From NCBI GenBank assembly GCA_016938655.1, contig JAFGUG010000043.1:62001-126000 (forward strand): a stretch of DNA of 64,000 bases. The letters run 5' to 3'. The first letter of the stretch is position 1. Every line of letters begins with the position of its first letter. The stretch is from Thiotrichales bacterium (GTDB lineage Bacteria > Pseudomonadota > Gammaproteobacteria > Thiomicrospirales > Thiomicrospiraceae). The notes below the pieces were generated by a model. It was not told the DNA's origin. It did not search any database and saw nothing but the letters and a program-made list of their open reading frames with translations. This document shows, piece by piece, positions 1 to 64,000 of the stretch. The position numbers were made by a program, and so were the translations under genes.

Positions 1-155
1 AGATTGCACGGTCGGTTTATTTAACCGAACTGTATCGAGAGGTTATGCAGGAGCAGGGGGTGTCGGTGCCCGATTTCAATAGTAAGTCGGAAGGCCTGCA
101 CTCCGAGCCGTGGACAAAAGGTCAGTTTGTGTTGGGCGAAGATCGCTTTTTGTAA
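1..155 (+). CDS. C-terminus of NasS/NrtA-like nitrate-binding protein (5' partial)
   Basis: Only the last 50 codons are inside the window; the open frame runs from base 3 to a TAA at 153-155. The translation contains VYLTELYREVMQEQGV, then SEGLHSEPW, and ends LGEDRFL. This resembles the C-terminal tail of NrtA/CmpA/NasS-type ABC solute-binding proteins, which end in a W...GPDRFF-like stretch (family knowledge). NasS is the cytoplasmic nitrate/nitrite sensor that holds the ANTAR antiterminator NasT. Its place directly before nrtABC and nirBD-nasA makes a regulatory NasS more likely than a second transporter protein, but this is inference from 50 residues. A copy of AGGCCTGC lies inside it. Confidence 0.5.
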   Translation, partial: IARSVYLTELYREVMQEQGVSVPDFNSKSEGLHSEPWTKGQFVLGEDRFL

Positions 156-481
156 CCTCTTTTTATCAATGGCTGCACCTAAATCGTGCAAAAGCGTGAC
201 TAAAAGTGGTCAGTTAAGCGTTTTAAAAAGCCTTTTAAGTTGACTAAAAGTAGCAAGATTTTATTAACTTATTGAATTTTATATATATTTAATGAGTTGG
301 ATTTTAAAATGTTTAACTCTTATTAATCTGTTGAGTGATGATGCTCTGTTTATCTTACCGCCTTAATGTCTAAATTAAGCGGCAGAGCATCACATGATCT
401 TTATAGATCTTACCTGTTAGATAGTCAGAGCCCATTCTCATTTTGTTTTGACTTGAAAATTTAACTTGTAAGGAAATGACC
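156..481 (+). promoter_or_regulatory. Structured leader/promoter region before nrtA
   Basis: This is a gene-free stretch of 326 bases. It has a direct repeat TGACTAAAAGT at 197-207 and 241-251 (44 bases apart, a possible operator). A two-tier hairpin follows: GATGCTCTG (340-348) pairs with CAGAGCATC (383-391), and inside it CTTAAT (362-367) pairs with ATTAAG (374-379) around a six-base loop, continued by CCG/CGG. A small hairpin GATCT-TTAT-AGATC lies at 396-409. ANTAR proteins such as NasT bind paired hairpins with six-base loops, but the consensus loop A1/G4 is not clearly present here. No clear -35/-10 pair was recognised. Confidence 0.45.
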
Positions 482-1891
482 ATGTCTTTATCTAAAAACC
501 TTGAATCAACCAATACACGCCGTCACTTTTTAAAGAAAACTGCCTTAGCGGTGACAACCGTTTTAGCAATGTCTTCTGGTGCGTTTGTTTCTAGTGCTTA
601 TGCTCTGGGCGCCGCTGAAAAAGAAGATTTGAAATTTGGTTTTATTAAACTCACCGATATGGCTCCGTTAGCGATCGCTTATGAAAAGGGCTATTTTGAA
701 GACGAAGGTTTGTATGTACAGTTAGAAGCACAAGCAAACTGGAAAGTGCTATTAGACCGCGTGATTGATGGTCAGTTAGATGGCGCGCATATGTTAGCAG
801 GCCAGCCAATCGCGGCAACGATGGGTTACGGAACCAAAGCAAACATTATTACCCCAATTTCAATGGACTTAAACGGTAACGCGATTACCGTGTCTAATAA
901 AACTTGGGAGGCGATGAAGCCGCATGTTGCAATGGAAGACGGCAAGCCTAAGCACCCAATTAGCGCGTCTGCATTAAAGCCGGTGGTTGAGTCGTATAAA
1001 GATGCCGGTAAGCCATTTAAGATGGGGATGGTGTTCCCAGTCTCCACCCACAACTATGAACTGCGTTATTGGTTAGCAGCAGGGGGGTTAAACCCAGGTT
1101 TCTACGCGCCGCATAAAGGCGATACCTCCGGTACCTTAAACGCCGATGTTCAACTCTCTGTGACGCCACCGCCACAAATGCCGGCGACGATGGAAGCGGG
1201 TACCATTGAAGGCTATTGCGTAGGCGAACCTTGGAACCAGCAAGCGGTATTCAAAGGCATTGGTGTACCGGTTATCTCGGATAACTCGATTCAAAAAAAC
1301 AACCCAGAAAAGGTCTTTGGATTGCGTGAAGATTTCTATGAACAGTATCCAAATACCACCATTCGCGTTGTAAAAGCGATGATTCGTGCCGCGCATTGGC
1401 TTGATGCTGAAAACAATAAAAACCGTCCAGCGGCCGTGAAGATTTTATCGCAACCCAACTATGTGGGCGCAGACTACAAAGTGATTGCCAACTCGATGAC
1501 CGGAACGTTTGAATACGAGAAGGGCGATAAGCGTTCTGAACCCGATTTCAACGTATTCTTCCGTTATAACGCAACCTACCCTTATTACTCAGATGCAATT
1601 TGGTACATGACGCAAATGCGTCGTTGGGGGCAGATTTCAGAAGCGCAAACCGACTCTTGGTACAAAGATATGGCTAAAAAAGTCTATCGTCCAGACATCT
1701 ATAAGCAAGCGGTGGATGAGTTAATTGCAGACGGTACATTCAAAGCCTCAGAATTTGCAGAAGTGGCGAAAACAGATGGTTTCCGTGGCGTACAAGATGA
1801 CTTTATGGATGGTATCCCGTACGACGGTTCTAAGCCAAATGCGTACATTGATAGCATGGTCATCGGTATCAAAGGCGACAAAAAACTGTAA
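482..1891 (+). CDS. nrtA: Nitrate ABC transporter, periplasmic substrate-binding protein NrtA
   Basis: A 469-residue solute-binding protein of the NrtA/CmpA family, which captures nitrate/nitrite in the periplasm for an ABC importer. The N-terminus has a twin-arginine signal (RRHFLKKTALAV followed by a hydrophobic stretch and an Ala-rich cleavage region near residue 43). Family landmarks include KFGFIKLTDMAPLAIAYEKG at the start of the mature domain and GYCVGEPWNQQAV in the middle. I chose the ATG at 482 rather than 476 because the AAGGAA ribosome site at 470-475 touches 476 but is well spaced from 482. nrtB and nrtC follow on the same strand. Bicarbonate-binding CmpA is the main alternative; the nitrate reductase genes downstream favour nitrate. 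Confidence 0.9.
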   Translation: MSLSKNLESTNTRRHFLKKTALAVTTVLAMSSGAFVSSAYALGAAEKEDLKFGFIKLTDMAPLAIAYEKGYFEDEGLYVQLEAQANWKVLLDRVIDGQLDGAHMLAGQPIAATMGYGTKANIITPISMDLNGNAITVSNKTWEAMKPHVAMEDGKPKHPISASALKPVVESYKDAGKPFKMGMVFPVSTHNYELRYWLAAGGLNPGFYAPHKGDTSGTLNADVQLSVTPPPQMPATMEAGTIEGYCVGEPWNQQAVFKGIGVPVISDNSIQKNNPEKVFGLREDFYEQYPNTTIRVVKAMIRAAHWLDAENNKNRPAAVKILSQPNYVGADYKVIANSMTGTFEYEKGDKRSEPDFNVFFRYNATYPYYSDAIWYMTQMRRWGQISEAQTDSWYKDMAKKVYRPDIYKQAVDELIADGTFKASEFAEVAKTDGFRGVQDDFMDGIPYDGSKPNAYIDSMVIGIKGDKKL

Positions 1892-1904
1892 TTAATCCCT
1901 TATT

Positions 1905-1931
1905 TTCTGCTCTTAAGCGTTAAGAGCAGAA
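1905..1931 (+). promoter_or_regulatory. Intercistronic hairpin between nrtA and nrtB
   Basis: A perfect 12-bp inverted repeat (TTCTGCTCTTAA, loop GCG, TTAAGAGCAGAA) stands 13 bases after the nrtA stop. It is followed by ATCCC, not a T-run, so it is not a standard intrinsic terminator. Such hairpins often protect the mRNA of the abundant binding protein from 3' decay and lower expression of the membrane genes (general knowledge; inference here). Confidence 0.7.
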
Positions 1932-1971
1932 TCCCTAAATAGTTATATTTTGAAACTCATAAGGTGATGAT

Positions 1972-2970
1972 ATGAATCCTTTAACATGGGGCGTAATTGA
2001 GCCCTTTTACAAACTGGCCATTGGAGAAGATCGTAAAGGTCAACTCAATACCATTGTCAAAATGATTGGTTTGCCGTTGGTTGGTATTTTCTTTTTCTTA
2101 TTGTTGTGGCAAGCGGCCGCATCTAATATTCAAACGTCGTTAGGTCAGTTTCCAGGGCCAGTACAAACTTATGAACAGTTTGTCTCTCTGCAAGCGGAAG
2201 CCGAAGCGGAAGCGTTAAAAGAGGAGAAGTTTTATCAGCGTCAGGAAGACCGCAATGCGACCAAGCTAGAAAACAACCCTGAAGCGGAAATTAAAATTCG
2301 TGAATACACCGGGCATCCAACGTTTTTTGACCAAATTGGTCGCAGCTTAATAACCGTAATGAGTGGGTTTATTTTGGCCTCAATTATTGCGATTCCGATC
2401 GGAATTGTCATTGGCTTAAGTGCCAACGCTTATTCGGCAGTGAATCCGTTGATTCAAATCTTCAAACCTGTTTCGCCTTTGGCGTGGTTACCGTTGGTCA
2501 CCATGGTGGTCTCTGCGGTGTATGTGACCGATGATCCAGCGTTTGATAAAGCCTTCTTAAACTCTATGTTTACGGTACTACTGTGTTGCTTATGGCCAAC
2601 CATTATCAACACGGCGGCTGGCGTGGCCACCGTCACCCAAGACCTAAAAAACGTCAGTCAAGTCTTAAGCCTAAGCTGGTGGACACATGTGCGTAAAATC
2701 GTTCTACCTTGCTCCATTCCAATGATGTTTACGGGGTTACGTATCTCTTTAGGGATTGCGTGGATGGTGCTGATTGCGGCTGAGATGTTGGCGCAAAATC
2801 CAGGGTTAGGAAAGTTTGTTTGGGATGAGTTCCAAAATGGCAGTTCAGACTCATTAGGTCGAATCATGGTGGCGGTGATTGTCATTGGTATTGTTGGTTT
2901 CTTCTTAGATCGCGGGATGTTAATCATACAAAAAGCGGTTTCTTGGGATAAAACAGCGGACATTCGTTAA
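1972..2970 (+). CDS. nrtB: Nitrate ABC transporter permease NrtB
   Basis: A 332-residue inner-membrane permease of the NrtB/CmpB/SsuC type. A first membrane helix lies near residues 33-51 and a charged, Glu/Lys-rich non-membrane segment at about 70-110. The BPD_transp_1 core follows from about 120 to 325, with the ABC-contact (EAA-like) loop around VLSLSWWTHVRKIVLPCSIP and GLRISLGIAWMVLIAAEMLA. The permease should form the channel that NrtC energises. The start has a good AAGGTGAT ribosome site. The stop is 33 bases before nrtC, so nrtABC is one operon. The charged insertion after the first helix is longer than I would expect but is common in proteobacterial relatives. Confidence 0.9.
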   Translation: MNPLTWGVIEPFYKLAIGEDRKGQLNTIVKMIGLPLVGIFFFLLLWQAAASNIQTSLGQFPGPVQTYEQFVSLQAEAEAEALKEEKFYQRQEDRNATKLENNPEAEIKIREYTGHPTFFDQIGRSLITVMSGFILASIIAIPIGIVIGLSANAYSAVNPLIQIFKPVSPLAWLPLVTMVVSAVYVTDDPAFDKAFLNSMFTVLLCCLWPTIINTAAGVATVTQDLKNVSQVLSLSWWTHVRKIVLPCSIPMMFTGLRISLGIAWMVLIAAEMLAQNPGLGKFVWDEFQNGSSDSLGRIMVAVIVIGIVGFFLDRGMLIIQKAVSWDKTADIR

Positions 2971-3003
2971 TCGCAAACACACAACAGACTTAGGAAGCAT
3001 AGT

Positions 3004-3798
3004 ATGTCAGAAGTACATTTAGAATTAACCAACGTAGGTATTGAATTCCCAACGCCTAAAGGGCCGTTTAGAGCGCTTCAGGATATAAATTTAAAGATTG
3101 GTCAGGGGGAGTTTATCTCCTTGATTGGCCACTCTGGTTGCGGTAAATCGACCGTGTTAAATATAGTAGCAGGCCTGTACGGTGCAACCGAAGGCGGGGT
3201 TTTACTCGATGGCAAAGAGGTTGATGCCCCAGGCCCCGAACGTGCGGTGGTGTTTCAAAACCACTCATTACTGCCATGGTTAACCGCTTATGAAAATGTC
3301 GAATTAGCCGTAGACCAAGTGTTCAAAAAATCCAAATCGGCCGCTGAAAAACGTGAATGGATTGAGTACAACTTAAAGTTGGTGCACATGGATCACGCGA
3401 TGCACAAACGTCCTGATGAAATTTCTGGGGGGATGAAGCAGCGTGTTGGGATTGCTCGTGCCTTGGCCATGCAACCCGAAGTGATGTTAATGGATGAACC
3501 GTTTGGCGCACTGGATGCCTTAACCCGTGCTCACTTGCAAGACTCCTTAATGGAGATTCAAAAAGAGCTGAACAATACGGTGATTATGATCACCCATGAT
3601 GTCGATGAAGCGGTGTTATTGTCCGATAGAATTGTGATGATGACGAATGGGCCAAATGCAACAATTGGTGAGATATTGAAAATTGAATTACCGCATCCAA
3701 GGGATAGATTAGCGCTTGCAGATGACCCAACCTACAACCACTATCGTTCAGAAGTGCTGCGTTTCTTGTATGAGAAGCAACGCAAGGTTGAGCATTAA
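3004..3798 (+). CDS. nrtC: Nitrate ABC transporter ATP-binding protein (NrtC/NrtD type)
   Basis: A 264-residue ABC ATPase. It shows a Walker A motif GHSGCGKST (residues about 42-50), Q-loop VVFQNHSLLPWLT, signature ISGGMKQR (here preceded by PDE), Walker B VMLMDEPFGALDA and the switch His in MITHDVDEA. It lacks the C-terminal substrate-binding-like domain that marks cyanobacterial NrtC, so in domain terms it is NrtD-like. It is the only ATPase of the operon and probably works as a homodimer. It contains one CAGGCCTG core at 3170, encoding Ala-Gly-Leu just after the P-loop helix. Confidence 0.9.
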   Translation: MSEVHLELTNVGIEFPTPKGPFRALQDINLKIGQGEFISLIGHSGCGKSTVLNIVAGLYGATEGGVLLDGKEVDAPGPERAVVFQNHSLLPWLTAYENVELAVDQVFKKSKSAAEKREWIEYNLKLVHMDHAMHKRPDEISGGMKQRVGIARALAMQPEVMLMDEPFGALDALTRAHLQDSLMEIQKELNNTVIMITHDVDEAVLLSDRIVMMTNGPNATIGEILKIELPHPRDRLALADDPTYNHYRSEVLRFLYEKQRKVEH

Positions 3799-3853
3799 AC
3801 ATCACTGTTCAGGCGCGTTAAATAGCGTAAAGCATGATAAAACAAAATAAACC

Positions 3854-3865
3854 AGCAGGCCTGCT
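3854..3865. repeat. Dispersed palindrome AGCAGGCCTGCT
   Basis: A perfect 12-base palindrome after nrtC, flanked by AAACC and TACTTTTA. It is one of 16 exact GCAGGCCTGC copies in the window. Confidence 0.9.
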
Positions 3866-4006
3866 TACTTTTAAAATCGGCTTTGCACCAAATTGAATCA
3901 CTGACGCAATTGTAGCGTGTAGTTAAATAGATAAATAGCGCATTAAAATCTTCTAAAAATTATTTAAGTGTTTGAAATAATAACGTTAATTTAGTTTTTA
4001 GAAAGT

Positions 4007-4021
4007 TGGCACTATTGTTGT
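4007..4021 (+). promoter_or_regulatory. Possible sigma-54 promoter for the nitrite/nitrate reductase operon
   Basis: TGGCAC-TATTG-TTGT matches the -24/-12 form TGGCAC-N5-TTGC except that the -12 C is a T. Transcription would begin near 4033, so the RNA would start with a leader containing the hairpin at 4048-4087. Nitrogen genes are often NtrC/sigma-54 controlled (established knowledge). The assignment is inference from a single match. Confidence 0.4.
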
Positions 4022-4047
4022 TAATAAAATATTAATTCTTACCTGTT

Positions 4048-4087
4048 GTCGGGTTTCACTGTTTTTCAGTGCCCGACGCATTTTTTT
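4048..4087 (+). terminator. Leader attenuator hairpin before the nas/nir operon
   Basis: GTCGGG (4048-4053) pairs with CCCGAC (4072-4077), with an inner CACTG/CAGTG stem and TTTTT loop, followed by GCA and seven T. The hairpin ends 27 bases before the start codon of the first reductase-operon gene and lies after the sigma-54-like site. It therefore looks like an attenuator in the mRNA leader and not the nrtC terminator. NasT-type ANTAR proteins prevent termination at such sites when nitrate is present (established for Klebsiella NasR and for NasT in Paracoccus, Azotobacter and Pseudomonas). It is preceded by CTTACCTGTT (4040-4049), which also occurs in the nrtA leader at 409-418. Confidence 0.6.
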
Positions 4088-4114
4088 GTTTCGGGCCAAT
4101 CTTAAAGGGTTGCA

Positions 4115-5341
4115 ATGAAGCAAAAATTAATTCTTGTTGGTTCTGGTATGGTCGGCGCACGTTTTATCGAGCGCCTGCTCATCGAAGCACCTAATCAATA
4201 TGACATTCGCGTCTTCAATAAAGAGCCGATGGGCGGTTACAACCGCATTATGCTCTCACCCGTTTTGGCGGGTGAAAAATCCCTGCCTGAGATTATGACC
4301 CACGACTTTAATTGGTATAAAACGCGTGGTGTTCATTTGCAAACAGGCACCACGGTGATTGATGTGGATGTCGATTCCAAAACCATCAAAACCGATTTAG
4401 GCGCCAGTTACGACTATGACGTTCTGGTGGTTGCCACCGGTTCTAAACCGTTTGTGATTCCGGTTCCCGGAGCGGATTTGCCCGGCGTGGTGACCTTTCG
4501 AGATACCCACGATGTCGATTTAATGCTGAAAACCGCCAAGAACCCAACCCAATCAGGCAAAACAAAACCTAAAGCCGTCGTCATTGGAGGAGGCCTGCTC
4601 GGTTTGGAAGCGGCAAATGGTCTCAAAATTCAAGGTATGGACGTCACCGTGGTGCATCGTAGTTCGGTGTTAATGAATGTTCAGATGGATGAAATCTCAG
4701 GAGGCCTGCTTAAATCGTCCCTTGAAGCACAAGGGTTACGCTTTGAAATGAACGCCAATACGCTCTCGATTGAAGGTCAAGATTACGTCACGGCGGTCAA
4801 ACTCGACAACGGAAAAGTTCTGCCCGCCGATTTAGTGGTGATGGCGGTCGGCATTCGTCCCAATGTGGAGGTGGGTCAAAAAATGGGGTTAGAGGTGAAT
4901 CGCGGCATTGTGGTGAACGATCAACTGCAAACCTCAAACGATTCCATTTTTGCACTCGGCGAGTGTGTGGAACACCGCGGAAACACCTATGGTTTGGTTG
5001 CACCCTTGTATGAACAGGCACAAGTGTTGGCTGAAGTCTTGGCGGGTAAAGCCTCGGCCTATCAAGGCAGCTTGACCTCTACCATGTTAAAGGTAACCGG
5101 TATTCAACTGTTCTCGGCGGGCGAATTTAAAGACACGCCAGAGACAGAATCGATTGTTTATCAAGATTTAACCGCCAACGTCTATCGCAAGGTGGTGTTA
5201 AAACAGAACAAAATTATTGGCTCGGTGATGTTTGGCGACACCAGCGGCGCCAAGTGGATTTTTGAACAGTTAATTTCGGGCAAGGACATGCGTGCTTGCA
5301 GAGACTTTTTAGTATTTGGAGAAGGTTTCTGTCAGGCATAA
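4115..5341 (+). CDS. FAD/NAD(P)-dependent oxidoreductase, NirB N-terminus-like (NasB/NasC type)
   Basis: A 408-residue pyridine nucleotide-disulfide oxidoreductase. It shows an N-terminal FAD fold (LILVGSGMVGARF, GxGxxG-like), a central NAD(P) fold (AVVIGGGLLGLEAANGL, about 150-165) and the second FAD contact SIFALGECVEHRG (about 270). It resembles the first ~400 residues of NirB encoded next door: both share GMVG.xFIE.L, the V(L)VATGSxPFV element and the GGGLLGLEAA motif. It therefore probably arose by duplication of that module. It has no [2Fe-2S], 4Fe-4S or siroheme motifs. A likely job is moving electrons from NAD(P)H to NasA or to nitrite reduction, as the electron-transfer subunits NasB/NasC do in other bacteria. 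It lies 30 bases upstream of nirB, behind the attenuator. Two AGGCCTGC sites fall in it. Confidence 0.8.
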   Translation: MKQKLILVGSGMVGARFIERLLIEAPNQYDIRVFNKEPMGGYNRIMLSPVLAGEKSLPEIMTHDFNWYKTRGVHLQTGTTVIDVDVDSKTIKTDLGASYDYDVLVVATGSKPFVIPVPGADLPGVVTFRDTHDVDLMLKTAKNPTQSGKTKPKAVVIGGGLLGLEAANGLKIQGMDVTVVHRSSVLMNVQMDEISGGLLKSSLEAQGLRFEMNANTLSIEGQDYVTAVKLDNGKVLPADLVVMAVGIRPNVEVGQKMGLEVNRGIVVNDQLQTSNDSIFALGECVEHRGNTYGLVAPLYEQAQVLAEVLAGKASAYQGSLTSTMLKVTGIQLFSAGEFKDTPETESIVYQDLTANVYRKVVLKQNKIIGSVMFGDTSGAKWIFEQLISGKDMRACRDFLVFGEGFCQA

Positions 5342-5371
5342 GCACTGCGGAAACTCAAAGGAAGTAAAAAA

Positions 5372-7915
5372 ATGAGTAAGCAAAAAATAGTGGTTATTGG
5401 AAACGGCATGGTTGGGCACAACTTTATTGAGAAGTTAGTAGCCAGTGAAGCCTACGACAATTTTGAAGTACACACTTTTTGTGAAGAACCGCGGGTGGCC
5501 TATGACCGAGTGTATTTGTCGTCCTATTTTTCGGGTAAAACCGCCGAAGATCTGTCCTTAGTTAAACCCGGTTTTTATGAAACCAATGGGGTGACCGTCT
5601 ACTTAAACGACAAAGCGGCTGACATTGATACTGAGGCTAAAACGGTCACTTCGGCGGCGGGCGTAACTATCGCCTATGACAAACTGATTATGGCCACCGG
5701 TTCGTATCCGTTTGTGCCACCGATTGACGGCAATGACCGTGATGGCTGTTTGGTGTACCGCACCATTGAAGATTTGGATGCGATGAAAGAAGTCGCGGCA
5801 CGTGGCAAAGTGGGCGTGGTGGTTGGTGGAGGCCTGCTGGGTTTAGAGGCGGCTAAAGCCTTAGTCGATTTAGGACTAGAAACCCATGTGGTGGAATTTG
5901 CACCACGCTTAATGCCTGTGCAATTAGACGATGGTGGTTCGGCATTACTAAAACGCAAAATAGAAAAACTGGGGGTGACGGTTCATACCTCAAAAGCCAC
6001 CACGAAGATTATTGATGGCGAACACTGTTTAAACAAAATGGTGTTTGCCGATGGTGAAGAATTGGAAACCGATATGATTCTGTTCTCTGCTGGGATTCGT
6101 CCACGCGATGACTTAGCCAAGCAAGTTGGCCTAGAGTTGGGGCCTCGGGGAGGCATTCAAATTGACGACCAGTGCCGAACCTCAGCCCATGATGTGTTTG
6201 CCATCGGCGAGTGTGCCTTGCATGAAGGCATGATTTACGGCTTAGTTGCGCCCGGTTACGCCATGGCGCAAGTCGTGGTGAATCAACTGAATGCGGAACC
6301 GGCGAGTTTTACTGGGGCGGATATGAGCACTAAATTAAAGCTCATGGGTATTGATGTGGCCTCAATTGGCGACCCGCATGGCACCGATGAAAATGCGTTG
6401 TCTTATGTGTATGAAAACGGCCCAGAAGAGATTTACAAAAAAATTGTGGTCACCCCTGACGGCAAAAAACTACTGGGTGCGGTGTTGGTGGGCGATGCCG
6501 AAGATTTTGGTAACCTCCTGCAAATTATGCTCAATGACATGGATTTGCCCGAGCACCCAGATATGCTGATTCTGCCAAACCGAGATGGTTCGGCCAGCAG
6601 TCTGTTTGGCCCCGATGCTCTCCCTGAAACTGCGCAATTGTGTTCGTGTTATGCGGTTTCAAAAGGCGATGTGATTAGTGCGGTTGAAGGCGGTTGTTGC
6701 ACCATGGCCGACATTAAAGCCACCACCGAAGCGGGCACCGGTTGTGGGGGCTGTGTGCAGTTAGTCACCAGCGTGCTTAATAACGAACTCGAAAAACGCG
6801 GTGTTGAAGTGAACACCGATATCTGTGAACACTTTCCGCACACCCGCCAAGAGCTTTATCACATCTGCCAAGTCGAAGCGATTAAAGACTTTGATACCTT
6901 AATTTCCAAGTACGGCAAAGGCTGTGGTTGTGAAGTATGTAAACAGGCCTCGGGGAGTATTTTTGCCTCGCTATGGAATTCGTTCGCGCTTGAACCCGAC
7001 AAAATTGCACTGCAAGACACCAACGACAACTACCTTGGCAACATGCAAAAAGACGGCACTTATTCGGTGATTCCACGAGTGCCAGGCGGAGAGATTACGC
7101 CACAAAAATTGATTGTGTTGGGTGAGGTAGCAACGAAATACAAACTGTATACCAAAGTAAACGGCGGACAGCGCATTGTTTTGTTTGGCGCGCAAATGAA
7201 CGATTTACCGTCTATCTGGAAAGAGCTGATTGATGCGGGATTTGAATCGGGACAGGCCTATGCAAAATCGTTGCGAACGGTTAAATCATGTGTTGGTTCA
7301 ACCTGGTGTCGTTTTGGGTTGGACGATTCGGTGACCATGGCGATTGCGTTGGAGAATCGCTACAAAGGGTTACGTTCACCGCACAAAATCAAAATGGGCG
7401 TTTCCGGCTGTACCCGTGAGTGTGCCGAAGCCCAAGCCAAAGACATCGGTCTGATTTCAACGGAAAAAGGTTGGAATCTGTATGTTTGCGGAAACGGCGG
7501 AATGAAACCGCGTCACGCCGATCTGTTCGCCACTGAATTGACCACCGAGCAGGTTTTTAAATACGTGGATCGTCTGTTGATGTTCTACATTAAAACCGCC
7601 GACCGTCTGCAAAGAACCGCGACATGGATGGATAACTTAGAGGGCGGATTGGCCTATTTGCAAGAGGTGGTGATTCATGACTCTTTAGGCTTGGGTGACG
7701 AGTTGGAAGCTCAGATGGAAGGGTTACATGAAACGTACAAATGTGACTGGAAAACCGCGATTGAAAACCCTGAGTTTACTAAACGTTTCCGTTCGTTTGT
7801 CAACGTCGATACACCAGCACCACAACTGTTTGTGCAAGAGCGCGGGCAGATTCGTCCCGCCACCGAAGATGAAAAGTTAGCGGGTATTGCCGTAGAAATT
7901 AAGCAAATCGCTTAG
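5372..7915 (+). CDS. nirB: Assimilatory nitrite reductase (NAD(P)H), large subunit NirB
   Basis: 847 residues, the normal NirB length. It reduces nitrite to ammonium with six electrons in the cytoplasm. Domains in order: FAD/NAD oxidoreductase (1 to ~400; GNGMVGHNFIE, VVGGGLLGLEAAK, AIGECALHEG); BFD-like [2Fe-2S] binding region (about 425-475; CSCY and GCGGC); a further Cys cluster GCGCEVC near 515; ferredoxin-like half domain; and siroheme/4Fe-4S domain with the paired motifs SCVGSTWC and GCTRECAEA (about 645-690). All four cluster cysteines are present. The ribosome site AAAGGAAG is good. Siroheme comes from cysG 7 kb downstream. An inverted-repeat-rich gap of 294 bases separates it from nirD. 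Confidence 0.95.
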   Translation: MSKQKIVVIGNGMVGHNFIEKLVASEAYDNFEVHTFCEEPRVAYDRVYLSSYFSGKTAEDLSLVKPGFYETNGVTVYLNDKAADIDTEAKTVTSAAGVTIAYDKLIMATGSYPFVPPIDGNDRDGCLVYRTIEDLDAMKEVAARGKVGVVVGGGLLGLEAAKALVDLGLETHVVEFAPRLMPVQLDDGGSALLKRKIEKLGVTVHTSKATTKIIDGEHCLNKMVFADGEELETDMILFSAGIRPRDDLAKQVGLELGPRGGIQIDDQCRTSAHDVFAIGECALHEGMIYGLVAPGYAMAQVVVNQLNAEPASFTGADMSTKLKLMGIDVASIGDPHGTDENALSYVYENGPEEIYKKIVVTPDGKKLLGAVLVGDAEDFGNLLQIMLNDMDLPEHPDMLILPNRDGSASSLFGPDALPETAQLCSCYAVSKGDVISAVEGGCCTMADIKATTEAGTGCGGCVQLVTSVLNNELEKRGVEVNTDICEHFPHTRQELYHICQVEAIKDFDTLISKYGKGCGCEVCKQASGSIFASLWNSFALEPDKIALQDTNDNYLGNMQKDGTYSVIPRVPGGEITPQKLIVLGEVATKYKLYTKVNGGQRIVLFGAQMNDLPSIWKELIDAGFESGQAYAKSLRTVKSCVGSTWCRFGLDDSVTMAIALENRYKGLRSPHKIKMGVSGCTRECAEAQAKDIGLISTEKGWNLYVCGNGGMKPRHADLFATELTTEQVFKYVDRLLMFYIKTADRLQRTATWMDNLEGGLAYLQEVVIHDSLGLGDELEAQMEGLHETYKCDWKTAIENPEFTKRFRSFVNVDTPAPQLFVQERGQIRPATEDEKLAGIAVEIKQIA

Positions 7916-8209
7916 ACCGTTTCAAAGGCCTGCCTTGCCCGCCATTTCAGCGTTAAAAAATGGACGTTTACAGGTGTAAACTTACATTTTTCGCCTTGAA
8001 CTGCCAGGCAATTCAGACCTTTGAATTCTGTCTAAGAAAATAGATAGATTAACCACGAAGGCACGAAGAAAAGCGATTTGAAACTTTAATCAGGTGTCTG
8101 AATTTATATTTTAGTAATCATTTAGTTGAACGGATATAAAAAACAAAAAACCTTCGCGTCTTCGTGCCTTCGTGGTTCAAAAATATGATTCAAAAAAATA
8201 GGTATCAAA
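7916..8209. other. nirB-nirD gap with a long inverted repeat
   Basis: Almost 300 bases without a gene inside what should be one operon. An AGGCCTGC variant lies just after nirB. It then holds the two oppositely oriented ACCACGAAGGCACGAAG-type repeats (8049-8070 and 8151-8177), which could fold into a stem of about 22 bp with an ~80-base loop. No promoter was recognised before nirD. Confidence 0.7.
8049..8177. repeat. Inverted pair of ACCACGAAGGCACGAAG repeats
   Basis: TTAACCACGAAGGCACGAAG at 8049-8068 is matched on the other strand by CTTCGTGCCTTCGTGGTT at 8160-8177, preceded by CCTTCGCGT. Related single copies lie at 11344-11372 and 11811-11838. The family is a low-complexity dispersed repeat built of CACGAAG units. 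All copies I see here lie around nirD and nasA. Confidence 0.8.
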
Positions 8210-8530
8210 ATGAGTGAATTTGTTGAAGTCTGTTCAGTGGATCAGCTAGTTAAAAACGCTGGTGTGGCCGCCTTGATTAACGAGACCCAAGTGGCGTTGT
8301 ACTACATTAATAATGAAGTCTATGCGCTGAATAATTACGACCCGATTGGTAAAGCCTTTGTGATGTCGCGCGGCATGATTGGCGATTTAAAAGGGGAGTT
8401 GATGGTGGCCGCGCCGTTACAAAAACAGCATTACAGCCTAAAAACCGGGCAGTGTTTGGATGTGGAGGGGGTGTCGATTCCCGCTTACCAAACCAAGCTC
8501 GAAAACGGTCGCGTGTTCGTTAAGTTATAA
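8210..8530 (+). CDS. nirD: Nitrite reductase small subunit NirD
   Basis: 106 residues, the usual NirD size. This Rieske-fold subunit lacks the Rieske Cys/His ligands (none of the CxH/CxxH motifs is present), as is normal for NirD. Recognisable features are VEVCSVDQLVKNAGVAALI at the start, VYALNNYDPIGKAFVMSRG in the middle and VEGVSIPAYQTKLENGRVFV at the end. It partners NirB. It sits between nirB and nasA, 294 bases after nirB and 54 bases before nasA. Confidence 0.93.
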   Translation: MSEFVEVCSVDQLVKNAGVAALINETQVALYYINNEVYALNNYDPIGKAFVMSRGMIGDLKGELMVAAPLQKQHYSLKTGQCLDVEGVSIPAYQTKLENGRVFVKL

Positions 8531-8584
8531 CGTTTTTCTGAGCCATTAAACAGCGTGCTTGTTGCACGAAAAAGAAGTTAATTT

Positions 8585-11326
8585 ATGCCCATGTCATCCC
8601 TAGCCAAATCCGAAACCATTCAAACGACCTGCCCGTATTGTGGGGTTGGTTGTGGGATGGATATTTCGCCTAAAAAAACCAAAGTAGCCAAATTAGCCAA
8701 CGCCCATTCAAGTGTCAGCGGTATTGAAGCGTTTGAGGTCAAGGTTCAAGGTTGCGATTCGCATCCTGCCAATTTTGGGAAGTTGTGTGTAAAAGGCTCT
8801 TCGGCAGGCGAAACGGTAGATTTTGAAGGGCGAATGCTCAATCCGCAAGTGCATGGCGAAGTAGTGAGCTGGGATTCGGCGTTAAGCACGGTGGCCGATA
8901 AGTTTCGTTCGGTTATTCAAGAGCACGGCTCGGATGCAGTCGCGTTTTATGTGTCGGGGCAGTTTTTAACCGAAGACTACTATGTGGCCAATAAACTGAT
9001 CAAGGGGTTTATGGGCACGGCGAATATCGACACCAATTCGCGTTTGTGTATGGCCTCGGCAGTGGTCGGTTACAAACGCGCCTTTGGTTCGGATACCGTG
9101 CCGTGCACCTATGAAGATTTAGAACTCACCGATTTATTGGTGATTGTCGGTTCCAACACCGCATGGGCGCACCCGATTGTCTATCAACGCATTGCCGCCG
9201 CCAAACGTGCCAGACCCGACATGAAAATTGTGGTGGTCGACCCCCGTAAAACGTCCACTTGTGACATTGCCGATTTGCACTTGGGTTTAAAACCGGGCAG
9301 TGATGCGGTGTTGTTTAATGGGCTTTTAGCGCAATTGGCTGAGGCGGATGTGTTAAATACGTCCTACATTGAAAAACATACCGAAGGTTTTGCAGATGCG
9401 TTGAATCAAGCGCAATTGTTACAAGGTTCCATTGCGCAAGTGGCCGAGCAGTGCGAGTTAGACGAAGCAGACTTACGGCAGTTTTTTGAGTGGGCGGTGA
9501 CCCGTCAAAAAATGGTGACCTTGTATTCGCAAGGGGTTAATCAATCGTCGTCGGGGGTGGATAAATCCAACGCCATTATTAACTGCCATTTAGCCACCGG
9601 CCGAATTGGTAAAGAAGGCATGGGGCCATTTTCCATTACTGGTCAACCCAATGCCATGGGCGGGCGAGAGGTGGGCGGGTTAGCCAATCAATTGGCCGCG
9701 CACATGGACTTTAACAAACCCGAAAGCATCGACTTGGTTTCGCGTTTTTGGCAGGCCTCTAATATGGCGCAAACCAATGGCCTGAAAGCGATTGATATGT
9801 TCGATGCCGTGGCCAAAGGTAAAATCAAAGCCATTTGGATTATGAACACCAACCCGGTGGTGTCGATGCCCGATGCCGATGCGGTCAAAAAAGCACTGAT
9901 TGATTGCGAGATGGTGGTGGTGTCCGATTGCATGCAACACACCGATACCACCGATGTCGCCGATGTCATTTTGCCCGCCTTAACGTGGGGTGAAACCGAT
10001 GGTTCGGTGACCAATTCCGATCGCACCGTTTCGCGTCAACGCAAGTTTATGAATGGCCCAGAAAACGCCAAACCCGATTGGTGGATTCTGTGCGAAGTCG
10101 CCAAAAAAATGGGCTTTGGTGACGCGTTTAATTACGGTTCAGCGGCCGATATTTTTAGAGAACACTCCGCGTTATCAGGGTTTGAAAACAACGGCCAGCG
10201 CGATTTTGATATCTCACTACTCGATAAAATTACCGAAGCACAATACGCCAATCTCAGCCCGTTTCAATGGCCACTTTCAAATGATGCGCCTAACGGCACC
10301 AAGCGTATGTTCACCGATGGCAAATTCTTTACCCCAAGCGGTAAAGCGCAATTTATTGCCATTACACCGCGTCCACCCGTGCATCCCACCACACCTGAAT
10401 TTCCACTGATACTTAACACCGGTCGTGTGCGTGATCAATGGCACACCATGACGCGAACCGCCAAAACCGCCAAACTGATGGCACACAAAGACGAAGTGTA
10501 TGTGAATATCCACCCCAAAGATGCCGAAGCGTATGGCGTGACGGATGGGCAACTCGCCAAACTCACCAGCCCGTTGGGCGCTGATAAACAGGTGATTGCC
10601 CGTGTTGTGATTAGCGACAGGTCACGCAAGGGCAGCGTGTTTGTGCCGATTCACTGGACAGCGCAATACGCCAGTCATGGCCGAGTGGACGTGTTGGTGC
10701 AACCGGTGGGGGATCCGCTTTCTGGGCAACCGGAATCCAAACATTCGCCAGTCAAAATCGAACCCTTTCATGTGCAGTGGCACGGCTTTATTTTGAGTCG
10801 TGAACCGATAGTGACCCAAGCGATTAAGTACTGGGTCAAAATCAAAGGCAAACAGTTCTACCGTTACGAAATTGCCTGTTCTGTGTGCCCAATGGATATG
10901 GAAGTGTGGGCGGACACGGTTTTGGGCTTAAACGGTGAAAAACTTCAGTATCACGATAAAGCGGGCAACCGTTACCGCACCGCACGCATTGAAAACGGTG
11001 CCTTGCAATCGGTGCTGTTTATTGCGCCAAGTACCGATTTACCGCCACGCAGTTGGTTAGGGTCGGTGTTTGCTCAAGAAGAACTCGACGCCAAAACCCG
11101 TTTAAGTTTATTGGCCGGCAAGCAGTCGGGCGCGAAAGACGAAGGCAAAACCATTTGTTCGTGTTTTGGCATTGGCATCCACACCATCACCGAAGCGATT
11201 CAAACAGATCAACTCACGACGGTGGAAGCGATTGGTGCGGCGCTTAAAGCCGGAACCAACTGCGGCAGCTGTGTGCCCGAACTCACAGAAATTTTAGCCA
11301 GTGTGAAGGCGCGCGAATTAAAGTAG
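8585..11326 (+). CDS. nasA: Assimilatory nitrate reductase catalytic subunit NasA
   Basis: 913 residues. This cytoplasmic Mo-bisMGD enzyme reduces nitrate to nitrite. The N-terminal 4Fe-4S motif is CPYCGVGCGMD ... GKLCVKG (residues about 13-63). The Mo-ligand cysteine is expected in NSRLCMAS (Cys155). The molybdopterin core and the C-terminal molydopterin dinucleotide-binding domain follow (around RVRDQWHTMTRT and PIHWT). Residues about 855-910 form a BFD-like [2Fe-2S] domain with CSCFGIG and GTNCGSC, as in Klebsiella NasA, which takes electrons from a flavoprotein such as the one at 4115-5341. There is no signal peptide, which excludes periplasmic NapA. MoeA and MobA for its cofactor are encoded at 17.2-19.1 kb. 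Confidence 0.94.
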   Translation: MPMSSLAKSETIQTTCPYCGVGCGMDISPKKTKVAKLANAHSSVSGIEAFEVKVQGCDSHPANFGKLCVKGSSAGETVDFEGRMLNPQVHGEVVSWDSALSTVADKFRSVIQEHGSDAVAFYVSGQFLTEDYYVANKLIKGFMGTANIDTNSRLCMASAVVGYKRAFGSDTVPCTYEDLELTDLLVIVGSNTAWAHPIVYQRIAAAKRARPDMKIVVVDPRKTSTCDIADLHLGLKPGSDAVLFNGLLAQLAEADVLNTSYIEKHTEGFADALNQAQLLQGSIAQVAEQCELDEADLRQFFEWAVTRQKMVTLYSQGVNQSSSGVDKSNAIINCHLATGRIGKEGMGPFSITGQPNAMGGREVGGLANQLAAHMDFNKPESIDLVSRFWQASNMAQTNGLKAIDMFDAVAKGKIKAIWIMNTNPVVSMPDADAVKKALIDCEMVVVSDCMQHTDTTDVADVILPALTWGETDGSVTNSDRTVSRQRKFMNGPENAKPDWWILCEVAKKMGFGDAFNYGSAADIFREHSALSGFENNGQRDFDISLLDKITEAQYANLSPFQWPLSNDAPNGTKRMFTDGKFFTPSGKAQFIAITPRPPVHPTTPEFPLILNTGRVRDQWHTMTRTAKTAKLMAHKDEVYVNIHPKDAEAYGVTDGQLAKLTSPLGADKQVIARVVISDRSRKGSVFVPIHWTAQYASHGRVDVLVQPVGDPLSGQPESKHSPVKIEPFHVQWHGFILSREPIVTQAIKYWVKIKGKQFYRYEIACSVCPMDMEVWADTVLGLNGEKLQYHDKAGNRYRTARIENGALQSVLFIAPSTDLPPRSWLGSVFAQEELDAKTRLSLLAGKQSGAKDEGKTICSCFGIGIHTITEAIQTDQLTTVEAIGAALKAGTNCGSCVPELTEILASVKARELK

Positions 11327-11343
11327 AGTTTGCTTTGAATTTG

Positions 11344-11372
11344 ATTAACCACGAAGACACCAAAACACGAAG
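11344..11372 (+). repeat. ACCACGAAG-type dispersed repeat
   Basis: ATTAACCACGAAGACACC followed by AAAACACGAAG shortly after nasA. It is related to the copies at 8049-8177 and 11811-11838. Confidence 0.7.
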
Positions 11373-11450
11373 TTTTTTTGGGTATTGCTAGTCAGGCCTG
11401 TCGCATTCATAGAATAAAGCTGTTATTTTAGGTTCTTTAAATAAAATTCA

Positions 11451-11460
11451 GCAGGCCTGC
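11451..11460. repeat. Dispersed palindrome GCAGGCCTGC
   Basis: An exact copy in TTCAGCAGGCCTGCTCAG, 50 bases before the small membrane-protein gene. A CAGGCCTG core also lies at 11393. Confidence 0.9.
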
Positions 11461-11509
11461 TCAGTTTGCTATGAACCGTTCGCCATTAGAAAGTCACGCA
11501 CGAGGTAAT

Positions 11510-11797
11510 ATGAAACCCATTCTTTTAAAACTTTTTTCACCCATCTTAAACCTGCTCGAATCCCCAGACGATAATTCCGAATACATCTACAGCCCAGCAC
11601 ACCGTAAAGTATTGGTTCTGATGGGCGTTCTGTTTTTAGGGCTAGCGAGTGTGGGCGGTTACTTTGCCATACAGTTTGATATTATGGCCAGCTTGCTCCC
11701 CACGTTTTTATTTGGCGCATTGGGTCTAGTGTGTTTGATTATCGCCAGCTTGGGCAGTGATAGAGCTGTGTCAAAGTTGTGGCGTAATCGGGGTTAA
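11510..11797 (+). CDS. Small membrane protein of unknown function
   Basis: 95 residues if started at the ATG at 11510, which has a GAGG ribosome site; a longer start at 11471 would add 13 residues without a good site. There are two predicted membrane helices, about residues 33-52 (VLVLMGVLFLGLASVGGYFA) and 60-82. A short basic tail follows (SKLWRNRG). I do not recognise the family. It stands alone between two dispersed repeats after nasA, on the same strand, so a link with nitrate assimilation is possible but unproven. Confidence 0.7.
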   Translation: MKPILLKLFSPILNLLESPDDNSEYIYSPAHRKVLVLMGVLFLGLASVGGYFAIQFDIMASLLPTFLFGALGLVCLIIASLGSDRAVSKLWRNRG

Positions 11798-11810
11798 ACC
11801 GTTTGATGTG

Positions 11811-11838
11811 ATTAACCACGAAGACACGAAGGCACGAA
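11811..11838 (+). repeat. ACCACGAAG-type dispersed repeat
   Basis: ATTAACCACGAAGACACGAA then GGCACGAA. It is the most complete direct copy of the CACGAAG family in this window and is placed after the small membrane-protein gene. A CAGGCCTG core with T at the end follows at 11929. Confidence 0.75.
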
Positions 11839-12044
11839 ATTTTTTAAAGTGTCTTGGTTGAGCGGGTTACTTAAACCCATAAATAAATATCTTTAACTAG
11901 TCTGTTTCAACTCTAAATCAAAAATCAGCAGGCCTGTTGGGTTTTGAATTTAGGGTTTTGGTTGAGCCATTTATCGCTATAAATAGCGAGTAGTAATGAG
12001 TATACTTTGTTTAATATTTTATTAAGAAAATTAGGGTTCTTAGC

Positions 12045-13142
12045 ATGAGGCATGGGTTTCGTACCATTACTGAAGAGCTGTATGAGTTGCATCAAACACT
12101 TTTAGACCAATGGCCGCATTTGGTGCGCATTGCGGTTGCTTTGTATGATGAACAAACAGGCATGTTGCACACATTTGTTCGCTCTAACCTCGACCAACTT
12201 TTTTTAAACCACTATTCTGCACCGTTGAGCGAGATTCCTTCATTGACAGAGATTGCCGCTAATGGAAGGCCGAGAGTCATTAAAGACTTATCTGTTCTAA
12301 GGCAATCTCGAAGCGAGCACAGCCAAGTCATTTCCCAAAATTTTCAGTCCAGCTTCACCGAACCGTTCTATTTCAATGAGATTTTGCTAGGTTTTATTTT
12401 TTATGATGCAACCCAAGTTGACTATTTTGATCAACATTTAGAGAAACAGCTCACAGCCTACACTCGACTAATGGAAGCCTTAGTCATCTCTGATGTTCTG
12501 CCTGTTAAGACGTTGGTTGGCTTGGTTGAAACGACCAAAGAGGTTACACGTTTAAAAGATGCTGAAACCAGTAAGCATCTGATTCGTATGGCCAGTTATA
12601 TGGAAATTATCGTGATTGAGTTGGCCGACCAATTTGGTTTTAGCGATGAGCAAATTGAATATATGTGGTTTTATGCGCCTCTTCACGATGTGGGTAAGCT
12701 TGCGATAAAAGACGACATTTTGCTCAAGCCCGGAAAGTTAACCCCTGAAGAGTATAAAACCATGCAAACTCATGTTTCTGAGGGCTTATTGTTTTTAGAT
12801 TCGATTGAGAGAAACTTCCGATTTCAACCGTTACATCATGTTGAAATTTTACGTGATCTAATTGGGGCACACCATGAACGTTGGAACGGTTCGGGTTATC
12901 CGCTAGGATTAAAGGGCAAAGACATTCCGATTATTGGAAGAATTGCAGCAGTGGCCGATGTGTTTGATGCGGTTTCATCCGATCGTGTGTATCGAAAAGC
13001 TTGGACAATTGAGACTGCTTTAAACTATGTGGTTGAGAATAAAGGGGTTTTATTTGACCCTGAATGCGTGGATGCGTTCATTAAGAATCGAGACAAAGTA
13101 CTTGCCGTGGCTAAAAAATACCAAGAAGAAGGCGGGGCTTAA
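12045..13142 (+). CDS. GAF/HD-GYP domain protein, probable c-di-GMP phosphodiesterase
   Basis: 365 residues. Residues about 1-155 look like a GAF-type sensory domain (VRIAVALYDEQTGMLHTFVR). Residues about 160-355 are an HD-GYP domain, with the HD pair in APLHDVGKLAIKDDIL, KPGKLTPEEY and the GYP signature HHERWNGSGYPLGLKGKDIP followed by RIAAVADVFDAV. HD-GYP proteins hydrolyse c-di-GMP using a di- or tri-iron centre (family knowledge); the metal-ligand His and Asp residues I can recognise are present. It is monocistronic and ends in two terminator-like structures. It adds to the dense c-di-GMP gene set of this window. Confidence 0.88.
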   Translation: MRHGFRTITEELYELHQTLLDQWPHLVRIAVALYDEQTGMLHTFVRSNLDQLFLNHYSAPLSEIPSLTEIAANGRPRVIKDLSVLRQSRSEHSQVISQNFQSSFTEPFYFNEILLGFIFYDATQVDYFDQHLEKQLTAYTRLMEALVISDVLPVKTLVGLVETTKEVTRLKDAETSKHLIRMASYMEIIVIELADQFGFSDEQIEYMWFYAPLHDVGKLAIKDDILLKPGKLTPEEYKTMQTHVSEGLLFLDSIERNFRFQPLHHVEILRDLIGAHHERWNGSGYPLGLKGKDIPIIGRIAAVADVFDAVSSDRVYRKAWTIETALNYVVENKGVLFDPECVDAFIKNRDKVLAVAKKYQEEGGA

Positions 13143-13183
13143 GCAATCGCTCTCGATGCCGTAAGTAAAAGTCTTTGTTAATA

Positions 13184-13206
13184 AACCCAGCAGGCCTGCT
13201 GGGTTT
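13184..13206 (+). terminator. Terminator built from the GCAGGCCTGC palindrome
   Basis: AACCCAGCAGGCCTGCTGGGTT followed by TTTT: the dispersed palindrome is extended to a near loopless stem and a T-run 42 bases after the HD-GYP stop. It shows directly that at least one copy of the repeat can serve as an intrinsic terminator. Confidence 0.7.
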
Positions 13207-13229
13207 TTTATGTTCAAAACTAAATATAA

Positions 13230-13268
13230 AAAAAGCCCCAGTCTTCAATTGTGAATGCTGGGGCTTTT
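13230..13268. terminator. Bidirectional terminator between the HD-GYP gene and soxZ
   Basis: AAAAAGCCCCAG pairs with CTGGGGCTTTT around a 16-base loop. Runs of A upstream and T downstream let it stop transcripts from both sides: the HD-GYP gene on + and soxYZ on -. Confidence 0.85.
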
Positions 13269-13293
13269 GCATTTAAGCGTTGTCGATGAGGGA

Positions 13294-13605
13294 TTACTTT
13301 AAAATAATGTCAGATTCTCCGCTCGCACCATTGTTATCGGTAATCATAATGGAAACCTTATCGCCGGCGTTGGCCTTAACTTTAATGGCCATGTAAGGAT
13401 TGGCTGACACCGCACCTGACCACTGAGAATCAATGGCTTCCGCACCGTTTACCGAAACTTTTACGGTGTCGATAAACAAGGCAGGAAAGGGCTTACCGGT
13501 CTTTTTGTTCATACGCACCCCAGATTCCATTGGGTGTTTGATGAGGGCCTTGACTTCTGCAACGCCGCCTTTTGATTTTCCACGCATTCTAATTTTAATA
13601 CTCAT
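13294..13605 (-). CDS. soxZ: Thiosulfate oxidation carrier subunit SoxZ
   Basis: 103 residues, normal SoxZ length. It starts MSIKIRMRGKSKGGVAEVKA and includes HPMESGVRMNKKTGKPFPALFI, a conserved SoxZ stretch, and ends SGESDIILK. SoxZ pairs with SoxY in the periplasm to carry sulfur intermediates of the Sox pathway. It has no signal of its own and travels with SoxY through Tat. It is the second gene of a two-gene soxYZ operon, 86 bases after soxY. Other sox genes are not in the window; scattered sox loci are typical of Thiomicrospira relatives (established knowledge). Confidence 0.95.
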   Translation of the reverse strand: MSIKIRMRGKSKGGVAEVKALIKHPMESGVRMNKKTGKPFPALFIDTVKVSVNGAEAIDSQWSGAVSANPYMAIKVKANAGDKVSIMITDNNGASGESDIILK

Positions 13606-13691
13606 GGTTTTATCCTTTAAACGCTTGTTGCGTTTGGTTTTTGAGTTGTTTCATTTATTTCGTATTATCGATTAATGGGCGTTGAGCCAGA

Positions 13692-14162
13692 TCAACCACC
13701 ACAACCACCAATGGTCACTTTCACTTCTTGTTGGGCTTTGTAGAGTTTGCCACCGGCTTTGACCACGGCAATCACATTCATGGTTTCACCCATCTTAATT
13801 CGGGTAGAGGCATAGCCAAGCCCTGAACCTGCGAAGGTGTAGGTGCACACCAGCGGAATCGGATTCTTACTGGCAAGAATGGCAATGGATTCAACACCAC
13901 TCATGCCAGTGGCATCGACGGTGACCGGTGTGACCGCGCCATTTTCTGCAATGGCTGGTGCTTTAAGTTGAATGTCGCCCGACTCCGCTGTGCTAGTGGA
14001 TCCGTAGAGGCTATTTAAAGCATTGTCTGTGCTTTTGGCTGTAAAGGCATCTTTGTTCCAATCTGCAAGCACCGTAGTTGGCGTTAATAGTCCAGCGTTG
14101 ACGGCAACCGCAGCGGCGCCTGTGGCTAACGTGTTTTTTAAAAATACTCTGCGTTTCATCAT
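13692..14162 (-). CDS. soxY: Thiosulfate oxidation carrier subunit SoxY
   Basis: 156 residues with a Tat signal (MKRRVFLKNTLATGAAAVAVNA). The protein ends in GGCGG, the hallmark swinging-arm motif whose Cys carries thiosulfate-derived sulfur. It is the first gene of soxYZ, with a GAGGAG ribosome site 6 bases before the ATG. A 14-base perfect palindrome 58 bases upstream may be its operator. Confidence 0.95.
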   Translation of the reverse strand: MMKRRVFLKNTLATGAAAVAVNAGLLTPTTVLADWNKDAFTAKSTDNALNSLYGSTSTAESGDIQLKAPAIAENGAVTPVTVDATGMSGVESIAILASKNPIPLVCTYTFAGSGLGYASTRIKMGETMNVIAVVKAGGKLYKAQQEVKVTIGGCGG

Positions 14163-14219
14163 TGAAAACTCCTCGTTATAAACGGCTATCGGGCGACATT
14201 TAACCGGCTCTAAAAATGT

Positions 14220-14233
14220 CTCTAATATTAGAG
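14220..14233. promoter_or_regulatory. Palindrome upstream of soxY, possible operator
   Basis: CTCTAATATTAGAG is a perfect 14-base palindrome 58 bases before the soxY start codon. Position and symmetry fit a dimeric repressor such as an ArsR-family SoxR, but no regulator gene is adjacent. Confidence 0.45.
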
Positions 14234-14601
14234 TCGGCTAATGTTTCCTTGGCTCCAGATTAACGATTTAAATTAAGAAAACAAGCTAATTTGTGGCAGG
14301 CTATTTGGGCTTGGAAAACTATTGAGGCGAATTTTAACTATTTTTTATGTAATAAAATCAATGGTTTAATGGATGTTATTTTTGTAGGTTTTAGGCCTGC
14401 GTGTTTAATCTGTTGTCACAGTTCGTTAAGCATTGAATGGGCGTTTTTTGAATTAATTGCGGTGAAAATGGAGTTGAAATGCACTTATATTTGAATCAAG
14501 ACGCACAAATAATCAGTTGATTTTGGATAGGCTTCTTAAACCTAACAGGCCTGTTAAGTTTAAAATCTTGGTTAAAAGGTTCAAAGATGGTTTTTTATAA
14601 A

Positions 14602-14632
14602 GGCGATTCATCATTTTGATGAGCCGCTTTTT
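14602..14632 (+). terminator. Orphan terminator-like hairpin
   Basis: TCATC (14608-14612) pairs with GATGA (14618-14622); the stem continues outward through G-C pairs (GCG with CGC, one mismatch) and is followed by five T. No accepted + strand gene precedes it, since soxY runs the other way, so it may end a short untranslated RNA. Confidence 0.5.
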
Positions 14633-14799
14633 AAGCAGTCCAACATGGATTTTTATGCACCAAAATGGAATGTCAATGACTCTGTATGCATATAAAAATA
14701 CCGTATTTTTATTCTTAACCTATTGATTATTAATTGTAAATATTGAGTGGACGCTGGATTGTTATGTGAAAGGCATTCACCCTTTAAGAGCATCCCAAA

Positions 14800-16236
14800 T
14801 TGGACTATTTACCGATATTTGTCAATATTAAAAATCAACCTTGCTTAATTGTTGGCGGTGGCCCGGTTGCTGCACGTAAAGCGGATCTGTTTATTAAAGC
14901 AGGGGCGATTGTGACGGTCGTTGCACCCGAACTCAAAGCCGAGATGAAACACCATTTAGCACACGGCAAAATCGTTTGGGAGATTGCGACCTTTTGTGCG
15001 GATGCCATGACCCACTTTCCGAAACCCAAATATGTTATCTCTGCAACCGACGATGAAGCGGTCAATCAAGCGGTGTATCGTTACTGCCAAAACCATGATA
15101 TTCCGGTGAATGTGGCTGACCAAACTGAATTCTGTGATTTTATTCTGCCCGCTATTGTCGATCGTAGCCCGATGACCATTGCCATTTCAACAGGCGGGCG
15201 GTCGCCTGTTTTAGCGCGATTAATGAAAGCCCGTTTGGAAACCATGATTCCATCGGGTTTTAGTCGTTTAGCGGATTTGGTGGGGCGTTATCGCCAAAAA
15301 GTAAAAGAGGCCATTACCGATTTGGATGGGCGTAAAGCTTTTTGGGAAGAGTTGTTAGAAGGGGCGTTTATTGATAAAGCGGTGCATGGCAAATTTGCGG
15401 AAGCCGAAGCGGATTTAGAGCGCAAAATTAACCAAGTGGCTGAACAGGGTCAACCGTTACCTGAAGGCGAGGTGTACTTAATTGGCGCAGGGCCGGGTGA
15501 CCCAGATTTAATGACGTTTAAGGCGTTGCGTTTGTTACAGCAAGCGGATGTGATTTTATACGATCGTTTGGTTGCGCCCGAAATTATTGAGATGGCACGC
15601 CGTGAAGCGGAACGTATTTACGTGGGTAAAAAAGACAAATGGCACAAGGTTCAGCAGCCCGATATCGGTTTAATGATGGTTGAATTGGCGAAGCAGGGCA
15701 AACGCGTAGCCCGTTTAAAGGGCGGTGATCCGTATATTTTTGGACGGGGCGCAGAAGAGGCCGAAGTGCTGGTTAGTCATGGGGTGTCCTATCAAGTGGT
15801 GCCCGGTATTACCGCCGCGGCGGGTTGCTCGATGTATGCCGGTTTTCCACTGACGCATCGGGATTATTCGCAATCGGTATCATTGGTTACAGGGCATCAA
15901 CAAGCGGGTGCAAAAGGCGTAGATTATGGTCGTTTGGCAAACTCAGGTGACACCATGGTGTTTTATATGGGGGTGAAAAACGCCCCGCACATTCAAGCAG
16001 GCCTGCTTGAACATGGTATGCCCAAAGAGACGCCGGTGGCCGTGATTGAAAAAGGCACCACGCCAGAGCAAAAAGAGACTTACTGTACCTTAGAAACCAT
16101 GGCCGAAACCATTGCGCAAAAAAACATTAAGCCGCCTTCTTTAATTATTGTTGGTGAGGTGATTAAGGTTCGGGCGCGTTTGCACCCCGTGTTACTGGCC
16201 AGTGATGGCCAGAGCGACAGTCAGGTAGCGGTATGA
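14800..16236 (+). CDS. cysG: Siroheme synthase CysG (methyltransferase, dehydrogenase and ferrochelatase)
   Basis: 478 residues, full length. It makes siroheme from uroporphyrinogen III, needed by NirB. The N-terminal precorrin-2 dehydrogenase/ferrochelatase has the NAD motif CLIVGGGPVAARKA (residues ~15-28), then ATDDEAVNQAVY and ISTGGRSPVLARL. The C-terminal uroporphyrinogen methyltransferase (from ~220) has VYLIGAGPGDPDLMT, RLKGGDPYIFGRG and VPGITAAAGCSMYAG. The start must be TTG at 14800: MDYLPIF aligns with the known MDHLPIF beginning of E. coli CysG, and no ATG fits. The ribosome site is weak, so translation may be low. One full GCAGGCCTGC (15997) encodes Ala-Gly-Leu-Leu. The stop overlaps the next start by 4 bases. 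Confidence 0.95.
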   Translation: MDYLPIFVNIKNQPCLIVGGGPVAARKADLFIKAGAIVTVVAPELKAEMKHHLAHGKIVWEIATFCADAMTHFPKPKYVISATDDEAVNQAVYRYCQNHDIPVNVADQTEFCDFILPAIVDRSPMTIAISTGGRSPVLARLMKARLETMIPSGFSRLADLVGRYRQKVKEAITDLDGRKAFWEELLEGAFIDKAVHGKFAEAEADLERKINQVAEQGQPLPEGEVYLIGAGPGDPDLMTFKALRLLQQADVILYDRLVAPEIIEMARREAERIYVGKKDKWHKVQQPDIGLMMVELAKQGKRVARLKGGDPYIFGRGAEEAEVLVSHGVSYQVVPGITAAAGCSMYAGFPLTHRDYSQSVSLVTGHQQAGAKGVDYGRLANSGDTMVFYMGVKNAPHIQAGLLEHGMPKETPVAVIEKGTTPEQKETYCTLETMAETIAQKNIKPPSLIIVGEVIKVRARLHPVLLASDGQSDSQVAV

Positions 16237-17225
16237 GCGATCACCCGTTTGCGCAGTTTTTAAGAATTTTAGGAAAGGGCCCCAAAAGCCGCCGTAGCTT
16301 AACGCAAGACGAGGCCGCCGAAGCCTTACAAATGATTTTAGCGGGCGAAGTTACCGACAAACAATTGGGTGCTTTTTTGTTGTTAATGCGTGCCAATGGG
16401 GAGTCGCAAGACGAACTGATTGGCTTTGTAAAAGGCTTGCGTGACTATTTAAAATTAAGTCAACAGGCCTCCAACGTGGATTTAGATTGGGCGGCATACG
16501 CCGGCAAATGGCGTTATCCTCCGTATTTTTTGTTGAGCGTAAAGTTGTTAGCCGAGAACGGTTACCAAATTTTATTACATGGTGATGCGGGGCAGTTTGA
16601 TAATCGATCGTATGTCGAATCGTTTTTAGAGCCGTTGCAAATTCAGCAGGCCTGCTCACTCTCCAATGCCAATGAACTGCTGGAACAGAATCGCGCGGTG
16701 TACTTGCCCTTATGTTGTTTTGCTCCGCAATTACGAGAAATTTTGCATCTTAAATCCGAGATTGGGGTGCGCACGGTGTTTAACACTGCGGTAAAACTGC
16801 TCAACCCGCTGAATGCTAAAAAAAGTATGCAGGGCATCTTTCATAAAGGGGTCGAGCACTTACATCATGCCGCATCCAGCGTAAACGGTACAGAACGTAA
16901 TTTGGTGTTTAAGGGCGAAGGCGGCGAGCCAGAGATTCGACCCGATGCGTTGAGCCATCTGTATTTTTCAAGTCATAAAACGGATGCGGAATCCGGGTTT
17001 GAAGATGTGTTATTTAATTCGATAACAGAGCGTCAAATGCGCCCAAAAACTTGGCAAAAGGAGGACTTATTTGCCTTATGGGCGGGGACTCAAGAAGATG
17101 TGTATGGTCAACAAAGTGTGGTTGCCACTACGGCGGCGGCATTGATGTTGATGGAATCAATTGATCAAACGGCCGCAGTTGTGCGCGCAAACGAGTTTTG
17201 GATAAAGAGGTCAGCAGGATGCTAG
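16233..17225 (+). CDS. ybiB: YbiB/TrpD2-like glycosyltransferase-fold protein
   Basis: 330 residues. It resembles anthranilate phosphoribosyltransferase-like proteins of the YbiB/TrpD2 group: an N-terminal helical domain (SLTQDEAAEALQMILAGEVTDKQLGAFLLLMRANGES), then a DNRSYVESF stretch in place of the classical PRPP loop. The E. coli homologue binds nucleic acids and does not make tryptophan (established). It is translationally coupled to cysG (ATGA overlap) and overlaps moeA by 7 bases, so it is read with cofactor genes; the reason is unknown. It contains a full palindrome at 16646 encoding Gln-Gln-Ala-Cys. Confidence 0.82.
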   Translation: MSDHPFAQFLRILGKGPKSRRSLTQDEAAEALQMILAGEVTDKQLGAFLLLMRANGESQDELIGFVKGLRDYLKLSQQASNVDLDWAAYAGKWRYPPYFLLSVKLLAENGYQILLHGDAGQFDNRSYVESFLEPLQIQQACSLSNANELLEQNRAVYLPLCCFAPQLREILHLKSEIGVRTVFNTAVKLLNPLNAKKSMQGIFHKGVEHLHHAASSVNGTERNLVFKGEGGEPEIRPDALSHLYFSSHKTDAESGFEDVLFNSITERQMRPKTWQKEDLFALWAGTQEDVYGQQSVVATTAAALMLMESIDQTAAVVRANEFWIKRSAGC

Positions 17226-18427
17226 AAGTGAATAACCAACTGAAACACGACTACGATACGGTATTTGATTTTGTGCTCTCTAAAACGCACATTAAACAAT
17301 CAACAGAGCAGGTAAACTTGGCCAATTTGTCGGGAAGAGTCTTAGCCGAAACGCTTTACTCGCCCATTAACCTGCCAAATTTAGCGATCAGTGCCATGGA
17401 CGGTTATGGGTTTTCTACCAAATCCAAACAGGATTTACTGCCAGTAGTGGAAACCATCTGTGCTGGGCGGGTTGATTTAAGCCAAGGTATCTCTAGTCGC
17501 AAGGCCGTTAAAATTATGACGGGTGCGGTGATTCCAGAAGGTGTGGACTGTGTGATTCCGCAAGAACAAGCCTTATTGCAACAAGGCGATACCCAACCTC
17601 TCTTAATAAAACCACAAAAAGCCATTCGTGGACAGCACATCAAAGCGGTCGGCTCCGACGTTAAAAAGGGCGCATGTCTATTTAAACAGGGACACCTAAT
17701 GCGTGCGCAAGATATCGCTCTGTTAGCGTCGGTGGGCATCGCCCAAGTCGCTGTGTTTGAAAAGGTTAAAGTGGTGGTGTTGGTGTCGGGTGATGAATTA
17801 GTTGAACCGGGTCAAACGTTAAGTTCAGGGCAGATTTACGATGCCAACTCCTCTTTAATTGGTGAGTTGGTGAAGCAACTGCCAGCGGAGTTGCTAGCGT
17901 GCGAGATGTTACCCGATGATGCTGCGACAATAGAGAGCCGACTTTTTGAATGGTCTAAAAAAGCCGATATTTTAATAACCATTGGAGGGGCGTCGGTTGG
18001 CCAAAAAGACCACGTTAAAACGGTGTTGAATTCATTAAAAAAGCATTGGAGTTGGACATTGAATATGAAGCCTGCGAAACCCTTCTCGATGGCCCTGTTA
18101 AATGATGGCATTCTGGTGGCGTTACCGGGTAACCCGTTAGCGGCATTTATGAGTTTTCAGTTGTTTGTTAAAGCGGTGATTCAAAAGTCGGCAGGCCTGG
18201 TTAAATGGCAACCGAAATCGCAACGTTTGCCCTTAATTGAATCTTCCCTAAAGTTGGCGGATAAAGTTCAATGGCTGCAAGTTAAGCGAACTGAAAAAGG
18301 CCTAAAACCCTTGTTAAATGGCTCGTCGAGTCAGTTAACGCAGTTGGTAAATGCCAGTGGGTTTATTCGTGTGAACCCTCAGCAGGCCTGCTCAAAAGGT
18401 GATTTAGTGCTCTTTTGGCCCTATTGA
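17219..18427 (+). CDS. moeA: Molybdopterin molybdenumtransferase MoeA
   Basis: 402 residues from the ATG at 17219 (AGAGG site 8 bases upstream); a TTG 21 bases earlier is less likely. MoeA inserts molybdate into adenylylated molybdopterin. Motifs: SAMDGYGF, ITGAV-like IMTGAVIPEGVDCV, SGDELVEPG, ITIGGASVGQKDHV, KPAKPFSMAL and ALPGNPLAAFMSF. It is the third gene of cysG-ybiB-moeA-mobA and serves NasA. A full palindrome at 18382 encodes Gln-Ala-Cys, and a CAGGCCTG core lies at 18192. Confidence 0.94.
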   Translation: MLEVNNQLKHDYDTVFDFVLSKTHIKQSTEQVNLANLSGRVLAETLYSPINLPNLAISAMDGYGFSTKSKQDLLPVVETICAGRVDLSQGISSRKAVKIMTGAVIPEGVDCVIPQEQALLQQGDTQPLLIKPQKAIRGQHIKAVGSDVKKGACLFKQGHLMRAQDIALLASVGIAQVAVFEKVKVVVLVSGDELVEPGQTLSSGQIYDANSSLIGELVKQLPAELLACEMLPDDAATIESRLFEWSKKADILITIGGASVGQKDHVKTVLNSLKKHWSWTLNMKPAKPFSMALLNDGILVALPGNPLAAFMSFQLFVKAVIQKSAGLVKWQPKSQRLPLIESSLKLADKVQWLQVKRTEKGLKPLLNGSSSQLTQLVNASGFIRVNPQQACSKGDLVLFWPY

Positions 18428-18467
18428 TTTGGTTGTTGAATAGCGATAAACGCATGGGAGTTAAAGG

Positions 18468-19121
18468 GTGATTGGGATTATTGTACTGGCAGGCGGACAA
18501 GGCCGTCGCATGGGCGGTCAAGATAAAGGCTGGTGTGTGTATCAAAATAGGTCATGTGTTGAACAGCTTTTAGAACAGTTACAGGCCCAGATTAACGCAT
18601 TGCCGTTAAGTCAAGCCAGCGGTGGCGCACCGACTTTCAAAATTTTTATTAGTGCCAACCGAAACCTTTCTAAGTATCATGCGTTGGGTTTTGATGTGAT
18701 TACCGATGAACGAGAGGACTACTGTGGCCCTTTGGCTGGGATTGAAGCGGTGGTGCACTATCAAGCGACGCTTGAAAATCTTAAAGGCGTGCAACCCATT
18801 AAGCGTTGGATTACCTGTCCAGTCGATTCGCCCAAATTGCCTCAGAACTACCTAAATAAGATGCTCAGTGTCACGCCGCAACAATTGGCCTATGCCCAGC
18901 AGCAGGGTAGAAAACACTTTGCCCATTTGTCGATACCGGCTGTTCAAGCAGAATCAGTGAGTGCCTATTTACATAGAGAACAGCGTTCTATTAAGGGTTG
19001 GTTATTTCAGCCGGCTTTTGAACGGTATTTGGTCGCCGTGCCGTTTGAGTGCGCTTCATCTAACCTGTTAAATTTAAACACGCTTAACAGCAATCGCACA
19101 CTGAAGCCGAATAATGCTTAG
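18468..19121 (+). CDS. mobA: Molybdenum cofactor guanylyltransferase MobA
   Basis: 217 residues from a GTG start with a GGAG site. MobA attaches GMP to Mo-molybdopterin, giving the bis-MGD that NasA-type enzymes need. Motifs: IVLAGGQGRRMGGQDKGW (nucleotide-binding loop), DEREDYCGPLAGIEA and TCPVDSPKLP. It is the last gene of the cofactor operon. Confidence 0.92.
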   Translation: MIGIIVLAGGQGRRMGGQDKGWCVYQNRSCVEQLLEQLQAQINALPLSQASGGAPTFKIFISANRNLSKYHALGFDVITDEREDYCGPLAGIEAVVHYQATLENLKGVQPIKRWITCPVDSPKLPQNYLNKMLSVTPQQLAYAQQQGRKHFAHLSIPAVQAESVSAYLHREQRSIKGWLFQPAFERYLVAVPFECASSNLLNLNTLNSNRTLKPNNA

Positions 19122-19166
19122 ATTTAGTATGAGCTTCGCCAAAGTTAGGCATGATTTGCTTGCATA

Positions 19167-19406
19167 TTAACCACGCATTAAGCGACGGATAAAACGAATA
19201 AAAATAAACACACCCAACGCCAACCACGGGTAAATGACAATAATTAAGGTATTGTAAAGTGCGGTAAAAGTACCGGAAAGGTGCTCCAGACTCTCCACTG
19301 TTAATCGTCCATCCTCAGCATTCGACAACGCCACCAGTGCCACAATTAACACAATCACTGCTAACACGGTGCCGACCTGCCAAAAAATCTTACTCCAAAT
19401 ATCCAT
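19167..19406 (-). CDS. Small two-helix membrane protein, unknown
   Basis: 79 residues with two hydrophobic helices: about 8-28 (VGTVLAVIVLIVALVAL) and 50-72 (ALYNTLIIVIYPWLALGVFIFI). A short charged loop separates them and the tail is Arg-rich (RFIRRLMRG). The family is not recognised. It is convergent with mobA and its ATG follows a purine-rich GGAAG site. Confidence 0.7.
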   Translation of the reverse strand: MDIWSKIFWQVGTVLAVIVLIVALVALSNAEDGRLTVESLEHLSGTFTALYNTLIIVIYPWLALGVFIFIRFIRRLMRG

Positions 19407-19651
19407 TGCTTTGCTTCCTTTTAGTCATCATCTGAGAATAGCGTTATAAAGGTGAGTTGCGCTTATGTTACCGACTTTTAACCAAGCGGTCACCAACCGT
19501 AATCGCCTTTTTATCAGTATAACGAGATGGAAGTAGATAAAAAATATTACTTAGGGTTAAAAATAGTTTGATTAGCCAACTTTATGGATAGGCTTTGCAA
19601 ACCGGCTTGACGTGCTAGAATCGATAGTCCCTGTAATCAAGAGATGGAAAG

Positions 19652-20929
19652 ATGTTTGAAATAGCCAAGCAACGTTTGCAAGCGGTATTTAACCATATTG
19701 ATATTGATGAAGAGGTCATGACTCGGCTTTCGGTACCCAAACGCTCGATTATTGCCAATATTCCGGTGCGAATGGACGACGGCAGTTTGCGGGTGTTTCC
19801 GGCGTATCGCGTGCAGTATGACGATACCCGAGGGCCAACCAAAGGCGGAATTCGTTATCACCCCAGAGTGAATTTAGACGAAGTGACCTCGCTGAGTTTT
19901 TGGATGACGGTGAAGTGTGCGGTGGCCGGGTTGCCGTTTGGGGGCGCAAAAGGCGGCGTGACGGTTAACCCTAAAGAGTTATCGTTGTTGGAAATAGAAC
20001 GTCTTTCACGCGGTTATATTCGAGCTTTTGCCGATGTTTTGGGAGAAAAACGTGATATTCCCGCACCGGATGTGTATACCAATGCCACCATTATGGGCTG
20101 GATGGCGGATGAGTACTCGATGATTACACGCCGTCAAGAGCCGGGCATTATCACTGGTAAACCGATTCACTTAAACGGCTCATTGGGTCGTGACAGTGCC
20201 ACTGGACAGGGGGCGTTGTTTACTTTGAACGAATACGCACGCCATAAGGGTTGGGACATTAACCAAACCACGATTGCGGTTCAGGGGTTTGGAAACGCGG
20301 GCTATCATTTTGCTTCTTTAGCCAAAAAACAGGGGTATCGAGTGGTGGCGGTGTCCGATTCAAAAGGTGCTATTTTTGATCCAAAAGGGCTTAACGTTAA
20401 TGATGTGCATCAGTTTAAGTTAGATAACAATGAACTCGCCTCCGTATACTGCGATGGCTCGGTGTGCAATATGCTGGAGTTTGAGGTGATGACTAATGAA
20501 GCACTTTTAGAGTTGGATGTGGATGTACTGGCGTTGGCGGCCATGGAAAACCAAATTACCCAGTTAAACGCATGTAATATTAAAGCCAAAACCATTTTAG
20601 AAATTGCCAATGGCCCGGTGACGCCGCAAGCCGATGAAATTTTAGAAGCCGCAGGTACCGATGTGATTCCTGATGTATTAGCCAATGCGGGTGGCGTAAC
20701 CGTCAGTTATTTTGAGTGGGTGCAAAACCGAGCGGGCTATTACTGGGAGGAGTCAGAGGTGCACGAAAAACTCAAAAAGAACATGACCCGTGAAACCAAT
20801 TTGGTGTTTGATATTGCCCAACGTTATCAGTGTTCATTAAGAACGGCGGCTTATATTCATGGTGTAGAACGTCTTGCTGGCGCAATTGATCAACGGGGCA
20901 ATCGTAAGTTGTTTACTCGAATTAAGTAG
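19652..20929 (+). CDS. gdhA: Glutamate dehydrogenase (Glu/Leu/Phe/Val family)
   Basis: 425 residues, a hexameric GDH size. It interconverts 2-oxoglutarate plus ammonium and glutamate. Visible motifs: VFPAYRVQYDDTRGPTKGGI (substrate region), LPFGGAKGGV with the catalytic-site Lys, DVYTNATIMGWMADEY, AVQGFGNAGYHFA (nucleotide-binding GxGxxG) and LANAGGVTVSYFEWVQN. Sequence features fit the NAD-type shorter family rather than E. coli-like GdhA, so direction in vivo is uncertain. It lies just downstream of the nitrate assimilation block and could consume the ammonium it makes. An extended -10 (TGCTAGAAT) is visible at 19609-19617. Confidence 0.92.
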   Translation: MFEIAKQRLQAVFNHIDIDEEVMTRLSVPKRSIIANIPVRMDDGSLRVFPAYRVQYDDTRGPTKGGIRYHPRVNLDEVTSLSFWMTVKCAVAGLPFGGAKGGVTVNPKELSLLEIERLSRGYIRAFADVLGEKRDIPAPDVYTNATIMGWMADEYSMITRRQEPGIITGKPIHLNGSLGRDSATGQGALFTLNEYARHKGWDINQTTIAVQGFGNAGYHFASLAKKQGYRVVAVSDSKGAIFDPKGLNVNDVHQFKLDNNELASVYCDGSVCNMLEFEVMTNEALLELDVDVLALAAMENQITQLNACNIKAKTILEIANGPVTPQADEILEAAGTDVIPDVLANAGGVTVSYFEWVQNRAGYYWEESEVHEKLKKNMTRETNLVFDIAQRYQCSLRTAAYIHGVERLAGAIDQRGNRKLFTRIK

Positions 20930-21056
20930 AGACACTTTGATCTTTCACTTGTTTTCTGCAAACTAACGTTTATTTGTTATAAACAGGATTAATTGGGGTA
21001 AGCATCAGAGTGGATTATAATTGCCTGTTATGTTTAAAAATTAAGGTTCGTGGTTG

Positions 21057-22202
21057 ATGGAGATAGAGATTACTAAACTTGCCCCAGATAATGCTTGTTG
21101 GCAGACTATGAAATCTCAAGTTTCAGATGGGTTCTCACCGGATATCGTCTTTATGTTTGGTGATACCGATACTATTAAACAGCCCAAGTATTATGAGCAG
21201 GTTCGTGCACGTTACCCTCAAGCTAATATTATGGGTTCGTCAACTTCAGGCAATATTTTAGGTGCTGAAGTCAGTAAATCCTCTTTAGTTTTAACGGCGG
21301 TTTCATTTGATTCTGCTCAGGTGAAGTTGTTGAGTATGGATATTGATAATAACGATACCTCAGAAGAGATTGAACTTGAGTTAACTCGACTGGTTAATCG
21401 CTTGACGACTGACAATATTAAACAACTATTTGTGCTTTCTGATGGTCTAAATATCAACGGTTCTCAACTGCTTAGAGGTTTGAACAAAGGGGCAACCGTT
21501 TCGGTTACCGGTGGATTGGCAGGAGACGGTAATCGTTTTGAAGAAACGTTTGTCATTGCAAATGCGCCAGCAACAAGTCATCGAATTGCCATTTTGGCTT
21601 TTTATGGTGATAGCTTAACCACCAGCGATGGCTATTATGGTGGTTGGAGTGAGTTTGGTGCTGAGCGTATTATCACCAAGTCAAAAGAGAACATCGTGTA
21701 TGAGATTGATGGCAAACCTGCTTTAGATCTTTATAAAAATTACCTCGGAGAATATGCAGAGGATTTACCCAATAGCGGCCTGAGATTTCCGCTCAGTATT
21801 AATCAAGATGAGGGGAATCTCGAAGTTATTCGTACATTACTTGCCATTGATGAAGAGATGAAATCGATTACCTTTGCTGGAGATGTGCCGCAAGGTTGTC
21901 GTGCACGATTAATGAAACCGGATTTAGATATTTTGGTCGATGGTGCCGGCGTAGCTGCTAAAAATGTGATCAAACACAATAACAAGCCAGCGTTAAGCTT
22001 GGTTGTGAGTTGTGTTGGCCGAAAAATCATAATGGGGCAGATGGTTGAAGAGGAGCTCGAAGCCCTAGAACGCGAATTGGGTACAAATGTTCAATTGTGT
22101 GGCTTTTACTCGTATGGTGAAATTTCTCCAATTTCAAGCACGCACGCAGAGTCATCACTGCACAATCAAACGATTGCTTTAACCACCATTTATGAGGATT
22201 AA
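21057..22202 (+). CDS. FIST domain sensory protein
   Basis: 381 residues from the ATG at 21057 (TTAAGG site upstream). It has an N-terminal FIST domain (PDIVFMFGDTD, ARYPQANIMGSSTSGNILGAEV, SVTGGLAGDGNRFEETFV) and a C-terminal FIST_C domain (VSCVGRKIIMGQMVEEEL, FYSYGEISPI). FIST domains are proposed intracellular sensors of small ligands such as amino acids (family knowledge). It is adjacent to and nearly overlaps the PAS-GGDEF-EAL gene, so the two probably form a sensor-output pair. Confidence 0.9.
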   Translation: MEIEITKLAPDNACWQTMKSQVSDGFSPDIVFMFGDTDTIKQPKYYEQVRARYPQANIMGSSTSGNILGAEVSKSSLVLTAVSFDSAQVKLLSMDIDNNDTSEEIELELTRLVNRLTTDNIKQLFVLSDGLNINGSQLLRGLNKGATVSVTGGLAGDGNRFEETFVIANAPATSHRIAILAFYGDSLTTSDGYYGGWSEFGAERIITKSKENIVYEIDGKPALDLYKNYLGEYAEDLPNSGLRFPLSINQDEGNLEVIRTLLAIDEEMKSITFAGDVPQGCRARLMKPDLDILVDGAGVAAKNVIKHNNKPALSLVVSCVGRKIIMGQMVEEELEALERELGTNVQLCGFYSYGEISPISSTHAESSLHNQTIALTTIYED

Positions 22203-22211
22203 TTGATTTGT

Positions 22212-24113
22212 ATGCATAAGCTTTTAGCGCGACAACTAAAGAAATCCTTCGGTAAAAATTGTGATTTTAATACTTTTTCAGATGAACTTGATGGTTTGTT
22301 TGAATCTATTTCTGATGCTTATGAGGATTACGATCATGATCGTAAAATCTTAGAGTTAACCCTAGAAAAAAACTCTTATGAATTGACGACTGCAAACCGT
22401 TTAATTTCTGATCAAAACGATTCCTTAATTCATCAATTAAAAACCCTTTCCCGTTCTAGAGCATTTTTGACTCGCTTAATTGACAGCGTTCATATGTTTA
22501 TTGTGACCTCTAATGCCAATCTAGAGGTGATTACTGTTAATAAAAAATTCTCTGGAAGTTTGAATAAGACCTACCACCATTTCTTGGATATTTTTCCCGA
22601 GAATGATTTAACCGAAAAGTTTAGAGGTGAGTTGCAAAGCCTTCTTTCAAATAAGCTGGAGGTAATTCACAATGACATGGAGCTTAAAGACAGTTTAAAT
22701 AATGTGCTCTATATCTCTTGGTCTCATACTTTGGTCGAAGATGAACAGGGAAATCCGATTATTCTGTCAATTGGTTCCGATTTGACAAAACGCAAAGAGG
22801 CCGAGGATGCGTTGCACTGGTTAGCCCATCATGATCCGTTAACCTTGATTGGGAATAGACGTTCCTTTCAATACAGCCTTCAGCATATGTTAAGTTCCAA
22901 TTCGCAAGGCGCATTGGTCTTTATTGATGTAAATCATTTTAAGCAAATTAATGACTTTTATGGTCACAGTGTGGGGGATTTGGTACTGATTAATATTGCC
23001 AACGCCTTAAAAAAAGTCACACGGTCGAATGATGTAATTAGTCGCTTATCTGGTGATGAATTTACAGTGATTCTTTGCAGAGTAAACAGTGAAGTGATTT
23101 CGCTGGTGTTAGATAAGTTGGTTACAGCCTTAAACAGTCACATTATCTTAGAAGATGGTTCAAAACTTGAATATTCGGTGAGTATTGGGGTTTCACTTTT
23201 CCCTGAGCACGCACATCAACAGGAACAGTTAATTATTAACGCTGACTTGGCGATGTATAAAGCCAAGAAAAAAGGGCTTGGACGTTGGCATTTGTTTAGT
23301 CCAGAAACCGATGATTTCAGCAGCTTGCAAACGGATAATTTGCAGATGCGTTCTATAAAAAACGCACTTGAAGAGAATCGTTATCAGCTCAATTATCAAC
23401 CGATCTTAAAATTGCAAGACAAAACTATTTCGCATTATGAGGCATTGATTCGTCAGATTGATGAAAACGGGAACCTGGTTTATCCAGGTTCGTTTATTCC
23501 TGCTGCCGAAAGGATGGGCTTAATTCAAGATATTGATGAGTGGGTACTTGAGCACGTTTTGAAATGTTTGGCTAGAGAGCTGCCGAGTCGTCCAGAATTG
23601 GTTATTACGGTGAATATTTCGGCGCCAACTTTGCAAGAGGGAGATCTGCCTAGATTACTGGTGAAACTTTTAGAAAAGTACCAGGTTCCTTGCAACCACC
23701 TTATTATTGAATTAACGGAAACAGCGTACATTGATAACTTTGAAGAAGTATTACGCAATTTAACTGAAATTGATGCGTTAGGTGTCAGAATTGCCTTGGA
23801 TGACTTTGGGGTTGGTTTCTCATCGTTTAGTTATTTAAAACGTATGCCGCTTAGCTATGTAAAGCTGGATGGCTCTTATGTTAAGACCCTATTACAAAGC
23901 CATGAAGACCAAGTGTTTGTAGAAAGTCTTTCAAATATGGTGCAGGCGTTTGGCATGAAAACCATTGCTGAATTTGTCGGTGACCAAGCGACCTGTAACC
24001 GCTTATTAGAGCTTGGGGTAACATACGGTCAAGGTTACTTTATTGGTAAACCGCAACCGTATTTGGCCACAATAGATGAGGTCAGAAAAAATATTGGCAT
24101 GTGTGAGCAATAA
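22212..24113 (+). CDS. PAS-GGDEF-EAL protein (c-di-GMP turnover)
   Basis: 633 residues from the ATG at 22212. Order: helical N-terminus typical of FIST-partner kinases and cyclases (to ~75), coiled coil, PAS (about 90-195), GGDEF (about 205-360) with the active-site variant RLSGDEF, then EAL (about 375-625). EAL residues seen: EALIR, TVNIS, ELTET, DDFGVGFSSFSYL and KLDGSYV. SGDEF can still support cyclase activity in some proteins, and the EAL site looks complete. No transmembrane segment is seen, so it is cytoplasmic. It begins 9 bases after the FIST gene stop. Confidence 0.92.
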   Translation: MHKLLARQLKKSFGKNCDFNTFSDELDGLFESISDAYEDYDHDRKILELTLEKNSYELTTANRLISDQNDSLIHQLKTLSRSRAFLTRLIDSVHMFIVTSNANLEVITVNKKFSGSLNKTYHHFLDIFPENDLTEKFRGELQSLLSNKLEVIHNDMELKDSLNNVLYISWSHTLVEDEQGNPIILSIGSDLTKRKEAEDALHWLAHHDPLTLIGNRRSFQYSLQHMLSSNSQGALVFIDVNHFKQINDFYGHSVGDLVLINIANALKKVTRSNDVISRLSGDEFTVILCRVNSEVISLVLDKLVTALNSHIILEDGSKLEYSVSIGVSLFPEHAHQQEQLIINADLAMYKAKKKGLGRWHLFSPETDDFSSLQTDNLQMRSIKNALEENRYQLNYQPILKLQDKTISHYEALIRQIDENGNLVYPGSFIPAAERMGLIQDIDEWVLEHVLKCLARELPSRPELVITVNISAPTLQEGDLPRLLVKLLEKYQVPCNHLIIELTETAYIDNFEEVLRNLTEIDALGVRIALDDFGVGFSSFSYLKRMPLSYVKLDGSYVKTLLQSHEDQVFVESLSNMVQAFGMKTIAEFVGDQATCNRLLELGVTYGQGYFIGKPQPYLATIDEVRKNIGMCEQ

Positions 24114-24123
24114 TGGCTTTTAG

Positions 24124-24969
24124 TTAAATTTTGTCGCTTTTGGCTAAAAACAACGCACTCTCTAAGCTTAAGGTCACTGCCATAAACCCAGACTTATGAC
24201 AAAAGATGGTATCTGTTAAACCACTGACTTCATTCAACTCTGTATCACGTAACCCACGGAACCGCTCTGGAAGGTGGTTCTCAAACGTGTTGCAAAACAC
24301 CCCAAACTGTTCATCACTTCGTGGGTAAACCACACGTTTAATTTCTGGATGTGAGCGTATAAAGTCCTTAAATGGGAGGTTTTTATCCATGACCAAAATA
24401 CCGTCTTTTACGGTTTTGGCATAGGCTTCTAATTCAACCACTACTTCTGCTTCCTTCATGGCGGCTTTAATAAAGTTATTTAAAATATCGGTGGTCAATT
24501 CAATAGCTTTTTTAAAGGCTTGCTCTTGCTTTTCGGGTTGGTCAGACGGTTCGTTCATCATCGCGATAAGCAGTGACACAGACGGCCGAGGATCTTCTGA
24601 AAAAACACCGTTATCCACTGCATCCACATCACTGATTAATTTGGCATCGACCCATTGCATGGCAAAGTTTGCTTGGTAGTCATCGGTTAGGCCACGTTTT
24701 GCAAAAATGGCTTTAGCGAAGTGTCGCCAAATTAACCCTGCGGTGGCGTAGGGCGTGCCATCAGGACGCGCTTCGGTAAAACTGTTTTGGTGATGGTCGA
24801 AACGCAGGGTGTCTGGGTTATATTCGGCACCCACATCTAACACAATATCCGCTTGCTTAATAACGGCTTCATCACGCGAGCGGACAATATCGTGTTCTTC
24901 AACCATTAAGACCATTGAAGTGGCAAAGACTTCATCCGCGTGAAAACGACCAGAGTGAGTAACCAGCAT
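24124..24969 (-). CDS. MYG1 family (UPF0160) protein
   Basis: 281 residues. It begins LVTHSGRFHADEVFAT and has DVGAEYNPDTLRFDHHQNSF, the two metal-binding His/Asp motifs of the DHH-like MYG1 family, then ALPWVDAK-like MQWVDAKLISDVDAVDNG and a C-terminal GLTDTIFCHKSGFMAV. The eukaryotic MYG1 is a 3'-5' RNA exonuclease; the bacterial role is not settled (family knowledge). It is convergent with the GGDEF-EAL gene with only 10 bases between stops. Confidence 0.88.
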   Translation of the reverse strand: MLVTHSGRFHADEVFATSMVLMVEEHDIVRSRDEAVIKQADIVLDVGAEYNPDTLRFDHHQNSFTEARPDGTPYATAGLIWRHFAKAIFAKRGLTDDYQANFAMQWVDAKLISDVDAVDNGVFSEDPRPSVSLLIAMMNEPSDQPEKQEQAFKKAIELTTDILNNFIKAAMKEAEVVVELEAYAKTVKDGILVMDKNLPFKDFIRSHPEIKRVVYPRSDEQFGVFCNTFENHLPERFRGLRDTELNEVSGLTDTIFCHKSGFMAVTLSLESALFLAKSDKI

Positions 24970-25277
24970 GAGGATTCCTTGTAATACTGTAAATAAGAGG
25001 AATATAGTAGCGTATTTGCTTGAACGTTTCTCTTTTTTGAGTTTACTGATTTTTTTAAATGTTAGCAGGCCTGCTGATTTTTTGTTGAAAAGCGACTATC
25101 TTAAGCAGAGCGTTCCATTTTTTTCAGCGAAAGGCTGAAAATTAAGTAAACTAACTTAGCTTATTTAGTTTTTTTAATGGTTAGTGTTCGTTTTTTCACA
25201 GGTCAATTGTCGAGTAAAGGTCATTTGTATGCGCGTTGATGTTCGTAAAGTTTTTAGACAAGTATCAAAGGGTTGAT
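24970..25277. other. Intergenic region with palindrome and AT-rich hairpin
   Basis: 308 bases between divergent genes. It contains a full palindrome at 25065-25074 continuing TGATTTTTT (possible terminator). An AT-rich hairpin AAACTAA/TTAGTTT with a T-run lies at 25148-25175. No clear promoter was recognised. Confidence 0.55.
25065..25074. repeat. Dispersed palindrome GCAGGCCTGC
   Basis: An exact copy in GTTAGCAGGCCTGCTGATTTTTT; the T-run makes a terminator-like structure on the + strand. Confidence 0.9.
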
Positions 25278-27173
25278 ATGGTTTTTAATAGTTCGCACAC
25301 CTTTAATTTAGAACAACTAAAAGCGATGTTGGCACTCATGCCTAACCCCGTGATTATTAATAAAAGATGCGTGAATGAGTCCGGTGAAGCCTATGAAGAG
25401 ATTGTTTATGTCAATCCTGTATTTGAAAGCACGCTTGGCTATACCATTGAAGATATTCCAACTCATGAAGCTTGGTTTGATAAAGCTTATCCGGATCGTA
25501 ACTATCAAGCTTATATTATTAAAGAGTGGCGTAAAAGTTTAGAAACGGCCGCAAAAAATGACACCCCATTACTCGGATTTACATGCAAAGTATTTACGAA
25601 AAAAGGGGCTTACAAATGGTTTGAAGTTACTAGCCAGATAAATTCCAATATTTTGAATGATTATTATCTCATTGTGTTTTTAGAGGTCGATGCACCCGAA
25701 GATGCAATTTTAAACCTACAATCGCTGACCAATGAATTAATCGAAAAAAATCATGAGCTTGAACGCAGTAAAAGTGTTTTGGATGAAGTTCAAGAAATTG
25801 CGCAAATTGGTAGTTGGGAAATTGATTTAGTTGAAAATACCATTTCTTGGTCACCCGAATTATTCAATATTTTCATGGAAGATCCAGCAACCCACGTCCC
25901 AACACTTGAAGACTTTTATCGTCGTCTTGAGCCAGAAGAGGCAACCTTGGTTCAACAGCAGATTGAACAGGCGATTCAAACCGGTGAAAAGCGCAGTGTT
26001 GTGGTGACCTCTAAGCGAGGGGATGGCAGCCCTCTTAGTATAGAAATTTACGGTAGAGCCGTGTATGACGAGCTGAGTGGTCAACCCATTAAGCTCGTTG
26101 GTGCGACAATGGATATTTCTGACCGGGTTGAACTTTTGACTGAAAATGGTGAACTGGCAAAGTTAATTCGAGTGGCACAACAAGAGTTGTATATTGTTGA
26201 TTATGAAACCGATAAGTTTGTTTATGTAAATGAAAGTGCCAGCCGCAATACAGGGTATTCAATTCAAGAACTGCTTGATTTTACAGTTCACGATATTAAT
26301 CCGCAGTTGACTCCCGAGAGAGTTAAGCAGATGAAGTTAGCGGGTCAAGCTTTAGATAAGATGCACAATACCTCTATCCATCAACGCAAAGACGGTTCCA
26401 CTTACCCTGTTCATGCAACGTTACAGAGAGTGACCTATAAAAACCGTCCGTGTTATGCGATTTTTGATATCGACATTACCGAACTCAAGGCGATAGAGCA
26501 AATCTTAGACGATCAGTTAAAGTTATTTGAAAACATTATTGATTCCGTTCCCGTTCGAATTTATTGGAAAGATCTGCATGGCGCCTACTTGGGTGCCAAT
26601 AAACACTTCTTAAAGGATGCTGAGTTGCAGTCAAATAGCGAACTGATTGGCAAGACGGACTTAGATTTAATTTGGGCAGAGAGTTCGGGAGAGGCCTATC
26701 TACTTGAGGATTTTCAAGTGATGGAAAGCGGCGTTGAAAAATTGCAGGTCGAAGAGATTGTGACTAAGGCTAATGGGGAGCGCATGGTGTTGTCTAATTC
26801 AAAGGTACCTCTGACGAACACGAAAGGCGAAATTGTGGGGTTATTAGGTACCTATGAAGATATTACGCAGCGCCGAAAAATGCAAGATGAGCTTATGAAG
26901 CATCAAGAAGCACTGCACCATCAAGCGCATCATGATTTATTAACCAACCTGCCTAACCGATTGCTGTTGCAAGATCGTCTTGTTAGTGCCGCTCGGCACG
27001 CCAAACGAAGTGGGCAGTCTTTTGCCGTTATGTTTATCGATTTAGATCAGTTTAAACAGATTAATGATGCCATGGGGCACGATGTGGGTGATCGGGTTTT
27101 GCAAGAAATTGCCCGGAGATTGTATGCTGAAATTGGACCAATCGATACTCTAGCGCGAATAGGGGGCGATTAA
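25278..27173 (+). CDS. N-terminal part: four PAS domains plus truncated GGDEF
   Basis: 631 residues from the ATG at 25278 (AAAGGG site); TTG 25236 and ATG 25239 are earlier in-frame options. PAS-like domains lie at about 10-135, 155-285 (GSWEIDLVENTISWSPELF), 300-410 (LYIVDYETDKFVYVNESASRNTGYS) and 420-545 (IYWKDLHGAYLGANKHFL), ending in TYEDITQRRKMQDELMKHQE. A GGDEF front half follows (LTNLPNRLLLQDRL, FIDLDQFKQIN). It stops at GGD, before the catalytic Glu and the product-side helices, so it should lack cyclase activity if not read through. Confidence 0.75.
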   Translation: MVFNSSHTFNLEQLKAMLALMPNPVIINKRCVNESGEAYEEIVYVNPVFESTLGYTIEDIPTHEAWFDKAYPDRNYQAYIIKEWRKSLETAAKNDTPLLGFTCKVFTKKGAYKWFEVTSQINSNILNDYYLIVFLEVDAPEDAILNLQSLTNELIEKNHELERSKSVLDEVQEIAQIGSWEIDLVENTISWSPELFNIFMEDPATHVPTLEDFYRRLEPEEATLVQQQIEQAIQTGEKRSVVVTSKRGDGSPLSIEIYGRAVYDELSGQPIKLVGATMDISDRVELLTENGELAKLIRVAQQELYIVDYETDKFVYVNESASRNTGYSIQELLDFTVHDINPQLTPERVKQMKLAGQALDKMHNTSIHQRKDGSTYPVHATLQRVTYKNRPCYAIFDIDITELKAIEQILDDQLKLFENIIDSVPVRIYWKDLHGAYLGANKHFLKDAELQSNSELIGKTDLDLIWAESSGEAYLLEDFQVMESGVEKLQVEEIVTKANGERMVLSNSKVPLTNTKGEIVGLLGTYEDITQRRKMQDELMKHQEALHHQAHHDLLTNLPNRLLLQDRLVSAARHAKRSGQSFAVMFIDLDQFKQINDAMGHDVGDRVLQEIARRLYAEIGPIDTLARIGGD

Positions 27174-27212
27174 TTCACCATTATTAAAGAGCCCTTTACC
27201 AACACGCAAGAG

Positions 27213-28220
27213 GTGGTTGAGTTTGCTCAAAAAATCATCGATCTGACCAAAGAGCCCATTTTGATTGATTCGCAAGCTCTCTATCTATCGAGTAGTATTG
27301 GCATTAGCTTGTACCCTAAAGATACCACCTCGATTGATGATCTACTGAAATATGCCGATGCAGCGATGTATCGAGCTAAAGATTTGGGTCGAAACAACGT
27401 CCAGTTTTATACCGAAGACATGACACAAATGGCGTTTGAGCATGTGGCAATGCAGGCCAGTTTGCGCCAAGCCATTAAAAATAACGAGTTTGTGGTAGCT
27501 TATCAACCACAAGTGGATGCGGCTCAACACAAAGTGATGGGCATGGAAGCCTTGGTGCGTTGGAATCACCCTTTAATGGGCATGGTGCAGCCAAATAAGT
27601 TTATTCCGCTTGCGGAATCGACTGGCATGATTGTTGAGTTAGATCGTTTGGTTATGCAAAGTGCGATGCTTCAATGGGCCGACTGGCATCAACAGGGGCT
27701 CGATTTGGGGGTGCTGTCTATGAACCTATCGGTTAAACAGATTCAACAAGCGGACTTTATCGACTTTTTACAAAGCAGTCTTCTCTCAACCCAATGCCAT
27801 CCGGATTGGCTCTGTTTAGAGGTCACAGAGAGCGCCGTCATGAAAAACCTAGACGAGATGAAAGCCGTGTTAATTAAAATTCGGGCTTTGGGTATTTCGA
27901 TTGCCGTTGACGATTTTGGAACCGGTTACTCCTCTTTGGCTTATTTAAAACGTCTGCCGGTGAGTAAGTTAAAAATTGACCGTTCCTTTATTCGCGATCT
28001 GCCAGATGACGAAGAGGATGCGACGATTACCCGAACCATTATCATAATGGCCAAAAACTTAGGGTTGGAGGTCATTGCCGAAGGCGTTGAAACCGCTGAA
28101 CAGCAAGCTTTCTTATTAGAGAATGGTTGTCCAGATATTCAAGGTTTTTTATACGCTCAACCCCTTTTAAAAGCGCCGCTTGAAGCGTGGCTAACTGAAT
28201 TTAATGCGCAAGGAGCCTAA
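27213..28220 (+). CDS. C-terminal part: GGDEF remainder plus EAL phosphodiesterase domain
   Basis: Up to 335 residues from a GTG at 27213; ATG 27366 is another possible start, and neither has a strong ribosome site. After the back half of GGDEF (SSSIGISLYPKD, YADAAMYRAKDLGRNN) comes a full EAL domain with MEALVRWNHP, SMNLSVKQI, LEVTESAVM, DDFGTGYSSLAYLKRLPVSKLKID and VIAEGVETAEQ, so all residues I would expect for c-di-GMP hydrolysis are there. It ends 3 bases before the next gene, which depends on the same transcript. If made alone it would be a phosphodiesterase without sensor domains. Confidence 0.7.
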   Translation: MVEFAQKIIDLTKEPILIDSQALYLSSSIGISLYPKDTTSIDDLLKYADAAMYRAKDLGRNNVQFYTEDMTQMAFEHVAMQASLRQAIKNNEFVVAYQPQVDAAQHKVMGMEALVRWNHPLMGMVQPNKFIPLAESTGMIVELDRLVMQSAMLQWADWHQQGLDLGVLSMNLSVKQIQQADFIDFLQSSLLSTQCHPDWLCLEVTESAVMKNLDEMKAVLIKIRALGISIAVDDFGTGYSSLAYLKRLPVSKLKIDRSFIRDLPDDEEDATITRTIIIMAKNLGLEVIAEGVETAEQQAFLLENGCPDIQGFLYAQPLLKAPLEAWLTEFNAQGA

Positions 28221-28222
28221 TC

Positions 28223-28426
28223 ATGCTGGATACCCAAAATATTCAATGCCCTTATTGCTGGGAAACTTTTGAACTGGTTGTCGACCCATCAGAAGCGCAC
28301 CAAGAGTATATTGAAGACTGTTTTGTTTGTTGCCGCCCGATTCATTTAATTATAGAAATCGATCCATCAGACCCAGCAGGCATGGCAAATATTCAGGCGT
28401 TAAGTGAAGACGAAGACATCTATTAA
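28223..28426 (+). CDS. CPXCG-motif cysteine-rich small protein
   Basis: 67 residues. It has two Cys pairs (CPYCWETF near residue 10 and CFVCCRPI near 35) that form a probable zinc-ribbon, and an acidic tail (ALSEDEDIY). It belongs to the conserved CPXCG-type family of unknown function found in many proteobacteria. It has an AGGAG site and follows the EAL part by 2 bases. Confidence 0.88.
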   Translation: MLDTQNIQCPYCWETFELVVDPSEAHQEYIEDCFVCCRPIHLIIEIDPSDPAGMANIQALSEDEDIY

Positions 28427-28475
28427 CCTAATTTATAACCCTTACCAGGGGTTAACCCTCTATTTTTGATACTAA

Positions 28476-28485
28476 GCAGGCCTGC
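28476..28485. repeat. Dispersed palindrome GCAGGCCTGC
   Basis: An exact copy in TAAGCAGGCCTGCTTA (perfect 16-base palindrome), between the CPXCG gene and dabB. Confidence 0.9.
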
Positions 28486-28531
28486 TTAAATTATTGATAT
28501 TAAATCACTTTACAGGTTTTTCTCTTTAATA

Positions 28532-28550
28532 ACCTACTGTTTCTATAGGT
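28532..28550. promoter_or_regulatory. Dyad upstream of dabB
   Basis: ACCTA (28532-28536) and TAGGT (28546-28550) with 9 bases between, flanked by AATA and CTTATT. LysR-type regulators such as CbbR bind dyads of this general size and regulate CO2-response genes; the match is only positional. Confidence 0.3.
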
Positions 28551-28662
28551 CTTATTGGATTTATCAATTATTCTTCTATCCCAAATTTAACTAATATCTT
28601 AATCGTAAATTACTTTGTTTAAATGCATCAATAACAACAAAACTTAAAAGGATGAGTATTAA

Positions 28663-30225
28663 ATGAACACACATATCGTATGGTCTATTTTACTTTATGC
28701 CATCCCGCTGCTCTTTTTTGTAGGGGCTGCGGTTAACTTAAGACAGGCCGGCTGGCCGTTTGCAAAGATGGTGACCATTTTTGCACTCGCCATCTCGTCT
28801 ATTTTTGGTTTGATGGTCGTAACAGGCATAGTTTCATTGGCTGAAACACAGGCAGAAGCTTGGATAAATCCTTCGGCAAGCAGTGCGATTATGCTTATTC
28901 TAATCAGTTTTATTGCCATGATTAACGTGCATTTTTCTGAGAAAAATATGGCGGGTAATCGAGAAGATGAAGCACGTTACTTACGTTGGTTAATGATGAC
29001 GTTGGGGGCGGTTACCATGGTGGTACTGAGTAATCACATGCTGATATTTGTATTAGCGTGGGTTGCAATCAGCTCCGGTCTACACAGACTGTTAATGTTT
29101 TACCCAGAGCGTCCACGTGCCGTATTAGCGGCTTACAAAAAGTTTATTTTTGCTCGAATTGCTGAATTAGCCTTACTTATTGCCGTGTTAATGCTTTATC
29201 ACGACAGCGGGTCTTGGTTGATCAGTGACGTTTATAAAATGGCCGCCGCGTCAGACGGTTTAACCACCTATCAAGAGATCGCCGCGGTTCTATTAGTTAT
29301 TTCAGCACTCATTAAATCGGCTCAGTTACCGGTTCACGGTTGGTTGATTCAAGTTGTTGAAGCCCCAACACCGGTTTCCGCTTTATTACACGCGGGTATT
29401 ATCAACTTAGGTGGTTTCTTAATGATCTTGTTTGCGCCGTTGATTATTCAATCGGCCATTGCTCAGTGGTTACTGTTGATTGTGGGTGGACTCACTACCA
29501 TTGTGGCTGGACTGATTATGATGACCAAGGTCAGCATCAAGGTTCGTTTAGCTTGGTCAACCATGTCGCAAATGGGTCTGATGTTGGTCGAGATTGGCTT
29601 GGGCTTATATGAGCTAGCGTTGTTACACATTGTGGCGCACTCTTGCTACAAAGCGTATGCGTTCTTAAACTCCGGTTCAGAAGTAGAACTAGACATGAAG
29701 CGTCGTTTAGCGCCACCCAAAATGCCGAGTTTTGGGCAGTGGGCGAGCAGTGCTTTTATCTCATTTGGGATTGTGGTGATGATTATCCTCGTGTTTGGTC
29801 TATCCGCCCCTTACAGCCCATGGTTCCTGTTGGCGATTGCCATTATGATTCTGATCGCAGAGCGAGACAGTCAGTCTAAAGCAGGCAGTGTGTTTGGCGT
29901 GTTAACCTTGGCGGCTATTTTAATTGCAGCTTACTCTTTGCAAAAATACGGTGCTGGGTTCATTGCACCGAATATGGCGGATGCCACCGGTGTTTATGGT
30001 GATATGTGGGTGATTGCATTGTTTATGGTATTTATGGGGCTTTATTGGGTCTTGAGATACTTGCCAGAACACCCGCGTGTGATGCGCTTTAGAGTTGCGT
30101 TGTATGCCGGTTTTTATCTAGACGAATGGATGACGCGCACCAGCTTAAAACTGTTTCCAAAACAGTTACCGATTAGAACCAATCCAAAACAGCTGCAAAT
30201 TCCAGAAAAGGAGATGATTCAATGA
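28663..30225 (+). CDS. dabB: Inorganic carbon transporter membrane subunit DabB
   Basis: 520 residues with about 13-14 membrane helices, in the proton-pumping NuoL/MrpA family. Typical features are SGLHRLLMFYPERPRAVLAAYKKFIFAR, the conserved KSAQLPVHGWLIQVVEAPTPVSALLHAG stretch (about 210-240) and HIVAHSCYKAYAFL. With DabA it forms an energy-coupled CO2/bicarbonate-accumulating pump described in Halothiobacillus and Hydrogenovibrio (established). There is no nuo cluster around it and its partner overlaps by 4 bases, which separates it from complex I subunits. The ribosome site AAGGATGAG is good. Confidence 0.93.
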   Translation: MNTHIVWSILLYAIPLLFFVGAAVNLRQAGWPFAKMVTIFALAISSIFGLMVVTGIVSLAETQAEAWINPSASSAIMLILISFIAMINVHFSEKNMAGNREDEARYLRWLMMTLGAVTMVVLSNHMLIFVLAWVAISSGLHRLLMFYPERPRAVLAAYKKFIFARIAELALLIAVLMLYHDSGSWLISDVYKMAAASDGLTTYQEIAAVLLVISALIKSAQLPVHGWLIQVVEAPTPVSALLHAGIINLGGFLMILFAPLIIQSAIAQWLLLIVGGLTTIVAGLIMMTKVSIKVRLAWSTMSQMGLMLVEIGLGLYELALLHIVAHSCYKAYAFLNSGSEVELDMKRRLAPPKMPSFGQWASSAFISFGIVVMIILVFGLSAPYSPWFLLAIAIMILIAERDSQSKAGSVFGVLTLAAILIAAYSLQKYGAGFIAPNMADATGVYGDMWVIALFMVFMGLYWVLRYLPEHPRVMRFRVALYAGFYLDEWMTRTSLKLFPKQLPIRTNPKQLQIPEKEMIQ

Positions 30226-32672
30226 GTAATACAACACTGAATACTTCAAGTTCTAAAAGAAATTTAAACCCATTTGAAGGGGCAACCTTAACAGATACGC
30301 AAAAAACCGCGATCTATGCGGGTTGTGACTTGATTGCACCGACTTGGCCTTTGGATCAGATGATTGCGGTCAACCCATGGTGGGAGTTACGAGGGCGCAG
30401 TTTTAAAAAGGTGTCCGCGGATTTAGCGGCACTTTCGCAGATTACCTGTTTGCCGGCTAAAAATTACTTTAAAGGGCTGTGGCGAGATGCCATTACCCCA
30501 GAGATTTTGCAGCAAGCGATTGATGAGTCTGGTTTAGAGACCACGATTGACGCTTGTGAATCGCACCTGCTTTCCAGTGAAGAGTTAGCGCATTGGCACA
30601 ATGTGAGTGATCTCATGGACAGCGGTCGTAATCGTCAACACAGAATGGCGTGGCGAGATGAAATTACCCATCAGATTAGTCAGTTCTGTGCAATGTACTT
30701 CAATGACTCCGAGCTGTGCAGTCAATCGAGTTATGGCTCAGAACGACTGTATAAAAGTTGGTTGTTGGCCACACAGGCCGATGAAGGGATTGAGATTATT
30801 ATGGATGAGCCGGGGTTAACCGAGCTATTTCATACCTTACCTCGTTCGTCGCGTGCGGTGATTGCCCAAGCGTTAACCGACATGAAGGTGTCTGACGAAG
30901 AGCTAACTGACTACGTTCATGCCTTATTGTTAGACATTAACGGTTGGGCTTCATGGGTGTCGTATTTACGCTGGCAAGACCGTTTAGACGGGGAAGAAAA
31001 TAATATGATGGTCGATTTATTGGCCATTCGCTTGGCGTGGGAGTGGGTACTGTGGCGTTATCAGCAAGGTAAAAACAAAGGCATGTTTGGCGAACTTAAA
31101 TTTTTATGGTTGCATCAACTGTCTAAACTGCCCGAGTTAAAAACGTCGCACATAGAAGCGCAATCTCTAACCTGGATTTGGCAACGTGCCGCCGAGCTCA
31201 GCTACCAAAAACAGTTGCACAGACAATTAAAAGCACCTGCGCCAGAAGTCGATGAACGACCTTTGGTGCAAGCGGCATTTTGTATCGATGTGCGCTCAGA
31301 GGTGATGCGCCGAGCGTTAGAAGCACAAGACAGTCGTATTCAAACGTTTGGTTTTGCTGGATTCTTTGGCCTGCCCATCGAGTACCAAGCACCGGGGAGC
31401 GGGTTGGTACGTCCGCAGTTACCAGGCCTGTTAAAAGCACAACTGCGCTTAAAGTCGATTATCAAACCCGAAAACAATGAAAAACAGCACGCTAAACTCA
31501 ACAGTAAAGCGCGTTGGTTGGAGTGGGGTACGGCCGCACCGGCTACCTTTAGTATGGTTGAAGCCAGTGGCTTGCTGTATGCCTTTAAATTACTCAGAAA
31601 CACCGTGTTTCCGGAGGACCATAAGCACCCGATTAACGACTTAGATATTGGACAGGCCTGGGAACTTACTCAAGACAGTCAGCCGTTAACAACGCAACAA
31701 AAAGTCGAATTAGCGGGCGGCATCTTAAAAGCGATGGGATTAGACAAAAATCTGGCGCAACACGTTTTGTTGGTGGGACACGGAAGCCAAACCTGCAATA
31801 ACGCCATGGCGGCAGGGTTAGACTGTGGTGCCTGTGGTGGGCAAACGGGTGAATTAAATGTGCGTATTTTGGCGCACTTGCTCAATCAACCTGATATTCG
31901 AGCAGGCCTGGTTGATCAAGGTATTACTGTTCCAGAAACCACGCAATTTGTGGCTGCGCTTCATAACACGACCACTGACGATATCCGTATTTTTGATATT
32001 GAAGACATGGATCAAACCGTTGTGCAATGGTTGGAAGGGGCCTCAGATCTTTCAAGACAAGAGCGTGCCGGTCGTTTGGGCTTAACGCACCTGCAAGGTG
32101 AAGCCTTAACCAAGTCGATTCGTGGTCGTGCAAAAGATTGGTCGCAAGTGCGTCCAGAGTGGGGCTTGGCAAACAATGCGAGCTTTATTGTGGCACCGCG
32201 TAAGCGTACTCAACACTTAAACTTGGAAGGCCGTAGCTTTTTGCACGACTATCAATACGAAAATGATACCGATTTTAGTTTGTTGACTTTGATTATGACC
32301 GCACCGATGTTGGTGACCAACTGGATTAATATGCAATATTACAGTTCAGTGTGTGACAACTACAACTACGGTTCAGGTAACAAAGTTCTGCAAAACGTGG
32401 TCGGTGGTAATATTGGCGTATTTGAAGGTAACGGCGGTGACTTACGCATTGGTCTGTCCATGCAATCGCTGCACAATGGTGAAGAGTGGATGCACGAACC
32501 GCTGCGTTTAAGTGTGTACATTGATGCCCCACAAGACGCCATTGCCGATATTGTTCATGCGCATGAGCCAGTTATGAGTCTAGTCAAAAACGAATGGCTC
32601 TTCCTATTTAGCTGGGATCGCGACGGTAACATTTGTCGCTATAACGGCGAAGCGTGGAAGTGCGTTGATTAA
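30222..32672 (+). CDS. dabA: Inorganic carbon transporter catalytic subunit DabA (DUF2309)
   Basis: 816 residues. It is the soluble, beta-carbonic-anhydrase-like subunit of the DAB pump, thought to hydrate CO2 in one direction coupled to DabB. Expected zinc-site residues are all visible: Cys354 and Asp356 in AAFCIDVRSE, His520 in VGHGSQ, and Cys535 in GLDCGACGG; the 15-residue His-Cys spacing equals that described for Halothiobacillus DabA (H524/C539). The start ATGA overlaps the dabB stop, so the two are translated together. Three CAGGCCTG cores lie inside it. A bidirectional terminator follows. Confidence 0.95.
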   Translation: MSNTTLNTSSSKRNLNPFEGATLTDTQKTAIYAGCDLIAPTWPLDQMIAVNPWWELRGRSFKKVSADLAALSQITCLPAKNYFKGLWRDAITPEILQQAIDESGLETTIDACESHLLSSEELAHWHNVSDLMDSGRNRQHRMAWRDEITHQISQFCAMYFNDSELCSQSSYGSERLYKSWLLATQADEGIEIIMDEPGLTELFHTLPRSSRAVIAQALTDMKVSDEELTDYVHALLLDINGWASWVSYLRWQDRLDGEENNMMVDLLAIRLAWEWVLWRYQQGKNKGMFGELKFLWLHQLSKLPELKTSHIEAQSLTWIWQRAAELSYQKQLHRQLKAPAPEVDERPLVQAAFCIDVRSEVMRRALEAQDSRIQTFGFAGFFGLPIEYQAPGSGLVRPQLPGLLKAQLRLKSIIKPENNEKQHAKLNSKARWLEWGTAAPATFSMVEASGLLYAFKLLRNTVFPEDHKHPINDLDIGQAWELTQDSQPLTTQQKVELAGGILKAMGLDKNLAQHVLLVGHGSQTCNNAMAAGLDCGACGGQTGELNVRILAHLLNQPDIRAGLVDQGITVPETTQFVAALHNTTTDDIRIFDIEDMDQTVVQWLEGASDLSRQERAGRLGLTHLQGEALTKSIRGRAKDWSQVRPEWGLANNASFIVAPRKRTQHLNLEGRSFLHDYQYENDTDFSLLTLIMTAPMLVTNWINMQYYSSVCDNYNYGSGNKVLQNVVGGNIGVFEGNGGDLRIGLSMQSLHNGEEWMHEPLRLSVYIDAPQDAIADIVHAHEPVMSLVKNEWLFLFSWDRDGNICRYNGEAWKCVD

Positions 32673-32738
32673 CGAAGTTTTTAAATAACGGTTTGTTCGT
32701 GGCCTCTAATTAAGGGGCTGCTTTTAAAAACCTTAAAA

Positions 32739-32779
32739 CAAAAAGCCCGCTCTCTAAAATTTAGAGAGCGGGCTTTTTT
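32739..32779. terminator. Bidirectional terminator between dabA and ssrA
   Basis: AAAAAGCCCGCTCTCTAAA is followed at once by the complementary TTTAGAGAGCGGGCTTTTT, giving a stem of about 19 bp with A and T runs on the two sides. It can end dabBA on + and tmRNA on -. Confidence 0.92.
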
Positions 32780-32783
32780 TGTT

Positions 32784-33139
32784 TGGTGGAGATGGGCGGA
32801 ATCGAACCGCCGTCCGGAAAGCATCCACTTAAGAATCTACATGTTTATTTGGTCAATTAATTTAACTTCAATGTTACCCGACCAGCAGGGATCACACAAA
32901 GCGAGCTTGTAAGTTTTAGTGAGCACCATCCAAACACATGGTACTGACGATTCCGTATGAGTCTATACAGAGCTGAGGGCTACGGACAACTGGCCCAGTC
33001 TGCACAAGCGGGGTTAAGCCGCTAGAGCGTAGTTATCGTCGTTTGCAACTATAACAATTTAAATTAAGATTTACGTGCATAATTCAGGCACGACATGCAT
33101 CCTAAACTTCAGTCTCCCCGTCGAAACCAGTACACCCCC
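32784..33139 (-). ncRNA. ssrA: Transfer-messenger RNA (tmRNA)
   Basis: 356 bases. The 5' end GGGGGTG pairs with CATCTCC near the 3' end to form a 7-bp acceptor stem, followed by ACCA encoded in the DNA. The T-arm GGTTCGATTCC is present. The tag frame at 33046-33014 reads GCA AAC GAC GAT AAC TAC GCT CTA GCG GCT TAA, giving ANDDNYALAA. The 5' tRNA-like part (GTGTACTGGTTTCGACGGG) is typical. It rescues stalled ribosomes with SmpB, whose gene lies directly upstream on the same strand. It is one-piece, not permuted. Confidence 0.97.
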
Positions 33140-33176
33140 AAAGGTGGTTGGGTTGTTTGACGTTGTTTAAATTTCA

Positions 33177-33186
33177 GCAGGCCTGC
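33177..33186. repeat. Dispersed palindrome GCAGGCCTGC
   Basis: An exact copy in TCAGCAGGCCTGCTCAG, in the tmRNA 5' leader, 38 bases before the mature 5' end. Confidence 0.9.
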
Positions 33187-33240
33187 TCAGATTGAATCCT
33201 TGCAGCGTTGATATTTAAAACAGAAGAAATCTAGTTAATG

Positions 33241-33275
33241 ATTAGATTTCCAAATTTTCAAAGAACTCATGCGAG
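33241..33275 (-). promoter_or_regulatory. boxB/boxA-like antitermination leader of ssrA
   Basis: Read on the - strand: AACTC-GCAT-GAGTT (hairpin) runs directly into GTTCTTTGAAAATTTGGAAA. This closely resembles the boxB-boxA stretch of gammaproteobacterial rRNA leaders and spacers (for example TGCTCTTTAACAATTTGGAA). It lies about 100 bases upstream of the mature tmRNA and downstream of a TATAAT box. Confidence 0.5.
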
Positions 33276-33310
33276 TTTTTCGGTTTTTAGCCTTATTTAC
33301 TCGCGTGCTT

Positions 33311-33341
33311 ATTATATAGGGTTTTAAACTTGAGGTTTCAA
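33311..33341 (-). promoter_or_regulatory. Probable ssrA promoter
   Basis: On the - strand: TTGAAA, 19 bases, TATAAT, then AAGCACGCGAG. The -10 is perfect, the spacer is long, and the GC-rich discriminator is typical of stable RNA promoters. Transcription from here passes the boxB/boxA element before tmRNA. Confidence 0.5.
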
Positions 33342-33384
33342 GGTTAATGGCTATAAATTTTTAAATTTCGTTTACCGGGTGGAT

Positions 33385-33870
33385 TTAGCGCGAATGTTTT
33401 AGGATTCGGTCTTTATCACGGCTCCATTCACGGTCTTTTTCGGTGGCGCGTTTGTCGTGAAGTTTTTTACCTTTGGCTAAGCCAATGTCAATTTTGACTT
33501 TTCCGCCCTTGCTCCAATGCATACTCAATGGCACAACGGTCATTCCGTCGCGGTCAACCTTGCCCATTAGACGCTCTATTTCACGGCGATGTAACAGCAG
33601 TTTACGCAAACGTAATGGGTCGTGTGGGGTATGGGTCGAGGCGGTAATTAAAGGCTGAATTTCCGCACCAAACAGAAACGCTTCATTGTTTTTTAACAAG
33701 ATGTAGCTCTCTTTGATGTTTACTTTACCTTCACGAATGCTTTTGAGCTCCCAGCCCTCTAAACAGAGTCCGGCTTCGTGCACCTCTTCAATAAAATAGT
33801 CGTGACGCGCTTTTTTATTTTGAGCAATCTGGTTAGATGTATTCGCTTTTTTTGCTTGTTTCTTTGCCAT
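33385..33870 (-). CDS. smpB: SsrA-binding protein SmpB
   Basis: 161 residues, standard length. It has [48 protein letters not shown] and the basic C-terminal tail ([23 protein letters not shown]) that enters the ribosome's mRNA channel. It binds tmRNA, encoded 246 bases downstream on the same strand. Confidence 0.96.
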
Positions 33871-33972
33871 GAGGAAGCCGAGTTACCGTAAATTAAACCT
33901 GAATTAGGCGCGTATTATAGCAGTCATCACGCGGACGTTACACTGCACAGCCCACAAAAATAGGCAAACTGC

Positions 33973-34698
33973 TTAGTCGCGCAGTTTGCGTTGCCCAAAG
34001 CAGTAGTCGATGACGTTTTGAGGCACCGCATTTTGCATGCGTTGGGTGTCTAGGGTAAAGGTGCGATCTTGAGCGTTGTTGCGACCCTCGAGTTCAAATA
34101 CCAAAGGGGTTTGTTGTTTAACCGCCCGATTCAATAGGGCAAATGCGTCTTGCGCTTCGGAGGTGGTGCCCACTTTACGGAAAGCGGGCATCTCTATGTA
34201 GTTAAAGGTAAAGTGGTAGGTCATACCGAGCAGGCCTGCTGGGTTTTGAATATCGGTTTTAAAGTGTTTGGTGAGGTGTGCATTTTGCCCACCCACTGAG
34301 ACCTCCATGCGCTCTGAATCGCCGTCGGTTTTAATCTTAAGGTCGTGTTTTGTATCGTAGATGTAACCGTGCTTAGCGTATTTAGGTGAGTTGTTTTTGA
34401 AGCTGCCATCGCGCTCTTTTAAGTTGTCTTCGTGTTCTAAAAACTCAACTGAAAAGTTGGTAAAGAAGGGGCGACAGCGCCAAAAGAAGGCGGCTTGGGT
34501 TCGGTAGTCGGCCGGGATAAACAGAATATCGGCATCTTCCACTTTGTCGGTGAAGTCGTCATACACATACGACACCACAAATGAATCTTTTAAAAGACCC
34601 GTGCTCGGGTTTTCAATTAAAGTATCTTCGCCCGATTGAGCGTTAAAGCTGAAGCTGGCTAGGCCAGCGAGAATTAAAAAGCGCACTCTGTTATTCAT
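33973..34698 (-). CDS. Putative exported protein, unknown
   Basis: 241 residues with a signal peptide (NNRVRFLILAGLASFSFNAQSG, cleavage near residue 22). The mature part is polar, with a FFWRCRPFFTNFSVEFLEH stretch and a C-terminal YCFGQRKLRD. I do not recognise the family. It contains a full palindrome at 34230 encoding Ala-Gly-Leu-Leu. It lies on the - strand between smpB and ratA; a periplasmic or cell-surface location is likely. Confidence 0.75.
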   Translation of the reverse strand: MNNRVRFLILAGLASFSFNAQSGEDTLIENPSTGLLKDSFVVSYVYDDFTDKVEDADILFIPADYRTQAAFFWRCRPFFTNFSVEFLEHEDNLKERDGSFKNNSPKYAKHGYIYDTKHDLKIKTDGDSERMEVSVGGQNAHLTKHFKTDIQNPAGLLGMTYHFTFNYIEMPAFRKVGTTSEAQDAFALLNRAVKQQTPLVFELEGRNNAQDRTFTLDTQRMQNAVPQNVIDYCFGQRKLRD

Positions 34699-34793
34699 GT
34701 GTTTATCCTTTTTTGCATTTGATTATAACCGAATCATCCTAAATTAAAGTGTGAGCGTTTTGCTTTGGTATAATTTGACGCAACTTTTAACCG

Positions 34794-34821
34794 GCTCACT
34801 TATAAAAGTGAGCAGGCCTGC
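34794..34821 (+). repeat. Hairpin overlapping a dispersed palindrome before ratA
   Basis: GCTCACTT-ATAA-AAGTGAGC (34794-34813) is a perfect 8-bp stem. Its right arm overlaps GCAGGCCTGC (34812-34821), so two alternative folds compete in the ratA leader, 20 bases before the start codon. Confidence 0.7.
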
Positions 34822-34841
34822 TTAATATAAAACTGGTTTTT

Positions 34842-35273
34842 ATGAAGAAAATTTCCCGAACAGCCTTGTTGCCGTATTCGGCGCAACAAGTTTTTGATTT
34901 AGTCAACGATGTCGATGCGTACCCAGAGTTTCTGCCTTGGTGCGGTGGCTCAGAAGTGGTTTCTGCCTCGGATTCTGAAATGGTTGCTAAGGTGACCATT
35001 GCAAAAATGGGCATCAAACAGACCTTTGAAACCCGTAATCACATTGTGCCTGGCAAACGCATCGAGATGCATTTGGTAGACGGTCCTTTCAAGAGTTTAC
35101 GTGGTGAGTGGCAATTTAAAGCGTTGGATGTGGATGCCTGTAAAATTCAATTTGAAGTGGTGTTTGAGGTCAAAAGTGGTTTGTTAAATGCCGCGATTGG
35201 CCCCATTTTTGAGCAAATAGCTAATACATTTGTGGATTCGTTTTGTGAACGTGCTAAAAAAGTCTACGCTTAG
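34842..35273 (+). CDS. ratA: RatA-like START/polyketide-cyclase family protein (COQ10-like)
   Basis: 143 residues. It has ISRTALLPYSAQQVFDLVNDVDAYPEFLPWC, the family signature, and a C-terminal helix ANTFVDSFCERAKKVYA. E. coli RatA was described as a ribosome association toxin; relatives bind ubiquinone (COQ10). The gene pairs with rnfH and lies near smpB and bamE, as in many gammaproteobacteria. Its real role, quinone lipid handling or translation control, cannot be decided from sequence. Confidence 0.88.
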   Translation: MKKISRTALLPYSAQQVFDLVNDVDAYPEFLPWCGGSEVVSASDSEMVAKVTIAKMGIKQTFETRNHIVPGKRIEMHLVDGPFKSLRGEWQFKALDVDACKIQFEVVFEVKSGLLNAAIGPIFEQIANTFVDSFCERAKKVYA

Positions 35274-35290
35274 ATGAGTTTGGAGAGAGT

Positions 35291-35578
35291 ATGAAAATAG
35301 AGATTGCTTATGCGCCTTTAGAGGAGCAGTTTATTTTTGTGGAAGAGGTGCCAGAGGGATGCACCGTTGAAGAAGCCTTAGCGCAGTCAAAACTACTGCA
35401 AGAGTTTCCGGATTTAAACACCGATAAGGTGGGTATTTTTGGAAGAGTGGTCGATAAGAGTTTGGTGCTGCGAGAGTTAGATCGTATTGAAGTGTATCGC
35501 CCACTCAAGGTTGATCCACGTGATCGTCGTCGTAAAAATGTGGAAGATGAACGTAAACTGCAAAAGCAGGGCGCTTAA
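35291..35578 (+). CDS. rnfH: RnfH family ubiquitin-like protein
   Basis: 95 residues with IEIAYAPLEEQFIFVEEVPEGCTVEEAL, VGIFGRVVDKSLVLRELDRIEVYRPL and the ending KVDPRDRRRKNVEDE, all typical of RnfH (beta-grasp fold). It follows ratA by 17 bases with a GGAGAG site. The E. coli pair ratA-ratB is the same arrangement. Confidence 0.92.
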   Translation: MKIEIAYAPLEEQFIFVEEVPEGCTVEEALAQSKLLQEFPDLNTDKVGIFGRVVDKSLVLRELDRIEVYRPLKVDPRDRRRKNVEDERKLQKQGA

Positions 35579-35679
35579 TTATGGGGTGCATTGGCTAATA
35601 TAGCGTGCACTGGCTAAGTGACATGTGCGTTGAGTTAAACGTTGCAACTTAGCCTGGTTGTTTGAAAATTGGGTCGTGA

Positions 35680-36096
35680 TTAACGAACGATTTCAATTGG
35701 CTCGTTTGAAAGTGTCCAAGCGCTAATCATATCGTCCTCATCAAACACTATCTCTAAACGTTTGACAGCATCAGGGTGCAGGGTTTTGTCTGAGGTGTAA
35801 TAGGCGTATGACCAAAGTTTTGGGTTGAATGGGTTTTCGCCAAGCGGTGGCCCAAACAGTTGACGCGCTTGGGTTTTGGTTAAACCGGCTTGAATGAGCG
35901 CAATATTCTCTTGAGAGATAATGGTACCCTGCGTGAGTGGGGCTTTGTATGGCTCCAGAATAGAACAGCCGCTTAGCCCGGTTATTAGGGCTGCGGACAA
36001 GCCGCTTGCCATGAGTAAACGCACCGCAGGCGAGCGACGCTTCGATGGCGTTTGTTGACTGACGGTTTTAGCGATAGGAGTCGGAATCATTTTCAT
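35680..36096 (-). CDS. bamE: Outer membrane assembly lipoprotein BamE
   Basis: 138 residues. The lipobox is LSGC (about residues 41-44) after an unusually long charged N-terminus; a start nearer the hydrophobic stretch is possible. The SmpA/OmlA domain includes GTIISQENIALIQAGLTKTQARQLFGPP and WSYAYYTSDK. BamE is part of the Bam complex that inserts outer membrane proteins. It is divergent from fur. Confidence 0.9.
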   Translation of the reverse strand: MKMIPTPIAKTVSQQTPSKRRSPAVRLLMASGLSAALITGLSGCSILEPYKAPLTQGTIISQENIALIQAGLTKTQARQLFGPPLGENPFNPKLWSYAYYTSDKTLHPDAVKRLEIVFDEDDMISAWTLSNEPIEIVR

Positions 36097-36130
36097 TTCT
36101 ATTCTATTTGCCCTAAAAATCGTTTATTAT

Positions 36131-36163
36131 ACACGCTTATAAACGTGTGGTCTGATCTCAGAC
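36131..36163. promoter_or_regulatory. Two dyads in the bamE-fur divergent promoter region
   Basis: ACACG-N8-CGTGT (36131-36148) and GTCTGA-TC-TCAGAC (36150-36163) lie side by side 33 bases before the fur start. They do not match the GATAATGATAATCATTATC Fur box, so autoregulation by Fur is not evident. Confidence 0.4.
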
Positions 36164-36195
36164 GCAATAATAACGTGTAAATCATTGAGGTTCAA

Positions 36196-36606
36196 ATGAG
36201 CGGAGCGAATCTAAAAAAAGTAGGTTTAAAAGTCACCTTACCCCGTCTGAAAATTTTAGAGATCTTAGAGCGTGCAGGCGATGATCATCACCTGACGGCA
36301 GAAGACGTTTATAAGCTGTTGTTAGAGCAAGATGAAGAGGTCGGGTTAGCCACCGTTTACCGCGTGTTAACTCAGTTTGAACAAGCCGGTATTGTGCGCC
36401 GTTTGAACTTTGAAAATAACATCTCAAATTTTGAACTGGATACTGGCGACAATCATGACCATTTGGTTTGCTTAAAAACCAGTAAGGTTAAAGAGTTTGT
36501 AGACCCGGTGATTGAAGAGCGTATTCAAGAGATTGCCAAAGAGAATGGCTATGATTTGTCTGGCCACAGCTTGGTCATTTATGGAACCTTAACCAACGAA
36601 GCGTAA
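36196..36606 (+). CDS. fur: Ferric uptake regulator Fur
   Basis: 136 residues. The winged helix has AGLKVTLPRLKILEIL-like GLKVTLPRLKILEILE, HHLTAEDVYKLL and GLATVYRVLTQFEQAGIV. The metal site is NHDHLVC. The E. coli-type CxxC zinc pairs are absent (CLKTSK instead of CLDCGK, and no Cys tail), as in Pseudomonas Fur. It represses iron uptake genes when loaded with Fe2+. It is followed by a strong terminator. Confidence 0.94.
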   Translation: MSGANLKKVGLKVTLPRLKILEILERAGDDHHLTAEDVYKLLLEQDEEVGLATVYRVLTQFEQAGIVRRLNFENNISNFELDTGDNHDHLVCLKTSKVKEFVDPVIEERIQEIAKENGYDLSGHSLVIYGTLTNEA

Positions 36607-36632
36607 TCACGTTCGTTTGGTTTTAAGACACT

Positions 36633-36672
36633 AAAAAGCCGTTTATTCTGATAAAGAGTAAGCGGCTTTTTT
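36633..36672 (+). terminator. fur terminator
   Basis: AAAAAGCCG and CGGCTTTTTT close a stem with an AT-rich loop, 26 bases after the fur stop. Confidence 0.85.
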
Positions 36673-36725
36673 GTGTCTGTTATTTGTCCCTGTTCATTGC
36701 ACTAATTGCCATTAAGTGCACGTTA

Positions 36726-36752
36726 AAAAGTTAGCAGGCCTGCTGACTTTTT
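36726..36752. repeat. Long form of the dispersed palindrome
   Basis: AAAAAGT-TAGCAGGCCTGCTG-ACTTTTT: the GCAGGCCTGC core (36734-36743) is extended by AAAAAGT/ACTTTTT arms to an almost complete 27-base inverted repeat, terminator-like on both strands. Confidence 0.85.
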
Positions 36753-36791
36753 AACAAGCTTTTACGAATGTGCCAGCACATTGATAAAGCG

Positions 36792-37130
36792 TTAAATAAC
36801 CTCCACGCTTGTTTGAGCAGTTTGTTTATTGATAGAGAAGCGCATTTCGCAATACTCGGTCTGTTCATCGGTGGGTGAGGGGTCATCCGAGCAACTGCAA
36901 CCGGCTATAATCCCTTTATAAAACACGCCGGTTTTAATTTCTAAATACTCAGCGGTTTCCGTGCTAACAGAAACCATCACCCTAAAGCCTTCAGCCACCG
37001 CATAGCTTGACCAACGCAAACCTTGTTGTAGCGGAAGGTCGTGACCATAGAGGGCTTCAACTTCTTTGATAAAAACGGCTTTAAAGTCGTCGGTATTCCA
37101 AGCGTTGAGGGCATTAGGCAGGGTAATCAA
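36792..37130 (-). CDS. Conserved-looking hypothetical protein, 112 aa
   Basis: 112 residues without signal or membrane helix. It starts ITLPNALNAWNTDDFKAVF, has LPLQQGLRWSSYAVAEGFRVMV, and carries a CSCSDDP cysteine cluster and a later EYCEMRF. The Cys residues might bind a metal. The family is not recognised. It is 120 bases from the aminotransferase gene on the same strand and could be its downstream partner. Confidence 0.7.
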   Translation of the reverse strand: MITLPNALNAWNTDDFKAVFIKEVEALYGHDLPLQQGLRWSSYAVAEGFRVMVSVSTETAEYLEIKTGVFYKGIIAGCSCSDDPSPTDEQTEYCEMRFSINKQTAQTSVEVI

Positions 37131-37250
37131 AATGACTTTTCCTATACTATTCTAGACAATAAAAAACCACTTGTTTGAACGGAGTACGTGCAAATCAAGT
37201 GGTTCTATTTTAACGAATTGGTTATTGATTCGTGAGGTATTACTTAAGAA

Positions 37251-38369
37251 CTATTTTTTGCCTAGGACATCTTTCAACGCCGCTAAGCAGAACAGAATGT
37301 TCTCTTCTGTAGCTGAGAAGCCCATGGTTCCAATTCGCCAAACCTTGCCGGCAAAGTCACCCAATCCTGAGCCAATCTCAAGGTTGTACTTGGTTAGCAG
37401 TTCGCTTCGAACGGCGGCATCATCGACGCCCTCTGGAATCCAAACTGAGTTAAGTTGTGGCAAACGAACCGATTCGTCAACCAAGAACTTAATGCCCATC
37501 TCCTCTAGACCCACTTTGAGTTTGTTGTGCATGGCACGATGACGTGCGTGGGCATTTTCAAGCCCTTCTTCTTTTAACATAACCAGTGATTCATGCAGTG
37601 CATAAAGCGTGTTCACTGGAGCAGTGTGGTGGTAAGCGCGTTTTGCCCCTTGCCCCCAATAGCCCATAACAAGGTTTAAGTCTAAGAACCAACTTTGTAC
37701 TTTGGTTTTACGGTTACGAACCTTATCCAGTGCCGCTTCATTAAAACTGACGGGTGACAGGCCTGGTACGCAAGAAAGACATTTTTGAGTCCCTGAGTAA
37801 ATTGAATCCACGCCCCATTCGTCCACTTTAAGTTCTACTCCCCCTAAAGAGGTAACCGCATCCACAATCGTTAAACAGTTGTGTTTGTGAGCAATCTCAC
37901 AAATGGTTTTAACATCTGAACACGCGCCGGTTGACGTTTCGGCGTGAACAAACGCCACAATTTTTGCGTCAGGATTGGCAACTAAAGCCGCTTCGACTTT
38001 CTCAGGAGAGACCGCGGTTCCCCAGTCGTCTTTTACTTCTACACAGGTTCCGCCACAACGCTCAACGTTTTCACGCATGCGGTTACCAAATACACCGTTA
38101 ATACACACAATCACCTTGTCACCTGGTTCGACTAGGTTAGCAAAACAGGTTTCCATTCCCGCAGAACCCGGAGCCGAAACCGGCATGGTCATTGGGTTTT
38201 TAGTTTGAAACGCATACTGAAGCATGGCTTTAACTTCATCCATCATGCGGATAAATTCAGGGTCTAAGTGGCCAATCGTTGGACGCGCCATCGCAGATAA
38301 AATGCGTGGGTGAACGTCAGAAGGACCAGGGCCCATTAGGGTGCGAACAGGTGGGTTGAATGATTGCAT
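37251..38369 (-). CDS. Alanine/serine-glyoxylate aminotransferase family protein
   Basis: 372 residues, PLP-dependent class V. It has [16 protein letters not shown] at the start, [26 protein letters not shown] and the PLP lysine in [10 protein letters not shown], then [16 protein letters not shown]. Such enzymes convert glyoxylate to glycine using serine or alanine. It is divergent from glcDEF-fhs, which makes and uses the same intermediates, so it is very probably the transaminase of the glycolate salvage route. A phosphoserine or purine-catabolic role (PucG) is less likely here. Confidence 0.9.
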
Positions 38370-38474
38370 AGTGTCTTATTTCCTCTTAGCGCGTTGCTCT
38401 AGATTGCCAATTAAAGCGTACTTTAATAATAATTCCGAGCATTATACTAGGTTAATTGAAAAATTCCATGAAAC

Positions 38475-38488
38475 TTGATTTAAATCAA
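38475..38488. promoter_or_regulatory. Perfect FNR-type box at the glcD promoter
   Basis: TTGAT-TTAA-ATCAA matches the FNR/Anr consensus TTGAT-N4-ATCAA exactly. It lies 2 bases before a TATAAT -10 box (38491-38496), so it covers the -35/-10 spacer, a position expected for repression. Confidence 0.7.
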
Positions 38489-38490
38489 TT

Positions 38491-38496
38491 TATAAT
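38491..38496 (+). promoter_or_regulatory. -10 box of glcD, near-leaderless transcript
   Basis: A perfect TATAAT ends 8 bases before the glcD ATG, so the RNA should start at about 38502-38505. No ribosome site precedes the ATG (CGGTTTCC), which fits a leaderless mRNA. The -35 region is weak. Confidence 0.5.
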
Positions 38497-38504
38497 CGGT
38501 TTCC

Positions 38505-39941
38505 ATGACTATTATTCAACAACTAAAAACCGCGTTTCCAGTTGGTAGCGTGATCTCAGACACAGAGCAGTGTTCTCCTTACGAGTGTGATGGTTTGTCC
38601 GCTTATCGAGAGAAGCCCTTGGCGGTGGTGTTACCGAGCAGTATTGAAGAGGTAAAAACGGCTTTACAGATCTGTAAACAAAATCACGTTCCCGTTATTA
38701 CTCGAGGTTCTGGAACCGGTTTGGCGGGCGGTGCTTTGCCACTCAAAGATGGCATTGTCTTGGGTTTATCTAAGATGAATAAAATCCTTAAGATTGACCC
38801 GCTTGCCAGAACGGCGGTGTTGCAACCTGGCGTACGCAATATCTCAGTGTCGCAAGCGGTGGAGCCTTACGGTCTTTACTATGCGCCAGACCCTTCCTCA
38901 CAAGTTGCCTGTTCGATTGGGGGCAACGTCGCTGAAAACTCCGGCGGCGTGCACTGTCTTAAATACGGTTTAACCGTTCACAATGTTCTCTCAATTACCA
39001 TCATTGACATGGATGGTCATGTCTCGGTTTTAGATGAAAAAGACGATGGGATTGACCTTCTGGCTTTAATGAACGGCTCAGAAGGACTGCTTGGGGTGAT
39101 TGTTGAGGTTAAGGTGAAGTTACTGCCTAAACCCGATACCGCACAATTAGTGATGGCGGGCTTTGATACGGTCACTCAATGTGCCGATGCCGTGACCAGC
39201 GTGCTCGAGCAAGGCATTATTCCCGCCGGTTTAGAGATGATGGACCGTTTCTCCATTAAGGCGGCAGAAGAGTATGCGAAAGTCGGCTATCCATTGGATG
39301 CAGAAGCTTTGTTGTTGTGTGAAGTCGATGGCAGTTTTGACCAAGTGAAAGTCGATACGCAACGCATTACCGATATCTTAAAGCGGGGTGGGGCAACCAC
39401 CATTCGGGTTTCACAAAACGAAGAGGAGCGCATTGCGTTATGGCAAGGGCGTAAAAATGCCTTTCCAGCTGTGGGACGCTTCTCTCCCGATTACTACTGC
39501 ATGGACGGCACGATTCCACGTAAACAACTCGCCTTTGTTTTAGAGCAAATTGACGCGCTCTCCAAAAAATACCAGTTGGAAGTCGCCAATGTTTTTCACG
39601 CTGGCGATGGTAATTTGCACCCGCTGATTCTCTACGATGCAAACAAACCGGGCGAACTGCAACAGACCGAGAAGTTTGGTGGAGAAATTTTAAAACTCTG
39701 TTTAGATGTGGGCGGCACCATTACCGGTGAACATGGCGCGGGCATCGAAAAACTTGACTCAATGTGCCATCAGTTTCCTGAACCCGAATTGAAAATATTC
39801 CATGCCATTAAAGCGGTGTTTGATGACTCAGGCCTGCTCAATCCCGGCAAAGCGATTCCAACTTTACATCGTTGTGCGGAAGTGGGTCAGATGCATGTTC
39901 ATAACAATAACCTACCGTTTCCAGAATTGGAGCGTTTTTAA
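38505..39941 (+). CDS. glcD: Glycolate oxidase subunit GlcD
   Basis: 478 residues, FAD-linked oxidase (FAD_binding_4 plus FAD-oxidase_C). It has VPVITRGSGTGLAGGALPL, DPSSQVACSIGGNVAENSGG and a C-terminal HAGDGNLHP plus GGTITGEHGAGIEK. It oxidises glycolate to glyoxylate with GlcE and GlcF. It begins the operon and lies divergently from the aminotransferase. Its ATG overlaps no ribosome site. Confidence 0.94.
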   Translation: MTIIQQLKTAFPVGSVISDTEQCSPYECDGLSAYREKPLAVVLPSSIEEVKTALQICKQNHVPVITRGSGTGLAGGALPLKDGIVLGLSKMNKILKIDPLARTAVLQPGVRNISVSQAVEPYGLYYAPDPSSQVACSIGGNVAENSGGVHCLKYGLTVHNVLSITIIDMDGHVSVLDEKDDGIDLLALMNGSEGLLGVIVEVKVKLLPKPDTAQLVMAGFDTVTQCADAVTSVLEQGIIPAGLEMMDRFSIKAAEEYAKVGYPLDAEALLLCEVDGSFDQVKVDTQRITDILKRGGATTIRVSQNEEERIALWQGRKNAFPAVGRFSPDYYCMDGTIPRKQLAFVLEQIDALSKKYQLEVANVFHAGDGNLHPLILYDANKPGELQQTEKFGGEILKLCLDVGGTITGEHGAGIEKLDSMCHQFPEPELKIFHAIKAVFDDSGLLNPGKAIPTLHRCAEVGQMHVHNNNLPFPELERF

Positions 39942-40897
39942 TGACCGATCCGTTTACCCAGCACCTATCTGAACAAATCAAACAGGCGGCCGTGGATAAA
40001 ACCCTGCTGCAAATCACCGGCAGCCGCAGCAAAGTGCCATTGGCGTCTGACACTCAAGAGATCAATATGCTTGCCCATGCCGGCATTGTGAATTACGAAC
40101 CCTCTGAGCTGGTGGTGACGGTGAAATCTGGTACGAAACTCACCGACTTAACGGCAACCTTAGCGGAACACAATCAAATGCTGGCGTTTGAACCGCCTAA
40201 CTACGGCGACTCCACCATCGGCGGGACATACGCCTGTGCCTTAACCGGCCCATCTCGTCCGTTTCGTGGCGTACTGCGTGACTTTGTTTTAGGCACTAAA
40301 ATGGTCGACGGTCAAGGTCAGCCGCTGACGTTTGGTGGGCAGATGATTAAAAACGTAGCCGGTTATGATGTGTCGCGCATGATGGCCGGTTCAAAAGGCT
40401 CCATGGCGGTGATTACCGAGCTCAGTTTAAAAGTGATGCCGTTGGTTGAAGAGGTGACCTACTGCAAAACCATGCCAGAAACCGAAGCCATTCTGTTAAT
40501 GAATAAAATGGCGGGCACCACCTTACCGCTCTCGGGCTGTGCTTATTATGAAGGTACGTTTTTTTACCGCGTGTTTGGTGAGCATCCCAAGCAAGATGCG
40601 ACGCTTTGCGATAATAATATCTGGCTCATTCTGAATCCATTTCAACCCAAGCTTGAAGCCAATCAAAAGCTCTGGAGAGTCGATACGGAAGGGCCTGCGC
40701 CGTCTATTCCTAATACTTTGGCGGTGGGAATGTGTGGTCAACGTCGTTGGGTGCTGAGTGATGAGCCGCCGGCACCTTATTCGACCCAGTGGCAAAGCTA
40801 TTTTGCGCCACGTGATCGAGACACAGCACCCGTGGCCAAACTCAAAAAAGGCTTAAAAAACGTATTTGATCCGCACCATGTCTTTAAAACATTGTAG
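39941..40897 (+). CDS. glcE: Glycolate oxidase subunit GlcE
   Basis: 318 residues, a second FAD-binding subunit. It has ELVVTVKSGTKLTDLTATLAEHNQML, FEPPNYGDSTIGGTYACALTGPSRPF and GGQMIKNVAGYDVSRMMAGSKG. The start overlaps the glcD stop (TAATG). It lacks the oxidase C-terminal domain, as usual for GlcE. Confidence 0.93.
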   Translation: MTDPFTQHLSEQIKQAAVDKTLLQITGSRSKVPLASDTQEINMLAHAGIVNYEPSELVVTVKSGTKLTDLTATLAEHNQMLAFEPPNYGDSTIGGTYACALTGPSRPFRGVLRDFVLGTKMVDGQGQPLTFGGQMIKNVAGYDVSRMMAGSKGSMAVITELSLKVMPLVEEVTYCKTMPETEAILLMNKMAGTTLPLSGCAYYEGTFFYRVFGEHPKQDATLCDNNIWLILNPFQPKLEANQKLWRVDTEGPAPSIPNTLAVGMCGQRRWVLSDEPPAPYSTQWQSYFAPRDRDTAPVAKLKKGLKNVFDPHHVFKTL

Positions 40898-40972
40898 TCG
40901 AAGTGGCAAAATCATAACGTGATTCGATTAAATTAAAAACACTCATAAGCAGTCAAAACAACCAAGAGCCCT

Positions 40973-42157
40973 ATGCAAACTCATATCCCTGTTGATTTAC
41001 TCAAAACCGAAAAAGGCAAAACCGCCGATAAGATTTTACGCTCTTGTGTGCATTGTGGTTTTTGTCTGTCTGCCTGTCCAACCTACGGTATTTTGGGTGA
41101 CGAACTCGATTCACCTCGGGGCAGAATTTACCTGATTAAAAACGCCCTTGAAGGCAAGCAAGTGACCAAAAACTCGTTGGTGCACTTGGATCGTTGTTTA
41201 ACCTGTCGTTCTTGTGAAACCACCTGCCCATCTGGGGTTGAGTATGCACACCTGTTAGACATTGGTCGAGAGTTTATCGAAGAGAAAAGTCCACGCTCAT
41301 TGCCTCAACGCGTAATGCGTTGGAGTGTGCGTAAAACCCTGACCTCGCCAACGGTATTTAATACCCTGACCACGCTTTGGCCATTTGCTAAGCACGCTCC
41401 TGCGAACCCAAAATTAAAACAGTTGGTTAAAGCCGCTGCCAATAAGCCATACCCAAAACAGGTATTACTCATCTCTGGCTGTGTTCAGCCAGCATTGGCA
41501 CCGAACATTAATTTAGCCACCATTAATGTGTTGCATAAATTAGGGATTGGCGTGATTGAAACGCCTCAAGAACAATGTTGTGGGGCGGTTGATCATCATT
41601 TGTCGGGGGCAGAAGATGCGTTGCTTAAGGTGAAACGTAATATCGACGCTTGGTTATCAGAACTGGAACATGGTGCAGAAGCGATTATTTCAAACACCAG
41701 TGGTTGTGGTGTGATGATCAAAGACTACGCGCACCTGTTAAGAAAAGATAAGCAGTACGCTAAAAAAGCCCAACGCATTGTTGAACACACCATGGATATC
41801 TCTGAGTATTTAGTGAAACAAGATTTAAGTCAATTTAAACGCCCAGAAAATGCAGATGTGGTGTTCCATTCACCCTGCACTTTGCAGCACGGTCAAAAGT
41901 TAGCAGGCCTGGTGGAAAAAACCTTAATCGAGTTAGGTTTTCAGTTGAGTCCTGTGCAAGATGCACACCTTTGTTGTGGCTCAGCGGGCACTTATTCACT
42001 GTTTCAAAAGAAACTGGCGACTGAGTTACGAGATAACAAACTTACCAATCTCTTGGCCAACCAGCCTGAGATCATAGCCACCGCCAATATTGGTTGTCTA
42101 ATGCACTTGCAATCGGGAACCGATAAACCCGTTAAACACTGGATAGAGCTACTTTAA
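40973..42157 (+). CDS. glcF: Glycolate oxidase iron-sulfur subunit GlcF
   Basis: 394 residues. It has two 4Fe-4S motifs, [12 protein letters not shown] and [12 protein letters not shown] (residues ~25-85), then two CCG domains ([11 protein letters not shown] and [11 protein letters not shown]). It passes electrons from GlcDE to the quinone pool. It follows glcE by 75 bases. A CAGGCCTG core lies at 41904. Confidence 0.95.
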
Positions 42158-42201
42158 TCGTTAACCAAAACTTGTCATCTTTGCCACAAAAGGAACCCGT
42201 T

Positions 42202-43878
42202 ATGTCGGATATTGAAATCGCACAAAAAGCCAAAATGAAACCGATTATCCGTTTAGCAGAAGAAATGTTTGGTATTCCTGCCGAAGAACTTGACCCTTAT
42301 GGGCATTACAAAGCCAAGCTGTCGTTGGATTATGTGGACAGCTTGTCGCATCAAAAAGCCGAAGGTAAATTGATTTTAGTCACGGCGATTAGCCCAACCC
42401 CCGCAGGTGAAGGTAAAACCACCACAACCGTTGGTTTGGGCGATGCCATGAATCGTCTGGGTAAAAAAACCATTATGTGTCTGCGAGAACCTTCGCTTGG
42501 CCCGTGTTTTGGCATGAAAGGTGGGGCGGCTGGTGGCGGTTACTCTCAGGTGGTGCCAATGGAAGACATTAACCTGCATTTTACCGGTGATTTTCACGCG
42601 ATTGGTGTCGCTCACAATTTACTGTCGGCACTCATTGATAATCATATTCATCACGGCAATGCGTTGGGGATAGACCCTCGTCGTATTAAATGGAAACGGG
42701 TGGTGGATATGAATGACCGTGCGCTTCGCAATATCACCGTCGGTCAAGGCGGCCCTGCAAATGGGTACTTGCGTGAAGATGGGTACGATATTGTGGTGGC
42801 CTCTGAGGTGATGGCCATTTTATGTTTGGCCACCAATCGTGCCGATTTAAAAGAGCGGTTAGGGCGCATTGTCATTGGTTATAAAACCGACCGTGTAACG
42901 CCTATTTATGCGAAAGATTTAAAAGCCGATGGGGCGATGGCCGCTCTATTAAAAGATGCAATCAAACCCAACATTGTGCAAACCTTAGAGAATAACATTG
43001 CCATTGTTCACGGTGGCCCATTTGCCAATATAGCGCACGGCTGTAACTCGGTTACCGCCACCAAAACCGCCTTAAAGTTAGCCGATTACACTATTACTGA
43101 AGCGGGCTTTGGCGCCGATTTGGGGGCTGAAAAGTTTGTCAATATTAAATGTCGTTCGGCTAATTTAAAGCCATCAGCAGTAGTGATTGTGGCGACAGTT
43201 CGTGCCTTAAAGTTTCATGGAGGGGTTGAACGAGACCATTTAAACCAAGAGAACTTGAGTGCTTTAGAGATTGGTTTTGCAAATTTAGAGCGTCACGTGC
43301 ATAACGTAACGGTGAATTACGGGCTGCCTGCCGTGGTGTGTATTAATCATTTTACCTATGATTCGGACGATGAAACCGATTTACTGATACAAAAATGTGA
43401 AGCCTTAGGGGTGAAGTGCGTGGTATCCAAACACTGGGCAGAGGGGGGCGCAGGAGCCGAAGACTTGGCTAAAGCCGTACTTGATATTGTGGATCATCGA
43501 GAAGCTAAGTTGGAGTTTATGTACCCAGACAGTTTGCCACTATGGGATAAGATTGAGATGATTGCCACTAAGTTATACGGTGCAAAGACGATCTCAGCTA
43601 GCGCCAAGGTCAAGGCAGAGATTGAGCGTTTACAAGAAAAATACGGTGAATTGCCGATTTGTATGGCAAAAACTCAAATGTCTTTTTCAACGGACCCCAG
43701 TTTAAAAGGCGCTCCGCTTGATCATACTGTCGAAATCAGTGCCGTGAAACTCGAAAATGGCGCTGGATTTATTGTGGCCATTGCAGGCGACATGATGACG
43801 ATGCCAGGCCTGCCTAAAGTACCGACGGCTGAAAAAATTGATATTGATGATAACGGTGTGATTACGGGTCTGTTTTAA
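42202..43878 (+). CDS. fhs: Formate-tetrahydrofolate ligase
   Basis: 558 residues from the ATG at 42202 (AAAAGGAAC site); an upstream in-frame TTG at 42172 is unlikely. The P-loop is [17 protein letters not shown] (about 62-80), with [36 protein letters not shown] following. It makes 10-formyl-THF from formate, ATP and THF. Its place after glcDEF suggests it recycles formate from glyoxylate breakdown, or feeds the glycine-serine branch. A CAGGCCTG core is near the 3' end and a terminator follows. Confidence 0.95.
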
Positions 43879-43913
43879 AGTAAGCAAATCGTTTGTTTTC
43901 AACACAGAATACT

Positions 43914-43935
43914 AAAGGGGATCGCCCCTTTTTTT
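43914..43935 (+). terminator. Terminator of the glcDEF-fhs operon
   Basis: AAAGGGG-ATCG-CCCCTTTTTTT: a compact stem and T-run, 35 bases after the fhs stop. Confidence 0.88.
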
Positions 43936-44093
43936 GTATTTAAAAAAGGTCAGGGCGACCAAGTCGTAATACAAAACTTAAAAAACGTATTATTTTTTTC
44001 ATTTTTACCCATTAGAATTCGATTGTTTATCGCAGTTGGTACTAGGATTGCTTATACAACACCATTAATCAAAACCTCAAAAAGGTCGAACAC

Positions 44094-47000
44094 ATGCGCA
44101 ACAATTTACCGGTTACCCAAAAAGAATACGTGCTCGAAAAGGGGGCTCTATTAGTTTCCCATACTGACTTAAAGGGCGAAATAACTTATGCAAACGAGGT
44201 ATTTGTAGAGGCCAGTGGTTATGACTATGAGGGGTTAATCGGACAACCGCATAATCTATTAAGGCATCCAGATGTACCGGAACAGGTATTTGCCGATTTT
44301 TGGGCCACCATCGAGGCCGGAAGACCTTGGAATCAAATAGTTAAAAATCGTCGCAAAAATGGCGATCACTACTGGGTTGAGGCCAATGCGATACCTATCC
44401 TAAAGTCGGGAAAAGTAACCGGCTATATGAGTGTCCGCACGCCCGCGAGTCTTGAACAAATTACTCAAGCTGAAGCGGCGTACGAAGCGGTTAAAAATAA
44501 AAAAATTAAATTGCGTTATGGCGAGGTCAATTCGTTTTGGAAACGCTTTAATCCTTTGGCGCACTGGCCGCCTCTTTTTACCCTTATTCCTGCCGCGCTG
44601 TTGGCGATTTCGACTGAGGTCGTTGCTTATTTCACTGGCAGTCGTCCGGGATGGTTAAATGACTTGGTCATATTTGCAACCCTGCTATCAACCGTTCACG
44701 TTATGTATTTCTTACACCGTATTAATGATGCGATTCATGCAATTGACGAAATCGCCGACGGTAACTTGACCGTTGGAGTGAACACCAATGGTGAAAACAA
44801 GGCGGGGGACTTGAATCGAAGAATTAAAGCGATGCAGATTCGTTTGGGAGAACAAAAAAATGATGAAATGGTGGCGGCTAACCGTTCGTCCAGACTTGAA
44901 GCGGGCTTAGACAACTTAAGCGCCAATATGATGCTGGCCGATCAAAACGGCACGATTGCTTATTTTAATGCTTCCTTAAAAGAGTATTTGAGAGGGTTGG
45001 AAGATCAAATTAAACAGGAGATTGAAGACTTTAATTTGAATAACTTGATTGGTAAAAATACGGGTTGTTTGTTCAAAAATAACCTAGACATATTGCAGTC
45101 GATTTTAAGTTTAAAAGAGCCTGAACTGTTTAAGTTTGAGTTCTTTGGTGCGCAGCTTCAAGTGAAACTAACGCCAATTTCTGATGCGCACGGTCACAAG
45201 TTAGGTACGGTCATAGAGTGGCAAGACATCTACCAAGAAGTGTATGTCCAAAACAGCATGAAAAAATTAGTTGATGATGCTAAACAAGGCCGTTTACACT
45301 CACGTGTTGATGTCTCGGAGTTAACCGGTTTCTATCGTGAATTAAGTGAAGAAATCAATGGCTTAATGGATAGCCTCCAAAATACATTAAAAGATATTTC
45401 GATTCTGATTGGGGGGCTTTCGATCAAAGATTTAACACTCTCCATTCAATCCGAACACCAAGGTCAATACGGTTGGACCATTCGTAATTTGGTGACGGGT
45501 ATGAACTCTTTGAGAGAGTCTTTTTGCCGTGTTAATAACCAAGCCTCAGAGGTCAGCTTATCAGCGGTTCATGTTTCTGAGAGTAATAAACAACTCACCG
45601 ATTCTTTAAGTACCCAATCTAAAGAGCTAGCCCGTACTTCAAGAGCGATGCGTGATTTAACACAAAAGGTTGCTGAGACAACTGAGCAGGCGAGCATCTC
45701 TAATGAGTTAGCGCAAAAGACGCAACATGGTGTGACGCTGGGTAATCAAAGTATGCAAGAGGCAATTGTTGCCATGCATGAAATTACCGATGTCAGTAAT
45801 CAGATTACCGGCATTGTTACCCTGATTGACAGCATCGCTTTCCAAACCAACTTATTGGCATTGAATGCTGCTGTTGAAGCGGCACGTGCAGGTGAGCACG
45901 GTCGTGGTTTTGCTGTGGTAGCTGGCGAAGTACGAAACTTAGCGCAAAAATCCGCGGAAGCGGCGCGAGAGATTAAAGTCTTAATTGATACCACGGCTAC
46001 TAAAATTGAACAGGGTACTCAAAAAGTTCAAAACACCGGTGATACCTTGACTGCAATTATTGAACAAGTCAATGAGATGACCGGCAACATCGGTTTAATT
46101 TCGCAGAATGCCAGTGAACAGGCGCAGCGCATTAGCGATGTTGATTTGTCGGTAAGAAGTTTAGACGAGTCGGCAAAAGAGAACGCCATTTTGGTTCAAG
46201 AGAACAGTTCGCTTGCAGATTACTTGGGTGAAGTGGCAGCGAGTATGGATTCGCTGGTAGGTACCTTTAAGTTGGGCGATTGTGAAGCTGACTTTATGGC
46301 TAAAAAGATTGCAGAGATTGGTGGGTCTATTATCTTGGTGGTGGATGACAACATCTCCAACTTAAAAGTGGCCACCATGGTACTTAATAAATCCGGTTAT
46401 GTGACTAAAACCGCTAAAAATGGTCGAGAGGCAATTACTCAATGCAATCGTTACCAACCAAACGCTATCTTAATGGACATTGAAATGCCTATTTTAGATG
46501 GGTTAGAAGCCACTAAACAGTTGCGTTCAAGTGGTTATAAAGGGCCGATTATTGCCTATACCGGACACGATGAGAGTTTTGACTCTAAAGTGAAAGCGGC
46601 GGGTATGAACGATGTGATTCGTAAGCCAATGCAGGCACCAGAACTGATCGCCAAAATGGAAAAGCATGGCCTTAAAGGCAGTGACAACCACTGTGATGCA
46701 GTGAGAGAGCGTCGTAAATTAATTATTGAAAAATCGGATACAGCCAAACAATATCAAACGATGATTGACGCCCACTTGGGTTGGAAAAATAAAATTCGTA
46801 GCTTTATTGATGGTGCGGATATTGGCGTGACTTACGATGCGGCAATTGATCCAACCGCTTGTGCGTTAGGTAAGTGGTACTATCAAGGAGCGGGTCAACA
46901 GTTAATGAACCTACCCATGATGAAACAACTAGGCATTGAGCATGCAGAGATGCACGGTTTGATTAAAGTCATCATGGATGCGTTCAGTATTGATGATTAT

Positions 47001-47099
47001 GAAACACTAACCAATTCGGTTGACCGATTAGATAAACAAAGTGGTAAGGTGGTTGAGTTGCTGAATGAGCTTATTGATTATGAAGGTCAAACGCACTAA
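44094..47099 (+). CDS. Aer-like chemoreceptor with REC and CZB domains
   Basis: 1001 residues. Order: N-terminal PAS (about 15-125, [17 protein letters not shown] and [13 protein letters not shown], Aer-like); two membrane helices (about 163-183 and 190-208); HAMP (about 209-260); a second PAS-like region (about 270-390); then the MCP signalling domain (about 475-720, hairpin tip near [24 protein letters not shown]). After it comes a response-regulator receiver domain (about 745-860, VVDDN, phospho-Asp 795 in MDIEMP, YTGHD, RKPM). Last is a CZB zinc-binding domain (about 880-1000, CALGKWYY with His pairs). A receiver fused behind a chemoreceptor is uncommon. It is monogenic, with its own terminator. 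Confidence 0.92.
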
Positions 47100-47125
47100 C
47101 TCTTTTAGTTAATGGGTAATTTAAT

Positions 47126-47149
47126 AAGGGCTCTAAGGAGCCCTTTTTT
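47126..47149 (+). terminator. Terminator of the chemoreceptor gene
   Basis: AAGGGCTC-TAAG-GAGCCCTTTTTT: a strong GC stem with T-run, 26 bases after the stop. Confidence 0.9.
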
Positions 47150-47204
47150 ATTGCTAAATGTTAAGAATCGAGTCGTTAAGTCAATTTTTGTATTGGGAAT
47201 AAGC

Positions 47205-47999
47205 TCAGGGTTCGAAACGCGCACCTTCAAAATCAAACAACTTCCCAGAATCGTCAAACGTTAAGGTTTGTAACACGCCGAATAGTTTTTGTGCAGTAAA
47301 CTCGGGGCTTTGCAGTTGATCGGGTGCAAGATGTCTTTGAAACGGTCTAGAGAGGGTGCTGTCTGTGGTACCCGGTTGTAGGCCAACAATGCAGACGGGT
47401 TTGCGTTTTCGGGTTAACTCAATGGCAAAATTTTTAATCAACATATTCAAGGCCGCTTTGCTGGCACGATAACTGTGCCAACCGCCCATCCGATTGTCGC
47501 TAATGCTGCCAACGCGTGCCGATAATATGCCAATCACCATTGGGTGATTTAAATCAATCTGTTTAAACAGTTGCTTTACAAATAGAGCGGGGCCTACTGC
47601 GTTGATTTGATAGGATTTATGCAGGCTTTGTGCCTCTAAACTTTGCCAGGTTTTTTCAGGTGAATATTGGTTGTCATGTAACCAGCCGGAAGCGATAAAA
47701 ACCAAATCAATAGGGGTTTTTGATGGGATTTCTAAGCAGGCCTGCTCAATTTTGTCTGGTGATTCCAAATCTATCGGAATGAAGTGAATTGGGTCTGATT
47801 TTTGTGCCGTTTGTTGTATTTGTTGGGCTAGTGCTTGCGTATTGCGTGCCATTAAAAAGAGTTGGCTGCTGGGATAACGACTTTGTACTTGTTGAAACAT
47901 GGCAAAACCAATTGCCCCCGAAGCCCCCAATATAAGAATGTTTTTGGGGGCTGTGGACAGAAGAGGTTGCTCAGTTGAAAAAGCGGGCTTGACTTGCAT
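47205..47999 (-). CDS. Short-chain dehydrogenase/reductase family protein
   Basis: 264 residues, classical SDR fold. It has an NAD(P) loop LILGASGAIGFAMF, a catalytic Ser in GILSARVGSI and Tyr-Lys in SYRASKAALNML. The substrate is unknown; bacterial CsgA/C-factor-like SDRs look similar. A full palindrome at 47736 encodes Gln-Ala-Cys (EQACLEI). It stands alone on the - strand. Confidence 0.87.
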   Translation of the reverse strand: MQVKPAFSTEQPLLSTAPKNILILGASGAIGFAMFQQVQSRYPSSQLFLMARNTQALAQQIQQTAQKSDPIHFIPIDLESPDKIEQACLEIPSKTPIDLVFIASGWLHDNQYSPEKTWQSLEAQSLHKSYQINAVGPALFVKQLFKQIDLNHPMVIGILSARVGSISDNRMGGWHSYRASKAALNMLIKNFAIELTRKRKPVCIVGLQPGTTDSTLSRPFQRHLAPDQLQSPEFTAQKLFGVLQTLTFDDSGKLFDFEGARFEP

Positions 48000-48149
48000 G
48001 ATTGGCTCCTAAAGTCGTTTCAGTCACGTTTGTTCGGTTAGGGTTTTAGGTTCATTTTTAATCTGAGTGCGTTATGTCACTCAGATTCTTTTCCTATTCA
48101 ATTGAGTCATGAACCTGTTTTTCGATTCGCTTTAACGGTGTAAAGTGTT

Positions 48150-48186
48150 GTATATTAACTATACGTTTATTGTACATTATGTATAG
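48150..48186. promoter_or_regulatory. Cluster of GTATA/TATAC half-sites before the lipoprotein gene
   Basis: GTATA at 48150, TATAC at 48160, TGTAC at 48171 and GTATA at 48181, giving two nested inverted repeats (GTATA-N5-TATAC and CTATAC-N16-GTATAG). It is a possible operator or AT-rich promoter region of the gene at 48227 and of the divergent SDR gene. Confidence 0.35.
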
Positions 48187-48226
48187 CTTTTGCGGTTTGA
48201 ATACGAAGTTTTGTTGAGGAGAAGCC

Positions 48227-48703
48227 ATGATAACCCTTAAAAACAGTCTAATCTTGGCAGGCCTGCTGAGCTTTTTGATGTTAACCGGATGCGACAATGC
48301 CAATAAAAATGCACTGAGCGCCAAGCAGATTGCCGAAGACCAAAAACGTTATATGCAGCAGGTAAATCTGTGTTTTTTAAATCAGTATCCAGGGGTTGAA
48401 GTCTTTGCCAAACCGATTAACCTTGTGGCGACCGATTTAAGGGCGCAATGTTTGGATGAGTTCTCTGCTTTACGGGCCGCTCGGTTAAACTATGCGATGG
48501 TGCGTGATGTGATTGAACCGCCACCAAAAATGGTGCAGTTTGAAGTTGAGATGGCACAAGTCTTTATCGAAACGGCGCGCAGTCGTGCTAAGCTTCTATT
48601 CAAAGAGGGTTCTCCTCTACCAAAAGGGCATCCACCGATTGCCCACCCACCCATTCCGCCAACTGCTCAATCTGATGAACCTGAGCGTCAGGGCGCTTTT
48701 TAA
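48227..48703 (+). CDS. Putative lipoprotein, unknown
   Basis: 158 residues with a lipoprotein signal (ITLKNSLILAGLLSFLMLTGCDN; lipobox LTGC, Cys at about 22). The mature part is alpha-helical and ends in a Pro-rich segment (PPIAHPPIPPTAQSDEPE). The dispersed palindrome at 48257 encodes Ala-Gly-Leu-Leu of the signal helix. The family is not recognised. The DUF2237 gene follows 44 bases later. Confidence 0.8.
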   Translation: MITLKNSLILAGLLSFLMLTGCDNANKNALSAKQIAEDQKRYMQQVNLCFLNQYPGVEVFAKPINLVATDLRAQCLDEFSALRAARLNYAMVRDVIEPPPKMVQFEVEMAQVFIETARSRAKLLFKEGSPLPKGHPPIAHPPIPPTAQSDEPERQGAF

Positions 48704-48747
48704 ACGAGTAATAATCATTGTCCCTTTTTAATTTTTAGGAGTGTGTT

Positions 48748-49134
48748 ATGAGTCAACAAGAGAAGGTGGTGAGTCAGGCCTTGAATGTGTTTGGAAAGCC
48801 GATGCAGATTTGTGGTTTAGAGCCCATTACCGGATTTTATCGAGATGGGTTTTGTCACATTGGTAAAGGGGATTTTGGCGTGCATGGGGTGTGTGCCATT
48901 ATGAATGAGGACTTTCTGATTTATACCAAAGCACAAGGCAATGACCTTTCAACGCCTAGACCAGAATATGGTTTTGTGGGTTTAAAACCGGGCGATGCTT
49001 GGTGTTTGTGTGCCAATCGATGGCTAGAGGCTTATGAAGATGGCAAAGCCCCAAAGCTGAAGTTGGAGAGTTGCCATGCGGTGTTGCTTGAAGCGTTGCC
49101 ATTATCGGTGCTTAAAACCTTTTCAGCGAATTAA
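48748..49134 (+). CDS. DUF2237 family protein
   Basis: 128 residues, the normal size. Features are LNVFGKPMQICGLEPITGFYRDGFC, HGVCAIMNEDFLIYTKAQGNDLSTP and FVGLKPGDAWCLCANRWLEA, with conserved Cys residues. The function is unknown; the family is widespread and cytoplasmic. Confidence 0.9.
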   Translation: MSQQEKVVSQALNVFGKPMQICGLEPITGFYRDGFCHIGKGDFGVHGVCAIMNEDFLIYTKAQGNDLSTPRPEYGFVGLKPGDAWCLCANRWLEAYEDGKAPKLKLESCHAVLLEALPLSVLKTFSAN

Positions 49135-49257
49135 ACGTAACCTGATTAAATTCGGTTCAAGTGGGCAGTAGAGCCTGTCTAACCATGCATATTGCTCAAA
49201 GCACGTTAACCATCACTGAGAATTTATCGTTCTATCTTCGCGGCAATCACTCATATC

Positions 49258-50004
49258 TTAATCCTCTGTTAAGACATACCTTGGGCTTAATCGACCTTCA
49301 AACCAATATTGTGCAATTAAGGTTTTAGATTGGCCAGAGTAATCAAAGCTTTGCCCCAGTTGGGTTTGCATGCCTGTGGTGTTGAGTTTTAGATCTGTTT
49401 GCTGCCACTTAATGGTCTCTTTTAACGCCATTGGGTAGTAACCATCTAAAAATTTACGCATGTAGGGCCCACGTTTTACCAAATACCCGTCAGCGGTCTC
49501 TTCGAGCGATTTAGACTCGCCACTGATGCAAACCCGTGCGTGTTTTTTAACCCCTATTAATACCGCCGCTCGATTACTTTCATCAATGTTGACGGATTCA
49601 ATTTTTTCAGACGATTGCAGTGTCAGGCCACGGGTGTTGTTAGAGTTGTACTGCACCACAATTTTACGAATTGGGTCGAGGTTGTTGTGGCATTGGGTAA
49701 AGGTTACCCAGCCGTCGGTTAGAGAGGTTTGGGTGACGGTTAAGCTATTTTCTAAACCATATTGCCCAGCGGTTTGCGCTTCGGTTAACCAATTTAATTG
49801 TCCACCGTTTACGGTTATTGCATCCAGTCCGGAATCGTCCTCCAACCACGCACGTTCGGCCTCGGTCAAATCGGATAGGTCTTGAGAAATCTCAATGTCA
49901 GCGTAACTGTTGAAAGCAAATAACGACAGGCCTGCTGATAAAAGCAAGTGCTTGAGTGGTTGTTTTTGAGCAATAAGCGAGTGTTTGAGTTGGGTGGCTA
50001 TCAT
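49258..50004 (-). CDS. Putative exported protein, unknown
   Basis: 248 residues from the ATG at 50004 (AAAGGAA site on the - strand). The N-terminus has a basic stretch and hydrophobic helix (PLKHLLLSAGLSLFAFNSYA), an export signal with cleavage near residue 35. The mature protein is acidic with a TQCHNNLDPIRKIVVQY stretch and a second Cys (ARVCISG) that may form a disulfide. The family is not recognised. It lies downstream of recN on the same strand. Confidence 0.72.
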   Translation of the reverse strand: MIATQLKHSLIAQKQPLKHLLLSAGLSLFAFNSYADIEISQDLSDLTEAERAWLEDDSGLDAITVNGGQLNWLTEAQTAGQYGLENSLTVTQTSLTDGWVTFTQCHNNLDPIRKIVVQYNSNNTRGLTLQSSEKIESVNIDESNRAAVLIGVKKHARVCISGESKSLEETADGYLVKRGPYMRKFLDGYYPMALKETIKWQQTDLKLNTTGMQTQLGQSFDYSGQSKTLIAQYWFEGRLSPRYVLTED

Positions 50005-50126
50005 CGGGCGGATTCCTTTGCAAAATAAGTCTGATAAAGTCAAAACACAATTGATTTTTAAACCGAATTATTGATGACCGCCACCCATTGTGGATGACGA
50101 TTTTTATAAAGGATAGCACAAACGGA

Positions 50127-51791
50127 TTAGTTGAGTTTTTGTGCGCTGTGTAACATCTCCTTAGCATGCCCAAGGGTTTGTTCTGTTACCGTCAAACCGC
50201 CCATCATTCTAGCCAGCTCTTCAACCCGTTGTTGTGGTGCCAGTTCAATCACTTGTGTAAAGGTCGATTCATCTTTGGTGTGTTTTTCAATACGCCAATG
50301 GTTGTGGCCATGCGAGGCGACTTGCGCTAAATGGGTGATCGATAAAATCTGCTTGTGTTGACCCAGTTGTTGCATTTTTTTACCAACGACTTCGGCGATA
50401 CCGCCGCCAATACCGACATCGACTTCGTCAAATATGAGGGTCGGTAAGCTGGCGATTTCAGCGGTGGCAACTTGAATCGCCAAGCTAATACGCGACAGCT
50501 CTCCACCGGATGCGACTTTAGCCAATGGCTGCAAGGGTTGGCCTTTGTTGGCCGTAACTAAGAAGTCGGTTTTGTCGGTGCCTTTTGCCGTGGGGGAGGT
50601 GTTGGTCAGTTGAACGTCAAATAGACCGTTTGGCATGCCAAGTGTGTGCATCGCATCGGTGACGGTTTTGCTTAATGTTTTACAGGCTTTTTGACGTGAT
50701 TTATTGAGTTTTTCAGCACAGGTTTGGTAGGTTGACCAGGCCTGCTCAATTTCAATTTGCAGTGTTTCTAATTCAGAGTCAGAGTGTTCAAGTTGAGTAA
50801 TCTCTTGTTTGATTTGTTGATGTTTTTCAACCAACTGTTCCGGTTCAATGAGGTATTTTTTAGCTAACCCAAACAGGGCGTGTAATCGATCATCAAGCAG
50901 GGTTAACTGCTCTGGATCGAGTTCGATTTTTTCCGCATGGTGTTGGACTTCACTGGCCGCTTCTTGAATGTCAATTAAGCTGCTGTTGAGTTGCTCTATG
51001 GTGCTTGCCAGCTCTGGACTGAAGTTCACAATCTCTTCTAATGCAGATAAAGCGTGTTGAATGTGGTCGGTTGCGCCGCTTTCGCCTTCCAAATTTTCGT
51101 AACAAAGTTGGCAGGCCTGCTTAATTTCATTGGCGTGCGAAAGCTGGCTCTGTTGTTCTGATAGCTCGGCAAACTCGCCCTCTAACGGATTAACGTCATC
51201 AAATTCTGTTTGTTGAAAGTTTAATAGGTCTAAGCGGCTTTGAAAATCGCTCTGGGCGGCTTTAAGGGTTTCAAAACGCTTATTCAGGGTTTGCCAAGTT
51301 TTAAAACTTATTTGGGTGTTTTCAATCAAAGTAGGATGATTAGCGTATGCATCCAGTAGCGTGAGTTGCTGACTCGCCGATAACAGCGATTGGTGTTCGT
51401 GTTGGCCATGAATATCAATCAGCAAATTGCCTAAGGTTTTCAAGCTGCTGGCCGGAATAGGGCGGCCGTTAATATAAGCCTTTGAACGCCCCTCTGAGTT
51501 AACGGTGCGTCGCAACATACATAAGTCTTCATCATCCAAATCTTGTTCGGCTAACCAGTGTTGGATGTGGGGCAGTTGGCTAATATCAAATTGTGCAGTC
51601 ACATCCGCACGCGGGGTGTGATAACGAACCAAACTGCTGTCGGCACGTTCGCCCAATGCCAAACCAAGGGCATCCAATAAAATCGATTTACCCGCCCCGG
51701 TTTCGCCGGTTAAGGTGGTAAAGCCCGTTTTAAAATTTAAGGTCAGTTTTTCAATTAATGCGAGGTTCTGAATCGAAAGTTCTTGCAGCAT
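50127..51791 (-). CDS. recN: DNA repair protein RecN
   Basis: 554 residues, SMC-like. Walker A is GETGAGKSILLDALGLALGE (about 29-40). A central coiled coil follows, with a C-terminal signature ASGGELSRISLAIQ and Walker B LIFDEVDVGIGG. It helps double-strand break repair by recombination. One full palindrome (51111) and one CAGGCCTG core (50737) fall in the coiled-coil part, encoding Gln-Ala-Cys and Gln-Ala-Trp. No LexA box was identified upstream. Confidence 0.95.
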   Translation of the reverse strand: MLQELSIQNLALIEKLTLNFKTGFTTLTGETGAGKSILLDALGLALGERADSSLVRYHTPRADVTAQFDISQLPHIQHWLAEQDLDDEDLCMLRRTVNSEGRSKAYINGRPIPASSLKTLGNLLIDIHGQHEHQSLLSASQQLTLLDAYANHPTLIENTQISFKTWQTLNKRFETLKAAQSDFQSRLDLLNFQQTEFDDVNPLEGEFAELSEQQSQLSHANEIKQACQLCYENLEGESGATDHIQHALSALEEIVNFSPELASTIEQLNSSLIDIQEAASEVQHHAEKIELDPEQLTLLDDRLHALFGLAKKYLIEPEQLVEKHQQIKQEITQLEHSDSELETLQIEIEQAWSTYQTCAEKLNKSRQKACKTLSKTVTDAMHTLGMPNGLFDVQLTNTSPTAKGTDKTDFLVTANKGQPLQPLAKVASGGELSRISLAIQVATAEIASLPTLIFDEVDVGIGGGIAEVVGKKMQQLGQHKQILSITHLAQVASHGHNHWRIEKHTKDESTFTQVIELAPQQRVEELARMMGGLTVTEQTLGHAKEMLHSAQKLN

Positions 51792-51908
51792 TCAAGTAGT
51801 TCCTAGTATTCCACAATGGTTGAGGGCGTGATTGCATACGCTAAAACGCCTTTCAAGGTTGAGGTTGAAAGGCGCAGATTAGAAAAATCAAATTAATAAA
51901 AATGCGAT

Positions 51909-52784
51909 TTATGAGAGTTTATCACCCCAATGCAATTTAGCACGAAGCAGTTCGAAGTGATCGTGATTTTTTGGGTGCAGTAGTCTTAGATAGTGCGGGT
52001 TGCGTTTTACGATCGTGCGATGATCGGGGGATATATTGTGTGTAATTTGCCCGTCACAAATGATTTGTGCGGTCTTTTCACAATATTCATGCGCACGTAG
52101 CTCAATTTCGCTGTCACCGTTTACCACATAAGGGCGCGTACTCATGGTGTGTGGGTTAATGGACACCAGTGAAATCGCATCCAGTTTAGGGTCAAGGATT
52201 GGGCCACCCGCAGATAAGGCATACGCGGTTGAACCGGTGGGGGTTGAGATGATCATGCCGTCTGAGCGTTGACTGTTTAAGAAGCGCCCATCAACGATGG
52301 TTTCAAACTCAATCATTCGGGGTGAGTCGGTTTTGTGAATCACCACGTCATTGATGGCACGCTCTTCAAATACCAATTCGTTGTTTTCATAGATCGTCAC
52401 TTTTAAGATGTTTCGGCGTTCTTCTTGATAGACACCCGATAAGACCTCTTCCATGGTTTCAATCATGTCGTCGGGTGAGATATCTGTCAGAAAGCCAAGT
52501 CGTCCAAGGTTAATGCCCAAGATTGGCACATCGCCATCTGCAATGCTGCGCGCTACATCCAAAAAGGTGCCGTCGCCGCCAACCATAATCGCAAGATCAA
52601 TTTTTTGTTGTAACTCATCACGCTCCATTAAGGGGGCTTGCGGATGGGTAGGAAACTTTTTGCAAGAGGGTTTATCTAAGTAAACAGAGCAAGATTTTGA
52701 GAGTAAAAACTCAATTAAAGTTTCAATGTGTGTCCAGCACTGGTTACCGCGGTACTTTCCAAAAATTCCAATAGTTTGAAACAT
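51909..52784 (-). CDS. nadK: NAD kinase
   Basis: 291 residues from the ATG at 52784, which has a GAAGGAA site; an ATG 15 bases further upstream is less likely. It has VGGDGTFLDVARSIA (GGDGT motif), GINLGRLGFLTDI and the NE/D-like AINDVVIHK, then STPTGSTAYALSAGGPIL. It phosphorylates NAD to NADP. It is divergent from hrcA, with recN behind it, the common gammaproteobacterial order. Confidence 0.95.
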   Translation of the reverse strand: MFQTIGIFGKYRGNQCWTHIETLIEFLLSKSCSVYLDKPSCKKFPTHPQAPLMERDELQQKIDLAIMVGGDGTFLDVARSIADGDVPILGINLGRLGFLTDISPDDMIETMEEVLSGVYQEERRNILKVTIYENNELVFEERAINDVVIHKTDSPRMIEFETIVDGRFLNSQRSDGMIISTPTGSTAYALSAGGPILDPKLDAISLVSINPHTMSTRPYVVNGDSEIELRAHEYCEKTAQIICDGQITHNISPDHRTIVKRNPHYLRLLHPKNHDHFELLRAKLHWGDKLS

Positions 52785-52856
52785 ATTTCCTTCATCCAAA
52801 ATGGCCTACCACAGCGTCTTTGTGGTTGTGGGCTCAATTAAATATTCAACTAAGTC

Positions 52857-52884
52857 TTGAATAACCCAGTAAGCATCTTATAAT
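52857..52884 (+). promoter_or_regulatory. hrcA promoter
   Basis: TTGAAT, 16-base spacer, perfect TATAAT. The CIRCE element begins at the next base, so HrcA binding would cover the transcription start. Confidence 0.75.
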
Positions 52885-52911
52885 TTAGCAGTCTACAATA
52901 AAGAGTGCTGA
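52885..52911. promoter_or_regulatory. CIRCE operator
   Basis: TTAGCAGTC-N9-GAGTGCTGA against the consensus TTAGCACTC-N9-GAGTGCTAA: one mismatch in each arm. It ends 1 base before the hrcA ATG, indicating autoregulation of hrcA. Confidence 0.85.
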
Positions 52912-52912
52912 A

Positions 52913-53938
52913 ATGTTAAACGACCGTTCACAATTATTGTTTAAAAACTTAATGGGATTATACCTAAATGAGGGTAAGCCGGTAGGGTCAACTACACTGG
53001 CAAAACTTCCCGAAATTGGATTAAGTTCTGCAACGGTTCGTAATGTCTTAGCCGACCTTGAGAGATTAGGCTTGATTCACTCACCCCATACCTCTGCTGG
53101 GCGTGTGCCAACCGATAACGGATACCGTCTTTTTGTGGACTCGTTGATCACTTATCAACCCATTTCTGAGCAAAATATTCACTCTATTCAAAAACAACTT
53201 CTTCCAACGTTGAATCAAGACGATCTATTGGCCAGTGCTTCTAAGGTGTTATCAGGGATTACCGGCATGACCAGTATGGTGTTAATGCCGAATAAAGAGC
53301 AAGAGGTGTTAAAGCACTTTGAATTTATTCCCTTAGGGGGTAACCGGGTATTGGTGGTGTTAGTGTTTAACGACCAAGACGTACAAAATCGAATTATTGA
53401 GCTGGAAGAAGCCATTTCCGCTGCCGAGTTGCGTCAAATCTCAGACTACCTTAATGAGCAGTTTGTAGGCAAAAGTTTAGCGCAAGCCAAAGCCAGTTTA
53501 GTGCGTCGCATGGATACTCTGCGCCAAGGTATGAATCAGTTTATGATGTCGGTGGTGCAGGCTACCGATTCGGTATTAAGTGAACAGTTAGAGCAAAAAC
53601 TGCCGTATTTGGTCTCGGGTCAAAATAACCTGTTTAACTACCAAGAGTTGGCTGGTTCGGATAAATTGCGTGCCTTGTTTCAGTCGTTTGAACAGCACTC
53701 GGATGTTTTAGGCTTATTGGATAAAAGCATGCAAGCCAGTGGCGTGCAAATTTTTATTGGTCAGGAGTGTGGAAACGAAATTTATCAAGGTTGCAGTGTG
53801 GTCACTACTCCGTATGAGGTGGACGGCGAAGTGTTAGGTGTACTGGGTGTGGTTGGACCGAGTCGTATGCAATATGACAAGGTCATTCCTAAAGTGGATA
53901 TGACCGCCAAAATTTTAAGTTCACTGCTCAGAAAATAA
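52913..53938 (+). CDS. hrcA: Heat-inducible transcription repressor HrcA
   Basis: 341 residues. It has an N-terminal winged helix (PVGSTTLAKLPEIGLSSATVRNVLADLERLGLIHSPHTSAGRVPTDNGYR) and a GAF-like C-terminal part (IFIGQECGN, VLGVVGPSRMQYDKVIP). It represses groE/dnaK-type genes through CIRCE. It controls itself through the CIRCE at its start. The chaperone genes lie 4 kb downstream, separated by the two-component system. Confidence 0.95.
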   Translation: MLNDRSQLLFKNLMGLYLNEGKPVGSTTLAKLPEIGLSSATVRNVLADLERLGLIHSPHTSAGRVPTDNGYRLFVDSLITYQPISEQNIHSIQKQLLPTLNQDDLLASASKVLSGITGMTSMVLMPNKEQEVLKHFEFIPLGGNRVLVVLVFNDQDVQNRIIELEEAISAAELRQISDYLNEQFVGKSLAQAKASLVRRMDTLRQGMNQFMMSVVQATDSVLSEQLEQKLPYLVSGQNNLFNYQELAGSDKLRALFQSFEQHSDVLGLLDKSMQASGVQIFIGQECGNEIYQGCSVVTTPYEVDGEVLGVLGVVGPSRMQYDKVIPKVDMTAKILSSLLRK

Positions 53939-54087
53939 CCAAAGTTTTAAATTCACCTTAACTGCTTAATTAGCGCAATGTTCTATTTGCGTTTTCAATC
54001 ATTTCACCCAATCTTACAACTGTTTACATTTTTCTGAGTGTTTATTGCGTCTTTAAATAGCCTAAGTTTTTCATTTGAAATGCCTGT

Positions 54088-54103
54088 TTGCATATTGTTT
54101 GCA
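54088..54103 (+). promoter_or_regulatory. Candidate response-regulator operator upstream of the sensor kinase gene
   Basis: TTGCATATTGTTTGCA: two TTGCA units 11 bases apart. It matches 14 of 16 bases with the site upstream of the Spy-like gene (56408-56423). Confidence 0.6.
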
Positions 54104-54166
54104 AATTTGTCTGTTTTTATTCGGGTAAAGTGAGGCTATATCGCGTGCCATTGCACAGGAGGAGTT

Positions 54167-55594
54167 ATGGGAATTCGGGTAAAGTTAGTCGCCTTTTTGC
54201 TATTGTTTGGTTTTGTGATTTTGGGCACGTTAATTTGGAGCAATCAATTTGTGTTGCACAAGACCATCTTGCACTACGTTGACCAACGAGATCAGCAGCG
54301 TTTGGAAAGAGTTAAAAATAACTTTGAGGTTTACCTTCAGTATGAACCCATTGCGCAAGCCAGTGATGTTTCTGAGGAAATGTGGTTAAGACTTTTACGT
54401 TTCTCTCATCGTGTTGACTTGGTTCAAGTTCCCACGATGATTCCGTTAGTCATCAAGCGCGATTTGCGTCGTCGTCCACCCCCACTAGATGAATTTGAGG
54501 TACGGGTCAGCTTGATGGCTAGTAGTGGCCAACTGTTGTATGGGCCGCCGCTTGAAAAGCACGCGTTGCGTCTGCCCATACTTGAGAATGGCGTCGAGGT
54601 TGCGCAGATCGGTTATCAACCATTAAAAGAGTTGACCGATCGGGCGGACATTGAGTTTAGCCAATCCCAATTTAAAATGCTCAGTTTGGGGGCGGTGTTG
54701 ATTACCTTGTTAGCCTTGATTTTACTGTGGCCGCTCGCCAACCATTTTTTAACCCCCATTCGCCAGCTAACCGAAGCGATGCACCGCTTAAGTGGCGGGG
54801 ATTTAAGTAAACGTTTAACCGTCAAACGCCAAGATGAGCTGGGTGAGTTACAACGTGATTTTAACCATTTAGCCACCACGCTTGAGGCCGCGCAACACAG
54901 CCGTAATCAGTGGATTGCCGATATTTCGCACGAACTCAGAACCCCCTTAACGGTTTTGAATGGTTCGATTGAGGCGATGTGTGATGATGTACGCCCTTTG
55001 AATAAGCAGAATTTGCAGGCGTTGCAACAAGAAGTGGCTTTGTTGCAACGGTTAATAGAAGATTTATACCAGCTGAGTTTGAGTGATGTGGGGGCGTTGC
55101 AATATGCGATGCAACCGCTCAATGTTTCAACGCTCATACAGCAGAGTGTGGCGCAGTTCTTACCTAAAGCACAAAGTAAATCGTTGCAATTAATTTGCCA
55201 AACTGAAAGTCAGCAGGCCTGGGTGTTTGGGGATGAAAATCGTTTAAGCCAACTGCTCAATAACTTGTTAAGTAATGCGTTGGAATATACCGATGCGGTT
55301 CAGCAAAACGGCGAACGGGGATTGGTTAAGGTGACGTTGACAAAAAAAATGAATCATTGGCAGTTAGTTGTTGAGGACTCTTCACCTGGGGTTCTGCAAG
55401 CGGAGTTGTCACAATTAAGCGAGCGGTTTTTTAGAACGGATAAATCTCGCAATCGTCGCAGCGGAGGGGCAGGATTAGGCTTGGCGATGGTGCAGCAAAT
55501 TGTTAAGGCACATCAAGGCACCCTTAACTTTGAATCCTCTGAGTTAGGCGGCCTTAAAGTCGTTGTCAGTTTACCGATGGAGAGTCAAGGATGA
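54167..55594 (+). CDS. Two-component sensor histidine kinase (BaeS/CpxA-like)
   Basis: 475 residues. Helix 1 (about 7-28), a periplasmic domain with an RRRPPPLDEF segment, helix 2 (about 168-192), HAMP (about 193-245), HisKA with phospho-His255 in DISHELRTPLTVLNGS, and HATPase with NNLLSNALEYTD and GGAGLGLAMV. A strong AGGAGG site precedes it. It overlaps the regulator gene by 4 bases. The set with a Spy/CpxP-like protein downstream suggests envelope stress sensing. It contains a CAGGCCTG core. Confidence 0.92.
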   Translation: MGIRVKLVAFLLLFGFVILGTLIWSNQFVLHKTILHYVDQRDQQRLERVKNNFEVYLQYEPIAQASDVSEEMWLRLLRFSHRVDLVQVPTMIPLVIKRDLRRRPPPLDEFEVRVSLMASSGQLLYGPPLEKHALRLPILENGVEVAQIGYQPLKELTDRADIEFSQSQFKMLSLGAVLITLLALILLWPLANHFLTPIRQLTEAMHRLSGGDLSKRLTVKRQDELGELQRDFNHLATTLEAAQHSRNQWIADISHELRTPLTVLNGSIEAMCDDVRPLNKQNLQALQQEVALLQRLIEDLYQLSLSDVGALQYAMQPLNVSTLIQQSVAQFLPKAQSKSLQLICQTESQQAWVFGDENRLSQLLNNLLSNALEYTDAVQQNGERGLVKVTLTKKMNHWQLVVEDSSPGVLQAELSQLSERFFRTDKSRNRRSGGAGLGLAMVQQIVKAHQGTLNFESSELGGLKVVVSLPMESQG

Positions 55595-56328
55595 GTATCA
55601 CCACAAAACCGCAGGTAGTGATTGTTGAGGATGAGTTCAAAATTGCACAAATCCTGATTGACTACTTAAACGCAAACGACTACCAACCGATTCATTTTGA
55701 AAATGGCGAAGGGGTCGTTGCCTACGTTAAAAACCACTCTGTGGATTGCGTGTTATTGGATGTGATGTTACCCAATGCCAACCAATTTGGTGATGGCTTG
55801 CAGTTGTGTAAAGCCATTCGGCAATTGAGTCAGGTGCCCATTATGATGTTGACCGCACGGATTGAAGAGATAGACCGTATTTTAGGCCTAGAGTTAGGGG
55901 CGGACGATTATATTTGCAAGCCCTTTAGCCCAAGAGAGGTGATGGCACGGATTAAAGCCTTGTTGCGGCGTAGCCAGATGCAAGCTGATTTACACGTCAA
56001 TTCACAAGATAGAGACCATTTATCTGCACACTCAGACGCTCTATGGCAGTTAGATGAGGGACGGTTTCAATTACATTACCAAGCGCAACATCTGGATTTA
56101 ACTTCGGTTGAATTTGAGATTATGCGCACATTGTCTTCCTCACCGGGTCATATATTTTCGCGTTCGCAACTAATAGAGAAAATCTACTCCGACCATCGTA
56201 TTGTCTCCGATAGAACGGTGGATAGTCACATTAAAAAGTTGCGTCAAAAACTCAACGGTGCTTTTGGTGAGCAAGAGTGGATTCACTCAGTTTATGGTGT
56301 TGGTTATAAGTTTGTTATGGGTTTGTAA
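55591..56328 (+). CDS. OmpR-family response regulator (BaeR/CpxR-like)
   Basis: 245 residues: receiver domain with phospho-Asp57 in LLDVMLP, MLTARIEEIDRI and KPFSPREV, then a C-terminal winged helix (RSQLIEKIYSDHRIVSDRTVDSHIKKLRQKL, GVGYKF). It is translated with the kinase (ATGA overlap). It probably binds the TTGCA direct repeats upstream of its own operon and of the Spy-like gene. Confidence 0.93.
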   Translation: MSITTKPQVVIVEDEFKIAQILIDYLNANDYQPIHFENGEGVVAYVKNHSVDCVLLDVMLPNANQFGDGLQLCKAIRQLSQVPIMMLTARIEEIDRILGLELGADDYICKPFSPREVMARIKALLRRSQMQADLHVNSQDRDHLSAHSDALWQLDEGRFQLHYQAQHLDLTSVEFEIMRTLSSSPGHIFSRSQLIEKIYSDHRIVSDRTVDSHIKKLRQKLNGAFGEQEWIHSVYGVGYKFVMGL

Positions 56329-56386
56329 TGGCTTTTAAATCGGTTTGTAAGTTTTATTTGTCTGTGTTGTGTTCAATTAGTTAAGC

Positions 56387-56434
56387 TTGCACAAAGGTTC
56401 GCATTGCTTGCATAAAGTTTGCACTTTTGTTTGC
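56387..56434 (+). promoter_or_regulatory. TTGCA repeat array upstream of the Spy-like gene
   Basis: TTGCA-like units at 56387, 56399 (TCGCA), 56408, 56419 and 56430 (TTGCC), with 9-12 base steps (11 in the last two). Direct repeats about one helical turn apart are how OmpR/PhoB-family dimers bind. The 56408-56423 core is nearly the same as 54088-54103. Confidence 0.65.
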
Positions 56435-56487
56435 CATACTAATCCCAAGCAGAAAGCCTTCTGCGATTAATTTTCTTGGAGAAGACA

Positions 56488-56931
56488 ATGAACAAAATGA
56501 CAAAAGTAATGGGATTGGTCGCATTAGCCGGTGCATTGAATGTGGCATCAATGAGTGCGTTTGCTGGTAATCATAATGAGTGTAAGTCTGTTATGCATAA
56601 GCAGGGCTCTCATTCGCAGTGCGAGCATCGTGATAATCGTGACCAGCATTGTTCAAAAAAAGGCAGCTGGTATAAAGCCAGTCCAGAAAAGAAACAAGCG
56701 ATGATGCAACTAAAAATAGAGAACCGTTTAGAGCAGATGACTCGAAAAATGGATCTATCGCCTGAACAACAAATTCAAGTGCGTAAAATCATGCAAGAAA
56801 GTCATCTTAAAACACGAGAAATTCGCGAACAGATGCGAGCACAAATTGATCAGGTTTTAACGCCAGAACAACGTCAACATAAAGAGCGTCGAGGTGAAAA
56901 AAATGGAACACCTCATCAAAAAGTTTCTTAA
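56488..56931 (+). CDS. Spy/CpxP-like periplasmic protein
   Basis: 147 residues from the ATG at 56488 (TTGGAGAAG site). A signal peptide is present (GLVALAGALNVASMSAFAG, cleavage near 30), then a His/Cys-rich segment (HNECKSVMHKQGSHSQCEHRDNRDQHCSKK) that could bind metal. Helical parts follow with the LTxxQ-type repeats LSPEQQIQV and LTPEQRQHKERR. CpxP/Spy proteins act as periplasmic chaperones and inhibitors of the sensor kinase (family knowledge). It sits just behind the two-component operon and has its own operator array. Confidence 0.88.
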   Translation: MNKMTKVMGLVALAGALNVASMSAFAGNHNECKSVMHKQGSHSQCEHRDNRDQHCSKKGSWYKASPEKKQAMMQLKIENRLEQMTRKMDLSPEQQIQVRKIMQESHLKTREIREQMRAQIDQVLTPEQRQHKERRGEKNGTPHQKVS

Positions 56932-56972
56932 CGTTCACTGTGCGAATGTTCCGTGTCCAAAAAGCCAATGTT

Positions 56973-57017
56973 AAAAACCAAAAAACCGCCGAGTAAAATG
57001 GCGGTTTTTTGGTTTTG
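56973..57017. terminator. Bidirectional terminator after the Spy-like gene
   Basis: AAAACCAAAAAACCGCC and GGCGGTTTTTTGGTTTT form a 17-bp stem with a 9-base loop, serving the + gene and the convergent - gene. Confidence 0.9.
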
Positions 57018-57031
57018 AGAGCGAGTCTCTG

Positions 57032-57907
57032 TTAATTCGACATAAAACTGTTCATGGTTTTACGTAAACTGGCCGCTAACTCGGTGTGTTTTAAATCAAG
57101 CAGTTTCAAGGTACCAATCGCCAGTTCTTTTACTGCCCCACCTTTGGCATTTTTATCGACCTTTAATAGGTCAAATAACTGTGCCATGCCTTCTTGGTAT
57201 TTTTGTTCGGCCATTAAGCAGATGGCCAAATAAAATTTGGTATCAACATCATCTGGCATCTCAATGAGTTTTTCTGTTAACGCTTTGGTGCCTTCAGTAT
57301 CCAGTGCTAATTTCTTGAAGGTGATTTGACCAATTAAGTAGCGAGGGGTCTCTTCTTCTTTAATTTTATCGGGTAATTTGGTAAACAAGCTGGCCGCTTG
57401 TTCTAGCATGTTAACGTCTAAAAACACCTGGCACATATCCAAGGCAATCTTAATGTTTTTTGGGTTAAGCTGAATGGCTTGTGTGAAAAGTGTAATCGCT
57501 TCTGGCGTATCACCGCTTTGATGTTTTTCCAATGCTAATAAACGCAAATCTTCAGAGGGGTCAAAAATACCAAACTGTCTTAATACCTCTGCCAAATATT
57601 CAAAGGTCATCAATCCCACTTCTTGGAGAGCCATCTCCCCATCTTTGTAGACTCTGAGGGTCGGTATGTTCTCAATTTCAAAGCGGCTTGCGGCTTCTTG
57701 ATACATATCAATGTCCAAACGTGCCAGAATAAATTGTCCTGCAAACTGTTTGGCATATTCAATTAACGTACTTTCAAGTGACACGCACGCACTGACGGTT
57801 GGGCTCATAAAAAGAACAAACACCGGTAATTTGTGTGAGTTGGTTAAGACAATCTTGTCAAAGTTCTCGTCTGAGATTTCAAAGTTGTAAATTTCTGGCT
57901 TAGCCAT
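57032..57907 (-). CDS. cnoX: CnoX/YbbN-like thioredoxin-TPR co-chaperone
   Basis: 291 residues. An N-terminal thioredoxin fold (about 1-110, PVFVLFMSPTVSACVSLE and ENIPTLRVYKDGEM) lacks the CxxC; only the second Cys position is kept (VSAC), as in the non-reducing CnoX/YbbN group. The C-terminal part is TPR-like helices (about 115-290). E. coli CnoX protects proteins during oxidative stress and passes them to GroEL/DnaK. Its place next to grpE-dnaK-dnaJ fits. Confidence 0.85.
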   Translation of the reverse strand: MAKPEIYNFEISDENFDKIVLTNSHKLPVFVLFMSPTVSACVSLESTLIEYAKQFAGQFILARLDIDMYQEAASRFEIENIPTLRVYKDGEMALQEVGLMTFEYLAEVLRQFGIFDPSEDLRLLALEKHQSGDTPEAITLFTQAIQLNPKNIKIALDMCQVFLDVNMLEQAASLFTKLPDKIKEEETPRYLIGQITFKKLALDTEGTKALTEKLIEMPDDVDTKFYLAICLMAEQKYQEGMAQLFDLLKVDKNAKGGAVKELAIGTLKLLDLKHTELAASLRKTMNSFMSN

Positions 57908-58136
57908 ACTTAATTCCTAGTCGCTTTGGTTTGTGCTTTGTTGAGTCGCATCGGTTGGTAATGCGTTGCTATTTTGGGGTCCAACAAAATGAATGCGTGG
58001 CATTATAGCAGTCTTTAGTAAATTGAATAAAATCAACTGACTTTAAAGTCAACTTCTATGAACCAAGTTGTATTTTTGTCGTTTTATGGCTGTTAAAAGC
58101 CTTTGAAAAAAATCTTTGAAAAAAAACCGTTCTTGC

Positions 58137-58166
58137 CTTGAATTAGTGAAATGCGCACCCTATAAA
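58137..58166 (+). promoter_or_regulatory. Sigma-32-type heat-shock promoter of grpE
   Basis: CTTGAA, 15 bases, CCCTATAAA. It is close to the RpoH consensus CTTGAAA-N13-17-CCCATNTA and 33 bases before the grpE ATG. Confidence 0.65.
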
Positions 58167-58198
58167 CCCCTCGACTGGAAATTTTACTGGAGAAAAAC

Positions 58199-58774
58199 AT
58201 GTCTGAAAAAGAGCAAAAAGTGAGCGATGAGCTGAACGTTGAAAACCAAACGGCTGAAGAGGCTATTCAGCAAGCAGACGACGCTTTGGATGAGGCACAG
58301 CAAGCCGTAGAAGAGGATATTGCAGCATTATTAGCAGAAGCGCGTGCAGAAGCCGACAAGCATAAAGATATGGCATTACGCGTTCAAGCCGATATGGAGA
58401 ACCTTCGTCGTCGCACGCGTATTGATGTTGAGAGCGCTCACAAATATGCACTTGAAAAATTTGTAAACGAATTGATTCCTGTTCTAGATTCTATGGAGAT
58501 GGGAATCGATGCGGCGTCTAAAGAAGACGTGTCTGCAGAGAGTATTAAAGAAGGTTTAGATATGACCTTTAAACAGTTTTTAGATGTCATGCAGAAGTTT
58601 GATGTGGCACGTGTTGACCCTAAGGGCGAAAAGTTTGACCCTCAGTTACACGAAGCGATGACGATGGTGCCTTCGCCGGATCATGAATCAAATACGGTTA
58701 TGGAAGTGTTCCAGAAAGGCTACACCCTCAATGAACGTTTAGTGCGTGCAGCACGCGTCATCGTTGCACAATAA
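58199..58774 (+). CDS. grpE: Nucleotide exchange factor GrpE
   Basis: 191 residues. It has a long N-terminal acidic coiled coil (about 15-75), DMENLRRRTRIDVESAHKYALEKF and the beta-domain MTFKQFLDVMQKFDVARVDPKGEKFDPQLHEAM followed by VMEVFQKGYTLNERLVRAARV. It releases ADP from DnaK. A TGGAGA site and a heat-shock promoter precede it. Confidence 0.96.
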   Translation: MSEKEQKVSDELNVENQTAEEAIQQADDALDEAQQAVEEDIAALLAEARAEADKHKDMALRVQADMENLRRRTRIDVESAHKYALEKFVNELIPVLDSMEMGIDAASKEDVSAESIKEGLDMTFKQFLDVMQKFDVARVDPKGEKFDPQLHEAMTMVPSPDHESNTVMEVFQKGYTLNERLVRAARVIVAQ

Positions 58775-58798
58775 AAATTAAAAAAATGGGGTTTAGCA

Positions 58799-58827
58799 CT
58801 TGAAAACAAAATCGCTGACCCTATAAA
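58799..58827 (+). promoter_or_regulatory. Sigma-32-type heat-shock promoter of dnaK
   Basis: CTTGAA, 14 bases, CCCTATAAA, the same -10 as before grpE, about 53 bases before the dnaK ATG. A TTAGCACTT (half CIRCE) overlaps the -35, but a matching right arm is poor. Confidence 0.65.
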
Positions 58828-58879
58828 TCGAACAACAGTAAATAAGTATTAAAAAATTTAAGTTTTGGAGATGTCAAAC

Positions 58880-60796
58880 ATGGCAAAGATTATCGGTATT
58901 GATTTAGGTACAACAAACTCGTGTGTTGCAGTAATGGAAGGCAAAGACATTAAAGTTATTCCAAACGCTGAGGGTGCACGTACAACCCCATCTATTGTTG
59001 CTTACACAGCAGACGGTGAGATTTTGGTGGGTGATTCAGCAAAACGTCAAGCGGTGACGAATCCTGAAAACACACTGTTTGCTATTAAGCGTTTAATCGG
59101 TCGTCGTGCGGATGATGCGGTTGTTGCAAAAGACAAAGACATGGTTTCTTACAAGATCATTGCGGCTGATAACGGAGATGCTTGGGTAGAAGCAGGTGGT
59201 AAAAAACTTTCTCCACAAGAAGTGTCTGCGCGTACATTAATGAAAATGAAAAAAACAGCCGAAGACTATTTAGGTTACGAAGTTACCGAAGCGGTGGTAA
59301 CCGTTCCGGCTTACTTTAACGATGCACAGCGTCAGGCAACCAAAGATGCCGGTAAAATCGCTGGTTTAGAAGTTAAACGTATTATCAATGAGCCAACGGC
59401 CGCGGCATTGGCTTACGGTATGGATAAAGCAACCGGCGACAGCAAGATCGCAGTGTACGACTTAGGTGGGGGGACATTTGATATCTCAATCATCGAGGTG
59501 GCTGACTTAGATGGCGAGAAGCAAGTTGAAGTATTGTCTACTAACGGTGACACGTTCTTAGGTGGTGAAGATTTTGATAACGTCATCGTTGATTACATCG
59601 CTTCTGAATTTAAGAAAGATCAAAATGTTGATATTAAGTTAGATAAGTTAGCGTTACAACGTGTACGTGAAGCGGCTGAAAAAGCTAAAGTTGAATTGTC
59701 TTCTCGTGAACAGACAGACATCAACCTACCTTACGTTACAGCTGATGCAACTGGGCCTAAGCACTTAAACATGAAAATTACCCGTGCTAAGTTTGAGTCA
59801 CTGATTGAAGCATTAGTTAAGCGTTCTATTGAGCCATGTAAAGTCGCTCTTAAAGATGCAGGCCTGTCAGCTTCTGAAATTGACGATGTTATCTTAGTGG
59901 GTGGTTCAACACGTGTACCAATGGTTCAAGCGGCCGTTAAAGAGTTCTTCGGTAAAGAGCCACGTAAAGATGTGAACCCTGATGAAGCGGTCGCAATGGG
60001 TGCGGCGATTCAAGGTGGGGTTCTTTCTGGTGACGTTAACGACGTCCTGCTTTTAGACGTGACACCTCTATCTCTTGGTATTGAGACTATGGGTGGCGTG
60101 ATGACTAAGTTAATCGAGAAAAACACCACGATTCCAACGCGTAAGTCGCAAGTATTCTCAACCGCAGAAGACAACCAAGCTGCGGTAACGATTCATGTCC
60201 TTCAAGGTGAGCGCGAAATCGCTTCAGGGAACAAGTCTTTAGGTCAATTCAACCTAGACGAGATTCCTGCGGCACCACGTGGTACACCACAAATTGAAGT
60301 GACCTTTGATATCGATGCCAACGGTATTCTAAATGTTTCGGCTAAAGATAAAAACTCTGGTAAAGAGCAACATATCACAATTCAAGCCTCTTCAGGTCTG
60401 TCTGAAGAAGAGATTGAGAAAATGGTGAAAGATGCCGAAGCGCATGCTGAAGAAGATGCCAAAATGAAAGAGTTGGTTGAAGCACGTAACCAAGCGGATG
60501 CGATGGTTCATGCCACTCAGAAAATGGTAAAAGATGCGGGTGACTCGGTTGATGCAGCTGAGAAAGAAGCGGTTGAAGCGGCAATTAAAGCGGTGGAAGA
60601 AGCCATTAAAGGGTCTGATAAAGCGGCGATTGAAGCGTCTGTGACTAAGCTAGCGGAAGCAAGTCAGTCAATTGCTCAGAAAGCGCAAGCGCAACAGCAA
60701 GCTGGTGGTGCGGAAGCTGAGAAGCAAGGTTCTGCAAAAGATGCGGATGACGACATCGTTGACGCAGAGTTTGAAGAGGTAAACGATAAAAAATAA
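58880..60796 (+). CDS. dnaK: Molecular chaperone DnaK (Hsp70)
   Basis: 638 residues from [18 protein letters not shown] at 58880; the ATG at 58871 would add three residues and is not canonical. ATPase signatures are [23 protein letters not shown] and [11 protein letters not shown]. The substrate-binding domain follows, and the C-terminus is Ala/Gln-rich ending [16 protein letters not shown], typical of gammaproteobacteria. It has its own heat-shock promoter in addition to read-through from grpE. A CAGGCCTG core lies at 59859. Confidence 0.98.
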
Positions 60797-60805
60797 ATAT
60801 TAACT

Positions 60806-60892
60806 GAGCTAGCAGAGCTGGACTCTGTGTTGGAAAATGATCACGTTCTCATGTACGCTCACATTTTCCGCCTTGATTCAGCAAGCTATCTC
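60806..60892 (+). ncRNA. Candidate structured RNA element between dnaK and dnaJ
   Basis: Three helices nest as a multibranch fold. GAGcTAGC (60806-60813) pairs with GCTAtCTC (60885-60892) with one mismatch. CAGAG-CTGGA-CTCTG forms a hairpin at 60813-60827. GGAAAATG (60832-60839) pairs with CATTTTCC (60862-60869), with extra pairs inside. No known Rfam family was recognised. It may be a processing site or 5' element controlling dnaJ. Confidence 0.4.
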
Positions 60893-61042
60893 GATAAATA
60901 CAATTATTATCGTTTTTAAAATGCACGGATAACTTAGATTTTTAAGGCGTTCGTGCTTTTTTATATACAAAATTCTATAAATTAAATACCAAAATATATT
61001 CACTTAACTAAATTGCATTGTGTAGTTTCTATTTAAAAGTAA

Positions 61043-61052
61043 GCAGGCCTGC
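61043..61052. repeat. Dispersed palindrome GCAGGCCTGC
   Basis: An exact copy in AAAAGTAAGCAGGCCTGCTGGTTTT, 69 bases before dnaJ. Confidence 0.9.
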
Positions 61053-61120
61053 TGGTTTTGCAGATTTTATTATTTTTAAATAGACATTAATCACGCATAA
61101 AACGTAAATACGAGATATTG

Positions 61121-62287
61121 ATGAGTAAAACTTGCTACTACGAAATTTTAGCTGTATCTAAAACGGCTTCCGAAGGCGAAATCAAAAAAGCCTATCGCAA
61201 AATGGCGATGAAATATCATCCAGACCGCAATCCAGATGATGCGGAAGCGGAAAATAAATTTAAAGAAGCGTCTGAAGCTTATGAAGTGTTATCTGACGCT
61301 CAGAAGCGTGCAACTTACGACCAGTTTGGTCACGCCGGATTAGAAGGTGGCGGCGGTCGTCATGGCGGGGGCGGTTTTGGTGGTTTTGGCGATCAGTTCG
61401 GTGATATTTTCAGCGAAATGTTTGGTGGAGGCTTCGGCGGTGCTCGTGGTCCGCAACCTGGCGATGACTTGCAGTATGAATTAGAAGTTTCGTTAGAAGA
61501 CGCGGTGGCTGGTACCACGGTTGATATTCGTATCCCAACCAAAGACTTGTGTGATGCGTGTGATGGTTCGGGTGCCGAACCTGGGTCGGATGTTGAAACC
61601 TGCCCAACCTGTCACGGTGCCGGTCAGGTTCGTATGCAACAGGGCTTTTTTGCTGTTAATCGTACTTGCCCAACGTGCCATGGCCAAGGTCAAATTATCA
61701 AAACGCCTTGTAAAGCTTGTCATGGTGAAGGCTATACGCACAGTAATAAAACCTTGTCAGTTAAAATTCCAGCAGGCGTTGATAATGGTGACCGTATTCG
61801 CATCCAAGGTGAAGGTGAAGCCGGTGAAGCTGGCGCGCCAAAAGGCGATTTGTATGTGCGTATTCGTGTCAAAAAACACTCCATTTTTGAACGTGATGGC
61901 AATACGCTTTATTGTGAATTGCCATTAAGTTTCGCAACCGCGGCGTTAGGCGGTTCTGTTGAAGTACCGACCTTAGGGGGGCAAGCGAATCTGAAAATTC
62001 CAGCGGGTACTCAGTCTGGGCAGCGCTTTAAAATGGCAGGCAAAGGCGTTAAGTCGGTTCGTTCATCTTATACCGGTGACTTAATTGTTCAGGTGAATAT
62101 CGAAACCCCAGTAAAACTTACCGCTCGTCAAAAAGAGCTATTGCAAGAGTTTGACGAAAGCTTAAAGGGCAAACATCATAAACAGCACTCACCTAAAGAG
62201 CACTCATTTTTTGACTCTGTAAAGTCGTTCTTTACCGGTGATGAAGACGATAAGTCTAAAAAAGACAAAGATGAACCTTGGAATTAA
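61121..62287 (+). CDS. dnaJ: Co-chaperone DnaJ (Hsp40)
   Basis: 388 residues from the ATG at 61121. The J-domain has the HPD motif ([11 protein letters not shown]), then a Gly-rich linker (about 75-110) and a zinc domain with four CxxCxGxG repeats ([32 protein letters not shown]). The C-terminal substrate-binding domains follow and a Lys/His-rich tail. It is separated from dnaK by a 324-base structured gap. Confidence 0.97.
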
Positions 62288-62314
62288 TAATTCATAAGCT
62301 GTTAAAAGCCTTAA

Positions 62315-63133
<819 letters not shown>

Positions 63134-63167
63134 CAAAAAATTCAACCTATTCGTGGCTCTGTAACTG

Positions 63168-63197
63168 AAAAGGCACTCAAATTAGAGTGCCTTTTTT
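63168..63197. terminator. Terminator after dapB
   Basis: AAAAGGCACTC-AAATTA-GAGTGCCTTTTTT. The A run on the left may make it work for the - strand PilZ gene too. Confidence 0.9.
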
Positions 63198-63232
63198 ATT
63201 AAAACCGAGCTTTAAAAGCCGAAAGCCTATCT

Positions 63233-63583
63233 TTATATCGCCATTCCATATTTTTCGCGGGAATTTTTAATCTGTTCTAAAAACGTTTTGAATTCATGGG
63301 TTATCGTTTTTACGATGGCGCCAATTCGGTGTTCAAAATCGTCTTTAAAGCATCGAACGACTTCGACCATTACGTAGAAGGTTTTTGTCTTATCCCCGTC
63401 TTTTAGTTCTAGCGCTATCTCAACATTTTCACCGTGCTGAAGTTGGGGAGAACATATAAAAGCTAAGCCAGTTTCAGAAATATCAGTCAGTGTGCTATAA
63501 GTTTGCATGCCATTAATGCAGGCAACGGAGCCTCTGTGAAGTTTATAGCGTTTACACTGTCTTTTTTCTTGTAAGTTGGTCAT
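63233..63583 (-). CDS. PilZ domain protein
   Basis: 116 residues. The N-terminal RQCKRYKLHRG gives a RxxxR-like motif (CKRYKLHR) and the later DISETGLAFICS fits the D/NxSxxG motif of c-di-GMP binding PilZ domains. A single-domain PilZ protein is a likely c-di-GMP effector in a window with several turnover enzymes. It is convergent with dapB. Confidence 0.85.
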   Translation of the reverse strand: MTNLQEKRQCKRYKLHRGSVACINGMQTYSTLTDISETGLAFICSPQLQHGENVEIALELKDGDKTKTFYVMVEVVRCFKDDFEHRIGAIVKTITHEFKTFLEQIKNSREKYGMAI

Positions 63584-63670
63584 GAAACTTCCTTAAGTAA
63601 AAATACTCTATGATTTATTATAAACTGAATTAATCTTAAAACAAGGACTTAAAAGAAATCCGCGAGTTGT

Positions 63671-64000
63671 TTACTGATCTTTTAATGCGCTTAATTTTTC
63701 ACTTAACTCTCGGTAAGTGCTATAGCCAATTTTGCTGTGGGTAATTATTCCTGAGCCATCCACAATAAATGAGGCCGGAACTGCCTGTGCGTTATAAAGT
63801 GTTTCGAGTATTTTGTGTTTATCATTCACAATATTACTTGAGTCCATACCGTGTGTTTTGGCAAAGGTTGAGACCTCTGAGTCTGAGCCCGACTGAATGG
63901 CAATATTGATAACTTGATACTCTTTTGACAGTTTTTCGATGTCTGGCATTTCGTGCTTGCAAATTTCGCACCAAGTTGCCCAAAAACGTATTAACAGTGG
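63671..64000 (-). CDS. TlpA-like thioredoxin family protein (5' partial)
   Basis: The C-terminal 110 codons or so are inside; the frame stays open to the window edge, upstream of the apparent internal Met at 63949. Just before it the translation reads LLIRFWATWCEICKHEMPDIEKL, with the redox motif WCEIC, followed by FIVDGSGIITHSKIGYSTYRELSEKL. TlpA/ResA-like proteins reduce disulfides in the periplasm, often for cytochrome c or copper centre assembly. The export signal must lie beyond the window. Confidence 0.85.
   Translation of the reverse strand, partial: PLLIRFWATWCEICKHEMPDIEKLSKEYQVINIAIQSGSDSEVSTFAKTHGMDSSNIVNDKHKILETLYNAQAVPASFIVDGSGIITHSKIGYSTYRELSEKLSALKDQ

Follow-up and report, generated by a model that had tools for sequence, protein, structure and literature searches.

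The palindrome CAGGCCTG, taken together with its dialect flanks, is on balance probably an uptake-sequence-like self-recognition word of the Thiomicrospiraceae; its pattern of occurrence suggests a third such word, palindromic and lying outside the Neisseriaceae and Pasteurellaceae. Sequence-specific DNA uptake is described for those two families in the published accounts drawn on here, where their words are held to have evolved independently.

Exact matches to GCAGGCCTGC and CAGGCCTG in the window, the whole stretch of 64,000 nt that was analysed, numbered 16 and 32 respectively (Table 1), and every position given in an earlier sequence-only reading was reproduced on recount. The numbers expected under Markov models fitted to the window (orders 0-4) are 0.57-2.8 for CAGGCCTG and 0.03-0.45 for GCAGGCCTGC, the highest expectations coming from the order-4 model, into which much of the word is already built. 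The source draft genome of 2.93 Mb, assigned to the Thiomicrospiraceae on the basis of its dnaK, contained 596 copies of GCAGGCCTGC and 1173 of CAGGCCTG, the latter at approximately one per 2.5 kb, against 0 and 2 for the respective reversed-word controls. The excess claimed from the window was in this way confirmed genome-wide; the word was neither close to its Markov expectation nor confined to the window, the two outcomes named beforehand as counting against the claim. The reported division of the full copies into nine intergenic and seven genic also held when they were assigned to ORFs of at least 100 amino acids. In other genomes, the gap following dnaK carries the core with different flanks (G008, G005, G032, G035 and G018) or lacks it (G014, G015, G040 and G003).

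Table 1. Copies of the word in the window, with location relative to ORFs of at least 100 amino acids
Motif	Position	Strand	Location
GCAGGCCTGC	3855..3864	.	intergenic
GCAGGCCTGC	11451..11460	.	intergenic
GCAGGCCTGC	13190..13199	.	intergenic; inverted repeat lengthened by flanks
GCAGGCCTGC	15997..16006	.	ORF 14800-16236
GCAGGCCTGC	16646..16655	.	ORF 16233-17225
GCAGGCCTGC	18382..18391	.	ORF 17198-18427
GCAGGCCTGC	25065..25074	.	intergenic
GCAGGCCTGC	28476..28485	.	intergenic
GCAGGCCTGC	33177..33186	.	intergenic
GCAGGCCTGC	34230..34239	.	ORF 33973-34698 (-)
GCAGGCCTGC	34812..34821	.	intergenic
GCAGGCCTGC	36734..36743	.	intergenic; A and T tracts in long inverted repeat
GCAGGCCTGC	47736..47745	.	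ORF 47205-47999 (-)
GCAGGCCTGC	48257..48266	.	ORF 48227-48703, close to first possible start
GCAGGCCTGC	51111..51120	.	recN ORF 50127-51791 (-)
GCAGGCCTGC	61043..61052	.	intergenic, directly after dnaK
CAGGCCTG core	3170..3177	.	ORF 3004-3798
CAGGCCTG core	11393..11400	.	intergenic
CAGGCCTG core	11929..11936	.	intergenic
CAGGCCTG core	14546..14553	.	intergenic
CAGGCCTG core	18192..18199	.	ORF 17198-18427
CAGGCCTG core	31423..31430	.	ORF 30222-32672
CAGGCCTG core	31653..31660	.	ORF 30222-32672
CAGGCCTG core	31903..31910	.	ORF 30222-32672
CAGGCCTG core	37758..37765	.	ORF 37251-38369 (-)
CAGGCCTG core	39829..39836	.	ORF 38505-39941
CAGGCCTG core	41904..41911	.	ORF 40973-42157
CAGGCCTG core	43805..43812	.	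formate--tetrahydrofolate ligase ORF 42172-43878
CAGGCCTG core	49927..49934	.	ORF 49258-50043 (-)
CAGGCCTG core	50737..50744	.	recN ORF 50127-51791 (-)
CAGGCCTG core	55214..55221	.	ORF 54167-55594
CAGGCCTG core	59859..59866	.	dnaK ORF 58865-60796

Counts of CAGGCCTG were bimodal among 62 genomes of the order, with 236-1173 copies in 32 genomes, at a density of approximately 0.12-0.55 copies per kb, and 0-74 copies in 30. None of the 365 sampled genomes of the class from outside the family (at least 90% complete) exceeded 338 copies. Restriction of hundreds to thousands of copies to one clade is a trait of uptake sequences, as is an inner core that stays conserved while its surroundings differ between lineages as dialects. 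The sequence-only reading had taken GCAGGCCTGC as the unit; its abundance stands, but the unit common to different species is CAGGCCTG, and GCAGGCCTGC is mainly the dialect of the source species, AG-CAGGCCTG-CT. The commonest flank in 11 of the 16 rich relatives sampled was AC-CAGGCCTG-GT (G008, G014, G015, G018, G035, G040, G048, G064, G066, G067 and G072), while mixed or other flanks were found in G005, G032, G047, G057 and G063. Dialect flanks are coherent genome-wide, with symmetric A/T tracts alongside.

In 402 kb of the source genome, the palindromic arms previously described around intergenic copies were evident in the flank-letter frequencies of the 88 non-coding copies, with A at -8, -7 and -6 in 83, 88 and 80%, T at -4 in 77%, and A at -2 and G at -1 each in 86%. 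Positions -5 and -3 were unconserved between conserved neighbours. The A/T-rich flanks lie 10-12 bp from the dyad and are present, but weaker, in coding copies. Perfect cores outnumbered singly mismatched cores by 193 to 104 in the same 402 kb and by 200 to 90 in 440 kb of G035, where order-2 Markov models give 96.5 and 94.6 single mismatches respectively, so that the observed mismatches are near chance. According to the sections of PMC1626085 on this point, such an unusually strong consensus is common to the uptake sequences of the Pasteurellaceae (USS) and Neisseriaceae (DUS), unlike the sites of regulatory proteins.

Copy density in the source genome was 4.19 per kb in convergent gaps, 1.48 in tandem gaps, 1.05 in divergent gaps and 0.30 in coding DNA, the convergent value exceeding the coding value 14-fold (8-fold in G035). 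The convergent excess was absent from a 60-kb sample of G008 and hardly present in a 60-kb sample of G063, which also showed little preference for non-coding DNA. Such a preference combined with many genic copies characterises uptake sequences; 105 of the 193 copies in the source-genome sample lay in genes, with flank letters as in intergenic copies. The word was not depleted in atypical genes, the minimum in G035 falling in the most typical quartile. An interval noted earlier as devoid of copies (18.4-25.1 kb) is real, but spacing overall is that of a random process with an exponential fit (CV 1.03 over 191 gaps), departing from the somewhat more regular spacing described for uptake sequences in PMC1626085, a trait that does not define them.

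Copies originate by substitution, as uptake sequences do, and not by insertion: alignment gaps interrupted the motif in 9 of the 255 comparisons between orthologs, which were drawn non-independently from 93 sites, versus 215 of 5100 random windows. Of 224 comparisons with word-rich genomes, 84 retained the motif, as did 1 of 31 with low-count genomes; copies turn over between species. Within genes the word overrides codon choice. The tripeptides [APST]GL were spelled nCAGGCCTG 64 times against 3.3 expected in the source genome and 76 times against 1.5 in G035, with corresponding values for QA[CW] of 38 against 4.6 and 34 against 2.8. In a low-count control (88 genes from four genomes) the values were 0 against 1.0 and 2 against 0.7.

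The likeness to HIP1 or to DNA uptake sequences that had been proposed was supported for its uptake half by the consensus, dialects, A/T flanks, intergenic sites, origin by substitution and family restriction, with spacing as the misfit. In the HIP-type alternative, which follows the model for HIP1 in PMC4390886, methylation-directed mismatch repair and a DNA methyltransferase that recognises AGGCCT or CAGGCCTG would together ratchet the word upwards. The word is an over-represented GC-rich palindromic octamer, and its outer base pair is more tolerant (43 AGGCCT sites with one wrong outer base against 22 expected, beside 193 perfect sites in the source genome); HIP1 and alternate HIPs of cyanobacteria are likewise frequent genome-wide and lost in some lineages (PMC4390886, in part). 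Abundant HIPs generally accompany matching methyltransferases in that account, whereas in a search confined to the cytosine families PF00145 and PF01555, neither was matched by 13 of the 32 genomes rich in the word; of these 13, 11 are at least 99% complete. None of the nine genomes in genus g17 (840-1128 copies) had a PF00145 match. These absences are not in themselves fatal, because some HIP1-rich genomes described in the same source have no CGATCG enzyme. A repair ratchet fails, moreover, to explain the density in convergent gaps, the A/T arms and the flank dialects, of which the last two set the word apart from HIPs. A cytosine-methyltransferase origin is not supported, and the HIP-type explanation as a whole is unlikely.

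It is also improbable that the word belongs to a 24-bp palindromic target for the dimer of an abundant protein that structures the nucleoid or organises the chromosome, even though the extended site, two-fold symmetric and carrying A tracts, has a shape suited to a dimeric DNA-binding protein and random spacing is no argument against a general nucleoid protein. Sites such as matS and those of SlmA and Noc are patterned relative to origin and terminus; in G035, the one genome analysed in this respect, no such pattern was found over 20 stretches of 20 kb (mean 8.95, variance 11.7). A consensus this strong, with no surrounding cloud of near-matches, differs from regulatory-protein sites as characterised in the relevant part of PMC1626085. 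Weak selection on individual sites would hardly make the word 8-20 times as frequent in coding DNA of the source genome as codon usage predicts while sites turn over.

Very little likelihood attaches to a Chi-like word controlling recombination by RecBCD or AddAB. Chi is also an octamer of about 1000 copies, the word is comparably exact, and dialects could track changes in the reading enzyme. Chi, however, is a polar, non-palindromic single-strand signal acting on these enzymes, whereas CAGGCCTG is palindromic, A/T-armed and enriched between genes. A species-specific intrinsic-terminator stem and nothing more is highly improbable: density peaks in convergent gaps and 28 of 43 copies in tandem gaps lie nearer the upstream stop, but the many genic copies share the flank letters, and folding to -12 kcal/mol or below within 40 nt was found for only 16 of the 88 non-coding copies (median -6.85 versus -6.2 for genic copies). 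A mobile REP- or MITE-like repeat spread by a transposase, which high copy number, palindromy and intergenic location might recall, has a negligible probability given the lack of excess gaps in ortholog alignments and the unconserved positions lying between conserved ones.

If the word is an uptake sequence, it would be read by a trans-acting factor, probably a component of the machinery for natural transformation (type IV pilus, ComEC), that favours double-stranded DNA bearing the palindrome, and the favoured DNA would recombine into the genome. Because incoming DNA with the word would be both favoured and recombined, word-bearing alleles would be copied preferentially, and the word would therefore accumulate to the densities given above. 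Accumulation would proceed by point substitution at tolerant places, with re-creation keeping pace with decay, and drift in the specificity of the reader may yield species dialects. The chances are close to even, if slightly adverse, for a fuller version, in which this is a third independently evolved uptake-sequence system and the first that is perfectly palindromic, with uptake or integration of the family's own DNA through a hitherto undescribed dimeric reader other than ComP that recognises a 24-bp symmetric site, drifted into species dialects and was lost or replaced several times within the family, erasing the word. The existence of a drive is inferred, as are the action of its reader in uptake, as opposed to another recombination-coupled step, and the nature of that reader. 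Four copies on a viral contig of 8.3 kb count against the uptake reading, as do the lack of depletion in atypical genes and the samples of G008 and G063 with little or no convergent excess.

Regarding host uptake machinery, 31 of the 32 word-rich genomes matched ComEC, but so did 25 of the 30 low-count ones, and all but one of the 62 have pilin-type genes; no tested gene tracks the word, because both are also widespread where it is scarce. Two rich drafts were without a match, G009 (655 copies) for pilins and G006 (236 copies) for ComEC. ComP, the receptor that defines the Neisseriaceae system, was sought with PF16732 (ComP_DUS), which gave no match above cut-off in the 62 genomes and one sub-threshold match in a low-count genome, in a search that lacked a positive control since 0 of 14 control genomes matched. 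PF12019 (GspH/FimT) matched three genomes, all low-count. For USS, the material cited here describes the receptor as no more than predicted.

A close parallel is the DUS, which has dialects and is read by ComP; the pertinent parts of PMC3630211 describe hundreds to thousands of copies, an inner core with dialect flanks, family members devoid of the word, and location both in genes and at intergenic sites of permissive or terminator-like character, all as found here. The present word differs in being unrelated, fully palindromic and without a PF16732 match over cut-off. In the corresponding portions of PMC1626085, DUS is without flanking motifs, unlike the A/T-armed word, and the spacing of USS and DUS is near one per kb, denser than the one per 2.5 kb or so of the source genome. 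USS is non-palindromic with one-sided A/T segments (PMC1626085 and PMC12616744, in part), in contrast to the two-sided arms of the palindrome. If the uptake reading is correct, a third case, in sulfur oxidisers, would test how uptake words arise, spread and vanish, and the occurrence of rich and poor species with natural dialects in one order would make the receptor searchable by gene-content comparison. Should the reader not be an uptake receptor, the data still indicate an undescribed drive rewriting codons and proteins genome-wide. The second replicon of G015 also carries the word, with 39 copies per 100 kb sampled, 20 of them AC-flanked on both sides.

The sequence-only reading had described a highly iterated palindrome across the window, and all of its coordinates proved exact: 16 copies of GCAGGCCTGC, the 10-nt form bearing the flanks of this species, and 32 of the octamer core CAGGCCTG (hereafter the word) lie in the 64 kb, against Markov expectations fitted to the window of 0.03-0.45 and 0.57-2.8 respectively. 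Over-representation was not confined to the window. The draft genome of 2.93 Mb (95.7% complete, 7.7% contaminated), in which the window occupies C97:62001-126000, contains 596 copies of GCAGGCCTGC and 1173 of CAGGCCTG, while the reversed words used as controls occur 0 and 2 times. The closest dnaK relatives with a genus name were Thiomicrospira, Thiomicrorhabdus and Hydrogenovibrio, and the titles of these relatives, from which the family name was taken, suggest that the organism is a sulfur oxidiser of the Thiomicrospiraceae.

Extending the count to related genomes, as had been proposed, yielded a bimodal distribution among 62 genomes of the order, with 236-1173 copies of CAGGCCTG in 32 (rich) and 0-74 in 30 (low-count). 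Rich genomes comprised 15 of 32 in the organism's own genus, 7 of 11 in genus g14, all nine in g17 and the single genome of g18; the low-count group includes all nine genomes of g13, g15 and g16. In an even sample of the class, made up of 370 genomes at least 90% complete of which five belong to this family, the highest count outside the family was 338 (G259, 4.1 Mb). The phenomenon is real, strong and spread across the family. On a dnaK tree of 31 genomes of the genus (15 rich and 16 low-count; G039 had no dnaK match and was left out), the rich state requires at least four changes, two of them forced by well-supported branches. Low-count genomes G011, G016, G036, G037 and G001 are nested in a mostly rich clade, which suggests that they have lost the word. 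No replacement word was found in the four of 30 low-count genomes sampled (G003, G034, G042 and G050; 140 kb in total); the only strongly enriched palindromic octamer, in G050, was discarded because one tandem array of 318-bp units accounts for it.

The unit common to the species is CAGGCCTG, while its flanks form species dialects. AG..CT is the dialect of this genome (AG on both sides in 73 of 193 copies) and AC..GT that of the rich relative G035 (102 of 200). In a survey of 16 rich relatives, with 20-440 kb sampled per genome, AC was the commonest flank in 11 (G008, G014, G015, G018, G035, G040, G048, G064, G066, G067 and G072) and flanks were mixed or other in G005, G032, G047, G057 and G063. 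Because the flanks are dialects, GCAGGCCTGC is nearly absent from genomes such as G018 (6 copies against 1106 cores). Non-coding copies in this genome share the consensus AAAnTnAG-CAGG|CCTG-CTnAnTTT, with A at 83, 88 and 80% at positions -8 to -6, T at 77% at -4, A at 86% at -2 and G at 86% at -1, positions -5 and -3 being unconstrained. Coding copies show the same letters more weakly (44, 53 and 48%, then 59, 63 and 60%). This extended consensus in both classes of copy suggests that a putative reader would recognise double-stranded DNA with two-fold symmetry, in which A tracts lie roughly one helical turn away from the dyad. The A-tract arms around the word are unusually strong in G047 (L174 and L175), with A at 75-87% at -9 to -5 in eight copies only.

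Tests of codon use, turnover, spacing and mobile-element origin covered 402 kb of this genome and 440 kb of one relative. Perfect cores numbered 193 against 104 single mismatches in this genome (96.5 mismatches expected) and 200 against 90 in G035 (94.6 expected); mismatches were thus at chance overall, with outer-base mismatches raised in this genome (43 against 22.4 expected). Within genes the word overrides codon choice. The peptide [APST]GL was encoded as nCAGGCCTG 64 times in this genome (3.3 expected) and 76 times in G035 (1.5 expected), and QA[CW] as CAGGCCTGn in 38 of 46 peptides (4.6 expected) and 34 of 42 (2.8 expected). In 88 genes of four low-count genomes the corresponding figures were 0 against 1.0 and 2 against 0.7. 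Both rich genomes also had more QA[CW] peptides per 1000 codons (0.41 and 0.34 against 0.16), and the word therefore seems to alter proteins. Of 255 comparisons between orthologs, which cover 93 sites and are not independent, 9 had a gap inside the motif, as had 215 of 5100 random windows; the rate being no higher than in random windows, the word arises by substitution. Conservation at orthologous sites, a further check that had been suggested, was partial: 84 of 224 comparisons with rich genomes retained the motif, as did 1 of 31 with low-count genomes. The analysis of gaps between orthologous genes covered only 44 conserved gene pairs. In the gap 3' of dnaK, the core is present with differing flanks in this genome, G008, G005, G032, G035 and G018; none was found there in G014, G015, G040 or low-count G003.

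Taken together, these properties are judged, with a little better than even confidence, to make CAGGCCTG work most like a DNA uptake sequence, and biased uptake would be the best-fitting mechanism. A drive exerted through a reader is suggested by the gain and loss of copies, their effect on codons and proteins, the near-exact core and the dialect shared genome-wide. In the excerpts of PMC1626085, uptake signal sequences (USS) and DNA uptake sequences (DUS) share an unusually strong consensus and are mostly non-coding, yet with many copies within genes, and USS have A/T-rich flanking repeats and are not insertions; these traits recur here. According to excerpts of PMC3630211, DUS have dialects around a conserved core, some relatives show no obvious DUS, and copies can form terminator-like pairs; the conserved core, dialects, word-poor relatives and terminator-like placement are likewise found here. 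Known uptake words, however, occur near one per kb and somewhat more regularly than random (PMC1626085, in part), whereas copies in this genome lie about 2.5 kb apart with spacing consistent with a random process, which counts slightly against this reading. The excerpts of these accounts also give no precedent for a palindromic uptake word. ComEC was found in 31 of 32 rich genomes and also in 25 of 30 low-count genomes. Formal membership among uptake sequences can only be provisional, since the spacing differs and the one known receptor family tested was not found to accompany the word. No literature on Thiomicrospira with an uptake sequence was found, which does not exclude earlier print; matches listed for GCAGGCCTGC bore titles unrelated to bacterial genome words, and in passages of one Hydrogenovibrio paper the only "palindrom" match was the CRISPR abbreviation.

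No reader was found across the 62 genomes, where neither candidate family correlated with the word: PF16732, searched without a positive control, gave one sub-threshold match, in a low-count genome, and PF12019 gave three matches, all in low-count genomes. Pilin N-termini (PF07963) numbered 2-3 in low-count g14 genomes G049, G050, G055 and G056 and 7-10 in the rich ones (G047, G048, G051-G054 and G057), a difference that, judging by the sizes of the genes and their order, seems to reflect a pseudopilin cluster of type II secretion. In g17, where all nine genomes are rich, four have just 2-3 matches; pilin counts therefore fail to follow the word from genus to genus, and because g17 contradicts the g14 pattern a causal pilin link was rejected. 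Prepilin motifs, read in the comEC region of G063 and in the pilin-match regions of 13 genomes, revealed similar prepilin genes in rich and low-count genomes.

By a simple gene caller, copies in the 402 kb fell in genes (105), convergent (30), tandem (43) and divergent (14) gaps and at a contig end (1), or 0.30, 4.19, 1.48 and 1.05 per kb for coding, convergent, tandem and divergent sequence. The densities in G035 were 0.32, 2.47, 1.69 and 0.78. In thin 60-kb samples, convergent gaps held 1.77 against 0.24 per kb coding in G018, 0.75 against 0.66 in G063 and no copies in G008. Only 16 of 88 non-coding copies in this genome fold to <= -12 kcal/mol, and termination therefore appears to be a secondary function that some copies have. 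No origin/terminus trend in word density was found in G035. Depletion in atypical genes was considered and rejected, there being none in this genome, while copies in G035 are sparsest among the most typical quartile of genes (0.21 against 0.33-0.39 per kb).

The HIP model, in which methylation-directed repair builds up a word (PMC4390886, in part), is disfavoured as far as cytosine enzymes are concerned. Cytosine methyltransferases PF00145 and PF01555 do not track the word across the 62 genomes: none of the nine g17 genomes has PF00145, and neither family was matched in 13 of 32 rich genomes (G009, G014, G017, G030, G032, G040, G048, G052, G054, G068, G069, G071 and G072), although some HIP1-rich genomes also lack the expected enzyme according to the same excerpts. 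PF00145 matches four times in the whole draft. The likeness to HIP1 or to uptake sequences drawn by the sequence-only reading fits well on the uptake side, except for spacing, and is not supported for HIP as regards these two families.

The second replicon of G015 carries 39 copies in 100 kb, and its dialect is looser, since AC stands on both flanks in 20 of 39 copies against 7 of 8 on the main contig (40 kb). Only 4 and 15 stretches of a viral collection matched the two extended palindromes. One, contig L238, found with the AC-type pattern, has AC..GT flanks in two of its four copies, and possibly belongs to a phage that infects a Thiomicrospiraceae host and carries the host word. The longest word-free stretch of the 402 kb would be expected in about 1 of 30 samples of this size, as estimated from the mean gap.

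Coordinates of individual loci
Location	Genome	Observation
L176:9056-16022	G050	Tandem array, 17 units of 318 bp in a row; probably a giant repeat protein
L174:5734-10936	G047	Tandem array, 18 units of 306 bp in a row; probably a giant repeat protein
C97:38781-40998 (outside the window)	G000 (this genome)	Pair of neighbouring C5 cytosine methyltransferase genes (PF00145) that may form a restriction-modification system
C3:91192-93146 (L210)	G000	Two genes at 32% GC within a 9-kb word-free gap; one has a reverse-transcriptase-like start (by eye), possibly a retroelement island
C3:162757-180508 (L214 and start of L215)	G000	Longest CAGGCCTG-free stretch, 17.7 kb; by eye, its genes resemble those of a carboxysome/RuBisCO operon
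L238:497, 3922, 6921, 8039	IMGVR_UViG_3300005470_000015	Four CAGGCCTG in 8.3 kb of a viral contig
Window 28663-32672	G000	NADH-quinone-oxidoreductase-L-like gene (PRK08168), then an 816-aa protein (no NCBIfam match at 1e-10) whose gene has three CAGGCCTG cores; an arrangement reminiscent of the DAB inorganic-carbon transporter
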